Shown: positions 1-64,000 of the stretch, piece by piece | Numbering within the stretch: position 1 is the stretch's first letter | Layout of the letters: every line of letters begins with the position of its first letter | Assembly: GCA_947396885.1 (NCBI GenBank) | Contig: OX377202.1 | Span: 6,696,001 to 6,760,000 of the forward strand | Reading direction: 5' to 3' | DNA from: Heligmosomoides polygyrus polygyrus | Taxonomy: Eukaryota; Nematoda; Chromadorea; Rhabditida; Heligmosomidae | DNA length: 64,000 nucleotides | Notes under the pieces: model-generated | Told to the model about the DNA's origin: nothing | The model's database searches: none | What the model saw: the letters and a program-made list of their open reading frames with translations, nothing else | Position numbers and translations under genes: made by a program

Positions 1-583
1 GAGCTTCCTTCAAAGAATCCATAAAGCAACGAGGTTTCTGGCAAGCTTTGGCTTTCAGAACTGCCCAGACGGTGAAATCCATCGGATTCAAATCCTAAGA
101 GTTGGCTGGCCACTCGTGGAAGCTGATGAAATCCGAGAAGTTCCCTTTGCACCAGTCCTACACCACTCTCGCTTTGCGAGCTGGAGCTCCGTCCCGTTGG
201 AAGGTTCAGAAGCTGTTTCCAAAACGAGCACTAGCCTAGGGTAACAGTTCGTCCTTCAGAAGATTCAAATAGTTCTCCTTGATCTCCACCTCTTGCGACA
301 TCACGTGGACCGAGCTCCTATGAATTCCTCCACGTACCTTCCTGATGTTGTCCGTAGTTGTCACAGACACGTGTCTTCCTCGTCCGGATCTATCATCCTC
401 GGTTCCCAGGTCTTCGAAGCGTCTGATGGATTTACATAGATCACTTCGATGAACTCTAAGACGCTGGTGAATATCGCGTGCCGAGAAGCTTAGGCGGTAA
501 AGTTTAGCGATTGAAGCACGGTGACATGAACGTTTCGACAAAATGGAAAACTGCTTATTTTCATGCTTGATTGAGATAATCAT
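1..583 (-). pseudogene. maT (D37D mariner-like) transposase remnant, internally deleted
   Basis: Cut-and-paste DNA transposase remnant running off the left window edge. The N-terminal part (about 583 to 250) reads as an HTH region with IAKLYRLSFSARDI and a GRGRHVSVTT linker. After a frameshift the catalytic C-terminus follows (about 195 to 1) with RDGAPARKARVV and DLNPMDFTVW. The two visible catalytic Asp are separated by 37 residues, the maT signature. Two stops interrupt the C-terminal part and the middle, including the first catalytic Asp, is deleted, so it is inactive. The same family recurs at 46594-48408. Confidence 0.75.
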
Positions 584-773
584 AAACTGATTGACGCATT
601 TAAAACAATAAAAGCATAGAAAAAAGCAAACGCTGCGATTAGAACGTCAAATTATTCGGGCATGTGCTGTCGCTATAATTCTGGCGCATCCTGTACTATC
701 AGTCTCCATGATCGACTATCATAAAACGTGGACAATTTGATATAACTATTCAAATTCCTGTCTTGTTTTCTTG

Positions 774-1461
774 CAGGCTTGTTAAAATGCAGATTTATTG
801 TGCCTGGTGTTTCGACAATTTCGTTGTTATCAAAGGCCTGAATGAAGTTCTCATTGCTACAAACTATGGACTGATATCACCAACCGCTCTAGTTTTCCAA
901 TATTGTTAGCACCAATAAGATGATAAGAGTGTTAAAAAGTAACAACTCCAAAATGAACGCAACTCATCGCTGCTCTACCAGCGCCGAAATACCGGCCAGC
1001 TACATGGCAACCATTGAGCAAGTGAAACACACCCGGTATACTAAAGTATACCGACCCAGAGGACCATGTTGTTTCACAGCTCATACAACGAAACGAACGG
1101 AACAAGTACGCTTCCCTAAACGAGTGACTTTTTGCCCTTCATTCCATTGTGTGAGCTGTGATGCACCATGATCCTCTGGGTCTGTATACTATAATATACT
1201 GGGTGTTTTTCACTCGGTCAGTGGTCGTTGTGTGGTTGTGGGCGTAATTCAGGCTGTTGGAGCAGCGGTAAGTTGCGTTGGTGTTGGAGTTGTTCCTTTT
1301 TAACGCTCTTAGGATCCAGTGGTTCTAGCAGGATTGGGAAAACCAGAGCAGTTGGTGATATGAGTACACAGTCTGCAGCAATTCGAACTTCATTCAGGCC
1401 TTTGATAACGTCGAAATCGTCGAAACGTCAGACACAATAAATCTGCATTTTAACAAACCTG
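774..1461. repeat. Long foldback element, two arms of about 330 bp
   Basis: The sequence from 774 (GTTAAAATGCAGATTTATTG) reappears reverse-complemented ending at about 1461. The match runs, with mismatches, to a centre near 1090-1140, where GGTATACT/AGTATACC and CCCAGAGGA blocks face each other. Short ORFs here are frames through the palindrome. No transposase is visible. A one-arm relative lies at 2030-2118. Confidence 0.75.
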
Positions 1462-2029
1462 AGTGGCGCAGAAGAATTTAAACAGTTCCATGTAATATCA
1501 GTTGTTTTTCGGACTCCCGCTAACGGTCTTATCTTGCACGGATTTGTATTATCGTGGCTTCTTTCATGTCGCTGCCCTTTTTAAAGCATGTATTGTCGAT
1601 CTTGAGAACACTAGCCGTGTTAGGCTCAGCTGAACGACTTCTGAGTACATCCACAAATCAATAGGTTTCGTTCTGATTGAAGGTCAGGGCGAACTAAGCC
1701 TTCACCACTCAGATCTCGTTAAGTGGATAAATATCTGTTTAGAAAGACGAAACCAGCCCTCAGATAAAACCGTGTGATCGAGATGCTCACCTAAAGCAAA
1801 CGGGCAAATCAATCACATTTCCCGTACCCTGTGCGTTTAATTTCGTTAATATACGACGACATCTGGATAACAACATGCACCCGAATAATTCGCCGTATTT
1901 CTCGTCAACAATTAAGTCACATTTTTCCAAGACAAAGCGTTTTCAATAACACTGGCGCGAGGCGATTGGCTCCTATAATTCTTCCTCTTCTTCAATTTCA
2001 AGCTTTCGAATAGGGCGCAAATAAAAACT
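1462..2029. other. No recognisable gene; short coding-like stretch
   Basis: About 570 bp between foldback arms. A frame open from about 1647 to 1775 (+) reads IHKSIGFVLIEGQGELSLHH and looks protein-like, but it has no start, no family match I recognise and ends in a stop. Probably retroelement debris. Confidence 0.3.
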
Positions 2030-2118
2030 GATGCAGCACGTTCAAGCCTTTGAAGACGCCGAGAAGTCGAAACGTCAGGTCCTGATAAAATAAAACTCCT
2101 AAAAACTTTGTGTGGCAC
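2030..2118 (+). repeat. Single-arm relative of the 774-1461 foldback
   Basis: Shares GCCTTTGA, GTCGAAACGTCAG and the following AATAAA-like tract with 1395-1440. The arrangement of a TTGAAGA-like block, a short spacer and GAAAC recalls ends of Penelope-like elements. That link is inference. Confidence 0.4.
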
Positions 2119-2324
2119 AAAAAGCGCAACTGACTAACGTATCCATGGTAAGACCACCGGAATTCATTGCATAGGTCACCTGCCGTATCCCAAGCAGTGA
2201 TTCCTGGTGATTGGTCATCTTTATCATTTTATTTACCATTTTGTATTCCAGAAAAGTGTAGCTGATTGTGCACTTCTTCGAGGTTACCCTAGTTCATACT
2301 TGCCGTATGAATTCCCCACTTTCA

Positions 2325-2403
2325 CTCTCACACATAAACACATACGTTCACATACATATATACACAAAAATATACTCAGGCACATACATATATACTTACC
2401 TCC
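2325..2403. repeat. AC/AT-rich low-complexity tract
   Basis: Imperfect CACATA/TATATAC repeats directly next to the 3' end of the adjacent minus-strand LINE, possibly its degenerate tail. Confidence 0.6.
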
Positions 2404-2404
2404 T

Positions 2405-3775
2405 ATGTGCTGAGCATGCCGGATGTCGAGATTTCTCAACTGATGCACTGATGTCGAGATTTCTCAACTGCCTTGTGCCAATTCTTCACCTGTGTATCTG
2501 GAAATATTCACTAGTTGAAGGTCCTTTTCGTATGTTCGCCTCGGATGTGTTTCTCGGACGACCGCGCGCTCTGCTACCACCATCAGGAATCCACCACATG
2601 GCCACTCGAGGAAATCAGTGTACGAACATTCTCAGGACGTGTTTTGCGAGGAGTAAACGTCCTTGTGCGATTAATGTAGAGAGACTATTTGATCCGCTCC
2701 GGTTTAGGACTTCGCTTTTAGTCACGCGGTCTGTCTATGTACTCTTATCAGGAGCCATCGACAGGCCTCCCCTAAAGAGGAGGGCTATGTAGGTTATCAA
2801 AGGTGATCTGATCGATTTTGTCGATGTGGATGTTGATCGAGCGCGCCCCATTCGAGAAAATGGCGCCACTTGCCTGGCCACAGGTACGCTCCCGCCTTCG
2901 CGCCCAGGTCATCGTGTCGGGTTTCTGGGATCGGTGGAGTAGTTCCGACATCGGAGGCCAGCGACAACGGTCGCTAAAAACATTCCCTTCGTGTTAGATT
3001 GTATTCACTTGTGTCTCGCCGAGTTTTTTGCTCCCATTTGATTGTTTGGTCGTATTTGCTTGCATCCAAATAAATCGTTTTACTGAACTGTCGTCGTTGA
3101 ACCTTAACGTTGATCGTTCAATACCTAACTCTTCATATTTCGGTCTTACATTACACTCTCAATATCCGTCGAAGACATCTTTGATGGAACGCGTTTAGCT
3201 TTTTGGTGTACTTCGCAGAGACCGACCTCGTTTCACTCGCGTAGGCAATAATAGGGGCAACAACAGAGTTGTAAAGCCACAGCTAGATATTCAGCGGGAC
3301 GGATGATAAGATCCAGATAGGTCCAAGTTTTGAAACACAGATACCGCTTTATTAATACTCGCCAGTATTTCTGATTCCACATTGCCATCGCATGACACGG
3401 TACTTCCAAGATATGTGAACTTCTGAACAGTTTCAAGCTGTCATGCCTGTTGACATCTACGTCTATATCTGTTTTCCCTATCTTCATGACTTTCGATTTG
3501 TTCGGGCTCAGGCGTATGGCATACCAATGGCGACGAATTCTGGCGACATGTGCGGGTAGCTACGAAGTGCGTCGCTCTGTCGCCACAACTCGTCGGCGGT
3601 GCCGTAGGCCTTAACTGTAATCCATCCTTCTTAGCTTCGTTCGCAAGGTCCACGGTTGCCTGCTGCAGTGAAAGTTGACTCTAGGATATGATAGCCGCAT
3701 CGTCTGCAAAGTAGAAGTCTGTAAAGCGATATCTCCTACTCCGCTTTATGCCCATTGCCTCACATGCACACACAC
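2405..3775 (-). pseudogene. Non-LTR retrotransposon (LINE) fragment, RT palm to C-terminus
   Basis: On the minus strand, FTDFYFADDAAIIS at about 3730-3690 is the reverse-transcriptase motif C (F/YADD). It is followed by KVMKIGKTDIDVDV, FTYLGSTVSCDG-like and VAPIIAYASETRSV segments in alternating frames, then a C-terminal tail near 2430-2660. The element is 5'-truncated near a CACACAC tract at 3770 and carries several frameshifts and stops. The C-terminal block matches the LINE piece at 46700-46930, so both are one family. Confidence 0.7.
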
Positions 3776-4609
3776 ACACCTGTAATCCACTAGAAAGAAC
3801 TAGTCAACAGAGCACGCAATCATGTGAGTCACCTGGACGACCATCCGCATAACGGAAGGGCTTCGCAGCGCAGCGGTTCCAGGGCTCTAACCATAAGAAG
3901 CCGGGATAATCTTTCGCGAGTTCTTTGGCAGACGAACATCTCTTTCGCTTTCCTGCCTCTCCAGAGAGGGGAGGGGCGTAGCAGCTGGTGGCAATTACGG
4001 CGGTCTATGTGGTGGAGCCATGTTGCCGCTCTCCACAGCGTCCCTTCTCGCATGCTTAGACGTTATTCTGGACCTCCGTGTTAATTAGTGTCATGTCGCC
4101 TCATCGCCAGTCTTCATTCTTTTGCTGCCGAATAGATTTTCGGGCTAGGGTATACTCCGGAGCTCCTCTAGAAGGCCTATACTGTCTCGGTAGACACTCT
4201 ATTATAATAAAATCCTACATCCGCTCCGTTCCTATCCTTATACGGACGTAAGAAAAACAAATCAAAGAACGTAAGAGATTCCCCGGAACTCCTCAGTAAG
4301 CAGCCCATGTCGCTTGTGCTATATTCGTTTTCCACGTCGAGCAACGTCTCTGTATAGCGTCCGAGGTTTTCTGGAGCAGCGGCTGGATTTCTGCATCATC
4401 CTTCGAGGATTCTAACAAAAACTCCTCCTAGTGACTTTAATTGAGCCACCGTGGAGTTGTCATAGCAAAGGGCTTTGTCTGAAAAAGGATATCAATTCGA
4501 GCTTTCTTCTCGACTAATTTACTTTGTTAGCCTTTATAAGGCTATAAGGCTCACATTCTCTTTCGAACAACATATAACAGTGTTTGAAAACATCAGCCAA
4601 ATAGTAGGA
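3776..4609. other. No recognisable gene
   Basis: Overlapping antisense ORFs at 3824-4084 (+) and 3829-4053 (-) lack recognisable motifs and read in both directions, so I do not support a gene. The rest is mixed-composition sequence. Confidence 0.4.
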
Positions 4610-4616
4610 GCTGTCG

Positions 4617-4818
4617 GGATCTATCCTAATCGGGGGGGGGGGGGTGGGAGCGTATAGTGATTTGCGTCTCCAATCCCTTGTGCTTTTTCGACAGCCTCAG
4701 CTGCTGTAGCGTTATGCGAAGGCTTTTCTTCAAATTCATGGGATGGGATGACGAACGCAATCGACATTTAACCCCCTCCCGGTTAGGATAGATGCCCCCT
4801 TCCGATTAGGATAGATCC
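4617..4818. mobile_element. GGATCTATCCTA MITE (hAT-like, 8-bp TSD)
   Basis: Left end GGATCTATCCTAATCGG and right end CCGATTAGGATAGATCC are inverted copies. Flanks GCTGTCGG and GCTGTGGG suggest an 8-bp target duplication with one mismatch. A run of about 13 G follows the left end. The interior is non-coding. Confidence 0.7.
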
Positions 4819-4825
4819 GCTGTGG

Positions 4826-5578
4826 GTGCATATAACTTATGCCTTCCGAACACTCCACTTTAATGCCCTGAAAATTAACGAAAATCAATGTGAACAAAAA
4901 ACCCAGTACATTTTTGTGTTACAAAGTTGTATGTCTTCTGAAGGAGAATTTTTGCTCTATCTAAGCGTTTGCTACTTTGAATTGTTAATACCGAATTTTT
5001 TCAATTTTGTCAACAATAAAAAATGGAGAAAAATTACTTTCACCTGCAGCTCCTTCTCTTTGCTCAAAAATTTTCGCACAGTTTCATATGTAATTTGAAA
5101 GAGAATGCTTGCTTCTCCCAAGTATTTTTTGTTCTTTGGTTGTTCTAAATTTTGCTAATTTTCAGGCATGAAAATGGAGTAAAAAAATTAACCAAAACTA
5201 GCAGCTGTTGATAAAATATGTAATTTATGTCTTCAGGTCACTCCACTTTAATGCCCAAAAAATTAATGGATATCAAACTGACCAAAAAACATCAACACAT
5301 ATTTCTGTAGAGCAGATCATCATCTTTCGAATGCTGGGTAAAGTTGGGCAAAATAACTTAAAAGTAACCAGAGAGCAGGTGTCGGCGAAGGTCATTTTTC
5401 GTTTTTTGACTTTCCACTTTAATGGTCAAAAAATTGACAAAAATTGAAATGATTTTAAAAGAAATATACTTTTTGAAATTGTTCTCTTTGAAAAGTGTAC
5501 AAAATTATGTAAAAACAATTTTTTCAGCGAAATTTAAAACGAGATGCTAAAAACGGCGTGGACTTAGCTTTCACCGGT
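4826..5578. repeat. AT-rich dispersed repeat (CTCCACTTTAATG family)
   Basis: Repeating blocks around CACTTTAATG, followed by AAAATTAA and GACAAAAATTGAAATG, occur at 4850, 5240 and 5410. The same blocks recur at 6600-6660, 24950-25090, 25640-25740 and 49850-50640. ORFs here are frame noise in AT-rich DNA. No coding domain is visible. Confidence 0.6.
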
Positions 5579-5581
5579 ACG

Positions 5582-5776
5582 TGTGTCGCAAAGGTGAGCA
5601 GCATTGGTGGTGGGGAGCGCGCCAGCCAATTCTAACCAATCAGAGCGCCGATCAAACACACGCTAGCCAACCAGGATACCGATCGTACACGCCCTCTCTC
5701 AATGGAATGCCCATTCGATGTGGCCTGAATGGCTGGGCCGCACCATCTACCAATGCTGCTCACCTTCGCGACATGA
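5582..5776. mobile_element. Palindromic MITE, TGTCGCGAAGGTGAGCAGCA ends
   Basis: Starts TGTCGCAAAGGTGAGCAGCA and ends with its inverted form TGCTGCTCACCTTCGCGACA. The interior has AGCCAAT/ATTGGCT motifs shared with copies at 28724-28919, 50986-51168 and 59239-59395. Non-coding. Confidence 0.75.
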
Positions 5777-7139
5777 CCTTTCACCTAATACATACTCAGA
5801 TTGCGTCCTCGATATCCGCACAGTTAGAGGTGCATTCTAAAGAGGAACTGGTTAATGTCATAGTTTCTCCTTTATTTTTTAAGTGTAGATCAAGAACGCG
5901 ATCGACTGTATAGGTCAGGGACACGATCGGCGTTCCCATTTCGATTTTGTCCATTTTTTGCACAATATTAAAATTGAGAAAAATGGCCTTTATCCACCAT
6001 TTTTCGCACAGCGTCATATGTCGTTTGAAAGAAAATGTTCAGTTCTCTCAAAAAGTATTTTTTGTTCTTTGGCCATTCCAAATTTTGCTAATTTTAGGTC
6101 ATCAAAATGGAGTGAAAAAAAATTAATCAAAAGGTAGGAGCTGCTTTTAAAAATACATTTGAATGCCTTGAAAGTTAAGGATAAAGGATAAAGGACGGCG
6201 TTATCAATCCCTTTTGGGATGCGCCACGCATTCTACTTCTACAGGATGTAGTGGAGGCGACATGAATGCGTATTTGGCCATACAATGACTTACGGTGGCC
6301 AGCCGATGTACAAGTCAGTGCTTCATCCTTCCCAGATAAGTCAGGTACCAATTCACCGACCCCGGAGGGATGGAAGGCTTGGTTGGTATGGGCGGGAAAT
6401 CCGAACCAGGAACATATTATCGGATGCACGCGACAGTCGGTGCCTCCTCCGCCTGCGCTACACTCGCCCACCCTGAAAGTTATCCAACATCAAGGTGAAG
6501 ATAAAGTACAACAAATATCTTTGTAGGGCAAATCATGCTTCTTTGAAGGTTTATAACATTGTACAAAGAAACACTCAAACATAAGCAGAGAGAAGAATCT
6601 GTCGGCGAAGGTCATTTTTTTACTTTCCACTTGGAGACCAAAAAAATAACAAAAATTGAGATGAGAAAAGCGAAACATCCTTTATGGTGAGAGTAACCAT
6701 AACACAATAAAAATAGTTTTTTACGGACCACTGAACTCAATCTCAATTTTTCTTTTTTTTAAACATTCTGCTAAAAATTGATAAATTCGAAACGGGAAAA
6801 AAGCGAAACGTACTCTCTGATAGACAAAATCATATTTTCGAATGGTATATAAGATTGACACTTTGCAAAAATTATTTTGCGAAATTCAGAATAAGATGCA
6901 TAAAAAAACGGAGGGACTTACCTACCTACCTACCGAACTGGTTAGCTTTCAACCTTATGGACACTTTCCTCCTCGACATCCCGCACAAATCGAGTGCGTG
7001 GCGCAACCCAAACAGGAACTGGTTGACGTCATTGTTTGTCCTTCATTTTTTAAGTGTAGATCAAGAACGCGATCGACTGTATAGGTCACGGACACGATCG
7101 ACTGTATAGGTCACGGACACGATCGACATCGGCATCGAC
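5777..7139. repeat. AT-rich repeat block with a duplicated segment
   Basis: Two copies of a segment ending in AAGTGTAGATCAAGAACGCG (5880-5900 and 7050-7070) frame the block. At 7069-7120 the CGATCGACTGTATAGGTCAC unit is tandemly doubled. A decayed SINE-A 3' part (CGACATCCCG, GTGCGTGGCGCA) is seen at 6975-7010. A SINE-A sits at 6179-6470. Confidence 0.5.
6179..6470 (-). mobile_element. SINE-A copy, full length
   Basis: Minus-strand tRNA-derived SINE: tail (AAAGGATAAAGGACGGCG on +) at left, tRNA-like head at right with the B-box region reading GGTTCGGATTTCCCGCCC in the consensus. Flanks CCTTGAAAGTTA and CCCTGAAAGTTA are a 12-bp target duplication with one mismatch. It is inserted in the CTCCACTTTAATG repeat. 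Confidence 0.85.
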
Positions 7140-7419
7140 AGCGCGGACCGCACGGATCGCATGGTGACCCCTATCTGAAGACTTCTTCTTTTATTTGAAG
7201 ACCTTACGGACGCGTCCTCAATGAATGCTACTTAGTTCAAACCATTTTTCCCGTCTGCGTCAGTTTTTGCACTGAAAGGCCTCTTTGGATGAAATTCAAC
7301 GGCATTTTCCTCCATACTCCAGCTGCTGTTCTTCATAGAGCTGCTGCTCACTTCTTCAGCTCATTCCCTCTGTGTTTGCTTTTCGTTAGATGTAGAGTAT
7401 AACTGTGTTGTCTTCGTTT

Positions 7420-7516
7420 TTATTGATGAATTCCTAATTTGAGGGGACCAGACATAGTTGGAGAAGTTGCTCTTCCATCTTCATCAACCTCCTCCAAGTC
7501 ATTTTCGTTGAAAATG
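7420..7516 (-). CDS. Possible terminal exon, acidic C-terminus
   Basis: Reading right to left, after a CCCTCTAG acceptor-like site the frame reads IFNENDLEEVDEDGRATSPT and on to GPLKLGIHQ and a TAA stop that overlaps AATAAA. Composition is protein-like and the other frames are closed. No upstream exon can be linked because a MITE abuts at 7546. It may be a gene or an old element. The rest of 7140-7545 shows nothing recognisable. Confidence 0.3.
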
Positions 7517-7545
7517 CTAGAGGGTGGGTGGGTACATACACACCT

Positions 7546-7699
7546 GGGGCCGGATTCGTCAACGACTAACCCGTGGGTATAGAGGGTAGATATACCCACG
7601 GTGAAATCTTCGTCTCTGACTCTTACCTTATCTCTACTTGACTCTTATCATCACCCCTTATACTCCGCATACCCACAGGTTCAATTGTTGATGAACCCC
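7546..7699. mobile_element. GGGGCCGGATTC MITE
   Basis: Left end GGGGCCGGATTCGTCAAC pairs with right end GTTGATGAACCCC. Subterminal GTGGGTAT and ATACCCAC blocks are also inverted. Non-coding. A second copy with better preserved ends is at 10785-10947. Confidence 0.65.
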
Positions 7700-7734
7700 T
7701 GATATTCTCTAAAAATCATGGCAGGAATAAAAAA

Positions 7735-8100
7735 GGTGCAATCCCAAGGGGGGCACTCCATAGTCACTATTAAATAGTATTTGAAGGTAAACGCACACAA
7801 CATAACGTATAAAAGTGCTTACCTGATGACCTCCCGTGAAAACAGCGGGTCCCGTCGCCGGAATATTGAAAATGTAGGTACAAAAGCATAAAAAGGCTCC
7901 ACCGGCTAATCCCCGTTTAAACTCCCGCGCTGCCGAATGCGTGAGCGTCGACTGACTCATCCTGGGGCGATACGTAGAGGTGACCCGGGGACGCCTGGGG
8001 TGTATTTTTGATTATTATTGTTTGCTTTCTTTTTTGTTTTTGTTTTTGTTCTAATGTTTTTTGTCGGGTACTCCCAGGGCACTCCTTCTGTTGGGGCTTA
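7735..8100. repeat. Dispersed repeat D, copy 1
   Basis: GGGGGCACTCC, AACATAACGTATAA, TTACCTGATG, CAGCGGGTCC, GGAATATTGA and GTCGACTGACTCA-type blocks occur in the same order at 13757-14150. The minus-strand ORF through both reads NIPATGPAV, but differing stops and frames argue against a conserved protein. Confidence 0.6.
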
Positions 8101-8101
8101 A

Positions 8102-8636
8102 ATTGGGTTGAGCTTGGCAATCCTGGACGACGAGTTGAAGGAATTGGTGGAGGCTGAGCAATCCCAAATAGTTCGCGGGATCGTGGAAGAGCTAGACGCC
8201 AATATAGTGGCACTGGGCGCGTGTAGCGCAGTCGGAGGAGGCGCCGACTGTCGCCTGCACCCGATACCAGGTTCCTTGTTCGGATTTTCGGCCCAGGCCA
8301 ACCAAGCCTTCCATCCCTCCGGGGTCGGTGAATTGGTACCAGACGTGTCTTGAAGGGATAAAGCGCTGACTTGTTCATCGGCTAGCCACCGCAAGTTATT
8401 GTATTACCAAATACGCATTCAACACGCCTCCACGACATCCCGTAGAAGTAGAATGCGTGGCGTATCCAAAAAAGGATTGAGTAACGCCGTCCTTTATCTT
8501 TATCTTTTATAGTGGCATTGAATATGAGGAATTGAAATTGCTCGCAACTAAGGGAGACAGCTTCGTTCCACGGTGTTCACATTCTAAGAAGAGACTCACT
8601 AATTTCTTTGTTTTTCTTCAACGAATGCGTAGCTAG
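8102..8636 (+). pseudogene. Coding-like ORF split by a SINE
   Basis: Left of the SINE the frame reads LAILDDELKELVEAEQSQIV and continues GIVEELDANIVAL. Right of it another frame reads EYEELKLLATKGDSFVPRCS then HSKKRLTNFFVFLQRMRS and a stop. Removing the SINE and one target copy brings the parts together but one frameshift apart. I do not recognise the family; a retroelement gag-like protein or a dead host exon are both possible. Confidence 0.4.
8216..8508 (+). mobile_element. SINE-A copy, full length
   Basis: tRNA-like head GGGCGCGTGTAGCGCAGTCG (A box) at left, then GGTTCCTTGTTCGG (B-box region), conserved body and a CTTTATCTTTATC tail. Flanked by a 12-bp duplication, ATAGTGGCACTG and ATAGTGGCATTG (8204-8215, 8509-8520). 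It interrupts a coding-like sequence. Confidence 0.88.
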
Positions 8637-8715
8637 TTGACAATTTCTGAAATTGACTTTCTTAGACGGTGCCAATTTCAATTATGTTTAGCCGCTGCAG
8701 AATATCAGCCATCAT

Positions 8716-9027
8716 AAAGGGATAAAAGACGGCGTTACTCAATCCCTTTTGGGATGCGCAAGGCATTCTACTTTTATGGGACGTCGTGGAGGCGATTTGA
8801 ATGCGTATTTGGCCACTCAAACGACTGGGAATGAAAACCTGAAAAACCTGTGGTGGCCAGCCGATGAACAAGTCAGCGCTTTATCCTCCCCAGACAAGTC
8901 TGGTATAAATTCACCGACCCCGGAGGGATCGACGGCTTAGTTGGCCTGGGCGGGAAATTCGAACCAGGAACCTGGTATCGGGTGCAGGCGACAGTCGGCG
9001 CCTCCTCCGACCGAGCTACACGTGCCC
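8716..9027 (-). mobile_element. SINE-A copy with a 20-bp internal insertion
   Basis: Tail AAAGGGATAAAAGACGGCG at left, tRNA-like head at right (AGCTACACGTGCCC). Between the ATGCGTATTTGGCC and GTGGTGGCCAGCC blocks there is extra sequence (AATGAAAACCTGAAAAACC) absent from other copies. No clear target duplication. Confidence 0.8.
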
Positions 9028-9295
9028 ATCCCCGAGCATGTAAAGCGGAAAAGGGTATTTATGCTAGGAATTTCAGCGAAATTTTTAAGCACTGTGACGA
9101 ACTGCTACACAGAACTTAAGCGAGTTTGAAAAGTGCAGCACTGATTCACGCAGAGATTGAGTGTGCTGTAAATAGACGTGCTTGCTCATGGATCGCAATT
9201 TTTTGAACGAGAAAGGAGGAAGAAGGTTGCTAATTAGTTTGCCCTTGGCAGGCTCTATTAGGTTGAAGGGAGAGTCCTGTCTGGTAGTTCACGAT
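9028..9295. other. No recognisable gene
   Basis: Mixed-composition sequence without motif, repeat match or long open frame that I can support. Confidence 0.4.
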
Positions 9296-10050
9296 ATATA
9301 CCATTTTCAGGTCGAATTGGACACTTCACGTCAAATTGGACACTCTTCTAAGCTCGCCTAAGTCTTTTGAAATCAAAGAGAACTCTTTCGAATTGAAACA
9401 GCCTTTATACAGGTTAAGCTAAAGACTCAATAAGATGGTTAGAAAAATGGTTGTTCAAGGAAAATTTAGAATAACGTTTTTTGAATTTTTTGACCTTAGC
9501 TTTCAGAATAAGTGTAGTAATTTTACAACATTATTACTTTTGGAGAAAATAAGAAAGAGAAAAATAACACATCAAATTTTGTTTTAAAGCGTAGCAAAGC
9601 AGCAACCATATAGTGCATTACAAGACTAGATTGCGCCATGCACTCGAAAAGCTCGCCGCGATTTTCATTTGATTAGTAGTGTAAATGCTGTTTACGTGGA
9701 ACAACGAGGTATGTGTGTTTTTAGCAATTGTACTTGTTGCATTGCCCGCAGTTTTTTTTCTTGCTCGAGGAAACCTTCAGTATGATTTCTTTGAACCTTT
9801 AATTCACTTATCCAATAGGTGAACACTTTGTTTGAAATTTTATAAAATTCTAATTTTTCCTGGAAAAGAATGCTTTATAGCTTGTTTTAAAGAACAGAAA
9901 GCCGGAAATTTTTAACGCAAAGAGATGACGCCATGCACTCGTCCAAGACGTAGCGAATTTTATTTGATTGATAGTTAAATGCTGCTTACATGAAACAACA
10001 AGGTGGGGATATGCGCGTTCTTCACAACTGTAGTTGTTGCAAGTTATTTT
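9296..10050. repeat. LTE element, composite copy
   Basis: Begins TATACCATTTTCAGGTCGAA like other LTE ends. It proceeds through the left arm (AAGACTCAATAAGATGGTTA) and the centre (GCGCCATGCACTCGAAAAGC), then re-enters a second arm in the same orientation (TTCACTTATCCAATAGGTGA). The same composite order occurs at 29637-30400, so it is a subfamily rather than a chance junction. No ORF. Confidence 0.6.
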
Positions 10051-10087
10051 GTATTAACTGTCATTTTTGAAGCACTCTTTAATGTCG

Positions 10088-10226
10088 CGCGTAGTGGGAC
10101 TTTTATAGTTGCGCCGTTGCGCGACACGACACCATAGTCGGAATAGATATTGATCGGAAGGCGCGAAAAGTCGATATCTATGGCGATTGTGGTGCCGCGT
10201 CGCTTGGCGGCGCAAGCATAAACTAG
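10088..10226. mobile_element. CCCTAGTTTATACTTGCGCC MITE, diverged copy
   Basis: Ends (TTTATAGTTGCGCCG and GGCGGCGCAAGCATAAACTA) and the core pair GATATTGATCGG / TCGATATCTATGGCG match the copies at 43102-43236 and 43354-43487. Self-complementary, non-coding. Target duplication not clear here. Confidence 0.65.
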
Positions 10227-10573
10227 GGCAAAGTGGGAGTGGCGGTAGATTTTATACTTACCGCCGGTAACACGCTTATGAATCCGTGCTCTAGACTTTT
10301 CTGTTTTACTTTTTTTATTTCTTTTAAAAAGAATGAACTCTGGGGAATTTGGGCGGATGTAGTGACGCTCACCGATCCTCGCTCTGGCGCATTCTAAATG
10401 GATCGGTGAGGGTTACTGCACCCCATCCTTGAGATCCTTGTCCCGAAGCCTTCTATATCCGGTGGATCCGCTTTGTGTGTGTTCGTTCGCTCGTCGGCCG
10501 GCGCGGCGCTCTCGTCGACATGGGCTAAACGAGCCGGCAAACAGCCGTGAGAACATCGAAGCATGCAAAATAG

Positions 10574-10762
10574 CTTCGAATTTTCACACGAGAGCGATAT
10601 CCATCCTCGCACATACTCACCGCCGACGACACCATCAGCACCTCTCTGGCGGCCGCTTCCACTCCAGCCGCCGCTCTTCCCGAAATTGCTGCTCAAACGG
10701 AAATTCTAGACCGGCGACTCAACCCCATTGACATCACCGAAGGGTTCTCTTCTGACTTCTGA
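10574..10762 (+). CDS. Orphan coding-like ORF without start codon
   Basis: Frame open from a TAG to the TGA at 10760. It reads TADDTISTSLAAASTPAAAL then PEIAAQTEILDRRLNPIDIT and GFSSDF. Composition is protein-like while other frames are Arg/His-rich noise. No ATG, no obvious acceptor and no family I recognise. It could be the C-terminus of a decayed gene or element. 10227-10573 holds nothing else I can support. Confidence 0.3.
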   Translation, partial: LRIFTRERYPSSHILTADDTISTSLAAASTPAAALPEIAAQTEILDRRLNPIDITEGFSSDF

Positions 10763-10784
10763 ACTGGCATCTGTTCTGACTCCT

Positions 10785-10947
10785 GGGGCCGGATTCATCA
10801 GCACTTAAACCCATGGGTATGCCGGGTGTAAGGGGTAGAGATAAGATAAAAGCCAAGTAGGGATAAGGTAAGGCTCAGAGACGCAAGCTTCATGATGGGT
10901 ATGTCTACCCCTATACCTGCGGGTTAGTCGTTGGTGAATCCGGCCCC
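10785..10947. mobile_element. GGGGCCGGATTC MITE, well-preserved ends
   Basis: GGGGCCGGATTCATCAGCAC at left and GGTGAATCCGGCCCC at right are inverted copies. Inner TAAACCCATGGGTATGCC and TACCTGCGGGTTAGTC also pair. Non-coding. Same family as 7546-7699. Confidence 0.75.
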
Positions 10948-11044
10948 TGAACGCAATGCGACCTCACTTTCCTCACCAAAGTGGATCGATCTTCTTCAAC
11001 TTTATAAGAAGATGAATATGAGATTCCGATTCAAGATTTTTGTC

Positions 11045-11205
11045 CCATCTTCACGTCAAATTAAACACTCTTTTAAACAAGCCTAAAGCTTTTAAAATCA
11101 AGCTGCACATTCCAAATCAAAACGAGCTCTTTCCACATAAAACCAGGGATTCTTCTAATGAACTATGTGATTGCTGCATTGTTCCGTTTTACAACAAAAT
11201 TTAAC
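11045..11205. repeat. LTE arm fragment
   Basis: CTTCACGTCAAATTAAACAC, AAAACGAGCTCTTTCC and TTTTACAACAAAATTTAA are LTE arm blocks with an internal deletion. Confidence 0.55.
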
Positions 11206-11209
11206 GTAT

Positions 11210-11637
11210 TATTTTTGTTTGTCCATAGGCTGACCACCGCAGGTCATTTTCATTGTAGAGACCAAATAAAAGGATAAAGGATAAAGGACGGCGTTACTCA
11301 ATCCGTTCTGGGATGCGCCAGCGCATTCTACTTCTGCGGGATGTCGTGGAGGCGACATGAATGCGTATTTGGCCATACAGTGACTTGCGGTGGCCAGCCA
11401 ATGAACAAGTCAGCGCTTTGTCCTTCCAAGACAAGTCTGGTACCAATTCACCGACCCCGGAGGGATGAAAGGCTTGGTGGCCTGGGCGGGAAATCCGAAC
11501 CAGGGACCTGGTATCGTGTGCACGCGGCAGTCGCGGCTCCTCCGACTGCGCTACACGCGCCCAGAGGCCAAATACGCACACAAATTGCACCGAAAACTTT
11601 CCGTAGAAGTAGAATGCATGGCGCATCCCAAAAGGCA
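11210..11637 (+). repeat. Older SINE-A fragment, split by a younger copy
   Basis: Left piece (GTCCATAGGCTGACCACCGC to GACCAAATA) and right piece (CGCACACAAATTGCACCG to CATGGCGCATCCCAAAAGG) are consecutive parts of the SINE-A body in plus orientation. They are separated by a complete minus-strand SINE-A. Confidence 0.75.
11269..11562 (-). mobile_element. SINE-A copy nested in an older SINE-A
   Basis: Tail AAAGGATAAAGGACGGCG at left, head (GCTACACGCGCC) at right. Flanked by AGACCAAATA (11259-11268) and AGGCCAAATA (11565-11574), a target duplication made from the host SINE sequence. Confidence 0.85.
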
Positions 11638-12466
11638 TTCAAGCCGAATTGGACACTTTTCAAATCAAACTGGACACTCCATAAAGTGGCGTTAAGACTT
11701 TCGAAATTAAAGTGACCTTCAGGCAGGTTAAACTACAGACTCACTAAGATACTTAGAACAATTTTTTGTTCAAGAAAAATCTTGTAGAACTTTTTTTGGA
11801 AATTTTCGGTTCACCTGTCCCAAGATGTGTAATAATTCATAAAATTTTATTTTTTGAGAAAATAATAAACTAAATTTTGTTTTAAAGCGAAACAAGGCAG
11901 CAATGTCATGTAGTGCATTAAAAGACTGGATCGCGCATGAACTCGAAAAGCAAGTCACAATGTTTATTTGATTGATAGTGTAAATACTATTTACATGCAA
12001 CATCAAAGAGGGGATATGTCTTTTTTTCTTTTTTTCTACAATTGTTTATTTCGCACCGTTTGCAGGTGTGAAACTCCATTCAAACAGAGATTTATCTTGC
12101 TATCAGTCGAGTAAAAGTCGCGAAATTTCGGACGAGGGCATGGCACAATTTCTGTTTCGGCAATAAAAATGGCCGCCTTCCTGCCCTCTAATGGAAGCTT
12201 TTTTCATCGAAATAAAAAATCTTACAAAATTTCAAACAATGTGCTCACTTATTGGGTATGTGAACTTCAACTTCAAGAAAAAGTTACAATACAATTGTAT
12301 TTGAACAAAAAATTGGTCCAACCTTTTTGAATGTCTATAGTTTAATGTGCAAAAAAAACTCATTTCAATTTGGAAGAGTTCGTTTTGATTTCAGAAGTTT
12401 TAGGCTACCTTGGAATAGTGTTCAATTTGATTTGAAAAGTGTCCAATTTGATGTGAGAATGGTACA
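11638..12466 (+). repeat. LTE element, first of a back-to-back pair
   Basis: About 830 bp with long imperfect terminal arms. The left arm runs from AATTGGACACTTTTC through GTTAAACTACAGACTC. The right arm ends AGTGTCCAATTTGATGTGAG AATGGTA. The centre carries GGATCGCGCATGAACTC, GTTTGCAGGTGTGAAACTCC and GAGGGCATGGCACAATTTC. No ORF with a recognisable domain. Confidence 0.75.
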
Positions 12467-12467
12467 T

Positions 12468-13297
12468 ACCATTTTCACATTGAATTTTCAAATCAAATTG
12501 GACACTTTTCACGTCAAATTGGGCACTCTTTAAGCCTAAGTCTAGGACCTTTGAGATCAAAACGAGCTCATCAAATTGAAGTAATCTTCTTCTACATTAA
12601 ACTAGGTACTCTCCAAAAATGTTAGAATAATTTTTTTCCAGGAAAATTCTAGTACAACTTTCTTTCAAGTTTTAATTTACTACACAATAAGAGAGCACAC
12701 AGTTTGAAATTTTATAAGAATTTTATTATTTGAAGAAAAACGATGACTTAAAGGCTGTTTTTAAAAGCAGGAAGGCGGCCATTTTTAGTGCCAAAAGAAG
12801 ATTGCGCCATGCCCCGTCCTAAGCGTCGTGATTTTTATTCGATTGATAACAACATTTCTGCTTGCATCCAGTTTCACGCCTACAAACGGTGCAACATGAG
12901 CAATCGTAAAACAGACACAGATCCTAACTTTCGTGCTCCATGTTAGCAGTATTTACACCATCAATCTAATAAACATTGCGACTTGCTTTTTGTGTGCGTG
13001 GCGCGATCCAGTCATTAATGCGCTACATGATTTCTGCTTTGCTGCGCTTTCAAACAATTTAATTTTCTATTTTTATCAGAACATAAAATTGTATAAAATT
13101 ATTACACTCATTTGGGCAGCTGAAGCAAAAAGAAAATTTCAAAAAAGTTCTTCTAAATTTTCCTTAGACAAAAATTATTTTTACCATTTTGGAGAGACTG
13201 TAGTTTAACCTGCCTAAAGTCATTTCGATTTGGAAGAGTTCGGTTTGATTTCAAAAATTTTGAAAGTGTCCAATTCAACGTGAAAATGGTATGTGCA
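12468..13297 (-). repeat. LTE element, inverted partner
   Basis: Begins TACCATTTTCACATTG immediately after the first copy and reads the same element in the opposite direction: GATTGCGCCATGCC, GTTTCACGCCTACAAACGG, ACATTGCGACTTGC, then the terminal arm ending CAACGTGAAAATGGTATG. Non-coding. Confidence 0.75.
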
Positions 13298-13685
13298 TAT
13301 CGGTATGTATCCTTTATCTTTTGTTCTTAAGCTTTTTTATTTTCTTTTACATGTTTAATTACATGCTACAATAAGTGAAAGAATAAATAACGTTTTGAGG
13401 TTTCTACTTTTTCAGTCAAAGTTTTAGTCTTTTATATGCAGAGAAGCCCAAGTTCTCTGGTTAGCAAAAAAGAAGGCTGCAGCGGGCACTCCTTCCAGTA
13501 GGTGGTGACGCTTAATTTGATTGAGAGTTTAGATGCCATTTACCTGCAATTGTGCCGTGGAGAAGTGCATTGAATTTTTTTCGGTTTTTTGCATCCAAGG
13601 CAAACAGCAGATTAATGCGCGGCTGCACATAAGCAATAAAATTCGTTTATTTCGCAGTTTGGAGTATGCCAGAAGCAGTTGGGAG
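13298..13685. other. No gene; faint LTE-like remnants
   Basis: AT-rich. A weak LTE-centre resemblance (TTGATTGAGAGTTTAGATGC, ATTTACCTGCAATTGTG) appears at 13520-13620. Nothing coding is supported. Confidence 0.4.
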
Positions 13686-13756
13686 AAGGATAAAAGACGG
13701 CGTTATTCAATCCTTTTTTGAGATGCGCCACGCATTCTACTTTTACTGACAATTGT
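13686..13756 (-). mobile_element. SINE-A 3' fragment
   Basis: AAGGATAAAAGACGGCG, ATGCGCCACGCATTCTAC matches the SINE-A tail region only; the head is missing and repeat D follows directly. Confidence 0.7.
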
Positions 13757-14150
13757 GGAAGGGCAGAATTACAAATGGGGGCACTCCGTAATCACTTGCA
13801 TACCCCTCCTATTTGAGGATAATCACATGCAACATAACGTATAAACGAACTTACCTGATGGCCTTCCGACGAAACAGCGGGTCCTGTCGCTGGAATATTG
13901 AGAAAAATAGTTATAAAAGCATGAAGAGGCTCAAGCGGCTCCTTCGCAATCCTCGTTTGAATTCCTGCGCTAATCCGAATGCGTGCGCGTCGACTCATTC
14001 ACCGTGGGGCGACAGAGGGGTGACTCGGGGACGCCTAGGACGTACTTCTGTGTTTTTGTTTCTTTCTTCGTTGGTTTCTGTTTTTCGATGGTTCTGTTAG
14101 TGATTGGCCTTCTCAGGGGACTCTGCCAGGGGACCCTGTGGGCCACGTTA
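13757..14150. repeat. Dispersed repeat D, copy 2
   Basis: Same order of blocks as 7735-8100 (GGGGGCACTCCGTA, CATAACGTATAA, GAAACAGCGGGTCCTGTCG, GTCGACTCATTCACCG, GGGGACGCCTA). Conservation is scattered along the length with frame-disrupting indels, so it behaves as a non-coding repeat. Confidence 0.6.
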
Positions 14151-14194
14151 TAACTAGACTTGCGTCCGAGAACCAGTTATTAGGTGCCCCCCCC

Positions 14195-14412
14195 CACTTT
14201 TAGGATTGAACCCGTAGAAGCAAATTGAATGCGCACTTGTCCCATACCCGACTTGTGGTGAAGGAGTCGATGGTGTATTCAGTGATTTGGCATTTCCAGA
14301 CGAATCTGGACCGACTCCGAGGGATGGAAGGCTTGGTTAGCCTAGGCGAGATCTGAATCGTGAATCCTTCGTCGGAGTGCGAGCGTCAGTCGGCGCCTTC
14401 TTCGACTGCGCT
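14195..14412 (-). mobile_element. Decayed SINE-A copy
   Basis: CCGTAGAAGCAAATTGAATG, CAGACGAATCTGGACCGAC, GAGGGATGGAAGGCTTGG and GTCGGCGCCTTCTTCGAC follow SINE-A order but with many substitutions and a lost tail. Confidence 0.65.
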
Positions 14413-14694
14413 ACCACAGACTTCGTAAACATTACTGCAGATAAAAGAGAGCTTTCAGCACAATCATTTTTTGGAGAGTTTGCCGCCGGCGGCAAGCGGC
14501 AAAAGCGCGGAGCGGCAAGGTACAGCATTTCTACTCGGGACCTACTGCTGCTGTTCGCCCTCCCGCCTTCTGTCCGCACCCTGACCGCTCCCTGCCGCGA
14601 AAAGGCGCGAGCACACTCGGCAGCAGCGGCAGCGGCAGCAGCGGAGGCCAATGCTTAAGCATAGGGGCATCGATTCCCGCCAAATCGCTCCTAA
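14413..14694. other. GC-rich stretch, CAG/CGG-rich
   Basis: Contains GCCGCCGGCGGCAAGCGGC and a GGCAGCAGCGGCAGC tract. Antisense ORFs of similar length on both strands (AAAAAAAAE and similar) are low-complexity artefacts. Probably the decayed end of a GC-rich MITE. Confidence 0.4.
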
Positions 14695-14838
14695 AGGCCT
14701 CCACAGAGTTCTGCGGCAACGCCGCTCGCCGCAATGGTTAAGGATAGGGCAGGGACGCCGCCGGCGGTGAGCTCTGCGTCTCTGCCCTATGGTTAAGCAT
14801 AGGGCCGCAGCGCTGCCGCAGAACTCTGTGGGGGCCTT
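14695..14838. mobile_element. AGGCCCCCACAGA MITE
   Basis: AGGCCTCCACAGAGTTCTGC at left and GCAGAACTCTGTGGGGGCCT at right are inverted. Inner GATAGGGCAG / CTGCCCTATG pair too. Left flank TAA, right flank GAA, against TAA/TAA in the copy at 43491-43610. PIF/Harbinger-like by duplication type. Confidence 0.7.
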
Positions 14839-14931
14839 GAAGGCTACAGCTTGTACAGTTTCTGCCTGCGCCGAATGGGCGCGAAATCAGCGGTGGCGGC
14901 AATAATGATTCACATTAACAACATAGGCCTT

Positions 14932-15507
14932 AAGGCCCCTACACACTTTTGTGACGAGCGGCGCGCGGAAGACGGTGAAAACGAGTCACGCCGCTCCCGC
15001 AGTCTTGCCGGCGGCAAGTGGCAGAGACGTTCCTCACTGCTGCTGCGGCACAGTTGCACGTGCTGCAGTGGAATGTGGGCGGAGACCAGTTTGCCCACTG
15101 CCCGCTGCAAAGTGCATGTGGCTTATGGGCCTGTTCATACTTCGCGACAAGAGCAACTCGTCACCGTGAAAACAAGCACATTGATTAAACACCGCCGAAA
15201 AGTATTCATACTCGAGCGCCGGCGCTGTTGCTCCAGTCGCTCTTGTTGCCTGTTCATGGCTCCATGACCTAACTCCAACGCGACGTCGCGCGCTATCCGC
15301 GTGCGACGCGTGTGATCGTCCTTGAAACCACATTCATATGCCATGTCCAATAAACGTTGAAATAAGGCAAAGGCGTGCCGCTGTCCCTGTAGGAAACGTT
15401 TCTAGCCGTTGGAGGCATCGGACCGCGACAACTCGTCCAATTTCATCGCGCACCGTGCGCGACGCCGGAGGAGGGGGGGGGGGCGGCGCTGGAGTTATGT
15501 CTGCCCC
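14932..15507. repeat. GC-rich MITE remnants
   Basis: Starts like an AGGCCCC-type end (AAGGCCCCTACACACTT). A GGCCTGTTCATACTTCGCGA end lies at 15129 with no clean inverted partner, and a CAATAAACG motif at 15348. Arg-rich ORFs in several overlapping frames are GC artefacts. No gene is supported. Confidence 0.45.
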
Positions 15508-15834
15508 CGCCTGTTCATACTTGCCGGTTCTGCGCACGCCACACACGCTGCGCTCTCGTCGCTCTCGTCTCTCGTGCAAGGCATATATGCCGATTAAAGC
15601 CGAGCGAGCGCCCGAAATCTGTTCAGGCCTTTGTTATACCACCGCCCACCCCAAGCGACGCCTAATGATATGCTCCCATACCGATCGGACAGCGCGATGT
15701 GATCGATATGGGAGCATATCATTAGGCGTCGCTCGGGGTGAGCGGTTGTATAACAAAGGCCTGAGGCCCAAATGTCATACTCGAGCGCCGGCGCTTTCGC
15801 TCCAGTCGCTGCTGTCGCGAAGTATGAACAGACT
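15508..15834. mobile_element. GCCTGTTCATACTT MITE carrying an inserted hairpin element
   Basis: Left end GCCTGTTCATACTTGCCGG and right end TGTCGCGAAGTATGAACAG frame this GC-rich unit. A second copy of the family is at 43041-43325. A 140-bp palindrome is inserted within it. Confidence 0.5.
15624..15763. mobile_element. Near-perfect 140-bp palindrome (hairpin MITE)
   Basis: Arms of about 63 bp starting CAGGCCTTTGTTATAC and ending GTATAACAAAGGCCTG differ at only about four positions around a 14-base spacer (GGACAGCGCGATGT). Includes the block CCTAATGATATGCTCCCATA and its complement. A transcript would fold into one long hairpin. Confidence 0.8.
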
Positions 15835-16026
15835 CTATGGTATACTCCCGCGAGAGTGAGTGTCCTCGGAACTTCGCGGACGGTCGTCGTTGACCCGGAA
15901 CCTCCCGCGTCACATTGGAGCACGTTGTCAGCCCCGAATTAGAAACGGCGTCGCCGATGACAGCCTTTCCGGTGTACTGCACCACGGATGGCTGACGTTG
16001 GGGGTGAGAATATACCAGCCCCTCAT

Positions 16027-16116
16027 ACTCGCGTCTAAAGCGACATGGTAGTGACGAGTTTTCCGGGGCGGGTTGGACGAGTTTTCGTACAGTATGCAGG
16101 CGATCGTTGCGGGACC
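16027..16116 (-). repeat. 90-bp inverted duplicate, left copy
   Basis: ACTCGCGTCTAAAGCGACAT through CGATCGTTGCGGGACC is the reverse complement of 17469-17558 with about one mismatch. Flanks on both sides are unrelated. Its minus-strand reading includes NDRLHTVRKLVQPAPENSS. Confidence 0.8.
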
Positions 16117-16625
16117 CAAGTACTCCAATCAATCATCAAGAAACCGACGAGCGAGCGTAAGCTTCTGTACTCAGCAGGAATCTATGGAAGTTGTATTGAA
16201 AAGGAGACGAAGGCTAGGAATGTGCAGTAACTACAATCATGGAGCTGGAAGGAATAGAAAACCCTCAATTCCCTAAAAATGATTGCAAACGTTTGCACTG
16301 TTGGGATGGGCATGAGCTTCTGTTTTCGCTTCCACTAGAGAATTGACTATGGCTCACATGTTATATTTGTTTTGAAGAACTGATCCATACACCTGTCCAC
16401 ACATTGTTCATTGATGGTGGAAATTCAATTTAAGCGGAGTTCTGCAGTAGATGTTGAACGATTTTCTTAGTCTGCTATAACGAACTATGCCGCTATGGTA
16501 GTTGTGGGGGGGGGGTCACCTTATAAAAAGTGTCACTAACACGAACAAAAAGAAATGATGGCAAACCTATAATGAGGAAAACAAACAAACAATGCTATAG
16601 CTATGTTCCATGCTCTTGATTTAAG

Positions 16626-16702
16626 CAGGGGAAGGGACTCCAGGATGTGGCTGGAGTGACGCACCCGTGTTAAAATTGCCTACATCCTGGAGCTCCTTCC
16701 CT
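16626..16702. repeat. Short imperfect inverted repeat
   Basis: GGAAGGGACTCCAGGATGT and ACATCCTGGAGCTCCTTCC pair with few mismatches around about 38 bases. Confidence 0.65.
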
Positions 16703-16788
16703 CTCCCAATATGGAAGCAGACAAAATACGGACCTGTAATCGAAAATAAGAGATAAGACTGCATTTACATTGGCTGTATGTAGCTACT

Positions 16789-16892
16789 CCACTCCCGCAC
16801 CCCACGGTATGCTATGGTGACCCCTCCCCTAGCTACCATAGCGCCACTCCCGCACCCCACGGTATGCTATGGTGACCCTTCCCCTAACTACC
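16789..16892. repeat. 55-bp unit in tandem, two copies
   Basis: CCACTCCCGCACCCCACGGT followed by ATGCTATGGTGACCC and CCCCTA(G/A)CTACC occurs twice with a 55-base period. The second copy is slightly shortened. Confidence 0.8.
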
Positions 16893-17468
16893 AGATACCA
16901 ATAGTTCTCTATTTTAAAGCAGAAATCTCGATTGCCTGAGGCTGCCCCACAAATTGGTCCCAAGCTTACAGGAGCAGCTGAAAATTAAATAGTCTATCTA
17001 AATAACAGTGGATTTGGTCTTTTGTGCTCCGAAGCAACGCTTGAAACCTTCTGTGGTTAACGCTTCCCTTCTGCGCTGACATCACCCACAACGTTGTAGC
17101 CGCTAGGAGCACTGCAGTAAAATCTTCTTCGTATTGGAATAAAACATGCTATAATCGTTTATTGATGAAGGCTTTTTTCGTTTCCGTCTGCAAGTCCAAA
17201 AACAACAAAGGAACGTAAACAAAGGAACTTAAGAACGTCGGAAAATGGTTTTAGCAGAAGTGTCCTACCTCTTTTAATCCGCACTTAAAACTATTATCCT
17301 TCTCTTAGTGGAGCCTAAGGACCATAGGTACACTTGGTGTTACCTCCCGAGATGGAAGGTCTTATATGTGTGTAAACCTTGTATTGTGTTCCCACCCTTG
17401 ATCGAGTCACGGAGCAGTTCAGCCCGACGAGGTCTCGGTTGGCTGCGACCGCGTGGTAGCCGCCAGTC

Positions 17469-17558
17469 GGTCCCGCAACGATCGCCTGCATACTGTGCGA
17501 AAACTCGTCCAACCCGCCCCGGAAAACTCGTCACTACCATGTCGCTTTAGACGCGAGT
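17469..17558 (+). repeat. 90-bp inverted duplicate, right copy
   Basis: GGTCCCGCAACGATCGCCTG through TTTAGACGCGAGT, reverse complement of 16027-16116. The near identity, unlike the diverged repeats around it, implies a recent copying event or selection. Confidence 0.8.
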
Positions 17559-17690
17559 GCCCCTCATCATCCGTGGGCGGCGATCTGTGGACGGCGAGCG
17601 TGGCGGGGCACGGCTATTGGCCAGGTGAGGGGTTCGGGCGATTCCGGCACAACTCGCGCCCATCCGCGGAAACTCCTGCACGAGTATCTT

Positions 17691-17762
17691 ATAGGCCTAA
17701 GCCTCCTGAGTACTGTTGTCGCCTTCGCAATCCTAGAGCGGATGTCAGTCTCGTCACCTCCG
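17691..17762 (-). pseudogene. Short LINE (RT connection region) remnant
   Basis: Minus-strand frame reads GGDETDIRSRIAKATTVLRR. This resembles the conserved stretch after the LINE YLG motif, where nematode RTE/CR1-type elements have DIRxRIxKA. Too short to classify. The plus-strand ORF over it (17453-17809) is probably a shadow. Confidence 0.45.
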
Positions 17763-17815
17763 TTACGTGTGCAATCCCTTTAGATGGTCTTCATCAAGAG
17801 CTCACCTGAAGCTGG

Positions 17816-18229
17816 AAGACTCATCGTTTCCGCTGCTGCCGCTGCAAATGTCTGCACTCTTGCACTGACTGTGTCACATGAAGCGATAAAGTAGGTTGAA
17901 AAAGTCCCGCCAAGTCGCGCCCCTTCCAGTAGAGTGCTAATCCGACTTTCCAGGTAGAGTCGCCGGAAGTCTTCAGCTTAATTTCCTTAGTCTGTCAGCC
18001 TAATGTTTTGCCGAAACTGTTTGCATAGATGCCTATGGAGGGTTTGAGTTTGGTCTGACTCAAGCATATTTTCAGAACTTATGTAGAAGGTAGAACATAG
18101 AATATTTATTGAGCCAAAAGTAATACAAAGCACAAAGGAATATATATACGTTTTTAAATATGTACATGGAATTCAATTCAAGTCTTTTATATGAAAAGTA
18201 ATTTGGTTTTTATTTTCAGTTGTCTAATC
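17816..18229. other. No recognisable gene
   Basis: Mixed then AT-rich sequence. Its right part may belong to the 3' untranslated end of the adjacent minus-strand mariner. Confidence 0.35.
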
Positions 18230-19356
18230 GCAATTTTCCTAAATTTTTCGGCTTTGGATGATGTCGGGAGCTTCTTTTTGGTTCAGCCACTAGGCAGACG
18301 TCGCCTGTTATTTATTTATTTATTTATACGTGGATATCCACGCAAAAAATAGAACAAACAGAACATGCACATTAAGAACCAGAACAGAGCAAGTAAAAAT
18401 ATACTCTTAGCGATTTGGGTAAAATGTTTTTCTTCGAAAACTTTTGAAATTCGGTTCCAGCTCGGTCTGTGAAAAACGTAGACCTTATATTACTTCTAGC
18501 TTTTGGAATCTGGATCTTCATCTGACCACCTCTAGTATTAGAGCAAGATATTGAATAAAATTCCTGAAGAGGAAGATCCAACATGCCATTGATCAGCTTA
18601 TATATGGTGATTAGATCATATCGTTTCCTTCGAAAAGCAAGGGTGCGTAAATTGAAGAGTTTGTTTCTCTCAAAAGCCGATGGAATGTTAGCATAATTAC
18701 ACCCATGTACTCTTTCTTATCCAGAGCTTTCTTGTAAAGCTATTTTGTACAGATTCCAATCTAGAGATTTCACGTTTGCATTTAGGACTAAATACTGTGG
18801 TACCATATTCAAGTACAGGCCTGGCATATGTTTTGTATGCGAGCACCATGTGAACGACCGAATTTGTTTTCAATGATTTAAAGATATTATGCACGATTCT
18901 GTCAGCTTTCTTAGCCGCATCTTCGCAATGTTGCCTGAAGGAAAGCTTTGTGTCTAGAATAAAACCTAGGTCCCGCACAGAAGGTGTATTACTGAGTGGC
19001 TGATGATCAAGATGATAGACCTTTCTAATGACGTGCTCTCCAATGTTATCATAAAGTATCCATTTCTTATCGCAGGTTACAATCCGTTCGACGAACGCAT
19101 CGCTGGCATTGGGCCGACGATGTCTCAAAACGATGATTTGTCTGACTTTCGGTCACTTTAGCGTCTTGGTCTTCTCAATCTGCTTCAAATGGCGAACAAC
19201 TGTAGTGTGATGGACGTCGAGGTCCTGGTCCTCGGCAATATTTCGCGTGGTTCTGCGCGAATCTCCTTTGACTGACGTCTTCAATGGATCATTATCAACG
19301 GCTGCCTTGTGGTTCGTCTTCGATAATGGTGTTGCCGTCACGAAACTTTTATGCAA
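18230..19356 (-). pseudogene. Mariner transposase remnant split by a CR1-like LINE
   Basis: Minus strand from 19356: HTH-side pieces VDNDPLKTSVKGDSRRTTRN and HHTTVVRHLKQIEK, then after frameshift ERIVTCDKKWILYDN with the first catalytic Asp. The line resumes beyond the LINE at about 18307-18230 with WLNQKEAPDIIQ. Later catalytic residues are lost. Frameshifts and stops make it inactive. Confidence 0.7.
18308..19043 (-). pseudogene. CR1-like LINE 3' end inserted in mariner
   Basis: Minus frame reads LGFILDTKLSFRQHCEDAAK then KTYARPVLEYGTTVFSPKC and a later frame with NKLFNLRTLAFRRKRYDLIT and YKLINGMLDLPL. This is the thumb and C-terminus typical of CR1-clade elements. It ends in a TAAATAAATAAAT tail. 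ATAACA on both sides may be a short target duplication. Strongly 5'-truncated. Confidence 0.75.
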
Positions 19357-19462
19357 TCAGGATACCGATCGTTCGTGCCCTCTGTCAATGATGCGCTCAT
19401 TCGATGCGGACTGATTAGCTGGCGCCCCAACCGAATGATTTCCACATTCGCGACATGGCCCT
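19357..19462. mobile_element. Half of a CATGTCGCGAA palindromic MITE
   Basis: CAATCAGGATACCGATCG, GATGCGGACTGATTAGCTGG and ACATTCGCGACATGG match the right half of the 5582-5776 family. The left end is missing. Confidence 0.6.
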
Positions 19463-19990
19463 ATTTTTGTCGAAATGTGGTGTTGATTCCCTCTCTCGAT
19501 AAAGAGCAGCTGAAGTACTTATGGCGAATAACGGTGGCTCTGAAGAAAGTGACAATACCGTGGTACATATAAGCTGTAATCGAAGGATTTTTAATTACTT
19601 ACTTTTTGCTTTTATGCTTTTAAGAGGAGAACTTTGCCTACGGCTATCAAACTAGCGGCGCTTCCGACCATCACATGGGAGACGCGGATGCTTCAACTTG
19701 GACCACTACCACATTTCGGACTTCTATCTGCAAGGATTGTGCTATAATTCTTTTGTGGTTCGCTGTACGAAGTGGTTTGACCATCTTCCTCTAGCTCTGG
19801 CTCATTGCACAATTCAAGACTTCGCTTAAGAAAATAGATACTCTGTCTGCTTCTGGCTCTGATGTGTGTTAGCTAGTACAATTCTATAGAGGAGCATTCC
19901 GAGTTTTATGCTTCTGTTCATTTTTGATTTTTTCGACTTGTATTCAAGGAGTCGAGTAGCTAGGCCAGTTGCTGGGTAGCTGAGGTAAAT
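19463..19990. other. No recognisable gene
   Basis: Unique-looking sequence between two mariner remnants. Nothing supported. Confidence 0.4.
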
Positions 19991-19992
19991 TA

Positions 19993-20861
19993 TTAGGTTG
20001 TTGAAAAAGTCTTGCACCAAAAATTTTGAATTTTTTAAAAAGATTTAACAGAAACTTTTAAGGACTGTTTGGTGCCACGTGCTTTTAGCACAAACATTCT
20101 ATAATATTTCTTATACGGCAAAGTTGTTTCTGAGGGCAAGTTGTTTCTGAGGGTATATAAATACTAAGATTGCAGTGAAGAGAAAGCAGTGGCTTCCATC
20201 AGCCAACGTGATCTACGCTCAGTGACGTACTACGAGTTCGCAATAAGGACTTTCGTCACGGGAGATGAATCCCGGGTCTTCTTCGTTAAGCATACTCGGA
20301 ATGCCCAGTAGCTCCCTCAAGGAGAACCACCTCCGAAGCAATCAAAGGTGGACATCCACCAGAAGAAGGTAATGCTGTGCTGTTGATGGGACTGTCGAGG
20401 AATGCTCTACCATGAGCTCCTTGACGGCGGCACCACAGTAGCAGCGAACATCTACGCTACTCAGCTGCAGAAGCTGAGCAAGCTCCCACGTTGCAAGGTT
20501 GTCTCGCCAGAAGTTGCAGGAGCTCAGGTGGGAGGCTCAGGTGCTGCTCCACTTGCCGTGTTCGCCAGATCTTGCGCCATCGGGCTACCCACCTCTAACG
20601 AGTTCTTAAGCAACTCCTGAGAGATAGGTGCTTCAACAACCGAACCGAACTGGAATCCGAAGTGGCACACTTCCTCGAGTCACAGCCGACCTCGTTCTGG
20701 AATAAAGCAATTAATGAGCCCCCATCAGATGGCAGAAGGTTATAGATGAGAATGATAGTTACTTTGTAGATTGAAGTCGCTCACCAAAGAGGCAATAAAA
20801 TTTTGAATATAATTTACGCTGTGGTTCACGACTTTTTTTTTCTTTTTTTTCGCCAACCTAA
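19993..20861 (+). pseudogene. Mariner element with TIRs and TA duplication, dead
   Basis: Ends TTAGGTTGTTGAAAAAGTC and inverted CGCCAACCTAA lie between TA dinucleotides (19991-19992, 20862-20863). Plus-strand pieces in different frames read FVTGDESRVFFVKHTRNAQ (first Asp), KSKVDIHQKKVMLCC and YHELLDGGTTVAANIYATQL, then a C-terminal NNRTELESEVAHFLESQPT-type tail. At 869 bp against about 1.3 kb for full mariners it lacks the N-terminal half and has stops. Confidence 0.75.
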
Positions 20862-21189
20862 TAATTTGGTGGTGTTTTCTTCTACCCTAAGCACTACATG
20901 CTATGCTTTTGAAACTCATCAGCTCAGCAGATGACTGGACACGCCTCTTAGGCTCAGCCCGGCTGCCAGGCAATCTTAGCAGTTATCGCTATGCTTTGTT
21001 ATTTCGCTGGTTAGCTCCTAGGAGTCTCATCAGAGGAGGGTACCACCAATCTCTTATCCTTTGGTGTGAGCTGTCAGACAATGGAGGTTTCTCGTTGTCA
21101 GCCTTTCGTTACTAGAAAAATGCATATGCTGTTAGGGTACCCATAATTTTTGGGCTACCATACCACTTTTATTAAAATTTATTAGAACA

Positions 21190-21830
21190 AGATAATGACA
21201 AAGGGTAGTCAATTGATTTATTATCCATCTGTTGCCACAACTTTTCTCCAAAGATTGGGCTGAAAGTTGATTTCATTCTCCCAGAAAGAAGCTGGCCCGC
21301 TGCCGATCCATTCGTTGATTGCGCACTGAACTTCTTGACGTTGCGAGCATCATTTGTTCATGGAAAAGTAAGCGAGACTTCTGAATTCCACATAATCGCA
21401 AGGGCTGATATTTGGAGGGGCTGATATTTGAATACGCAGGATGTGCCACAATTTCGATAGACTCCTTCGTCACTCCTGTGGTCGTTTCGCTCGATGCGGT
21501 CGTGTATTATCCATCAACACACGAATAGTACCGAATCTCGAGTACTTCTCAAGCAGCTTATGCTTTATCTTCTTCAATGAACAAGTCTATTGTAATTGCC
21601 TGTCCATCCGGTAAAAGCGAGTAGTGCACGACACAAGTCCGATCTGTTTTCCAGTATGCTTCTTGTCCACAATGCTACAAATTCTATTCCGGAAACGATT
21701 GAACCACGTTTCACACGTTGACTTGCTGCAGGCATCTAGATCTAACAACGCAACGATAACTTTGTGAGCAGCATACACAGGCATTTCAGAACGAAAGTGA
21801 TGAAGAAGCAAGTCGCGATTTCGCCAGTCG
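21190..21830 (-). pseudogene. Mariner transposase remnant,  N- and C-terminal pieces
   Basis: Minus strand: N-terminal MLLHHFRSEMPVYAAHKVIV and TCETWFNRFRNRICSIVDKK (21811-21587). Then, after a large deletion, VAHPAYSNISPSKYQPLRLC (21450-21380), where the canonical mariner motif has YSPDxxPxDY, so the third catalytic Asp is mutated. No TIRs seen. Flanking 20864-21189 shows nothing else. Confidence 0.65.
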
Positions 21831-22227
21831 GCAATTTCATTTTCAAGAAATTGTCATAGTGCGGGCAGTAGATAGAGGCAATCGAATCGAGGCACTATTG
21901 CGAAACATATTCGAATCGCCTTGTTGTGTCAAAGAGAACATCCCGTTTGCATTTTGTATAAAGAAGTTGTAACGCGCCGAACACTCATGGTTCAAATAGC
22001 TCAGAAAATTATGGGACGCTCTAATAATTCTGTTGTTCTCTTTAGTCACTGAACGGGACCAGTCCAAGCACGTACCTTCTGCACAGTCGCCTCTTGTCTA
22101 TAAAATTTGCGTTGTAAGCGAGCGCTCAGAAGCGTATGTCCTTCAGTTTTATTTTAGCTTTTCTTTAGTTTTGGTTTATTCTGAATTTCTTGATGTATTA
22201 GCGCGCCCTTTGGCGCATAAATAAATA

Positions 22228-23421
22228 CTTACTTTACTTTGATACTTTAATGGTCCTTTTGTCGGCTGGAGGTCTTCTCAGCGTGGACCACAACTCTTCC
22301 AGACCACTCGATCTCTGGATGCTTGCATCCAGTGAGGCAGACTCCGCTCCCTGAAAGATCTTGAGAATGAGTCTGCCCATCGCGTTGGCGGTCGTCCCAG
22401 TGGTCTCTTGTGGTCTCTCGGGAGTCATTCTGTGACACGGAGACTCCATCTATCGTCCTTTCGTCGAAGCAGGTGTCGGGCCCAGCGATATTTAGACTTC
22501 TTCATGTACTGCAGCGGGTCTGCTAATTGCGACTTCTCCCGTAGCTCCGAGCTTCGTAGGCCTTCTTGCCATTGCTGACGAAGGCTTGTCCTCAGAAGAC
22601 ATCTCTCCAGTGCACGATGGGTAGTTTGCATCGCTCTGGCGATTGTCTTGTTGTCGGGCCAGGTTTCCGTCGCGTAACACATCGCAGGCAGTACAGAGGC
22701 GTTGAATATCGAGGCCCTGAGGCCGGCATCCTTGACCTGATCCGTGACTTCGCGAATCGAACTGAAGGCTGCCCACTGCGCGTCTCCTGCGGGCGATTTC
22801 AGGAGCGAGGTCGTTATCCATGTTCTGCTCTCTTCCCAGATAGACGTAGGAGCCGACCTGTTGTAGAGCGACTCCATCTAACCTTACGAGTCCCGTGTCA
22901 CACCACTGGTTGACCATAAATTGCGTTTTGGACATATTCATGTCCAATCCAATCTTCATACCTGCCACATTGAGCTCGTTCAGCATTTCCTCGACTTCTG
23001 CCGTGCTGGTAGAGATGAGAACAATATCGTCGGCGAAGCGAAGGTTGCTGATCCGTTTACCGTCGCCAAGGTAGCCTTTATCGTCCCAGTTCAAGTCTTT
23101 CATGGCACCCTGGAGTGCCGCTGTGAATAGCTTGGGAGAAATCGTGTCTCCCTGCCGTACTCCTTTCCCGATAGGAATTTTAAGCTTTCGATCGAACAGC
23201 TGGATGGTAGTCGATGTGTTCGAGAAGCATTCCTCGAGAAGTCGGATGTAGGGCGATGGTATACCAGCGTGCACAAGCGCGTTCAAAACGGCGTTGATTT
23301 CCACAGAGTCGAACGCTTTCCGGTAATCCACGAAGACAAGGACAAGTGGGAGGTGGTATTCGCGGCTCCTCTCGATGAGCTGTGAGACAGTCTGAATATG
23401 GTCCATGCAGGAGAAATCCTT
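22228..23421 (-). pseudogene. RTE-type LINE, 5'-truncated, with TSD
   Basis: Minus-strand reverse transcriptase: VLVFVDYRKAFDSVEINAVL (motif A), GVRQGDTISPKLFTAALQGA (motif B), LRFADDIVLIS (motif C, FADD), KSKYRWARHLLRRKDDRWSL near the C-terminus. At least two frameshifts (about 22790 and 22430). The 3' tail is AAAGTAAAGTAAGTA. GCATAAATAAATA flanks both sides (22215-22227, 23422-23434), a 13-bp target duplication. Endonuclease domain missing. Confidence 0.85.
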
Positions 23422-23631
23422 GCATAAATAAATAAATAACTAAATAAATAAAAAAATGGTGCCAGTCATGGCCGTTTTATCAGATGGTCAAGATTCTTCG
23501 AGAGTTGAACGTGCACGACGCATTCCTCCTTAAAAGCTTCACAGAAAGTGTTACATTTTTGGAGGGATTCGTTGCTAACATTTCACAGTGAATCGTTGTC
23601 TGAAGCCCTTTGTGTATTATGCACGGCGAGC

Positions 23632-23820
23632 TTAACAGCGCTCATTAGTATGAGGGAATCGATGGAGTAATAGACGTAATTGGATTATTCTTTGTGCTTT
23701 TGCGAAGGAATCAGCTACGCTTCTAACTTCGTTCAAGCTGCTAAGAACAGCTGGACAATGCTGCCTTGCTCGATTTCTAGACCATTCCTCTCGTACCGAC
23801 TTGCCGAGCTGAACTTTCAC
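23632..23820 (-). CDS. Orphan coding-like ORF
   Basis: Sixty-two codons reading KVQLGKSVREEWSRNRARQH, then PAVLSSLNEVRSVADSFAKA and RLLLHRFPHTNERC, ending at TAA. It begins at GTG right after an in-frame TAG, so the true start would need an upstream exon (TGATAG acceptor-like). Charged, helix-prone composition. Family not recognised. Confidence 0.3.
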   Translation of the reverse strand: MKVQLGKSVREEWSRNRARQHCPAVLSSLNEVRSVADSFAKAQRIIQLRLLLHRFPHTNERC

Positions 23821-23887
23821 CTATCATTGTACTAAGTGAATTAGTTACCTTCTTCACTGATGAGCCTTGGGGTAACTAATTGTAAAC

Positions 23888-24660
23888 ATGTTTTGTGTGA
23901 AGATAGAGGCGAAACAAAACATGCTTAATGTTGTTGTTAGCTGTCGTTGTTTTGGATGTTTTTGTCCTTCGACCACGATTGTTGTGTCGTTGTATTTTAT
24001 GTTGTTGAAGAACTATGAGAATAATAATTTAATAATTTTACGCATAGATTTGCACCTGATTCTATCTCTTGCTTTGACACTTAGGCAAATTAACAGGGAA
24101 TTTCACTTCGAATTACTCAACTCTGCAAGTTTTTCTGCTTCACACTCACTCGTGCTTTCTCTCGCAATTTCACCCTCCACTGCTTTCTTCGTGAATCATT
24201 GAGTATGAAGAAGTCGTCGTCGTGCTATACGTTTCGTCGTTAAATAATTGATTTTGACTGGAGGGGTTTCTCGGCGAAGAACCACCACCACCATTCTTTA
24301 AAAAACGTCACGAACTCCACATCTAGTTGACTTCGTCTCTCGTCTAGTTTTGGGAAAATGTGGTTGGTCCACTTGAATGGTTTCGCACTTTAATGACCGC
24401 CCTATTTAACAATGATGGTCGAGGTGCAAAGCTCGCTCTAGCTCAGGCTCGAGTGAGTGTGATAAAGTCAGAAGCACAGGGTTATTTGGGGTGCCGATCA
24501 CGAAACTAGCATCAGTTTTTGAATTGCTTACATTGGAAGTCAAAGATTCTCACCTTTCCACTTTCAAAGAGCCCGATGAACCTAAATAACGTTTCTTGCC
24601 ATGTTTTGGTTCAAATATGTGTTGGAAATGGGGATAAGGAGTCTCAATGACGATAAATCG
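23888..24660. other. No recognisable gene
   Basis: AT-rich, with a plus-strand ORF at 23888-24202 (MFCVKIEAKQNMLNVVVSC) that I regard as chance. No repeat match apart from short GTCGTCGTC. Confidence 0.35.
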
Positions 24661-24675
24661 CAAATTGCAAAAACA

Positions 24676-24748
24676 CCAGCATCGGGGGAATCGAACCCAT
24701 GACCACGTTTCCATGAAGCGAGAACAACACCCACTGCGCCAGCCCACC
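24676..24748 (-). repeat. tRNA-like unit (pseudo-tRNA or SINE head)
   Basis: Minus strand reads GGTGGGCTGGCGCAGTGGG (A-box-like) and GGTTCGATTCCCCCGATGC (B box), spaced as in a tRNA of about 73 nt. Stems are imperfect, so I do not call a functional tRNA. Another tRNA-like unit at 49197-49264 is likewise followed by repeat E. Confidence 0.5.
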
Positions 24749-24764
24749 AAATTCGGTGGCTAAC

Positions 24765-24920
24765 AGTAGGGCGTGATGAGTTTCGCGCTCACGCTTTCAC
24801 ACGCCTTTTTTCGACCACAGAAGAGCATTCCGAAAAACTAACTATGATTTTGGACTCCCCACACGGGACCCTACTTCCTGTAAAAATTGCACGGCAAAAG
24901 CACACCGCAAGTTTGGAGGC
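24765..24920 (+). repeat. Repeat E, copy 1
   Basis: TTTCGCGCTCACGC, TTTTTTCGACCACAGAAGAG, TTTTGGACTCCCCACACGGG and GGAGGCTCTCCTTGT. Also present at 49283-49435 (same strand) and 48438-48582 (inverted). Confidence 0.7.
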
Positions 24921-25750
24921 TCTCCTTGTATGTCCCCGCCGTTTTTTCAAAACTGAATTTCGCTGAAAGTTTTTTGCACAATGTGATATGTTATTCGAAA
25001 GAGAATGACTTGCTCTATCAGAAGCTATGTTTGGCTTTGTTCAAATTTCAGTTTTTTTTGGCAATTTTGGTTATTAAAATGGAGATTCAGAATAAGAAAA
25101 ATGGGATCTATCCTAGTCCGGGGGGGCCACATAACTAAAAGGTATTATATGTAACAAATCCACCTGAGACTTACCGTGCGGCTCCTACAGACAACATGGG
25201 ACCTAAACAAGAAAAGAAAGTGAAGAAAAAACGAAAAAATTACATAAGCAGGCAAAATTGTGTGCCCTCCTCACCATGTTAAATACTGGTTATAACATGT
25301 CACGCGGCGGTGGCACGCGGCATGCGGCTTCATGCGCCCTCCCCATCATGTTAGATCCTTGTTATAACATGTCAGCCGGGGGATAGCACGCGGCATGCCT
25401 CCATTCCGCCGCTCTTTGTCCGCCGACACGGTTGTAAACCGTGGCAATTTTTTTTTCGTTTGTCCGCTCGTTTTCGGTTTATTTTAGGTTGCAGCTTGTT
25501 CGCTAGGAGCCGCTCGGTAAGTTTCAATTCATTTTGTAACATAATTTCTAGTTATGTGGCCCCCCCGGACTAGGATAGATCCGAAAAATGACCTTCCCTG
25601 GAAGGTACTTCCCTCTGCTAGTGTTTGAGACTTTTTGCCCAAAGTTATGCAGCATTCGAAAGAGGATATCTTGCTCTACAAAACGATGTATAGCGTTTTT
25701 TGTTCACATTGATTTTTATCAAATTTCTGGGTATTAAAGTGTACTTTTAC
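24921..25750. repeat. AT-rich CTCCACTTTAATG-family repeat, interrupted
   Basis: Family blocks (TTCGAAAGAGAATGACTTGC, TGCTCTATCAGAAGC, TTATTAAAATGGAGATTCAG) precede the MITE at 25104-25582. Related ones (CGAAAGAGGATATCTTGCTC, TTCTGGGTATTAAAGTGTAC) follow it. Confidence 0.5.
25104..25582. mobile_element. MITE with perfect 34-bp TIRs and 8-bp TSD
   Basis: Begins GGATCTATCCTAGTCCGGGG and ends with its exact inverted copy; the 34 terminal bases, including a seven-G/C run, match perfectly. Flanked by GAAAAATG on both sides (25096-25103, 25583-25590). Interior (about 410 bp) is non-coding, with a duplicated block (CCATGTTAAATACTGG / TCATGTTAGATCCTTG, period 72) and GTTATAACATGTCA. An 8-bp duplication fits hAT-type mobilisation. 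Confidence 0.9.
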
Positions 25751-25754
25751 CAAC

Positions 25755-25850
25755 AGCTCCTTTACCACTCGTATAACCTGTCATCCCGTTGGTCATCGAG
25801 TTGCTCGAGCGGCCGCCAGCAGCGGCTCCAAATACTCTCGCACTTTTCCA
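25755..25850 (-). pseudogene. LINE C-terminal end fragment
   Basis: Minus frame reads WRPLEQLDDQRDDRLYEW and stop, the C-terminus expected after the ARRIxWSTLARD segment seen at 44270-44335. Only the end is present. Confidence 0.55.
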
Positions 25851-25908
25851 CGCTCGTTCTCCGAACAATTTTTTTCGGTAGAAATATCTGAAGCAAGAAT
25901 TTTTTCAG

Positions 25909-25999
25909 AGATGTGTCAGCGACCGACACGATTCCTCGCCGAGCCACATTTCTTCTCGATGACGATCCAGGAGCCGCCGGAGTTCCGCAGAGCGTTCAG
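25909..25999 (+). CDS. Candidate internal exon (acceptor TTTTTTCAG, donor GTCAGT)
   Basis: A strong nematode-style acceptor at 25899-25908 precedes a 91-bp frame reading DVSATDTIPRRATFLLDDDP then GAAGVPQSVQ, followed by CAG/GTCAGT. Of the other frames one meets a stop early. The frame also continues past the donor to 26116, so the boundary is uncertain. Product not recognised. 26001-26756 holds no other supported gene. Confidence 0.35.
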
Positions 26000-26324
26000 G
26001 TCAGTCGGCGAGAGCTTTACAAGGAGGTTGTGTGGAACTCATTGCCGCAGTCAAGAACTTCGCACGAGTTTAGCTGCTGTGCCGAGAAAACTTCCAACGG
26101 AACATGCATTAATTAGGCCGTGCGCCGACACAACAAGGAGGTCGAGCTCCTTATGAAGGAAGGAGCCGTGGGGAGCATGAGCTGAGGGAGTGAGAGGTAC
26201 AGCGAGGGACGTCGTTCGTGAACGGTGAATAATCACCGGAACCTGACTGGTATGGAGAACTTGTCGATTTGATGCGGCGGTGAGGAACCTCTGCTGCTCT
26301 CGAGTGTCTCTGTCATGCTAGACT

Positions 26325-26376
26325 GGGCTGCGCCGTGCATTCTACTTCTGCACGATGTCATATAGACAACTTCAAC
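26325..26376 (-). mobile_element. Decayed SINE-A tail fragment
   Basis: GCGCCGTGCATTCTACTTCT GCACGATGTC follows the SINE-A tail-proximal order with losses. Confidence 0.45.
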
Positions 26377-26756
26377 GCGATTTTTTTTGTCCTTAGAAGG
26401 GCAGCGAGATGGATAGTCGGCCTTTACTACAACTCCACTCCAACTCTGACAAAGGTTTGGAGCACCTCGGTAGGATCTAATCCTTGAATCGATTTGGAGC
26501 GAAAGCGATAATGTAATTTAATATTTTTACGTAATTTTTGCCTATTGACTGTGTTTATTGATCGACATTTTATTTATTTATTTATTGTTTATCATTTGTC
26601 GCATCACTTTGTGCGGATAAATATTATGGAATTCTACTGGATAGTGCCAATTTAAAAGCAGCTTTTTTCGGAATCAGCAGTGTGCGGGCTTAGCGACCGT
26701 TTATCACCACTGACTGGGGCTTCGCCCAAGAAGTCAATGGTAACTGGAATAGTTGT

Positions 26757-27090
26757 GCTCGAACGCTTGAATATATTCGAATAATTATTTAATAATTATT
26801 TGAACAGTCGAATATGCGGAACATTCGATATTTCCAGATTTTTGACATCGATGGTTTGAAAACACGAATATTTGTTTGAATTTGAACATTAAAAGATAGC
26901 TATATTCAATTATTTTTCGAAAATTTACTTTAAATACTTTAATTTTGGTCGAAAATCGAATAATTTTACTTGAAGATCTGATACTTTTACAAAGAATAAA
27001 CTTCAATTTTTCAAGTACAAAATCTGATTCGAACAAAACGTTCGACTACTTGAACATTCGTATGAACAAAAAATAGGGAATTATTCGATT
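26757..27090. repeat. TTCGAAT-rich AT repeat
   Basis: Dense TTCGAATA/TATTCGAA motifs in both orientations. The same type occurs at 38560-38945 and 62996-63160, sharing TCGAACG starts and GAATATTGxAATxTTCxAGA blocks. Confidence 0.6.
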
Positions 27091-27099
27091 TTCGGTCAT

Positions 27100-28690
27100 T
27101 TGAAAAAATTTTTAGAAGAGAAAAAGTGGCTATTTTTAGGTGCCAATGCAGAAATTACGCCATGTTCTTGTCCGAAGCGTGGTGATTTTTATTCGATTGA
27201 TAGCCGCATGGTGTATGACACCTGTTAAAGATAGAAAAAAAACTGTAAAGAACACGCATGTCCTCACTTTGATGCTGCATGTAAGCAGTATTTACACCAT
27301 CAATTAAGTAGACATTGGACTTGCTTTTCGAGTGCATGGCGCAATCCGGTCTTTTAACGAACTATATGATTTTTTTCTGATGTACTTTGTGCTTATCACA
27401 AACTTAATTTTTCCTTTTTTCAAGAAATAAAATTTTTATAGATTTATTACACTTTTTGGGGCAGCAGACGAATTCTTCTTCTTCGTCTTCTTCTTCTTCT
27501 CCTGAGCGTTTAGTCCCGCGCAGTCGCAGGGTCCGCTGTTCCTGTGATCTGTCGCCACCTCATCCTATCAAGGGCGTCATCTGCCGTGGCGCCGACTTCG
27601 GCGAGATCTCTCTTGATGACGTCCTTCCATCTTTTCCTTGGGGCTCCTCTCGAACGCTTTCCGGGTGCCTCGAAATCGAGGGCCAATCTTGTGGGGTGAT
27701 TCTCTGGCCTTCTGAGGACGTGTCCATACCACCTCAGGCGCTGCTCCCTCATCTTCAGCTGGATCGGGGCTGTCTTCATCACTGCCCTAACATCCTCGTT
27801 TCGCACCCTGTCCCGACGGGTCCATCCACATGCCCACCTCAGCATCCTCATCTCCGCCGAGTGCAGTCGCCGCTCCTGCGCCTTACCCAGGGCCCAGCAC
27901 TCAGTGCCCTAAGGGAAGGCAGGTCTCACAACTGTTCTAGAGCTTGCCTTTGAGCGTCCTGGAGCATCTACGGTCGCAGAGGATCCCTGTGGACTCCCTC
28001 CACTTGAGCTAGGCTGCGTTTATCCGTCCCCTGACCGCCTGGTCCACACTTCCTTCCTCGGATAGGTCACTTCCGAGGTAGCGGAATTCTTCCACCTTCT
28101 CGATCGTTTCTCCTTGGCAGTCTAGGATCGATCCAGCGCACTGCTCAGAGCTGATGAACTTCGTCTTCTTCACGTTCAGCCGTGGGCCGTTGTCTGCGAG
28201 GGCTCTCTGGCACAGCTGCACCTTCTCCTCCAGCTCCTCCTGGTTGTCGGCTACTAGGGCGATCCGCGTATAGGATCGTTTTGAGAGGGCCTTCCTCAGG
28301 GTGGTTCACTACAGAGTCAAGCGTCAGCAGGAAGAGGAACGGACTCAGAGCCGACCCTTGGTGTACCCCCACTGTGATGTCCACTTTCCTTGTCACCCCG
28401 TGTGGAGTTCGTATGGCCGCTTTCGAGCCCTCGTACTTGAAGAAAGCCCTCGTACATTAGCAGACGAATTAAGAAATTTAAAGAAAGTTATACCAGATTT
28501 CTTCTTCTTGGAGAGCTTGCAGTTTCAGAGTCTGCCTGTAGGAAGCTCACTTCGATGTGGAAGTCGTTCACTTTGATTTCAAAAGCGTAAAGTTTGTTTA
28601 GAAGAGTGTGCAACTCGATTTGAAGTGTCCAATTTGATTTGAAAATTTTTTCAGTTCAACGTGAAAAGGGTACATATGTATGCCGCCATT
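27100..28690 (-). repeat. LTE element interrupted by an RTE LINE
   Basis: Left part has LTE centre and arm blocks (TTACGCCATGTTCTTGTCCG, TGTAAGCAGTATTTACACCA, ATTACACTTTTTGGGGCAGC). The right part after the LINE resumes with AAGAAAGTTATACCAG and TTTCAGAGTCTGCCTG and ends TTCAACGTGAAAAGGGTAC. Confidence 0.7.
27475..28458 (-). pseudogene. RTE-type LINE 3' half, 5'-truncated, with TSD
   Basis: Minus strand: VGVHQGSALSPFLFLLTLDS (RT motif B), LYAD at the motif C position, LNVKKTKFISSEQCAG, EKVEEFRYLGSDLSEEGSVD, then MREQRLRWYGHVLRRPENHP and KRWKDVIKRDLAEVGATADD. Frames are broken around 28260 and 27900. It ends in a GAAGAAGAAG tail. AGCAGACGAATT flanks both sides (27463-27474, 28459-28470), a perfect 12-bp duplication. 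Endonuclease and motif A are absent. Confidence 0.9.
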
Positions 28691-28723
28691 TGCAACAGCA
28701 GCAGTTCTTAATGAATTATCGGA

Positions 28724-28919
28724 ACATGTCGCGAAGATGGGCAGCATTGAGGGGTGGAACACGTCATCCAATCAGGCCACATCGAATGGGCTGCTTGAGC
28801 TGAGAGAAGAAGTATGCGGTCGGCACCCTGATTGGCTGGCGCATGTTCGGCTGGTGCAGCCTGGCTATGATTGGATGGCGCGCTTCCAACCTCCAGTGCT
28901 GCCCATCTTCGCGACATGT
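28724..28919. mobile_element. CATGTCGCGAA palindromic MITE
   Basis: ACATGTCGCGAAGATGGGCA at left and TGCCCATCTTCGCGACATGT at right pair perfectly over 20 bases. Interior has CCAATCAGG, GATTGGCTGGCG and GATTGGATGGCGCG motifs of the family. Confidence 0.85.
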
Positions 28920-29369
28920 ATTAAATTAGTTATCTTTGAATAGTGAAAATGCAGAGTTATCTCACGAATTCATAGCTCATTTGGTGCGTTTCTGTCTCGA
29001 CACATCGCAACCGAAAAGTCTCACTTCTTTGGGGATAGGGGACCCGACTTGTGCTGCGCATTCCGCATGCTCTAATCTTAAGCCCTGATGAAGCGCCGTC
29101 TAATCAGGACTTCGGAAGTCGTGCGAGTTCAAGTGCAACAGCGCATTTTCAGTGATGAAGATGAGCTCGCCATAAGCTCCGGAGGCTGACGCATCAGCAC
29201 ACTAATCCTGCTGAGCAAGTTTGCTGGCAATTATGCAGCTGCCTCCGCAGGGACGGCTCCGCGCTTGATTGGACCAGAGCGGCCGATTGAAGGCCGCTAG
29301 CTGACGAGAGCAGCAGAGCCTATTACAGTAGTTCAGGCTCCGTTTGAGATGCCTTAATCTTCTGACACA
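28920..29369. other. No recognisable gene
   Basis: Mixed sequence with TAAGCCCTGATGAAGCGCCG and GGACTTCGGAAGTCG motifs but no open frame or repeat match that I can support. Confidence 0.4.
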
Positions 29370-29377
29370 GGAATTTA

Positions 29378-29561
29378 GGATCTATCCTAATCGGAGAGGG
29401 CATGCGCGACTTAGTTCTCTCTCTTGAGTTACTAGAAGGGCTTCAGCTGGTGTCCCACGATGCGCGAGGGTTTTCATTTAATTTCAGAGGGAAATTTCAG
29501 GGTCATGGTGTTGTGGCACCGAATGGCGTACGCATATGGCAGTCCCCTCTCGAATGGATCC
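29378..29561. mobile_element. GGATCTATCCTA MITE, right end eroded
   Basis: Left end GGATCTATCCTAATCGG. Right end shortened to CTCTCGAATGGATCC. Flanks GGAATTTA (29370-29377) and GGAATTTG (29562-29569) are an 8-bp duplication with one mismatch. The interior resembles the one-ended copy at 38392. Confidence 0.75.
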
Positions 29562-29636
29562 GGAATTTGTGCTACAAAGATAAAGGAGGAGCCAAAGGCT
29601 ACATACCTTTTGGGGATTTGGAGTATCTCGATATAT

Positions 29637-31700
29637 ACCATTTTCAGGTCGAATTGGACAATTTTCAAACCAAATTCGACACTTTTCAAACCAATTTGGA
29701 CACTGTTTACGTCGAACTAGACACTCTTCTAAACTCGCCTAAGACTTTTGAAATCAAAGAGAACTCTGCCGAATTGAAACAACCTTTATATAGGTTCAGC
29801 TGCTACAAACTTAATAAGATGTCTAGAAAAAAATTCTGTCCAAGGAAAATTTAGAATAACTTTTTTTTTTTGCAATTTTTTTTTACTTTAGCTGCCGAAT
29901 GAGTGAAATAATTTTATAGAATTTTTACTTTTGGAGAAAAACAACAAATTAAGTTTTGTTTTGGAGCGCAACAAAGCAGCAACCATATATTGCCCCAAAA
30001 AAACCAGATCGCGCCGTGCACCTTAGAAGCTCGTCGTGATTTTTATTTGATTGATAGCGTAAATGCTGTTTACATGGGACAACTATGTATGTGCGCTCTT
30101 AAAAATTGTTCCTGTTGCATTGTCCACAGTTTTTTTTTTTGTTCGAGGAAAATTTCAGTATGATTTCTTCAAACCTTTAATTCACTTGCCCAGTAAGTGA
30201 ACACTTTGTTTGAAATTTTAGAAAATTCTTATTTTTTTGTAAAAAAAAAATAAAAGTTTGTTAGCTTGTTTTGAAGAATTGGAGAACAGGAGGGCGACAA
30301 TTTTTTAGTGCCAAGAGGAGATTGCGCCATGCTGTCGTCCAAGATGTCGCGATTCTTGCTCGATTAATAGCAAAATTTGGGTTTCATGGAAGTTCACACT
30401 TACAAACGATGGATGCAACATAGACAACATAGGCATAAAAACACAAATTTTCACTTTGATGCATTACATAAGCAGCACTTACACTATCAATCAAATAGAA
30501 ATCGCGACGAGCTTTTCGAGTGCGTGGCGAAGTCTGACATTGAATGATTGCTGCCTTGTTGTACTTTAAAACAAAATTTAGTTTATTATCTTCTTTCAAA
30601 AAATAAAAATTTCATAGAATTTTACACGCATTCGATCAGTTGAAGTAAGAAATTCCAAAAAAAAAACTTATTCTACATTTACCTTAAACAAAAACTACTT
30701 TAATTTGGAGCACGGTCGTTTTGGTTTGGGTGACGTTCAAATTAATTTCAAAGTTTATAGGCCAGCTTTTTTTTTAATAAAAAAATGTTATACAATTATT
30801 TCAATCATTCGGCAGCTGGAGTAAAAAAATAAAAAAAAGTTATTCTAAGCTTTCCTTAAGCCTAAATCGATCTAACCATGTTGGAAAGGCTTCAGTTTAA
30901 CTCTTCTTGAGATTTGGAAGACGTTCAATTTGATTTCAAAGTTCATAGGTGAGCTTAACAGACTTAATGCTATTTGAAGCATTAAAGTGAGGATATGTGT
31001 AACCTTTATAACTGTCTTTCTTGTATCGTTTACAAGTGCAAAACTCCATTCAGGTGGAAATTTGGCTATTATTTGAATAAAATTCGCGACCTCTTGGACG
31101 AAGACGTGGCGCATTCTCTTTTTTGGCACTAAAAATGACCACCTTCGTGTTTTTTAAACAAACTTTGAACCGTTATTTTTGAGTCAAGTTTAAGTTGAGC
31201 TTTTTGACTTCAAGTTTTAAACCATTATTTTTTCTCAGAAAAATCAGAGTTTCATAAAATTTCAAATAATGTGCTCACTTATTGGTTTGATGAATTAATA
31301 CTTCAAAGAAAGTTGTACTAAAGTTTTTCTTGACTTCTAGTTTGATGTAGAAGAAGATCATTTCAGTTTGGAGAAATTCGCTTTGATTTATTTATTTATT
31401 TATTCTTTCTTCTTTTCATTCTTTGACTTCAAAAGTGTTGTACTAGCATAAAAGAGTGTCTACTTTGATGTGAAAATGGTTTATACCATCAAATTATATC
31501 AAATTAGGCAGTTTTCGAATTAAAATGGACATTTTTGGAATCAAATTAGACACTCTTCTAAGCTAGCTTTAAGACTTTGAAATCAAAGCAAACTCTACCC
31601 AATCGGAACGAGCTTCTTACAGGATAAACTACAGACTCTCCAAAACGGTTAGACTACTTTTCTGTTCAATGTAAAGTTGATATAACTTTCTTTGAAATTT
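29637..31700. repeat. Block of two or more LTE copies
   Basis: TATACCATTTTCAGGTCGAA starts the block. Arms, centres and inverted arms follow (GTGCGTGGCGAAGTCTGAC, TTTGCTGCCTTG-like, AGTTTAACTCTTCTTGAG), then a junction GATGTGAAAATGGTTTATAC CATC near 31475 where another copy begins and runs to about 31700. No coding domain. Confidence 0.6.
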
Positions 31701-31958
31701 TTAGACCAATTGCAGCACTAGACACTCGTTCGCTTAGCGATAGCTGTACCCTATGACTAGTATGTGCTCTTGACGCCCTGCCCTTCCCTCTTCGTGCTTC
31801 ATGTGAAGAAGGAGCATTAGTCCAGCATCATTATTTCGTGGCCATGCCAGTAGTTTCCACAAAACGCGCCTAATTGTAAGCATTACGACCCCTCTCAGCC
31901 TTCGCGAAAGGAGTCGTCAGCACCCATTAGGACACAGCTAACGGACTCCGCCATCCCA

Positions 31959-32130
31959 TTAAAACCCAGAGTATAAGAAGTCGAGCAAGGAGCGCACTGG
32001 ACTTGGTGTCGGTGAGATGGTGGCGGATGTTGGGTTTTCTTCAACAATAACGCTGCTGAATACCAGCCTCTCAACTTTTGATACTGGTTCTGAATTGATT
32101 GAGCTTGAACCCTTTTTCAAGGGAGTTCGG
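31959..32130 (-). CDS. Orphan coding-like C-terminus
   Basis: Minus frame reads KKGSSSINSEPVSKVERLVF then SSVIVEENPTSATISPTPSP and VRSLLDFLYSGF, ending at TAA. Protein-like Ser/Thr/Pro-rich composition. Its upstream side is replaced by a MITE half at 32140. 31701-31958 shows no further feature. Family unknown. Confidence 0.35.
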
Positions 32131-32139
32131 GTACAAGTC

Positions 32140-32215
32140 GCGAATGTAAACAGCATTGTGAGATGAGAACGCGCCAGCCAATCAGGTCTCGTTGAATGGC
32201 AATCCCCGTGGCTTG
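32140..32215. mobile_element. Half of a CATGTCGCGAA palindromic MITE
   Basis: CAAGTCGCGAATGTAAACAG CATTG and GAACGCGCCAGCCAATCAGG match the left half of the family. The right end is not found. Confidence 0.6.
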
Positions 32216-32284
32216 GGCTTCTAGCGACTAGACTTCAAAAATTATCGCCTATTTTACAGGGAAAACAAATTCATTTATCTATTT

Positions 32285-32760
32285 ATACAACATTCCCATC
32301 AAATTAGACACTTTTTGAATCAAATTGGACACTTTTCACGTCAAATTGGACAGTCCTTTAAATAACCATGACGCTTCTGAAATCAAACTGATCATCTTCC
32401 AAATCAAAACGAGTTCCTTCAACAATTAACTAGAGACACTCCAACACTGCTAGAGTTTAGTTTAGCTGCCCCAATAAGTGTAACAATGTTATAGAATTAT
32501 TATTTTTATGAAAAATCAATTAACATTCGTTTTAAAGCACAGTAAGAGGTAAGCATATAAAGCATTAAGAGATCTCCTTTTAAAAGAGTCTGAATGATTT
32601 TTTCACTCAAAGAAAATTTTAGTAATCTTTCTTTGAAGTTTGAATTCACTTCCCAATAAATGAACACATCATTTTAAATTTCATAAAATTCTTGTTTTTT
32701 AGGAAAATGATGATTTAAAGCTTGCTTCAAAGAGCAGGAAGAAGACCATTTTGCATGGTT
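32285..32760. repeat. LTE fragment (arm)
   Basis: ATTGGACACTTTTCACGTCA and successive arm blocks, with two arm-like pieces joined near 32575. 32761-32922 holds no further feature. Confidence 0.55.
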
Positions 32761-32922
32761 GTGGTAAACATTTTTTGACTATTTTTCTTCTATAGCTTCA
32801 TATTTCAGCGGTATCTTAGAACTGTGGTGTGTTACGCCAAGGGAATCGTAACATGTTGTCCTACTGTGAGCAGTTCATTGAAGAAATTCACGCCTAGCAA
32901 GGGTGCGCCCCTAATCCACATA

Positions 32923-33214
32923 AAGGATAAAAGGATAAAGGACGGCGTTACTCAATCCCTTCTGGGATGCGCTAGCGCATTCTACTTTAACGGGATATCG
33001 TGGAGGCGACATGAATGCGTATTTGGCCATACAATGACTTGCGGTGGCCAGCCGATGAACAAGTCAGCGTTTTATCCTTCCCAGACAAGTCTGGTACCAA
33101 TTCACCGACCCCGGAGGGATGGAAGGCTTGGTTGGCCTGGGCGGGAAATCCGAACCAGGAACCTGGTATCGGGTGCACGCGTCAGTCGCGCCTCCTCCGA
33201 CTGCGCTACACGCG
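32923..33214 (-). mobile_element. SINE-A copy, full length
   Basis: Tail AAAGGATAAAAGGATAAAGG at left, head GCTACACGCG at right. CCCCTAATCCACATA occurs at both ends (about 32908-32922, 33215-33229), a perfect target duplication of 14-15 bp. It is among the least decayed copies, hence probably young. Confidence 0.92.
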
Positions 33215-33239
33215 CCCCTAATCCACATAGCGCCTAAAA

Positions 33240-34752
33240 TTTCTGCTGGCAACGCGTTTCACACCATTATAAAAAAACATTGCAAAAACACTTTAAAAAA
33301 ACAATTGCAAAGAACACACATATCCCCACTTTATATAGGCAGCATTTATAGTATCAATCAAATAAAAATCGCGACTAACTTTTCGAAGGCATGGCGCGAC
33401 CTCGTTCACTAGTGCACTGAGTGATTGCTGTCCTGTTGCACTTTAAAACAAAACTTAATTTACTATTTCTTTTTAAAAAATTTTCATTCAATTCTTTAAT
33501 ATTATTCGTTCGGGCAGCTGAGCTAAAAAAAAATCACAAAGAGAGTTATACTAAAATTTTCCTTGAACAAAAAATTATTCTGGCCATATTATTGACTCTT
33601 ATTTTGTTTTAATCTTATTGTATTCCAACCTACCTGAAGGTGATTTCTATTAGGAAAAAAACAACTAGAATTTCTTCTAAAGCACATCAAAAATACAAGC
33701 ATATAACGCGCTATAAGATTTCTCTTTGGAAGGGTTAGAATAATTTTTCGTTCAAGGAAAATTTATGTATAACTCTCTTCAATTTTATGTTTAATAAGTT
33801 ATAGGTTAGAAAACTTTTTAAAAACTAAAAAAACTGATGTAAGTTTTAATGCGCCCACCCAATGAGGGGACATATTGTTTGACATTTTGTGGAAAAAACA
33901 TTTTTTGAGGAAAGGTAATGGCTAAGAGCTGTTTTGAAGATCGCAAGACGGCCATTTTTTTGTGTCAAAGAAAGAGATTGCGCCATGCCCCTGTCCAAGA
34001 CATCGGCATTTTTATTCGATTGATAACGAATTTTCTGCTTGCGCGGAGTTTCACACCTGTAAACATTGCAAAAACAAAAGGGCGCGTGTAGCGCAGTCGG
34101 AGGAGGCGCCACTGCCGCGCGTGCACCCGATACCAGGTTCCTGGTTCGGATTTCCCGCCCAGGCCAACCAAGCCCTCCATCTCACCGGGGTCGGTGAATT
34201 GGTACCAGACTTGTCTGGAAAGGATAAAGCGCTGACTTGTTCATCGGCTGGCCACCGCAAGTCATTGTGTGGCCAAATACGCATTCATGTCGCCTCCACG
34301 ACATCCCGTAGAAGTAGAATGCGCGGCGCATCCCAAAATGGATTCAGTAACGCCGTCCTTTGTCCTTTATCCTAAACATTACAAAAAAAACAATTGCAAA
34401 GAACACATATCCTCACTTTATGTAAGCAGTATTTACAGTATCAACCTAATCAAAATCGTGACCAACTTTTCGTTCGAGTGCATGGTTCGAGCTCGTTCAC
34501 TAATGCACTAAATGATTGCTGTCAGCTGAGCTAAAAAATCTGAAAGAAAGTTATACTGAAATTTTCCTTGAACAGAAAATTATTCTAACCATATTATTGA
34601 CTCTTATTTTGTTCTAATCTTGTTGTGTTTTAACCTACCTGCAGGTGATTTCTATTTGGAAGAGTCCGCTCTGATTTCAAAGGGCTTCGGCTAGATTACG
34701 GTGTCTAATTTCATTCGAAAAGTGTCCAATTCGACGAGAAAATGTTATGTGT
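33240..34752. repeat. LTE copies, the second split by a SINE
   Basis: Centre and arm blocks at 33295-33600 (CTAACTTTTCGAAGGCATGG) are followed by arms to 34080. After the SINE at 34080-34371 the same blocks resume (AACACATATCCTCACTTTAT) and end with TGTCCAATTCGACGAGAAAA TG near 34742. Confidence 0.6.
34080..34371 (+). mobile_element. SINE-A copy, full length
   Basis: GGGCGCGTGTAGCGCAGTCG head, GGTTCCTGGTTCGGATTTCC B-box region and a GTCCTTTGTCCTTTATCC tail. Flanks TAAACATTGCAAAAAC and TAAACATTACAAAAAA are the diverged target duplication in LTE sequence. Confidence 0.9.
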
Positions 34753-34840
34753 GTAAGGCTTTTTCTGTTTTCTGTCTAGTTCTGGCAATTTTCCCTGAAA
34801 ACAAACAGACAAGTAAAAAAATCTCCCTTAGATAGAGCTG

Positions 34841-35090
34841 TCATCGAAACAAGTAGCGCACCTCGACAAGCTGAGTTTTTGCTCCCAGTGTTTTCAGCAG
34901 TGAGCAGTCACAAGTCGATGAACAGCGACATTCAAAGGTGTTGGTTGTTGGACACGCTTCACTGGTCGTTGTTCCACAGTTGCCTTCTGAATTCACCGCC
35001 GTTGTGCACTTTCGAAGAGACGTGTGACACCTAAAGTGCACACCAACTCGCGAATATTTTTGGCACCTTGGCTCTCGGTTATGCAGGAAG
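34841..35090 (-). CDS. Possible Cys-rich coding segment
   Basis: Minus frame reads EPRCQKYSRVGVHFRCHTSL, KCTTAVNSEGNCGTTTSEAC and TNTFECRCSSTCDCSLLK before a stop. Eight Cys in about 60 residues suggests a secreted-type module, but no family is recognised. The upstream frame runs into a poly-Pro stretch caused by a 16-base G run at 35137-35152, so the boundary is unknown. Confidence 0.3.
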
Positions 35091-35680
35091 GAAAAATCAT
35101 GCAGTTCACTGCACTGCTTACGAAGTTTCGGGTTTGGGGGGGGGGGGGGGGGAGAGTTGGACACGAGTAAAGAATCGGTACGCTTTCGCTGACGTGCTCT
35201 TATTAGAGAAAACAGCGACAGGATCAGTGATAGGAGTTGTAGAGGACGACTGACCTGGCAGGTGGCTGCCATCGAGGACCACCATACACCCGTAGCTGGA
35301 AGTAACGTGGACCTGACTTCCTGGGGATGAGGCGGGGACACTGGGCCCGCGGCAATGCAGGCGTAAGGCTGCAGGTGTCCACGTCCATCTTAGCCCGAAA
35401 AAGTGACCTCTCGGCGAGCAGGACACTTGACGCGCTCTGGATCACAGCTAGCAATCCTGGAGTAATTGGAAGGAGGAGCGTCTAGCTATAGGGCGCCTTT
35501 TATACTCCCACCGAGGCGCAGCGCGTAAGGAATTGAATAACGCCAACGTTTGCCCATGATAAATATTCGGTCCTTGGATATGAAATGGCCGATTTTGACT
35601 GAAAACTTTGACAGATCATAACTTTGCTTGGAAGCAATTTTATTAATCGAAATAAGCACCATTACAAATTACATTAATAC
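35091..35680. other. No certain gene; G run and competing minus-strand frames
   Basis: A homopolymeric G run (35137-35152) would disrupt any frame. Two overlapping minus ORFs (35118-35426, 35224-35454) look partly protein-like (QCPRLIPRKSGPRYFQLRVY), but I cannot choose between them. Confidence 0.3.
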
Positions 35681-35689
35681 ACTTTTTCA

Positions 35690-37368
35690 AGGCGGCAATA
35701 ACTCAGATATTTCATCTTTGCAAAAATCAGAATTGCGAGAATTAATAAAACATAAGAAGTCATTTTCTACACCATCTTGATTGCTGAATTTTTGATTTTT
35801 TTCCTTTTCACGGCGATATAAATGCTTGAAAAATGACAGTCGATAGGGAACAGATCTGACGAATATGCTGGATATGGCAGAGTTTGGCAGAGTTTTGTAT
35901 CCTAACTCATCCATTTTCTGAACAGCAATTTTTGAAGCATACGGACGTGCGTTGTCATGCAGTGGGATTGGGCCTCTTCGAGTGACCGAAGCTGGCTGTT
36001 TTTCAGTCAACTTCTGGTGCATCAGTTCAATCTCGGCACAGCACTTCTTCGCTGTGATAGTCTCTCCAGTCTTTAAGAACTTGAAGTGGACTAAACCAGC
36101 CATTGTCCACCGTAGGGTCACCGTGGTCTTCACCAATATATACAAAACAATCTAATAAAACCGATCATTTCGACTTTAAAGGGATTATGTTTCCTCATTA
36201 CGATTCCTATACAAATGAAGGTTTAAATAGTTCTATAATTTTTACACAGACCTTACGGATTTATAGGAATTGCAGTCGTAAAAAAGATTTCATAAATAGA
36301 CTCACGATGTTCATTAGTACTCTTATAGAATTAGGTTACCATGAAGAAATGATCCTGAAAGCGATATTCAGATAATACAAAAAAATAAATGCATTAGTTA
36401 TAAATATGGAGTTTTTAATGCCTATAAAGAAGCTACTTCATTTATTAGAAACCTACTCAACCTTTCTATTGATTGATAATGGGATATTATTCTAGCCTAT
36501 AACATTATAACTTGGGTATATGTAGGTATATTCCTCATCAGACCACCTCCATCCCCATGTTACTGTTCTTCATGATCTTTATTTGACCACCTCGTCTCGT
36601 ATTCTTACCTAGGGATCCTCTATATAAACCCGTTCGTTAGTATAGGTTGTACATACCACTCTCCCTGCCCTACTGACGATCCTCCGAGAGATTACTGGCG
36701 GAGCTTTAAATTCTTCTATTCTGTTATAACCTGTATAGGGCTTAGAGGTGAAGCAGGATATAATAGACAGCTGTTTGAGATGCGGCTATCAACTTTGTAT
36801 GTTAAGTGTTAATTCTTCGGATGCAGAATTGGTTTCGGCGTCTGCTTGGGACACTAATTCTTGTCCAGCCATTGTGTAGAGCGACGAAGGTTGTCATAAG
36901 GGAACCATTTTTCGTCGCTTGTCACGATCCTTTCCGAAAAGGCACCCTTATGTAGATTGCGCAGCCTTAACGAAGCACAGTCACATGGCGCTTCAGCATC
37001 CGTCCGGCGGTCAGTTCGTGCAAGGTCCATTCTCTCGATTCCTTTTCTTTTCCGATCGCGTTTAAGTGGCGACTGATAGCGCTGCCGTCAATGCCGGAAT
37101 GCTGTGCTCGCACCTTCACGGTTTGACGCGCATCCGTTTCCAACATGGCTTTGAGTTGGTCGTTGTTAAGAAGTGATGGCGGCCTACCTCGGTCTTCATC
37201 TTCGAGACTTTCTTCACCAGAACGAAACCTTTCGAAGCAGTGGCGAATTGTGCGTTCCTTAGCGAAATCCTCCCCAAATGCAGCGCTGACGTTACGAGCT
37301 GCGGCCGCGGCGTTGTGTCCACTTTTCCATTCATCTAAATAGAGCACCTGAATATCACGTTGATTCAT
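35690..37368 (-). pseudogene. Mariner transposase split by a Penelope-like fragment
   Basis: Minus strand: N-terminal DEWKSGHNAAAAARNVSAAF and RTIRHCFERFRSGEESLEDE, then ISRHLNAIGKE (37368-36970) and, in another frame, a DEKWFPYDN-type first-Asp motif and TQWLDK (about 36930-36850). After the insert the line resumes with TVTLRWTMAGLVHFKFLKTG, LHDNARPYASKIAVQKMDEL (second Asp) and a FFKHLYRREKEKNQKFSN tail. The YSPD/D motif is degraded (PNSAISSIFV). Inactive. Confidence 0.8.
36130..36800 (+). pseudogene. Penelope-like retroelement fragment (RT-proximal region)
   Basis: Plus frame reads FPHYDSYTNEGLNSSIIFTQ then TLRIYRNCSRKKDFINRLTM and IELGYHEEMILKAI. This resembles the stretch after the RT core in Penelope-like elements, where SxxxYxQxLRxRRICS, xxDF and GYPxxxI motifs occur. 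It continues in another frame (KYGVFNAYKEATSFIRNLLN) and then decays. It lies inside a mariner without clear target duplication. Family call is from motif memory only. Confidence 0.45.
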
Positions 37369-37408
37369 ACGGTAAGAACGACGTCAAAAACTCGGCAAGT
37401 GTGGCGCT

Positions 37409-37640
37409 TCAGTGTGTTTTCTTATACAAGTTTATTGCCACAAAATCTACAATATACGCGACGATAATGGGAAATACTTGGATAATATAAGCGATGACCA
37501 CTGAAACTACTACAACAGCACGGCTATGTGAGTAAGTAGTATGCAGTAGAATAAATGAGTAGGTGACACTGCGAAAGGGGATGATAGAGAGGAGGATGCC
37601 AGGAAACAAACCCAGCGGAGGATGCTCAGAAGCCCGAAAG
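37409..37640 (-). CDS. Possible membrane-protein fragment
   Basis: Minus frame reads LGLFPGILLSIIPFRSVTYS, then AVVVVSVVIAYIIQVFPIIV and AYIVDFVAINLYKKTH with one or two hydrophobic segments, ending near AATAAA. It could be the end of a serpentine receptor or chance hydrophobicity in AT-rich DNA. Confidence 0.25.
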
Positions 37641-38391
37641 AGAACGGAGGCTCACTGTAGCCGGCGACGTCGAGGAGAAGCAAGATCTCGCCCCGCTTTC
37701 CAAAAGAAGTCGCGTAGGACGGACAGGCCGCGACAGTAAGAGACAATTAGGTCCAAATGCTACAAATGGTAAGAAAGCGGAGATTTCGCTTTTTCAGAGC
37801 TTATATACCTTGCCTGGAGCGGGGACATTCGTAGCTACGAAAAATCGGAAAAAAATGAGGTAGCAAAATTGGCCATTTCATATGCAACGACCTAATATGA
37901 AGCTCAGGGAGACAGCTATGTTAAGAGTTCGGCATAGTATCGAATTTTGGATCTAATCTTCGAGCATGATGTCACTGAGAGCTATTATATTTAATAGCTC
38001 TCAATAATGGTTCAAAAACGGATGTGTGCCCGGTGGATAGGTGGGCAGTAGGTTTTACTCCGTAGTATTTCAACAGCCCTACACATCCATGTCTCCGTTA
38101 GATGATGTATAGCGCAACAATAGCTGCGCTTCCTGAAGCAATGAATGTCATGTTTTGTGCGTATACGTGCTTCCGCTGGCTTCTGTTTATCCTCGGCCTC
38201 ATCTGAAGAAGGAGTTTTTATTCCGGTTCCGTGTTTATGACAAGAAGCCGAGTAGAGAGAGGGAGAGAGTCGTACACACCTATTCATGAGAAGAGGGAGC
38301 GCGATGAAATTGACATTCCAGCATTTTCCCAAGGCTTTAACAAATTCTTAAGGCGCTCACGGTCCACGTGTTCCTAAACAGTAACGTTTCT
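37641..38391. other. No recognisable gene
   Basis: Includes competing minus ORFs at 37510-37746 and 38012-38332 without recognisable motifs, and a TTTTTCAG/AGCTTATATACC acceptor-like site at 37790 with no convincing frame. Confidence 0.35.
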
Positions 38392-38560
38392 GGATCTATC
38401 CTAATCGGAAGGGACACATTGTGATTCACATTTTGATTTCCTGCTTCGAGTTTCTAGAAGAGCTTCAACTGCTGTTCTATGACGCGAGGGCATTTTCATT
38501 AAATTTCGGCCAATATGGTTCTGCAGCACAGCATTGTAGTTGTGTTTTCAAGAAATTTTA
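38392..38560. mobile_element. One-ended GGATCTATCCTA MITE
   Basis: Left end GGATCTATCCTAATCGGAAG and interior (TTCTAGAAGAGCTTCAACTG, GACGCGAGGGCATTTTCATT) match the 29378 copy. The right end is lost into TTCGAAT repeat. Confidence 0.65.
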
Positions 38561-38945
38561 TGAATGAACAATGAATGAATTTTATGAATTCGATATCGAA
38601 AATTTTCGAGCGAATGGACGAGTGAGTTTATTCACTCGTCAATTTTTTCGAACGATCGAAAATCGAATAAGCCTCATTTTTCGTTTATTCGAATAATCAA
38701 ATATTTTGTTCGAATCAGCTTCTGTGCTTGAAAATTTGAAGTTTAGACACTATTCAAATAAAATTACTTGATTTTTGAGGAATATTCGAATATGGCTGCT
38801 TTTCGATGTGTGAATTCAAACGAATATTCGATTTTTTGAAACCATCGATGTTCGGTTTCAAACGAACATTCGAAAATCTAGAAATATCGAATATTCCACT
38901 GTTCGAATAGTTATTTGAATAAATTATTCGAACAATAGTATTATC
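38560..38945. repeat. TTCGAAT-rich AT repeat
   Basis: Alternating ATTCGAATA and TATTCGAA motifs with AACATTCGAAAATCTAGAAA, as at 26757 and 62996. Confidence 0.6.
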
Positions 38946-39221
38946 CCGACCTAAGGTTCTTGGTTCCGGTCCCGCCCAGGCCAAACCAAATCATCGTCCA
39001 ACCGCTTCCACAATGCCTCGTAGAAGCGAAATGCGTGGCGCATCCAATTGAGTTGCACGAGGACTTCTATCTATCTGCTTTATTTTATAACGTTTTATTA
39101 AAGTTAGTGGTAACTCTGCTAAACTTCACTGGTTGTAGAAGACCTTTTAAACAATAAGAGTAGGGATGTGCGCAAATTTTTGTAAAAAAAAAACGAAAGA
39201 CGAGATGCGGAATTTGAAATA

Positions 39222-39509
39222 TAAAGGATAAAGGACGGCGTTACTCAATCCCTTTTAGGATGCGCCAGGCACTCTACTTCTACGGGATGTCGTGGAGTGA
39301 TTTGAAAGCTTATTTGGCCATACAATGACTTGCGGTGGCCAGCCGATGGACAAGTCAGCGCTTTATCCTTCCCAGACAAGTCTGGTATCAATTCACCGAC
39401 CCCGAAAGGATGGAGGGCTTGGTTGGCCTGAGCGGGATATCCGAACCAGGAACCTGGTATCGGGTGCACGCGACAGCCGGCACCTCATCCGACTGCGCTA
39501 CTCGCACCC
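39222..39509 (-). mobile_element. SINE-A copy, insertion proven by an empty paralogous site
   Basis: Tail AAAGGATAAAGGACGGCG at left and head (GCGCTACTCGCACC) at right. Flanks ATTTGAAATA (39212-39221) and ATTCGAAATA (39510-39519). In the paralogous segment the site reads CTCGAAATATAAGAGCTC (about 51697-51714) with a single copy of the flank and no SINE. Confidence 0.92.
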
Positions 39510-39667
39510 ATTCGAAATACAAGCGCTCAAAAATGGCTAGAAACCGGTCTTGGACCACGGATGCAGGTGTAGTCTCTGGTTAAGAGTGTTTCCTGTTCGC
39601 TCATGATCGCAGCCATAGAAATCTGCTGCTTGATGCCTTTGTGATATCCGCATATGAGTTCACTTGG

Positions 39668-39957
39668 TACATAGCGCAGTCCGAACAGGAGCCGGCTGTC
39701 GCATGCACTTCGTATCGATTCTTGGTTTGGGTTCCGCATGGCAATACTGAGCCAGCGATCACTTTGGCGTCCTTGAATTCGTTGTAGGTTTGTCTGGGGG
39801 TGATGATGCACTGAATTGTCCATCGTCTGGCCTGCGCCAGTGAATGTATAGACCAAGTGCACCTTCAAATTGCCTAAGCGACACCATGAAGGAGTAGAAT
39901 ACGCAGCGCTTCTCAAGGAGGGATTATTCAACGCTAACTTTTATCATCACCTACTAT
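39668..39957 (+). mobile_element. SINE variant (SINE-B), copy 1
   Basis: Head TACATAGCGCAGTCCGAACA (A box), GTATCGATTCTTGGTTTGGG TTCC (B-box region), then GAAGGAGTAGAATACGCAGC and AACGCTAACTTTTATCATCA at the 3' end. Same architecture as SINE-A, distinct sequence. It is shared with 51806-52080, so it predates the segment duplication. Confidence 0.7.
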
Positions 39958-40257
39958 CCTTTACTCACATATTGTTATTATTATTTTTATTTATTTGTTT
40001 ATTTATCTACGTGCATCATGGAAAGCGTGGACGTTCAGAAGGAAAACGAAGAAAGCAAATGTGAGAGAAACATTGAGGCTTATAGAATTTTGAACCTTAA
40101 TAAAGCAAATAAACTTAAGTCCTCACAAAACTTGCTAAAATATAAGGTAAAACAAGCTTTCACTTATAAATGGAAGTAAAAAAAGTTCTTTCCTTGAAAG
40201 TCGCCACGTTTACGAGCTACAAAAATGTAGTCTTTCCATCCCTGTTCCCTTAGGCTC

Positions 40258-41105
40258 TATTTACCATTTTCACATCGAATTGGACACTTTTCACGTCAAA
40301 TTGGTCTTCTATGGTGGCCTATGAACTTTGAAATCAAACTGAACGTCTTCGAAATCGAAACGAGCTTTTTACAGGTTAAACTACAGACTCTTCAAGATGG
40401 TTAAAGTATTTTTTTCGTTCAAGGAAAACTCAAAATACTTTTATTTTTATTTTTTTCACTTTAGCTGCCGAACGAGTGAAATAATTTTATATTTTTTGAG
40501 AAAAAATAATGAATTTGATTTTGTGTTAAGGCGCAAAAGGGCAACAATCATGTTCTGCATTAAACAACTGGATCGCACCATGCACTCAAAAAGTTCAACG
40601 CAACGCTTATTTGATTGATAGTGTAATTACTGCTTACATGCAGCAAGAAAGTTAGGACATGTGTGTTTTTTCACAACTGTTTGTATTGCACCACTTGCAG
40701 GTGTGAAACTCCGTGCAAAAAGAGATTTTGCTATCAATCGAATGAAAATCGCGAAGTTTCGGATGGGGGCGTGGCACAATCTCAGTCTTGGCAACATAAA
40801 ATGGCCGCTTCCCTGCTTTTCAAAGCAAGCTTTAAATCATTGTTTTTTTTTTCGAAAAATAAAATTTTTATTAAATTTCAAACTATGTGTTCTCGTATTG
40901 AGGAGTAATTTCAAACTTCAAAGAAGTTATCCTAAAATTTTCCTTAAACAAAAATTATTCTAACATTTTTTAGAGTCTCTAATTTAATGTAGAAAAAGTT
41001 CACCTCGATTTGGAAAAGTTCTTTTTGACTTGAAAAGTCTTAGGTTAGCTTACAAGAGTGTCCAATTTGATGTGAAAAGTGTCCGATTTGACGTGAAAAT
41101 GGCAT
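40258..41105. repeat. LTE element, complete copy (about 848 bp)
   Basis: Begins TTTACCATTTTCACATCGAA and ends TTGACGTGAAAATGGCATA. Terminal arms of about 280-300 bp are inverted copies (GTTAAACTACAGACTC against GAGTCTCTAATTTAAT, TTGTTCAAGGAAAA-type blocks). The centre carries GGATCGCACCATGCACTC and GTGTGAAACTCCGTGC. No protein domain is seen, so it is non-autonomous. Good reference copy. Confidence 0.75.
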
Positions 41106-41107
41106 AT

Positions 41108-41190
41108 AAAGGCTAAGGTACGGTGCTAATAAATCCCTTCACGGGGTCGCGCCATGCATTCTCGTAAGAAGCAAGATACCTGGCGCATTA
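41108..41190 (-). mobile_element. Decayed SINE-A tail fragment
   Basis: AAAGGCTAAGGTACGGTGCT and GTCGCGCCATGCATTCTC follow SINE-A tail order. Confidence 0.55.
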
Positions 41191-41333
41191 TGGGAAGGGA
41201 TGGATTATCGCCACCCTTTTTAGTTTTTCCTTAGGTTTGTATCAGAAGATCAGTAGACTGCTAACTTTCATGCATAGTCTCAAGGCATAGATGCAGGCAT
41301 GGTCAGCCATTGCCGATCCCTTCCTGGTATGTG

Positions 41334-41624
41334 GGGCGCGTGGAGCGCAGTCGGAGGAGGTGCCGGCTGCTGCGTGCACCCTATACCAGGTTCCTGGTTC
41401 GGATTTCCCGCCCAGGCCAACCATGCCTTCCATCCCTCCGGGGTAGGTGAATTGGTACCAGACTTGTCTGGGAAGGATAGAGCGCTGACTTGTTCATCGG
41501 CTGGCCACCGCAAGGCATTGTATGGCCAAATACGCATTCAAGTCGCCTCCACGACATCCCGTTGAAGTAGAATGCGTAGCGCATCCCGAAAAAGGGATTG
41601 AATAACGCCGTCCTTCATCCGCTA
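41334..41624 (+). mobile_element. SINE-A copy, full length
   Basis: GGGCGCGTGGAGCGCAGTCG head, GGTTCCTGGTTCGGATTTCC and a CCTTCATCCGCTA tail. TCCTGGTATGTG flanks both ends exactly (41322-41333, 41625-41636), a 12-bp target duplication. Confidence 0.92.
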
Positions 41625-41636
41625 TCCTGGTATGTG

Positions 41637-41877
41637 TCACGCACTCTACATACTTTTGTAGGACGTCGTGTAATTTGAATACGTATTTGTCCTAGACATA
41701 CAATGACCTGCTGGAGTCAATCGTTGAACAAATTACAGTTTTCTATCCTTACCAGATAAACCATCTTGTCGATCCTGGGGGATGGAAGGCTTATCCTGGG
41801 CGGGGCCCGAACCAAGAACCCTGTGCCGTGGTGCACGGATCACTGGTATCTCCCCTGCTACCTCATTACTACACGCA
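41637..41877 (-). mobile_element. Decayed SINE-A copy
   Basis: CACGCACTCTACATACTTTT, TACAATGACCTGCTGGAGTC, GGGGGATGGAAGGCTT and CCGAACCAAGAACC keep SINE-A order with heavy divergence. The younger copy at 41334 was inserted at its tail side. Confidence 0.65.
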
Positions 41878-42451
41878 AATTTTAAAAGCCAAAACTGTCT
41901 GTCGCGCTTTTCAACTTGTGGACTAAGCCCTAAATTTCTTTCTTATTTTTTAACCAAAGGTATTTATCCTCCGAAAAAGCGGTTTCAGATGGGCACTGTA
42001 GTGTATCAGACATCAGATCCAAGCATAAAAGAGCAGAAGTTGCACATGAGGTTCATCGCCGCCTAGATTAGGCTCAATCAGACATCTCAGATTCTCCTTG
42101 TTTGACGAGCCAACTTGTAGCTCTGACACGCAATGGTGTCACCGTCCTCCAGACGCGCTGATGCATTGCTTGCTTGGTGTCGTGAGCGGGTCGTCAGATA
42201 TTTATGGCGGTAGTCTTGTTGCTCAGATGGAGTTCGTCTCCCAGAGGAGTTGCCAGCAAACTTGTCACGCGTAATCGTCTATTCATGTGGTGCCGCCGCC
42301 ACCGCTCCTGGACAACACCTTTGCATTACGAGCCGGCTGCTCTACTCCTACGCGCTCTCGCTCGTTTCGTGACAAAAAGCGGCCCTTGACTCGACACGGG
42401 CACCGAACAGCACATGGCGGCGGCGGCCCAAGATCGTCATCACTGCGGCTG
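41878..42451. other. No supported gene; becomes GC-rich after 42200
   Basis: AT-rich then Arg/Pro-coding GC-rich sequence with shadow ORFs in several frames (42204-42389, 42283-42465). No motif. Confidence 0.35.
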
Positions 42452-42742
42452 TCACACGCAGCCATGTTCTGATTGCCTATTTGCCTGAAGAGGGCGACGG
42501 CACTCCGAGCACAGTTGTTGCGACGACGACCGAATTAGCAGTCTGACGCAAGCGCCGCTGACCTCTTCCGCACTCCCACCGCCTGAAGCTGTCCGCTCCA
42601 GACTGTTCAGCCCTGATTTCTCCCATTTCAGTGCCAAATCGTACAGTTCCGGGGAGAGCTCGCCGACCAGATCTCTAAACCGCAGCCGGACATCGTCGAT
42701 TCGTGCACGCGCGAGTAACAATGTGCCAACGGTAAGCGATTC
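42452..42742 (-). CDS. Orphan coding region, strand ambiguous
   Basis: Minus frame reads RARIDDVRLRFRDLVGELSP then ELYDLALKWEKSGLNSLERT and ends at TGA (42452); it has no ATG. The plus strand has an equally open, start-less frame (42497-42728): PPPEAVRSRLFSPDFSHFSA, KSYSSGESSPTRSLNRSRTS and NNVPT, with a TCCCATTTCAG acceptor-like site at 42641 and a GTAAGC donor at 42729. One is real and the other its shadow. The minus frame has more typical protein composition, the plus frame the better splice sites. Confidence 0.4.
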   Translation of the reverse strand, partial: ESLTVGTLLLARARIDDVRLRFRDLVGELSPELYDLALKWEKSGLNSLERTASGGGSAEEVSGACVRLLIRSSSQQLCSECRRPLQANRQSEHGCV

Positions 42743-42759
42743 TTACCGAACATCTTGCA

Positions 42760-43040
42760 ATAGAAAATCGATTATCGATTAGCTCTTTGAAATATCAAAA
42801 TCCATTAGAAGGACTTCACTTATTTGACCTATATGATCTATTGTTGTCTCAAATTCGCCTACACTTCAATAATCCATCACTTGGGGGTGAGTATCAAAGA
42901 GCCAAAGGTATTTTATGAATGCACCTACTTGGCCCGGATTCGTCATCAAAGGAGTCGGTAAGTCGCTACCACAGATTTGCCTAACCGACTCATTGACAGA
43001 AACTTACGGGTCCTTGTAATTTACGAAGGACGCGGTAAGA
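42760..43040. other. No gene; partial GCCCGGATTCGTCA end
   Basis: GGCCCGGATTCGTCATCAAA near 42934 resembles a GGGGCCGGATTC MITE end, without a clear partner. Confidence 0.35.
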
Positions 43041-43325
43041 CCTGTTCATACTTCGTGACAAGAGCGGCTCGTTGCCCGTGCAAAACATGTGTATCGATTA
43101 AGCCCTAGTTTATACTTGCGCCGCTGCGCGGCGTGGCACCATTGTCAGAATAGATATCGACCCGGCGGCGCAAAAAATCGATACCTATGGCGACCGTCGC
43201 GCCGCGCCGCATGGCGGCACAAGGGTAAACAAGGGATAACACCGAGCGCGCGCCGCCAAAAAGTGTTCATACTTCCGCGCGCTGCGCTGTCGTCGCTCTT
43301 GTCGCTGCTGTCGCGAAGTATGAAC
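43041..43325. mobile_element. CCTGTTCATACTTCG MITE containing another MITE
   Basis: Left end ACCTGTTCATACTTCGTGAC and right end GTCGCGAAGTATGAACAGG are inverted. A CCCTAGTTTATACTTG element is inserted inside. Confidence 0.75.
43102..43236. mobile_element. CCCTAGTTTATACTTG MITE, TAA duplication, nested
   Basis: GCCCTAGTTTATACTTGCGC at left and ACAAGGGTAAACAAGGG at right, between TAA (43099-43101) and TAA (43237-43239). Inner GATATCGACC / TCGATACCTATGGCG pair. The 3-bp TAA duplication is PIF/Harbinger (Tourist)-like. Confidence 0.8.
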
Positions 43326-43353
43326 AGGCCCGTAGAGGATGCCACGTCGGTAA

Positions 43354-43487
43354 GCCCTAGTTTATACTTGCGCCGTCACGCGGCGCGGGACCATCATCGC
43401 CATAGATATCGATTTTTCGCGCCGCCCGGTCAATATCTATCCCGACCGCAGTACCACGCCGCCCAGCGGCACAAGTATAAACTGTGC
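43354..43487. mobile_element. CCCTAGTTTATACTTG MITE, TAA duplication
   Basis: GCCCTAGTTTATACTTGCGC to CACAAGTATAAACTGTGC, flanked by TAA at 43351-43353 and 43488-43490. The right TAA is also the left duplication of the next MITE. Confidence 0.85.
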
Positions 43488-43490
43488 TAA

Positions 43491-43610
43491 AGGCCCCCAC
43501 AGACTTCTGCGGCAATGCCGCTCGCCGCTGTGGTTAAGGATAGGGCAGAGCTCGCCGCCCTATGATGAAGGATAGGGCAGCGGCAACGCCGCAGAAGTCT
43601 GGGAGGGCCT
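43491..43610. mobile_element. AGGCCCCCACAGA MITE, TAA duplication
   Basis: AGGCCCCCACAGACTTCTGC at left, GCAGAAGTCTGGGAGGGCCT at right, TAA on both sides (43488-43490, 43611-43613). Same family as 14695-14838. Confidence 0.85.
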
Positions 43611-43724
43611 TAAGTCGACGGCTGTTGCGCATTGGCCGCAGCCGCACCAGCCACCTGGCACAAAGGGCGTTACAGTGTCATTCGCAACAGCGAAAATCCA
43701 GTGGGAGTCTATTTTGACTTTTTT

Positions 43725-44340
43725 TTGATTTTGACGCCTTTCAAGGCCACGATGCTCTATGGAAAGGAAGAGTCTACAGCAAAACAAACTTGGAGAATGC
43801 TGTGTATTTAAATAGGTGTATCGTTGCTCCGTGGGCAGAATTCCGAAAAGACATGTCTCAAAGATTACAGAATTACATGACAATTCGAAACATGGATTAC
43901 ACGGTATTCCAAAGAGAGGGGAGAAATTACCATTTCGTAGGTAATCGTAGAATCGTAGAACTAATTATTCTTATCGTAATGCTTCCGGATCTGTTTTGTA
44001 GTTAGGTTCAAGACCAGTTTTTCCGTGATATCTGTTGTATGCCGAAAACTTCGCCTCAAGCTTCGCCGACGTTTGAAGATCAGGGACGTTGTCGCGTGGG
44101 CCAAGTCGTCGAAAATTGGGTGGGCAGCCACGTAATACGCTTCGCAGACACCCCTGGACGAGGGCCGTCACCGACTGGATTCCGCGGGATGTCAAGAGAA
44201 CACCAGCACGTCTACTAACGCGTTGTTTGGACTTCTTCAGGAAAGCCCTGAACGACAGATATGACGCTCTTCGTGTCCCTCGAGCGAGGAGGATCTATTG
44301 GAGCACTCTGGCACGCGACAGCGAGGATTGGAACAGGTGA
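43725..44340 (+). pseudogene. LINE 3' portion (C-terminal domain)
   Basis: Plus strand: KATMLYGKEESTAKQTWRML in the LYGxExW region, then RRRLKIRDVVAWAKSSKIGW, frameshift, RFADTPWTRAVTDWIPRDVK and DFFRKALNDRYDALRVPRAR RIYWSTLARDSEDWNR before a stop. Typical C-terminus of nematode endonuclease/RT elements. Sequence between 43800 and 43990 does not fit well, so the copy is rearranged. Confidence 0.75.
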
Positions 44341-45023
44341 TACAGGTGATGCCGAAAAGGCTTTGCTAGAACGAACGTTACTAACATTTGGCAATATCGC
44401 CTCCATTTGGCAATATCGCATTCCAGAGTAGCCCCATGAGTCCTAGCTCGGAGGACACGAACAGCTCCAGTTCTCTTGTCCAGGGTTTTAACGATGAAGT
44501 CGAACCATTACGTTGTTGGACTTCCTGACGTTGTTCCTTTTAGCTTTTTGTGCTCACGAGGTGCATTCTTCAGAGCTTCTAAAATGGAAACAGTAATGGA
44601 TGTACAAAGATAAGGAACAACGATGACCTTGAAACTAGCGCTTCAAAAGAAATACCTGTCAAAGGTGCATTCTCGGTCAATGTAAATTCTTAAACGAAGC
44701 TCGAAGACGACGCAACTCTGTGCATTCGTCCGACTACTGTTGGCAACGAGCCCAACCCGCTGCCACTAGGTTAGAAATCAGCAGTGGAGGGTTACCGCTA
44801 CTTCACCGCGTCGTTTACCCGACACTTTAGCGGAGTAACCGTTACAACTGTTTTCATAGGAAACCACGAAATACTGCGTACTTTTGCCGGCAGGAACGAA
44901 GAAGGCGAAACACAAAAAAAACCGAGTTTGCAATGAAAGCGAGGACGGAAATACGAACACAACCAACGCAACAATGAAAACGATCAAGCAAACACCAACA
45001 AACCTGAAGCAACAATGAAAACT
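44341..45023. other. No recognisable gene
   Basis: Contains a short direct duplication (CATTTGGCAATATCGC twice at 44387-44422). Nothing else supported. Confidence 0.4.
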
Positions 45024-45030
45024 AGCAAGT

Positions 45031-45312
45031 TAAAGGATAAGGATAAAGGACGGCGTTACTCAATCTCTTTGGGATGCGCCACGCATTCTTCTTCTACGGG
45101 ATGTCGTGGAGGCGATTTGGCCATACAACGACTTGCGGTGCCTAGCCAACGAACAAGTCAGCGCTTTTTCCTTCCCAGACACGTTTGGTACCAATTCGCC
45201 GACCCCGGAGGGATGGAAGGCTTGGTTGGCCTGGGCGGGAAATCCGAACCAGGAACCTGGTATCCGGTGCAGGCGACAGACGGCGCCTCCTCAGACTGCG
45301 CTCCACGCGCCC
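45031..45312 (-). mobile_element. SINE-A copy, full length
   Basis: Tail AAAGGATAAGGATAAAGG at left, head GCTCCACGCGCCC at right. AGCAAGTTAA on both sides (45024-45033, 45313-45322) is the target duplication. A small internal deletion removes the ATGCGTA part of the body. Confidence 0.9.
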
Positions 45313-45458
45313 AGCAAGTTAACACGAATAAAAACAAGGAAACAACTAAAACACGAATAAAAACGTCGAATCAGTGAGAACGATTAAGTGAACATGAATA
45401 TGATAAAAGAGTTCACAACAAAAGCAAATAAGGAAATTTATACAATAATTTATATTTT

Positions 45459-45545
45459 CACGTCAAATTGGACACTTTTTAAACCAAATTGAACGCTTTT
45501 CTTAGCAGTTTGGCTTGAACTGTGTCCAATTTGACGTGAAAATCG
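45459..45545. repeat. Minimal LTE derivative (87 bp)
   Basis: ATTTTCACGTCAAATTGGAC and the inverted GTCCAATTTGACGTGAAAAT, perfect over 20 bases, separated by under 50 bases: both LTE ends with nearly all interior deleted. Confidence 0.7.
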
Positions 45546-46590
45546 TGAAATGAAACGCGAAGTCAGTTGAGAAGCAGCTTAAAGCGGAGGATTCCAGACC
45601 TAAATTTTAAGGTTGTGGTCATCTCAATATGAAGCGTAAACGACTCCCAGGCTCGAAGTCGAAGGTCTATGCCCCTTAGAATGTTTTGGCCATGAACAAT
45701 GGGCTATCCTATCCCTCCACCAAGCTATGAATCCGACCACTTCTTCGGCGGATCTCACCCCAGCGCCTGGCACTGCGCTTGAGAGCACCGTAAACTATGT
45801 CAGCTCTCGGCGACCTTTGCGACCAGCGGCTGCACAACGACTCGTCCTCGCCACGGCTTCCACCACAATGACAGCGTGGGTCCCCACTGCGGCTAGAGCC
45901 ATATGGACGAGTTCTCCGTGTGATGCCACGAGACTCTGTAAAAGCCCTTAATACCACGCCGCTCATACGCTGTGTCCAACCTCCGCCGGCTTCCACGTGA
46001 GAACAACCCAAAAACCCGCAACTGAAACAGTGTGATTGTTACGGCTACGGAATTGCAAAGAAGGCCCAGCCTACTCCTTGCTTACTGAACACCACCGAGG
46101 TGATCGTTATAGGTGTTCACTTTGACGTGAAGTTACAAAAATGTTGGTTATTGGTAGAAATGAATCTTTAGATGCAAAGGTGGCTAGAGAGGAATTTCGA
46201 AAATATCTGGCGTTTTTGTCCTTTCTGCTTTCTGACAAACTCGATTTTCTGTACTCTGTTTTCTGGGGAATTTTTCGTGAAAATGTCCGTCCATCCATGC
46301 TCTGTCGAACCTAATAACGCTGTGCTCGTTTCATTATCCTCGTCCATAAAAGAGGGAGCAGTTCATCAAGGATGCACCCCAGTTTTGCCGCCCGCCGTTG
46401 CATGCGAACAGTGCGTGTCGGCTTTCAATCTGCTGTGCCGCTAAGCGTTCTCTTCTTGCTTAAAAAATGAATTCTACTATGACTCGACAATGGGGTCCTG
46501 CTTGCATCGTCAACAATTGAATTTTATACTTTATTGGGGACCTTCTCGATTTTTCGCAGCAACTTTGTGTGTGAAAATAATCGATCTGAA
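45546..46590. other. No supported gene; two weak ORFs
   Basis: A minus ORF at 45709-46011 and its plus shadow (45727-45951) sit in GC-rich DNA. A plus ORF with ATG at 46172 (to 46444) reads FFVKMSVHPCSVEPNNAVLV and GAVHQGCTPV. No family recognised for either. Confidence 0.3.
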
Positions 46591-46593
46591 ATA

Positions 46594-48408
46594 CAGGGTG
46601 TTCCAAAATAACGTGAGGAAAGGTTTTTCAAATACAACTATGAAACATCTAACAGCTTTACAAGATAATGTATAGATAAAAACGACATAGACACTTACTT
46701 ACTTAGATTTAGTTCCTCCCATGCTGTTGGGCATATCGGGCGACGAGAATTCTCCATTGATACCTGTCTTCTGCCAACTCTTCACCTTCGTCTCTGGAAA
46801 TATTTAGTAGTTGAAGGTCCTTTTCGAATGTTCGCCTTAATGTGTTTCTCGGATGACCGAGCGCTCTGCTACCACCTTCAGGAATCCAACACATGGCTAC
46901 TCGAGGAAATCAGTACTCAGGCATTCGCATTACGTGATTAATGCAGAAAGACTACTTGAACCCGGTATGTCCTGCTCCATTTGATACCCGTTTCATCACC
47001 TCTCATGGATTTCCTCATAATAAAGTCCAGAGCAACATTGAACAGAAGAGGGAGAGTACACATCCTTGTCTCACTCCGGTAACAACTTCGAAGAATGTCG
47101 TGTGCATTGCATTCGTTCTGACGCAACAGCGGAAATTCTTGTACAGCTTCTTAAAGAATCAATCCGTACAATATACCGTCGATCGCGTCGAAGATAAAGC
47201 TGCGGCTTTACCACTCAATTGTAGTCCCGATTGTTGCCTACGCGAGTGAAACATGGGCCGTGTCTAGTAGCCATCATAGCCGAGAACAACGGCTTACTGC
47301 AAGGCAACACTATATTAGTCTGGATTCGAAGTGCCCCTCCCCCCTTCCATGGCGGGAATAAGGAAGTCAAAACACTTGGTGAAATTTTGATGATGGACCA
47401 CAAGTCATCTGTAGACAGTCGTTCTCACCCTCGACACAGAGACTCCTTCTGAGCCTTAAGGCTGTATTGACGCTTGGCACGGACCCTGGCCTTCAAAATG
47501 GACCACGCGATGTAGTCCGTCGGATTCATGTCCGAGGAATGCACTGGCCATTCCGCAGACATGACGAAGTCCTGAAAATTGGCCTTGCACCATGCTTGCG
47601 TGCTTTTCGTCCTGTATGTAGGGACTGAATCTTGTTGAAACGTCCACTGCTCATTTCTGTAGTGCTGCTTGGACTAGAAAAGCACCACAGCCTCGAAGGA
47701 AGATGCTCCTTCGGTACATATCTTTGTTTGTTTTTAAACTTTCGTCCAAAAAGACCCGGTGGTCTTTCCGTTGGTGCAGATTCCTCTCCAAGCCTAGAGC
47801 ACTTGCGGATTTTGACGATGTTCGGCGACGGAAGAAGTGGCTGAAGCCCCTCCATATCAGAACCTGTCGTGTTAGAGGTTGTGAGGCTACTTCACGGTGA
47901 ACAGCTGAACAGTGTTCGCTCCCACCTGCGAAATGCGGCCCTCAGCTTGAGCGGGTGGCATCAATGGAGCCGTTCGCGCTTATTCTTGGCCATAAGGAGC
48001 CGAACTTCATGGAACTTGTAGGAGTTGAGTCATTGAGTTTCTTCCTTGTTTTCGATGCACTTCTGTGAGACTAACACAGATAGCATGGGCGATTTTTCTC
48101 ACGAGACGCTCGAATTTGGGATTTTCCGGATCTGCGGCGTATTGATAGCGCGATTTCTTCCTTGTCCTGGACGGTCACCGTCATGGTCAAGCTCCTTACA
48201 TCGACGAGTTTCTGTGGAGGCAGTCGACCGAGCAGGCTACCGATGTCGCATTGCTGCTTTCCTGTAATTGGGACAAAATAGAACTTAAAAAATTATAGCA
48301 CGGACAGAAAGACACGCACAAAAAATGGTGCTATTTCCGCAATGCAGCAGATCGATGCGTTCGCTTGGGAGAACATCAAAACTTCATCACGTTATTTTGG
48401 AACGCTCT
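46594..48408 (-). pseudogene. maT (D37D) element with TIRs, interrupted by a LINE
   Basis: Ends CAGGGTGTTCCAAAATAACG and inverted CGTTATTTTGGAACGCTCTG lie between TA dinucleotides. Minus-strand transposase in broken frames: VACSVDCLHRNSS region (about 48230), DPENPKFERLVRKIAHAICV, NEQWTFQQDSVPTYRTKSTQ (second Asp) and CKANFQDFVMSAEWPVHSSD MNPTDY (third Asp, 37 residues later). Multiple stops. A LINE piece lies at 46690-47330. Confidence 0.85.
46690..47330 (-). pseudogene. LINE fragment inside the maT element, rearranged
   Basis: Minus strand: LLFNVALDFIMRKSMRGDET (RT motif B region, 47060-46980), then the C-terminal block near 46900-46710 (RNTLRRTFEKDLQLLNISRD), ending by a TTACTTACTTA tail complement. 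The plus strand at 47205-47315 reads VVPIVAYASETWAVSSSHHS, the middle of the same protein, inverted. It matches the LINE at 2405-3775. Confidence 0.65.
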
Positions 48409-48437
48409 GTATAGAAAGGTGGTTTAGGCCCTACAAG

Positions 48438-48582
48438 GAGAGCCTCCGGAGTGGCGGTGAGCTTTTGCGATGGAGTGTTTACAGGATGTAGGATCCCGTG
48501 AGGGGAGTCCAAAACCATAGTTACTTTTTTCGGAATGCTCTTATGTGGTCGAAAAAAACCGTGAGCGCGAAGTTCATGACGT
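48438..48582 (-). repeat. Repeat E, inverted copy
   Basis: Reverse complement of the 24765 and 49283 copies (GGAGTCCAAAACCATAGTTA, GGTCGAAAAAAACCGTGAGC). Forms an inverted pair with 49283-49435. Confidence 0.75.
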
Positions 48583-48617
48583 CCTGTGCTCCTGCTGCTT
48601 GACGCGTCAGCGCTGCA

Positions 48618-48665
48618 AGCGTCAGCTTCACGGAATGAGCTCGGTTATTCCGTGAAGCTGACGCT
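48618..48665. repeat. Perfect hairpin, 19-bp stem and 10-base loop
   Basis: AGCGTCAGCTTCACGGAAT, loop GAGCTCGGTT, ATTCCGTGAAGCTGACGCT. Strong stem-loop beside repeat E. Confidence 0.9.
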
Positions 48666-49196
48666 ATCGCTCCTGAGCAAAAGATAAGATAAGTAAGATA
48701 GGAAAGCCCTTTCCTCAACCAAACCAGCCAACCGGGCAGCTGAGCGATGGTTGGCAGTGGTCCAATGCCGACACCAGAGAAAGAAAGAACGACCGTCCCT
48801 CACCGCAAATATGTACTGAGCCTGAGAGCGACGCCCCGCCTCGTTTTTGACGCACTGAAGCCGCTGCCGAGTGTGTCCAACCCTTTATGATATAGAACTG
48901 TGAAACATTTAAAACATAATCGCTTATCACACCAGCAGCATCTTACAAACGCTAGGGGGCGAACAATCTTCCTCTCCCTGACGAGACATCACTACTTCTT
49001 CTTCGTTGAAAGCATAAACGGTAGGCGTAGCGAAGGGCCCGGGTGATCATCTACACATCCAGCGGGTACCCAAGCGTATACCGGACATGGACGGAATACC
49101 GGAGCGATTAGTCGTTCACAGATTGACTCCTGTGATCACGCAACCCCATAATAATAACGATCCGATGTTTGCAAAAACATCGGCGACACCGGTGGC
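48666..49196. other. No certain gene
   Basis: A minus-strand acceptor-like site (TTATCTTTTGCTCAG, complement at 48672-48686) lies beside a minus ORF reading GEGRSFFLSLVSALDHCQPS. Weak and unassigned. Confidence 0.3.
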
Positions 49197-49264
49197 CAAA
49201 CCATCAAACCCTTTCGGTGCGCTCGAGAGGCGATCCCTCTACCACTACGCCAAATGACCACACC
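49197..49264 (-). repeat. tRNA-like unit
   Basis: Minus strand GGTGTGGTCATTTGGCGTAG TGGTAGAGGG has an A-box-like start and GGGTTTGATGGTTTGGCCAC stands at the B-box position with departures from GGTTCGANNC. Pseudo-tRNA or SINE head, followed by repeat E as at 24676. Confidence 0.45.
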
Positions 49265-49282
49265 GGGCTGGGTGGCAGCAGG

Positions 49283-49435
49283 GCGCCATGAACTTCGCGC
49301 TCACGCTCTCAAAGGCCCTTTTTCGACCACAGAAGAGCATTCCGAAAAAAGTAACTATGGTTTTGGACTCCCCACACGGGACCCTACATCTTGCATTGCA
49401 AAAGGTCACCGCTAGCTTAGAGGCTCTCCTTGTTA
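49283..49435 (+). repeat. Repeat E, copy 3
   Basis: AACTTCGCGCTCACGCTCTC, TTTTTCGACCACAGAAGAGC, TTTGGACTCCCCACACGGGA, AGGCTCTCCTTG. 49436-49719 that follows shows nothing supported. Confidence 0.75.
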
Positions 49436-49719
49436 GCATTCTACTTTCTCATCGTTTGCATGGAGTTTGATCAAAGGCGTGAGAATGTTGGTTACTCGAC
49501 GGAGAACAACAGCATTTGCAATACCGACGCTCGCCAAGCTGTCTTAAGCTTCTGATTTGACACCAATTCTGTCTCTATCTGTCGTCCTGCTTGCAGCGGG
49601 CATACCCTCTTCTCGAAGGGATATTTATTCGCTTTTCTGGAGGATTTATTGAAGATATTACAGTAGGCTATTTTGGCACGTGATAGGGATTAATGAATGG
49701 CGACATTTCATTGGGTCGA

Positions 49720-50795
49720 AAAACAAGTCGCCGCCTTTTTAAGCATCTTTTTCTAAATTTTGCTGAAAGTTTCTTGCTTAGTGATGTATGCCGTTCAAAA
49801 GAAAATAAATTGGGCTATCAGAAAGTATATGTTTCGATTTTTCCCCCTTTTTTAATGACCTAAAAACTGACGATTTTCGTCAGTTTTTAGGTCATTGAAG
49901 TGGAAGGTCAAAAAATTAAAAATGAACTTCGCGTGCAGCTCCTCTCTGCTTAAGTTTAAGAGTTTTTTGCACAGCTTTATGTAAAACACCATTCGAAAGA
50001 GGATGCTTTGTTCTACAAGCGAATACATCGGATTTTTCGTTTCATTTTCATTTTTGTTAATTTCCAGCATTTTAAAGTGGAGTATAGGTGACATAAATTA
50101 TTTTCACCAACAGCTCCTCTTCTTTGGTTTATTTTTTACTTGAACCTGATGACCTGAAGATTAATAAAATTCGGAATAACTAAAGAACAGAACATATAAT
50201 CTGATGGAACGAAGCATTCTTCTTCAAATGACAAATGAAGGACACTGTGCGAAAGAATTAGTATAGCCCACTTTCCTCTTTTTTTACGTTCGCTAAAAAT
50301 TGACAAATATCAGCAAAAGCAAATAAACGCAACACACAAGCTTTGATAGACAAAAACATTTTGAAAGAATATAACACTGTTCAAAAAATTGCCCAAAGAG
50401 TAGGAGTTGTTTTATTAAAAAATTATGCCTTCAGAACGCACTACTTTAATTCCCTGAAAATTAACCAAAATCAAAATAAACAAAAAACCAACGCTAACTC
50501 TTGTAGATCCTCTTTCGATCATTGTGTAAGGTTGTGAAAAAATATCCGAAATGTAAGCAGAGAGGAGGAGTTGTCGGCGAATGTCGTTCTTCTTTTTTGA
50601 CTTTCCACTTTAATGACAGAAAAAAATGACGAAAATTGAAATGAAAACAATCCATTTTTAGGCAGAAAAAATCATCTTCTTTCGAACGGATATACAGTGT
50701 TATGCAAAAATTATTTTTAAAAAATCCAGTGAAATGCAAAATAAAATGTTTGGAAAAACGACGGAAACTTAGTTTCCAGCCTAATGCTTTCTACC
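49720..50795. repeat. AT-rich CTCCACTTTAATG-family repeat
   Basis: Family blocks in both orientations (ATTTTAAAGTGGAGTATAGG, TCGAAAGAGGATGC, GACTTTCCACTTTAATGACA, CAAAAATTGAAATGAAAAC). A local palindrome AAAACTGACG/CGTCAGTTTT lies at 49863-49890. Confidence 0.55.
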
Positions 50796-50985
50796 GCTCC
50801 TGATTCCTATAGAGGACAGCCATGTTGATGATGTGTAGAACGGAGTTGCCATGTTCCAGGTAAATATCCGCAAGCCGTCGTTGTCCAGAGGTGAGCGAAC
50901 GTCCCACGAAGGCCGATCCAGACGTAGTCACATGGTGAGTTGCTGGCTGCTACTGTACCCTGTTCTACAAATACTTTATTCAATC

Positions 50986-51168
50986 CATGTCGCGAATGTG
51001 GGCAGCACTGAGATATGGTAACGTGCCAGCCAATCATATCCAAGCAGAGCACCGACCGAACACACGTCATCCAATTAGGGCACTGGCCCCTTCTGGTGAC
51101 ACGCCCGTTCGATGCGGCTTGATTGGCTGGCCGCTTCTCATGTCCCAATGCTGGCCACATTCGCGACT
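50986..51168. mobile_element. CATGTCGCGAA palindromic MITE
   Basis: CATGTCGCGAATGTGGGCAG to CTGGCCACATTCGCGAC, with CCAGCCAATCAT and TTGATTGGCTGG inside. Confidence 0.75.
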
Positions 51169-51274
51169 AGGAACTTTTCTTCTCTACTATGTGAGGATGT
51201 AGGAATAAGAAGTATCTATTGGCAATCTTACTGAAAAAATCACCGAAAAATACGCTATTTTGCCACGACTAGTC

Positions 51275-51500
51275 ATGGTTATAACCACAGTATTCTCTGG
51301 TTCAGTCGGAGGAGACGTCGACTCTCGCACGCACCTCGAATCGATTCAGGGTTTCGGTTCCACAAAGTCCGAAATGTGTTCCGTTCCTTTCACGTTGGCT
51401 AGGAGCGTTGCCTGGAAGAAACAAAACACGGTTTTGCTGGCTCCTCCTCCTTTGTGTAGTCGGGAAACACCTTCAGATTACTTCCACGATACCTCATAGA
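51275..51500 (+). repeat. Decayed SINE relative
   Basis: CAGTCGGAGGAGACGTCGAC TCTCGCACGCACC and TTTCGGTTCC keep SINE head order but no clear tail. It sits at the left edge of the duplicated segment. Confidence 0.45.
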
Positions 51501-52400
51501 AATGAAATGCGTGGCGCACACAGCCAGCTAATTGAACGAGGACTTCTATCCCGTCGTTTTTTCGTAACTTTTTAGTTAGAGTTAGTTAAATGCATTGTTT
51601 TAAGAGACCTTTTCATCATTTAGAGTAGAAGTGTTTTTTGTAAAATTTAAAATTGTGAAATTTTAGTAAAAAAATAATACGAAATACGAAACTCGAAATA
51701 TAAGAGCTCAAAATGGCTAGAAATCGGGTCTTGGACCACATACGCGTAACCTCCGTACATTTCCAGTCCATCATGTTCGCTCAAAATTGCAGTCATAGAA
51801 ATCTGCTTTACATAGCGCAGTCGGAACAGGCGCTGGTCGTCGCTTGCACCTCGTATCGATTCTTGGTTCAGGTTCCGCTGGGCAATACTGAACCAATGAT
51901 CACTTTGAGGTCCGTGAACTAATCGTAGATTTGTCTGGGTCGATGAAGCACTGAAATGTCCATGGTTTGGCCAACACAAATCAATATATGGTCCAGAAAC
52001 TCCATCAAATTGTCCCGTGGAAGTAGAATACGCGGCGCTTCCCAAACAAGGATTCCTTAACGCCAACCTTTATCATCTCTTATCGTTTAAACAAATATTG
52101 CTGGTATTACATTTACTTCATTTTTTATTTTTTACGTTCATAATGGACAAGGATGAATGTTTAGGAGAGAAATGAAGAGCGCAAACATATGAAAAACGAT
52201 AACGCTTATAAAAATTTGAAACTTGAAAAGCAATTAAACTTAATCCTTACAAAACTTGATGAAATATAAGGTGAAAATAAATTTGAACTTACAAATAGAA
52301 ATAAAACATATTTGCTATACTATTAATATTATTTGCTTTGTGAAGGTTTCCACGTTTACGAGCTGTAAAAACATATAGTCAATCCATCCGCGTTCACTTG
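51500..52400 (+). repeat. Duplicated segment, copy B (without SINE-A)
   Basis: Paralogue of 39020-40257. The sequence passes uninterrupted from AAACTCGAAATATAAGAGCT to CAAAATGGCTAGAAATCGG where copy A holds SINE-A. Diverged overall, so the duplication is old. Confidence 0.8.
51806..52080 (+). mobile_element. SINE variant (SINE-B), copy 2
   Basis: CATAGCGCAGTCGGAACAGG, GTATCGATTCTTGGTTCAGG TTCC, AAGTAGAATACGCGGCGCTT and AACGCCAACCTTTATCATCT. Paralogous position to 39668-39957. Confidence 0.7.
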
Positions 52401-52404
52401 AGTT

Positions 52405-52480
52405 ATATATGAAGGACAAAGGACGGTGTTAATCAACCTTCGTACGGGGTTGCGCCATGCATTCTAATTCCACTGGTTTT
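52405..52480 (-). mobile_element. SINE-A tail fragment
   Basis: AAGGACAAAGGACGGTGTTA and GTTGCGCCATGCATTCTAAT. Another copy begins just downstream. Confidence 0.6.
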
Positions 52481-52490
52481 CAGTGAAGGC

Positions 52491-52737
52491 AACACAGCGT
52501 TAGTCAAATCCTACGGGGATGCGCTACGCATTATCATTCTTCTACGGGATATCGTGGAGGCTTGAATTCGGATTTGTCCATACAATGACTATCCTTCTCA
52601 GGCATGTCTGGTACCAATTCACCGATCCTGGAGGCATGGGAAGCTTGGTTGGCCTGGGCGGGAAATCCGAACCAAGAGCCTGGCATCGGATGCACGAGAC
52701 AGCCGGCACCTCCTCCGACTGCGTTACACACGCCCGT
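52491..52737 (-). mobile_element. SINE-A copy, internally deleted
   Basis: AACACAGCGTTAGTCAAATC to GCGTTACACACGCCC. Lacks the GGTGGCCAGCCGATGAACAA part of the body. Confidence 0.75.
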
Positions 52738-53289
52738 GGCTGATATAAAATTATTGGGTTTTTTCCTTGTTCTTAGATTTTAACATTTAATAGCCGTGTT
52801 TTTATATGGCGGTTACAAAATATTAAAACCTAAGAAAAGCGAAAACTCAAAGCAATATACGATTAAATTCAAAATTTTAACCTACAAAACAATTTAAAAT
52901 GCTAACTGACAAAACATCGGCCTAAATAAATAAATGTAAATAAATAAATAAATAAATGTGTTTATTTGTTGTTTGAACGTTTCTGAATTTTTAAACCCGA
53001 TAAAAACTTCCATCCACGTTTTCCTGAGTTGCATATAATCGTTAAAAAAGTATTTTTGTTGTTGTTGGGGAATTGCTGAGTATGAATGCTTTATTTTTTA
53101 CACAAGCACTGCTTTTAAATGCTCATGTCTAGCAATTGCTCTCCTGTGTGGGTTTGTACGCCGAGAAGCCTTAAAATACCGCAAAAAGATAAAAATACAG
53201 AAAAATACAAAACAAAAAAAATATTGAAATGTTTCTGCTTAAGACTGCTACGCATCTAGTTTCTGAGGACATGTTTTGGTGTCTAGAAT
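52738..53289. other. AT-rich, no gene; TAAA microsatellite
   Basis: TAAATAAATAAATG runs at 52922-52955, then AT-rich sequence with lysine/phenylalanine-rich shadow ORFs. Confidence 0.45.
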
Positions 53290-53319
53290 TTGCGGTAGAA
53301 AAGATTTTGCATCGGCTAT

Positions 53320-53573
53320 CGCATGAACTCCGAATCGAGGCTCTTGGTACGGATTCCCTCACCTCGACCAGCCAAGCCAAGCCTTTCATCCCGCCGGCAT
53401 AATTGACCACTTGTCTGGGAACGATACAGCACTCACTTGTCTATCTTGTGGTCAGCAAAAGTCTATGTATAGATGAAACACGCATTCAGATCGCCTCCAC
53501 GGCATCCCGTAGAAGTAAAATGTGTGGCGCATCCCGGAAGGGATTGAATAACGCCGTACTTTATCCTCTGTTG
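53320..53573 (+). mobile_element. Decayed SINE-A copy
   Basis: CGAATCGAGGCTCTTGGTAC GG, CACTTGTCTGGGAACGATAC, CGCATTCAGATCGCCTCCAC, GTAGAAGTAAAATGTGTGGC and CGCCGTACTTTATCC. The A box is not recognisable. Confidence 0.7.
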
Positions 53574-53944
53574 TGGCCGTGTTATTCAAGCTGTTGAGTA
53601 AAAAATTGCCTGTTTAAAACCAGTAGTTCTATCCATTTGGCTAAGAACTCAATGGGCTATACATATGTGGACGTCTTCGCGTCTCATTAGCTAATGGACT
53701 GAGCATCGTTCGTCTGTCATAACGACCTCTTCAGCTCTCGTTTTTCTTCTGAACCATATACGATTCTATGTAAACCTCGTCATTTTAGGCATATGCCATT
53801 CGAGCTCCTTATAGAAAATATCAGGCTAAATATTTCAGCGGCTAATTTGGCTCCAACTATTTACGAGAATTTTTAACTGGCATTCTCCACATGATCGTGT
53901 TCCGTGTTCATTTCAACGCTCAATTTTATTTTCCATGTGATGCT
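53574..53944. other. No recognisable gene
   Basis: An acceptor-like AATATTTCAG/CGGC at 53860 is not followed by a long frame. Nothing else. Confidence 0.35.
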
Positions 53945-54985
53945 ATTGACCAGCCTTTTTATACCCTTTCGCATCGAATTGGATACTTTTCAAATCAAAC
54001 TGGAAGCTTTCTAAGATAGCTTTAAGACTTTTGAAGTCAGGGTGAACTCTTCCAAATCGAAATATCCTTCAGGCAGGTTAAACTACAGACTCAGTAAGAT
54101 GGTTAGAATAATTTCTTGTTTAAGGAAAGTTTGGTATCACTTTCTTTGTAATTTTTTGTTAACCTGCCCCAATAAATGTAATAATTGTATACAATTTTTA
54201 TTTTTTGAGAAAAATAATAAATTAAATCTAATTTTAAATTGTAGCAAGGCAGCAATCATATAGCGCACTAAAAAGCCAGACCACGCCATGCACTCGAAAA
54301 GGTGGTCGCGATTTAAATATTTACTACTATTATTATTATTACTATTATTACTATTATTTTTTTGTAAATGCTACTTGGATGAGGCATCAAAGTGAGAATA
54401 CACATGTGTACTAGGTACTCACAGTTGTTTTTGTTCTATCGTTTGCAAGCGTGAAACTTCACGCAAACAGCAATTTTGCTATCAATCGAATAAAAGTGGC
54501 CACGTTTTGGACGAGGGCATGGCGCACTCTTTTCCTTTGGCCCTAAAAAATGGGGATCTATCCTAGTCGGGAGGGAACAATTGCAAAGTGCCAATTGCGT
54601 ACGTCATTCCTTTTCACATAGCCTTATTCCCTGAATTTAAATGAAAGTCCAGGGTAGTTGAAACACTCATAGAAACTTAAAGCAGGGAATGAAGATGCAA
54701 ATCACTATCTGCCCCCCTCTGATTAGGATAGGTCTAAAATGGCCGCCGTTCTGCTCTTTAAAGCAAGCCTAAAACCTTTTTTGTTCTTATAAAATGGAAA
54801 TTTTATAAAATTTTAAAAAATGTGTTGACTAATTGGGTAGGTGAATTGAAACTTCAGAGAAAGGATACTAAATTTTGTTTGAACAAAAAATTATTCTAAC
54901 CTTTTTGGGAGGTAATTATGTCGTTTCATGTGGAAGGAGCTCGTTTTGATTTTGAAGACGTTCACATTAATTTTAGAAGCATCAA
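53945..54985 (+). repeat. LTE element with a MITE inside
   Basis: CATCGAATTGGATACTTTTC start, GTTAAACTACAGACTCAG, GACCACGCCATGCACTCG and GTGAAACTTCACGC centre blocks, then an arm ending near 54985. An ATT trinucleotide microsatellite is at 54321-54362. Confidence 0.65.
54554..54734. mobile_element. GGATCTATCCTA MITE inside LTE
   Basis: GGATCTATCCTAGTCGGGAG at left and CTGATTAGGATAGGTC at right. Flanks AAAAATGG and TAAAATGG give an 8-bp duplication with one mismatch. Confidence 0.75.
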
Positions 54986-55630
54986 GTTTGTTTAAGTGAG
55001 TGACCAATTTGATTTGAAAAGCATTATTTTACCATTACTTTCCCTCAAAAAATAAGATTTTTATAAAATTTCAAGCACTGTTTTCACTTATTGGGTAGGT
55101 GGACGTCCAAGACTTCAAAAAAAAGTTGTTCTAAAATTTTGCTTAAACGAAAAATTATTCTACGTCATAACGATGTTTTGCTGCGATCAAAACTCTAGCG
55201 CCGGGCGGGCCTCGAACCCGCGTCTCCTTGATGTGAATCATTTCTATAAAGACCTTCAGCTTAACTGGTTCCATGCTTGTATCAGCGACCGGCTCATCCC
55301 GGCATAAGGTGAATGCTGACGGGTCCTAGGAGGAGTGGATGTTGCGTTGGATCAAATGGTACCGGTGGTGTAGTGGCGCAGAGCATTCCCGCCCGGTCAG
55401 CAGGACCTGCAGGTTCGAATCCCGCCTGGTGCTAAAGTTTTGCTCACAGCAAAACACTGTTATGAGAACTTTTAACCTTGATACCAGCCAATTGAGGCTT
55501 ATAGAAAATGAATTGAATTATTCTATCCTTTTTTTAGAGTCTCTAGTTTAATCTAGAAGAAGCTTTTTCGATTTGGAAGGTATCAAGTTTGATTTGAAAA
55601 GCTTTCAATTTGACGTGAAAATGGTATATT
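54986..55630 (-). repeat. LTE right-arm fragment split by a tRNA-like element
   Basis: ATAAGATTTTTATAAAATTT and CTTAAACGAAAAATTATTCT before the insert; TTAGAGTCTCTAGTTTAATC and TTGACGTGAAAATGGTATA after it. Confidence 0.65.
55163..55515 (+). mobile_element. Element with two head-to-head tRNA-like units, 10-bp TSD
   Basis: AATTATTCTA flanks both ends exactly (55153-55162, 55516-55525). The right half (+) has GGTGGTGTAGTGGCGCAGAG (A box) and GCAGGTTCGAATCCCGC (B box), a tRNA-like unit at about 55361-55433, followed by hairpin GTTTTGCTCACAGCAAAAC. The left half (-) has GCGGGTTCGAGGCCCGC, a perfect T-arm, followed outward by a similar GTTTTGATCGCAGCAAAAC. It looks like a retroposed SINE-like dimer with divergent pol III promoters. 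No protein. Confidence 0.7.
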
Positions 55631-55873
55631 AACGCTCAACCGTCGACAGACGAAGCGGTCTTTGATGTGAACCCACTGCCAGACATTACCACGACGACGA
55701 CTGTGCCGTAGAGCTGGAAAAGTGCGCATTTCACACGGTGCCTTCTGATGGATTGTGCCCTGAGGAAGTGTTTTGGCCGAAGACAACAGGCTGATTAGGA
55801 GCTCGACTTGACGACATTTCAACATTCGAAGGCATCGGCAAAACATCGTTCCATCGTTAGTCGGCAGCCACAT
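55583..55873 (-). CDS. Weak ORF with ATG, 96 codons
   Basis: Minus frame from ATG at 55873: MWLPTNDGTMFCRCLRMLKC, TLPQGTIHQKAPCEM and NVWQWVHIKDRFVCRRL. It overruns an LTE end at its C-terminus, so the frame as drawn cannot be a native gene in full. An alternative frame (APNQPVVFGQNTSSGHNPSE) also looks protein-like. Unassigned. Confidence 0.25.
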   Translation of the reverse strand: MWLPTNDGTMFCRCLRMLKCRQVELLISLLSSAKTLPQGTIHQKAPCEMRTFPALRHSRRRGNVWQWVHIKDRFVCRRLSVNIPFSRQIESFSNQT

Positions 55874-56080
55874 TTCCAGACAGAATTAGGCGGTTACTCG
55901 ACTGTTTCTTCTTCCGGGTCAGCCAAACTTTTTAGATTGCTTCCATAGCTTGTCGTTGAGGAAATTATCTCTATTTATGTACAAATTATCTCTATTTATT
56001 CATTTATTTATTTTTTATCAGGTGGATCGGAAAGTTCTGGCGGTTTCTGTGCTGCCACTTTTCGTTCGTTTTTTACTGAA

Positions 56081-56373
56081 TGGGCGCGAGTGGCGCAGTA
56101 AGAGTTGGCGCCGACTGTCGCATGCACCCCATACCAGGTTCCTGGTTCGGATTCCCCGCCCAGGCTGACCAAGCCTTCCATCCCTCCGGGGTCGGTGAAT
56201 TGGTGCCAGACTTGTTTAAGAAGGATAGAGCGCTGATTTGTTCACCGGTCGACCACAGCAAGTCATTGTGTGGTCAAATACGCATTCAAATCGCCTCCAC
56301 GACATCCCGTAGAAGTTGAATGCATGGCGCATCCCAAAAGAGATTGAATAATCCCTCCTTTATCCTTATCCTT
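56081..56373 (+). mobile_element. SINE-A copy, full length
   Basis: GGGCGCGAGTGGCGCAGTAA head, GGTTCCTGGTTCGGATTCCC, body and a CCTTTATCCTTATCC tail. No clear target duplication because the tail runs into T-rich DNA. Confidence 0.85.
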
Positions 56374-56436
56374 TATTTTTATTTTTATTTTGTTTTGTAT
56401 AGTTTGTACTTCGTGCCTTGTATTTTTTATTGAAGA

Positions 56437-56699
56437 AAGGCGAATAATCAATGCTTTCTGGGATGCGGCACGCATTCTACCTTTAGGTGAGGACATGGAT
56501 AAAATTCGAAAGCAATGAGTTGCGACAGTCAGCCGATGGAAAATTCAGTGTTTTATCACTCCCGAATGAGTCTAACACCCATTCACCGTTCTGGACGAGT
56601 GGAAGGCTTGGTTGACCTGAGCGGAAAATCCGAACCAGGAACTGGAATCGGGTGGACGCGACAACCGGCGCCTCCTACGACTGCGCTAACATACACCCA
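56437..56699 (-). mobile_element. Decayed SINE-A copy
   Basis: GGGATGCGGCACGCATTCTA, CAGCCGATGGAAAATTCAG, GGCTTGGTTGACCTGAGCGG and GACTGCGCTAACATACACCC. Confidence 0.75.
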
Positions 56700-56984
56700 A
56701 CTAGCCTATTTTATGATTTGTTTATATTCCACATTTTTTCGCCAATATTTCTCGTCGTCCTTAACCCGCAAACCTTTAAATATTCACATTCGATCAACTG
56801 AGTGTTGCTCTTTCATTATTGGTGGTTCCTTCCCGATTTATCCGCTCTCACCGCACTAAATTATTGAGTTGTTCAATTATCTATTAGGATGTGCAGAAAG
56901 TTTTTCAAGAAGTTGTGTGTCTTCCTTTGAACGAAGGTAGCTCGCTAACGTGCTAAATTGATACCACGGTTTAGAGACAATTTT
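56700..56984. other. No recognisable gene
   Basis: AT-rich spacer between a SINE and a mariner remnant. Nothing supported. Confidence 0.35.
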
Positions 56985-58250
56985 AAGCGAGAAAATCAGC
57001 ATATATAAGCATTTGCCAATCATTTTTTTTTGAAACCGCCGCTATCACTGAATACCCTTGTACAAACCATGTCGGATCGTCACGACTGCCGCCGTCTATT
57101 TCGTCATTGCTATTGTTCTGACCGCTCCGCAGCTTAAGTTCAACGTGAGTTGGTGTCGTCAATCGGCAGGGCAACCATGCCTCTCCTACACTACCTGCTA
57201 CAGATGGTATAAGCGATTCGATGAGGACAGCTTTTTCTTGGAGAAATTCTCTCGCAGTGGGCGTCCGCACTCTTCAAAAATCAGTGCTTTTCTGGCTTCC
57301 GTGCAGGGTAATTCAGCACAGAGTTCAGGAGAAATGAGCAAGGATACAAGTACTCATTTTTCGACTGTTCGAGCGATCCTCGCTAGAGGCAGATGCCGCG
57401 CTAAGCGTCCTGGAACCATACCTAGGATACTTACGGTTGTGCAACGTCGTAGGCGAGCGGAGGTGTGTCGGGATCTTCTCAACCGTGAGAGGACGACGGC
57501 ATGGACCAAGTTCGTTATTCCGCAGGATGAAAAATGGATATCATTCGAGAATCCAGAATGGAAGCTGCAGTGGCTTTCTGTAGATCGCAGGCCGCAGCGC
57601 GTTCCTAGGAGACGAGAGCACCGCAAAATGGAACTGCTCTCATTCTTCTTTTTCTGAGATGGCTGCCTTTACTATGACATCCTGCCTGAGGACGAGACTG
57701 TGACCACCAAGGTGTTTACTAGGGAGGGGCAAGAGATGGTTGCCCAGATCCCTCATTCTGTGTTACACCGTGGGAAACTCTACACGATCATGGACAACGC
57801 GTGACCCCAGAATGCCAAGGGAACACAGGACGAGTTACGCAATCTGGCATGGCTCATATGGCTACCACACCCACCGTACTCTCCAGACCTTATCCCCTGT
57901 GATCATCATGGCTTCAGAAGCCTCCAAGCTTTTGTGCAGGCAAGAGCTTCAACGATTGTAACGACGTCAAGCGTGCGGTGGAGGATTGTATCGCTCACCG
58001 TTCCTCTTAGGGCTCGTTTAGTGTGCGCGCGACGCGCGACGCTATGCCATGTGTAGTGGCCGAATCGACCAATCGCGTCGCCCGATCAATTTAGCCACTA
58101 CACATGCATCGCGTCGCGCGTCGCACGCACACTAAACGACCCCTTATTCTGGAGAGACGCAATCGCCGCCGTACGGTCGTTGGAGGAAGGTCGTGGCTAC
58201 AGATGGCGACTACTGAGAATAGTGATCCATCGTTTCTGTTGGTGTTATTA
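56985..58250 (+). pseudogene. Mariner-like transposase remnant with a MITE inside
   Basis: Plus strand: CYRWYKRFDEDSFFLEKFSR (N-terminal DNA-binding side), KFVIPQDEKWISFENPEWKL (first Asp), LYYDILPEDETVTTKVF, LYTIMDNA (second Asp) and WLPHPPYSPDLIPCDHHGF (third Asp). Stops at 57655 and after MDNA, plus frameshifts. The C-terminus, RRWKKVVATDGDYFE-like, resumes beyond the MITE (58144-58230). Diverged from the other mariners here. Confidence 0.75.
58010..58143. mobile_element. GGGCTCGTTTAGTGTG MITE, TTA duplication
   Basis: GGGCTCGTTTAGTGTGCGCG at left and CGCACACTAAACGACCC at right. Arms include GACGCGCGACGC and its complement and TGTGTAGTGGC/GCCACTACACA. TTA on both sides (58007-58009, 58144-58146). 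PIF/Harbinger-like. It interrupts the mariner, so it is younger. Confidence 0.85.
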
Positions 58251-58264
58251 CTTGTTGAATAAAA

Positions 58265-58566
58265 AGGATAAAAGGATAAAGGATGGCGTTATTCAATCCC
58301 CTTTGGGATGCGCCACGCATTCTACTTCTGCGGGATGTCGTGGAGGCGAGTTGAATGCGTATTTGGCCATACAATGACGTGTTTGGCCATACAATGACAG
58401 CCGATGAACAAGTCAGTGCTTTATCCTTCCCAGACAAGTCTGGTACCAATTCACCGACCCCGGAGGGATGGAAGGCATGGTTGGCCTGGGCGGAAATCCG
58501 AACCAGGAAGCTGGTATCAGGTGCAGGCGACAGTCGGCGCCTCCTCCGACTGCGCTCCACGCGCCA
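58265..58566 (-). mobile_element. SINE-A copy with internal 20-bp duplication
   Basis: Tail AAAGGATAAAGGATGGCG, head GCTCCACGCGCC. TGTTGAATAAAA (58253-58264) and TGTTGGATAAAA (58567-58578) flank it. TTTGGCCATACAATGAC occurs twice in tandem at about 58360-58397 and the TGCGGTGGCC block is lost. Confidence 0.88.
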
Positions 58567-58769
58567 TGTTGGATAAAATCACTCAATTCTTGCAAAACTT
58601 TCTGCACACCCTAATATTTATATGTCGTCCTTTTACATGAGATGATGACGTTCCAAACATTCCAAACATTCCTATGGGGAACGTCTGCTTTTATTTTTTT
58701 GTGACTGAGTGTTTGTGCAGGGAAGTTTTGCGGCTCAAGAAGCTAAAGTAAAATTGTCACCCTGATGGC

Positions 58770-58858
58770 CCTTGGATGGCATGGCCTGCCGTCGAAATCG
58801 AACCTGCTGTAACTCGCTCGTGCTCACTCTCCGCCGCTGTACCACCTAACCAATGCGC
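58770..58858 (-). repeat. tRNA-like unit
   Basis: Minus strand GCGCATTGGTTAGGTGGTAC (A-box-like) and GCAGGTTCGATTTCGACGGC (B box). Spacing is tRNA-like, stems imperfect. No functional tRNA claimed. Confidence 0.45.
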
Positions 58859-59128
58859 ACTTTTACGCAATGCTGATTTGACAAACTTGTGAGAGTCCAG
58901 AGATGCACCATTTTCAGAAATGTGCCCATTCATAGCGATTAGTACAGAACCATCTGAAGTTCTTGTCGCGCTTAATCACTCCCTTGAGGGCACGGAGCAT
59001 CTGTGTGGCTGTTGTTGTGGCAACGACCCTTCCCAGTCAATCTGAAAAATGTAGTCATCGCTGCTTCAGATGGATTCTGTCTTCCGCACACCTTTTCAGG
59101 TGACATTTCTACCAACGCCAGTGCAACT

Positions 59129-59225
59129 TTTTCTTTTGCTTCTTCTTCTTGTTCTTCTCCCTCTTCTTCTTGTGCTTGTTTTCCTCTTCTTTATTCTTCT
59201 TATTCTTATCTTTGTCTCGATCTAC
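59129..59225. repeat. CTT-rich pyrimidine tract
   Basis: Imperfect TTCTTCTTC/CTCTTC tract. Leucine- or lysine-rich ORFs through it are artefacts. Confidence 0.75.
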
Positions 59226-59238
59226 TTCTTCGTTGTTC

Positions 59239-59395
59239 CATGTTGCGAATGTGGACAGCATTCGAAGGTGGGAACGTGCCAGCCAATCATAACCAATCAG
59301 GCAACGAGAGAGCACGCGCTAGCCAACCAGGATACCGGCAACACATCCCAATCAAGGTGATCTGATTGGCTGGCATGTGCCCACATTCGCGACTA
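59239..59395. mobile_element. CATGTCGCGAA palindromic MITE
   Basis: CATGTTGCGAATGTGGACAG to TGTGCCCACATTCGCGAC, with CCAGCCAATCAT and TGATTGGCTGGC. A shortened family member. Confidence 0.75.
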
Positions 59396-60126
59396 GGACC
59401 GTTTCGGTTCGGCTCTCAAATGTGTTATATAGACAACACAAAAAAAATTAATGTTGGCTTCAAGAGATAAAAAATGGTCTATCTAACACCTCGAGTAAGA
59501 TTTGTATATTTTTATTTTTTTCATTTTTCATCCATTTGTAATTTTTCATTTATGAAAGTAGAACACCTAGAAAATCCGCTGACGAGGACTGCTATTATTT
59601 GAAAAAGAGTCAATACGTCTATCTGTCCCTGCGTCTGTCCGTCCATCCGTCCGTCCGTTTGTCCGTTCGACCGCCAATGGAACGGATGCACTTCGTGATC
59701 GATAATGTGTTGTTATCCGTTGGACGCTGGTATCACTCGAATGCAGAGCAGAATTCGCAGCAAGTATTCAGCATTAACTGTTCAATCAATACTGATCAAT
59801 GTTATCGATTTTTGTCTAGAAACAGCAGTTTTGAGGTGGAGATCGATGAGCGGGATTCGTCCAATAGCTAATTATATCTAGGAAGTTTGACCATTTCCTT
59901 CCTATTTCTTTTCATCTGTTCATCAGTCAGGTCTGATTTGCACAAACTGGCTCCAGAATGGTGTATTATTTTCACTCCATCTGATGCCAGAATAGCCCGG
60001 TCGATAATCTAGTTCGAGGGACACGAAAGGCGGGGAACTTCCTCTTTTCTCCTTATCCATATAACTGATATTCAACCATTATTTAACGTTTATTTTTTAT
60101 TTTTCCATTCGCACATTTAACAAATA
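59396..60126. other. No recognisable gene; CCGT microsatellite at 59625-59672
   Basis: Imperfect tetranucleotide run (GTCCGTCCATCCGTCCGTCC). The ORF at 59599-59871 runs through it and is not supported. Confidence 0.4.
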
Positions 60127-61037
60127 TTAGGGGGGGGGGCCAAAAGTAATGAGACACCCCATGCCGTGTCCATATATCTCGTGGCTGGAGTCCGGTTTTG
60201 TGCTTATCGTATTTGTATGTTTGTATGCTACTTACTGAAGCCCATCTGAGAAGTTACCACTTCCTCCTTTTCCAGAAGCATGCCAAAAACCCCAGCCTGT
60301 CTCATGCCGAAACCCCAGTCTGACGAGTCGACCTGTGTCGCGCAAATCTCCCCCAATTCCCAACCCCGAGCAGCCTGGGCTCAATATTCACGCAGGATGA
60401 GAAGTACGTCTTCTACCTTAACCCTGCCAAGCAGCGAGTCTGGGTGAGGCCTGGTGAAGTGTTACCGACCTTCGTTCGGCAAGATGTTCACGGCGAGAAG
60501 CATCTTTGGAGCTTTTGGGTCAGCGCCCATGGATCGGTTTACCGGAGGCTGTTTCCCAAGAGCACCACGATGAACTCCAAGGCCATGGTGAGGGAAATGG
60601 AAGAGATGGGCCGGCGAGTCGCTCTTATTCATTCGCAGCTTTTCAAGAAGGTTCTCCTCTCCGACAACGCCGCACCCCATCGGGAACAAGTAAGCACGGA
60701 TAAGCTTGGCCAGCTGGGCTACGTTCACATGCCTCACCCACCGTATTCGCCGGACATCTCTCCATGCGACTACCACTACTACTTGAGCCTACAGGACTTC
60801 CTAGTCGGAAGGGACACAAGAACCCAAGCAGTCCTTGACAACCATATCGAGCACTTGATCAGCACCAGGCTCAAGCAGTTCTGTAAGGATGGGATCAGGA
60901 AGTTGACTGAGCGATGGTAGCAAGGTCATTGCCCATAATGGCAAATACATTCCTCAGCATCGTTGAGTTGTAATTGAGTTATAAGGAGATAAAGATTTTT
61001 TTTCATTTTGTCTCATTACTTTTGGCCCCCCCCCTAA
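60127..61037 (+). mobile_element. Compact mariner element, TIRs and TA duplication
   Basis: TTAGGGGGGGGGGCCAAAAG (left) and CTTTTGGCCCCCCCCCTAA (right) are inverted; the match continues through TAATGAGACA. TA dinucleotides flank it (60125-60126, 61038-61039). At 911 bp it is shorter than a full mariner because the N-terminal DNA-binding region is gone. The catalytic ORF is intact. Confidence 0.9.
60324..60920 (+). CDS. Mariner transposase catalytic domain, N-terminally truncated, D34D
   Basis: Open for 199 codons to TAG at 60918. Reads RVDLCRANLPQFPTPSSLGS, then IFTQDEKYVFYLNPAKQRVW (first Asp), KKVLLSDNAAPHREQ (second) and PHPPYSPDISPCDYHYY (third). Exactly 34 residues separate the second and third Asp, the mariner signature. 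It ends CKDGIRKLTERW. No ATG before about 60570, and the HTH DNA-binding half is missing (an upstream trace PSLSHAETPV then a stop). It should not bind its own ends, so the copy is not autonomous. The open catalytic frame suggests recent activity. Confidence 0.85.
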   Translation, partial: RVDLCRANLPQFPTPSSLGSIFTQDEKYVFYLNPAKQRVWVRPGEVLPTFVRQDVHGEKHLWSFWVSAHGSVYRRLFPKSTTMNSKAMVREMEEMGRRVALIHSQLFKKVLLSDNAAPHREQVSTDKLGQLGYVHMPHPPYSPDISPCDYHYYLSLQDFLVGRDTRTQAVLDNHIEHLISTRLKQFCKDGIRKLTERW

Positions 61038-61041
61038 TATT

Positions 61042-61449
61042 GACCTTTTTCAATTTTTATTTTTAGCACATATTTGATTTGTTTTTACTTTACCATTATT
61101 ACCTGGCCAATGCACCATGTAGAAAATTTCGAGACAGCCACGCAAGATTTGACCGTCTTTCGCCCACACCTCAAACTTGGGTAATTGAACCTTTGTTATT
61201 TCGTTAAAATAACGACATCAACAAATAGTACAAAATACAAAAACGGATAAGGAAACATGCGAAATGGCTGCTCGTTCTTTTTTTATGCTAAGCAACACTT
61301 TTATATGAATGAAACAACGGAAGGAATGTAAACATTCGACAGCCAAGAGAACAGAAACACTACGCTCGTGAGATAGCTTCTAGGAAGGCAATTTACTAAT
61401 CAGCGAGATAATTAAACTATGCAACTGAAAAATAGAGTGTAAGTCTGAG
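61042..61449. other. No recognisable gene
   Basis: AT-rich, nothing supported. A minus-strand CTATTTTTCAG/TTGC acceptor-like site near 61430 lacks a following frame. Confidence 0.35.
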
Positions 61450-61720
61450 ATGCAGGAACGGGCGCCAGCAACGTCCTCATTCGTCCTTGTCGTGTGCCAG
61501 AGTGCTCCAATGGATCCTCCTCGCTCTAAAAGCACGAATATCGTCAGGATTTTCTCAGGATTTTCGTAAAGAAGCCTGACCAACGTGATTATGGACATCC
61601 TGGTGTTCTTTTCGCATACCGAGGAATCCAGTCGCGGTTGGCTTTCGCCCAGTGCGTGTTGGCAATGCTAGGGCGGCCCACCTAATTTTTGACTGCAACA
61701 AACAGTCGAAAATTAGGTGG
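61450..61720 (-). pseudogene. LINE C-terminal fragment
   Basis: Minus frames read LLQSKIRWAALAL, NRDWIPRYAKRTPGCP, SRWSGFFTKIL and RARRIHWSTLAHDKDE then RCWRPF, the C-terminal order seen at 44060-44335. Frameshifted with stops. Confidence 0.65.
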
Positions 61721-61733
61721 ACCAGCCGCAGCG
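61672..61733. repeat. Inverted repeat within the LINE remnant
   Basis: GGCGGCCCACCTAATTTT and AAAATTAGGTGGACCAGCCG pair around TGACTGCAACAAACAGTC. The motif SKIRW is readable on both strands, so a LINE segment has been duplicated head to head. Confidence 0.7.
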
Positions 61734-62519
61734 AGTCTACTGTTGGATTATTAGCGAAGTTTATAACTCCGGAAGTCTTCTCTGTCCTGTGTGATCTTCC
61801 TCTTGACAAGGCTGTTCACCCTGCTTATGAAGTACACAATTTTTGAGCCTCACAAGACCCAGGATTTGTCAGGATAAACGGTGGAGCAAAGGCGGTGAGC
61901 CGAAGCTGACGTAGTTCTAGTCTTCTTCACTTGTTTCAACCTATTTCTGCTGGATCGCATAAAGACATTCTGAACCCCAAGGAATTCCGTCTTTGAACTC
62001 ATAAACTTCTTTCTCTAGGTTCTTGAAAAGTACGCAAAATAAGTCTTTATGAGCTCTAATAGAAGGCGAGATACATGGCTGTTTATGAAGACTGATCGTT
62101 GGAATTTGAAGAGCGGATTTCGCGTGCTCCTAATTCTTATCATCGATAAACTAGCAACCTGCTAGTTAACACAGGGCGGGTAAGAATTAGGAGCATAACT
62201 AGACTGTCATTACTAGGAGACGATGATACTCTGAGTCATTCTAGTGTTATTATCCCTTACCGCTGCACAAGCCAGAGGTACTCTTGCCCTCTCTTTTTCT
62301 CTTTCTGGAGACTTCATTTAAAACTGGACACCTTGAGAAATAAGATGGGCATTTTGTGAACCAAGTCGGACGTATCTGAAACTTAACTTTTTTAAAGAAA
62401 TTTTTATGAAAAATTCACCTTTCCAGTTGTTTTAGGAAAAATAACCCCAGTGTATGAATAAGCAAAAATTCTTATAAATTAACCTTTGGCAAAATTTTTA
62501 GGTTTGTTCAGACTTGCTA
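61734..62519. other. No supported gene; hairpin at 62125-62195
   Basis: A plus frame at 61730-61846 (TVGLLAKFITPEVFSVLCDL) looks mildly protein-like. TGCTCCTAATTCTTA (62125-62139) pairs perfectly with TAAGAATTAGGAGCA (62181-62195) around an inner AACTAGCA/TGCTAGTT hairpin. Confidence 0.4.
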
Positions 62520-62700
62520 GAGATCGGTGAATTTGCTGTTAAGAGAGATTGCGCCGTGCACTACGCGCCGTTCTACACATTGCGTTCATCACTTAATCTG
62601 AACCGGATTTACACAAGCAGTCGAATAAACATTGTTAAGTTCGAGACGAGTGAGTCAGCAGCTGTAAGCGACTTCATTAACACGTTCTGTGTTTTTTAAA
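62520..62700. repeat. Weak LTE-centre remnant
   Basis: GAGATTGCGCCGTGCAC, TTTACACAAGCAGTCGAATA AACATTG resemble LTE central blocks; the rest is lost. Confidence 0.4.
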
Positions 62701-62902
62701 AGAGGAAATAACTTTTCGGGGAATAATTCGCTCCTTTCTTACTCTTCCTTCCGTATTTCCTTTTTCATTATTTTTTAAGGTTTCTTACGATATCGTCGTC
62801 TTCAAATGTACACTGCTTCTGTCAGCCTATTTTCAATCTCTTCTTCTAAAGTATGTTGGAAGTTGTGTATACATTATGGAGACTTAATTTTGACTATTTC
62901 AG

Positions 62903-62979
62903 TTAACGAGGCAAGACGACAGATACGAGGGTGATCACTATCACCACAGTCGAAGCGTTTCTCCGCATCCTCATTCAAG
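62903..62979 (+). CDS. Best candidate host exon (77 bp)
   Basis: Acceptor TTTTGACTATTTCAG ends at 62902 and donor AAG/GTATGTAC starts at 62980, both close to nematode consensus. Only one frame is open: LTRQDDRYEGDHYHHSRSVS then PHPHS, polar and His/Ser-rich. The exon is 25 codons plus two bases, so it needs a spliced continuation. No neighbouring exon could be linked in the window, and the protein is not recognised. Confidence 0.5.
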
Positions 62980-62995
62980 GTATGTACAGTTGTTC

Positions 62996-63160
62996 TCGAA
63001 CGAGTACATTCGAATAATTAGAATAATTAATTATTCGAATAGTCGAATATTGACATTTCTAGAATTTCGAATATTGAAATGAATTTGAATTCGAACGTCG
63101 AAAGGGAGCCATATATTTATTCGTTTATTCGTTTTCGAACGATTCGAATAAAACGAATTT
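62996..63160. repeat. TTCGAAT-rich AT repeat
   Basis: CTCGAACGAGTACATTCGAA start and repeated ATTCGAATA, as at 26757 and 38560. It lies in the presumed intron after the 62903 exon. Confidence 0.6.
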
Positions 63161-63650
63161 AAAAAAGAAAACGAATAGAATATTTTATTCTGGCAGCTCG
63201 CATACCACGCTGTCGTAGCCGAGCTGCCAGGATTAGCGACACAGACCGAAACCCTCCTACATTTAAGCGGAAAAGATTGAGCCATGCTCTAGTCCAAGGT
63301 GTCTCATCGAGAAGAATTGTGCGCGTTTGTTTCTGATCGCTTGTATAGGGCAAGCGATTCAGAATTCCACATGCCTTCTCCGTGGAGCAATCCTTTCGAC
63401 AATTAACCATCCGGGAAGAATTGAAGAATCGGTTTCTCTCTGCACCTAATCAAACCCCCGAAAATGATGAATCTATGCGAAATCTGTAAGAAAGCAGCAG
63501 GTGCTCCTCCTCCAGTCATGTTCTCCAGATGCTTTTTCATGTTGAATGAAGATTTGTTTCGAAAAATGCTAGAAACTTCTGTTCAAAACTGTGTTTTCAT
63601 GTGGTTTCGCACTCATTTTGGCATTATCTACAAGTTACTTCTCTATAAAG
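63161..63650. other. No supported gene; ORF with ATG at 63464
   Basis: Plus ORF from ATG at 63464 reads MNLCEICKKAAGAPPPVMFS and FFMLNEDLFRKMLETSVQNC, running into the SINE at 63651. It could be an exon start, unproven. A minus ORF at 63159-63410 has no recognisable motif. Confidence 0.25.
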
Positions 63651-63938
63651 GATAAAAGGATAAAGGACGGCGTTATTAAATCTCTTTTGGGATGCGCCAC
63701 GCATTCTACTTCTTCGAGATATCGTGGAGCGATTTGAATATGTATTTGGCCATGCAATGACTTGCGGTGGCCAGCCGATGAACAATTCTGCGCTCTCTCC
63801 TTCCTAGACAAGTCTGTACCAGTTATCCGACCCCGAAGGGATGGAAGGCTTAGTTGTCCTGGGCGGGAAATCCGAACCAGGAACCTGGTATCGGGTGCAC
63901 GCGACAGTCGGCGCCTCCTCCGACTGCGCTACACGCGC
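63651..63938 (-). mobile_element. SINE-A copy, near full length
   Basis: Tail AAAGGATAAAGGACGGCG, body with GTGGCCAGCCGATGAACAA, head GCTACACGCGCCC at right. A small deletion at CAAGTCTGTACCAG. No clear target duplication. Confidence 0.88.
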
Positions 63939-64000
63939 CCTAAATCATACTTGGCTATACGAGCGTTAAGTATAGCGGTTTTTTCCTCGTTGCTGCTGCA

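What the first reader, a model, noticed from the sequence alone, without database searches (positions are those of the whole stretch)
6179..63938. High-density tRNA-derived SINE family (SINE-A) with a long conserved body
About a dozen near-complete (about 290 bp) and about ten partial copies lie in 64 kb on both strands. Read from the head: GGGCGCGTGTAGCGCAGTCG (A box), GGTTCCTGGTTCGGATTTCC (B-box region), a roughly 200-bp body ending CGCCGTC, and a CTTTATC-type tail. Several copies have clear 9-15 bp target duplications (8216, 11269, 32923, 41334, 45031, 58265). The pieces fit an RNA polymerase III SINE moved by a LINE. I do not recognise it as a named family.
Basis: partly seen in the sequence, partly recalled or inferred. 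Interest (0 to 1): 0.75.

Follow-up and report, generated by a model that had tools for sequence, protein, structure and literature searches.

The report
Strongylid worm SINE with repeat tail
This is a real, abundant, short copy-and-paste DNA parasite in the genome of a mouse gut roundworm (Heligmosomoides); its long middle part also turns up in single sheep-stomach-worm and hookworm protein predictions, so it looks like a new family of a well-known kind of mobile element.

Summary
Confirmed. The window holds 12 near-complete copies of a 277-nt unit plus a CTTTATC-type tail, and 13 older or partial hits: 25 in all, 8.9% of the window, 0 in the reversed window. Target-site duplications flank 9 of 12 (control 5 of 132 shuffled pairs), and 24 of 30 copies from the first 1.5 Mb of contig C1 (control 16 of 870). 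The head 14-mer occurs 13,890 times in the 656-Mb assembly, its backward control twice. Some copies are 98-99.6% identical to consensus with perfect duplications: recent activity. The host is Heligmosomoides, probably H. polygyrus. New here: body and tail, but not recognisably the head, recur in one Haemonchus contortus and one Ancylostoma ceylanicum protein prediction, suggesting a strongylid-wide body with exchangeable or fast-evolving heads. Not shown: pol III transcription, tRNA origin (A box perfect, B box degenerate; ARAGORN and Rfam make no call) and the LINE partner (not found). Curated Heligmosomoides repeat libraries exist and may already hold it. I file it as a new member of a known kind; 'tRNA-derived' and 'moved by a LINE' stay inferences.

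The parts
8214..8512 (+). near-complete SINE copy with tail, TSD TATAGTGGCA
32918..33218 (-). near-complete SINE copy with tail, TSD TATGTGGATTAGG; closest of the 12 to consensus (96.4%)
34079..34380 (+). near-complete SINE copy, TSD TAAACATTGCAAAAACAA (imperfect)
39212..39510 (-). near-complete SINE copy, TSD TATTTCGAAT (one mismatch)
41333..41634 (+). near-complete SINE copy, TSD TCCTGGTATGTG, beside an older minus-strand copy (nesting likely, not shown)
11264..11563 (-). near-complete SINE copy, TSD TATTTGGCCTCT (one mismatch), lying inside an older plus-strand copy; the joined flanks give one alignment to consensus 157-264 that crosses the junction with a 7-nt gap there
45028..45313 (-). 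near-complete SINE copy with a 12-nt internal deletion, TSD TTAACTTGCT
58259..58567 (-). near-complete SINE copy with a short internal duplication, TSD TTTTATCCAACA (one mismatch)
6169..6470 (-). near-complete SINE copy, TSD TAACTTTCAGGG (one mismatch)
63643..63941 (-). near-complete SINE copy, no clear TSD
8706..9028 (-). near-complete SINE copy with 23-nt internal insertion, no clear TSD
56081..56379 (+). near-complete SINE copy, no clear TSD
52402..52736 (-). older copy with internal deletion, followed by a second 3' end (consensus 209-276)
56422..56699 (-). older diverged copy (72% to the copy at 33217)
53289..53577 (+). older diverged copy (72% to the copy at 33217)
39664..39962 (+). possible second subfamily, 72% to the copy at 51805 and 64% to the copy at 33217
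51805..52091 (+). possible second subfamily, partner of the copy at 39664
14157..14422 (-). old diverged copy (64%)
41605..41872 (-). old diverged copy flanking the 41333 insertion
51290..51565 (+). old diverged copy (55%)
11566..11640 (+). right part of the older copy around the 11264-11563 insertion (left part matched at 11219-11248)
13676..13784 (-). 3' end fragment with tail
6943..7055 (+). 3' body fragment
38954..39091 (+). internally deleted copy: end of head joined to 3' body
26303..26524 (-). old diverged body fragment

Best explanation
A SINE family (non-autonomous retroposon) of the nematode Heligmosomoides. Anatomy: a pol III-type head (1-76) with a perfect A box at 10-21 and a degenerate B box at 63-73, a conserved body (77-277) and a tail of one to a few CCTTTAT-type units. 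Mechanism, inferred: pol III transcribes from the internal boxes; an unidentified LINE's endonuclease nicks an AT-rich site (the 23 duplications tallied start with T in 15 and A in 6); its reverse transcriptase primes on the tail (target-primed reverse transcription), adding tail units by slippage, and usually copies to the 5' end, leaving duplications of most often 12-13 bp. Shown: the repeated unit with uniform 5' end, directional tail, target duplications, high copy number, near-identical young copies. Inferred: transcription, the LINE, priming on the tail.
For: 25 window hits with a reversed-window control of 0. TSDs 9/12 against 5/132 and 24/30 against 16/870. Of the first 30 loci found by the 3' end alone, all in the first 1.5 Mb of contig C1, 30/30 carry the body and 29/30 start at consensus position 6 or earlier. 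Head 14-mer 13,890 against control 2; 3' 18-mer 12,373 against control 0. Those 30 copies are 82.8-99.6% to their consensus. One insertion inside an older copy, whose joined flanks align across the junction with a 7-nt gap (77%, E 1e-19). No terminal inverted or long direct repeats. Body and tail found in Haemonchus and Ancylostoma predictions.
Against: B box 3 mismatches from the motif I used (recalled consensus); the A+B pair within the first 20 nt is matched by 41 of 2000 shuffles, anywhere by 313 of 2000. No tRNA call by ARAGORN or by Rfam at E<=1. No LINE with this tail or 3' end found. RNAalifold shows no covarying fold (covariation term +0.94, 17 copies). 3 of 12 window copies and 5 of 30 sampled ones have no TSD of score 7 or more, among them near-consensus copies (L012 and L034, each 98.2%). 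No expression data.
Confidence: 0.93

Rival explanations
1. It is the 3' end of a larger LINE or other autonomous element, seen as fragments.
For: Orphan 3'-end pieces exist in the window (6943, 13676); the LINE partner is unknown.
Against: 30 of 30 loci picked by the 3' end alone carry the body, 29 of 30 from the same 5' end; in 24 of 30 a target duplication lies at that 5' end.
Confidence: 0.03
2. A miniature DNA transposon (MITE).
For: Short and abundant; mariner-type remnants lie in the same window.
Against: No terminal inverted repeats; duplications of variable length, 8-17 bp; directional tandem tail at one end only.
Confidence: 0.01
3. A SINE whose head derives from a small RNA other than tRNA, or that has lost pol III promoter function and is copied from pol II read-through.
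For: Head not called as tRNA; degenerate B box.
Against: Precise 5' end in 29 of 30 sampled loci; A box without mismatch in 7 of 12 window copies; the back-translated Haemonchus head permits a perfect B box (16 of 500 shuffles do as well). None of the 10 Rfam matches at E<=1 in the window lies on a near-complete copy.
Confidence: 0.15

Closest known systems
tRNA-type (pol III, A/B box) SINEs in general
   Same: Length, internal boxes, body, directional tail, target duplications, high copy number.
   Different: Head not recognised as a tRNA; B box degenerate; A-to-B distance 53 nt, longer than the roughly 44 I recall as usual.
SINE superfamilies defined by a shared central domain under different heads (CORE, V, Deu and Ceph are recalled names; HaSE1/HaSE2 in PMC3272025, seen only as search listing and start of abstract)
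   Same: Body found in three worm families while the head is not recognisably shared in the two named relatives.
   Different: Body not compared with those domains (no SINE library here); only one protein prediction per named relative.
SINEs with short tandem-repeat tails mobilised by CR1- or RTE-type LINEs (recalled)
   Same: Short repeated tail, variable target duplications.
   Different: The LINE families read here, CR1-like or RTE-like by my recall of features, end in AT-rich, AGA, AAAGT or ATG repeats, not CCTTTAT.
Entries of curated strongylid repeat libraries (Stevens 2023, PMC10682056; Martinez-Ugalde 2026, PMC13195028; passages of both seen)
   Same: Same genus; 1,176 and 1,240 models for the two species; the 2026 paper lists SINEs as a category.
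   Different: Consensus sequences not readable here, so identity unknown. The word SINE occurs 0 times in the main text of Stevens 2023, and the 2026 passages describe no SINE family.

Membership tests
SINE (non-autonomous retroposon) | Short unit with uniform 5' end in many copies | tested here: met
   277 nt + tail; 29 of 30 loci (first 1.5 Mb of contig C1) start at consensus position <=6; 13,890 exact head 14-mers
SINE (non-autonomous retroposon) | Variable-length target-site duplications | tested here: met
   9/12 window copies, 24/30 sampled loci, most often 12-13 bp, with shuffled-pair controls
SINE (non-autonomous retroposon) | Directional A-rich or tandem-repeat 3' tail | tested here: met
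   CCTTTAT-type units in the 12 window copies and in 30 of 30 sampled loci, which were selected by an 18-mer that includes the first unit
SINE (non-autonomous retroposon) | Partner LINE sharing tail or 3' sequence | tested here: inconclusive
   3 window LINE fragments and 5 LINE families (3' ends of 19 of 30 RT loci) have other tails; 150 of 36,619 first-look RT candidates were scored
tRNA-derived (pol III type 2) SINE | A and B boxes at the 5' end | tested here: inconclusive
   A box 0 mismatches, B box 3 in the consensus; shuffles reach this within the first 20 nt in 41 of 2000
tRNA-derived (pol III type 2) SINE | Head recognised as a tRNA homologue | tested here: not met
   ARAGORN and Rfam tRNA (E<=1) make no call on any copy; with ARAGORN's threshold lowered the single-copy calls disagree and the consensus gives none (first run; the second run's output was cut)
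tRNA-derived (pol III type 2) SINE | Transcribed by pol III | not testable with these tools
   no RNA data
5S- or 7SL-derived SINE | Head homologous to 5S rRNA or 7SL | tested here: not met
   No such match among the 10 Rfam matches at E<=1 in the window
Central-domain SINE superfamily | Same body under unrelated heads in different lineages | tested here: inconclusive
   Haemonchus: body 173/195 compatible nt, head score reached by 50 of 100 shuffles; Ancylostoma: body 166/189, head score reached by 7 of 100, with only 15 residues beyond the body; one prediction each, spliced models possible
Named superfamilies CORE, V, Deu, Ceph | Their specific domain sequence | not tested

The most novel reading that the evidence does not exclude
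The roughly 200-nt body plus CCTTTAT tail is the conserved domain of a strongylid-wide SINE superfamily (Heligmosomidae, Trichostrongylidae, Ancylostomatidae) in which the pol III head has been replaced or rebuilt independently while body and tail stayed under constraint, probably because they are what the partner LINE's machinery recognises. Young copies show that it moved recently in Heligmosomoides and may still move.
Probability: 0.4. Interest if true: 0.55.

Novelty: new member of a known kind. Interest (0 to 1): 0.4.

Why it matters
A recently active SINE with perhaps 30,000 near-complete copies (rough estimate) would give insertion-presence markers for the H. polygyrus/H. bakeri split and for strongylid populations, and a hook for finding its LINE. 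It also ends up in predicted proteins, so it contaminates gene sets. SINEs are among the repeats whose small RNAs are enriched with the exported worm Argonaute exWAGO (passage of PMC13195028), so a proper consensus would help small-RNA mapping.

Tried and rejected
Rejected: MITE (no TIRs, variable duplications), internal LINE fragment (30 of 30 loci with body), chance similarity (reversed-window control 0), conserved RNA fold (RNAalifold on 17 copies, covariation term unfavourable). Ten paper searches listed no paper that I could see to describe this family; the library holds only open-licence papers. The LINE search by tail pattern and a body-pattern count never got an answer.
Full report
Check of the observation. 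One copy used as a seed and then a majority consensus of 12 copies recover 12 near-complete units of 264-300 nt, on both strands, and 13 older or partial ones: 25 hits at E<=1e-3, 5,705 bases, 8.9% of the window. The same search on the reversed window gives 0 hits. Identity of the 12 to the consensus runs from 85.3 to 96.4%, median 93.0%. Eight older copies are 55-82% identical to the young copy at 33217.

Retroposition signature. For each of the 12 copies I looked for the best ungapped match between the 5' flank and the sequence after the body. A score of 7 or more is reached by 9 of 12, against 5 of 132 mismatched flank pairs; a score of 9 or more by 8 of 12 against 1 of 132. Copies at 63940, 56082 and 9027 show none. 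One copy (11264-11563, minus) sits inside an older plus-strand copy: with the insertion and one duplication removed, the joined flanks give a single alignment to consensus 157-264 (77% identity, E 1e-19) that crosses the junction, with a 7-nt gap placed there. The older copy is diverged, so this supports nesting without proving a clean empty site. For the second suspected nesting (41333) the joined flanks matched on one side only; I count it as likely, not shown.

Genome scale. The assembly holding the window has 656,174,362 bases in 1,130 contigs. The head 14-mer occurs 13,890 times (6,953 and 6,937 by strand), its backward control twice. The 3' 18-mer occurs 12,373 times, control 0. I took the first 30 loci of that 3' search, all from the first 1.5 Mb of contig C1, so this is a local and not a random genome sample: 30 of 30 have the body and 29 of 30 begin at consensus position 6 or earlier, the other at 18. 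Target duplications of score 8 or more flank 24 of 30 (16 of 870 control pairs); of the 23 tallied by length, 11 are 12 or 13 bp, the range is 8-17, and 15 start with T, 6 with A. Five of the 30 score below 7 (L012, L020, L021, L033, L034). The consensus of these 30 is 277 nt and 98.6% identical to the window consensus; single copies lie at 82.8-99.6%. The sample was chosen by an exact 3' end and therefore leans to young copies. Several of the youngest have perfect duplications (L018 at 99.6%, L028 at 99.3%), though L012 and L034, both 98.2%, show none. So the family moved recently; the two Heligmosomoides species differ by 6.6% at synonymous sites (passage of PMC10682056).

Copy number, a rough estimate of mine: 5 of 12 near-complete window copies have the exact head 14-mer, so 13,890 hits suggest about 33,000 near-complete copies. 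A small sample at round coordinates (4 stretches, 20 kb) has 4 hits, 1 of them full length, and 3.2% coverage: consistent, but a single count. By the head 14-mer the window is about 3.7 times denser than the genome average (5 against 1.35).

Host. The antisense frame of one copy finds 7 proteins, five of them from Heligmosomoides polygyrus, the best 92% identical over 64% of the query. The assembly size fits H. polygyrus ngHelPoly1.1 (656.6 Mb, 1,278 scaffolds) better than H. bakeri nxHelBake1.1 (649.2 Mb, 321 scaffolds) (table passage). The species is an inference; the genus I take as firm.

Relatives beyond the genus. A Haemonchus contortus prediction (P0007) and, through a profile search, an Ancylostoma ceylanicum prediction (P0011, E 1.9e-10) carry the unit in antisense; so do four proteins without organism names (P0008, P0009, P0010, P0012), and P0006 from the first search for the head and the start of the body. 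A frame-tolerant alignment that counts how many nucleotides the protein allows to match the consensus gives scores of 83-187 for the eight proteins tested (P0006-P0013, of 13 found), against at most 18 for 20 shuffles of each; random residues against random codons allow 0.40. For P0007 the alignment covers tail, whole body and part of the head (236 of 273 nt compatible; 40 further shuffles reach at most 21). Split by part, P0007 has 173/195 in the body and 17/18 in the tail, but its head score is reached by 50 of 100 shuffles; P0011 has 166/189 in the body, 9/9 (three codons) in the tail, and its head score is reached by 7 of 100, with only 15 residues beyond the body to test. In the four unnamed proteins the head does match (0 of 100 shuffles each). 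So two named relatives from other families share body and tail and not, recognisably, the head. Against this reading: it rests on one gene prediction per species, a splice junction could have cut away the true head, and a search from P0007 found no second Haemonchus protein. The residues next to the Haemonchus body permit a perfect B box (16 of 500 shuffles do so too) and an A box (110 of 500); the Ancylostoma ones permit a B box with one mismatch (119 of 500, no evidence).

Promoter. The consensus has an A box without mismatch at 10-21 and a B box with three mismatches at 63-73 (box motifs recalled). The A box has no mismatch in 7 of 12 window copies. An A+B pair as good as the consensus anywhere arises in 313 of 2000 shuffles, within the first 20 nt in 41 of 2000. 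ARAGORN finds no tRNA at any copy, Rfam none at E<=1, and a lowered ARAGORN threshold gives contradictory anticodons on single copies and nothing on the consensus. Pol III transcription is therefore the likeliest but unproved source of the RNA, argued mainly from the uniform 5' end and the A box.

LINE partner. In the window one LINE fragment ends in AAAGT repeats, one in AGA repeats and one in AAATA repeats; against the SINE consensus they give only chance matches of 9-14 nt at E 0.44 or more. A reverse-transcriptase search of the genome had 36,619 first-look candidates, scored 150 and gave 30 loci. Three of these carry SINE copies in their flanks (L040, L041, L064). I printed 3' ends for 19 of the 30, in five families: AATAAACAATTACAATTA (L046 of that family differs), AATAATAAT, AAATAAATA, ATGATGATG, and AATAAATAATAATGATAATAAT (seen in one of three copies only, the other two prints stop short). 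None of these has CCTTTAT. Of the other 11 loci I scanned only for tail-like words; in several the open frame runs past the end of the locus. The partner is unidentified; a tail-only (relaxed) or rare partner remains possible. The labels RTE and CR1 are mine from recall of sequence features; of the three window fragments given to Pfam, only the first matched RVT_1.

What is known. In the held papers I saw no description of this family in ten searches (listed under tried and rejected; listings and starts of abstracts, with passages read in three papers). Stevens 2023 (passages) built curated libraries of 1,176 and 1,240 models for the two species; the word SINE is not in its main text. [quoted passage not shown] The Haemonchus genome paper (PMC4053716, passages) reports two SINE families without detail. 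So the sequence may be catalogued already; its occurrence across worm families I found described nowhere in those searches.

Verdict. An ordinary kind of element, well shown, with two useful additions: it is young and abundant in Heligmosomoides, and its body and tail probably extend to other strongylid families.

Noticed in passing
window 61170-61191, minus strand: A 22-mer one mismatch from the nematode SL1 spliced leader (recalled sequence), followed by GTGTGGGCG and not by the SL RNA continuation I recall; may be an SL1 pseudogene or a retroposed trans-spliced cDNA.
   Followed up: partly
window 55358-55434, plus strand: ARAGORN calls tRNA-Thr with anticodon GGT, below Rfam's cut-off (25.1 of 29 bits); possibly another tRNA-like repeat head, with a partial inverted copy at 55165-55221.
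   Followed up: partly
window about 24676-24752, minus strand: Another A-box/B-box pair (TGGCGCAGTGGG ... GGTTCGATTC), single copy in the window.
   Followed up: partly
window 9306, 12413, 12485, 28605, 29652, 31498, 32298, 41057: Scattered short arrays of a 19-21 bp unit like TCAAATTGGACACTTTTC, once as a long inverted repeat at 12419-12525.
   Followed up: no
window 49847-49903: Long palindrome with TAATGACCTAAAAACTGACG arms; the Rfam matches there are below cut-off and probably chance.
   Followed up: no
window 35687-36151 (-), 36967-37383 (-), 60324-60920 (+): Mariner-type transposase remnants by Pfam.
   Followed up: partly
window 39664-39962 and 51805-52091: A possible older sister subfamily (72% to each other, 61-66% to the four young copies compared) sharing the A-box area and much of the 3' end.
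   Followed up: partly
L039-L068: Several reverse-transcriptase families in this genome have copies 98-99.8% identical to each other, so they look recently active.
   Followed up: no
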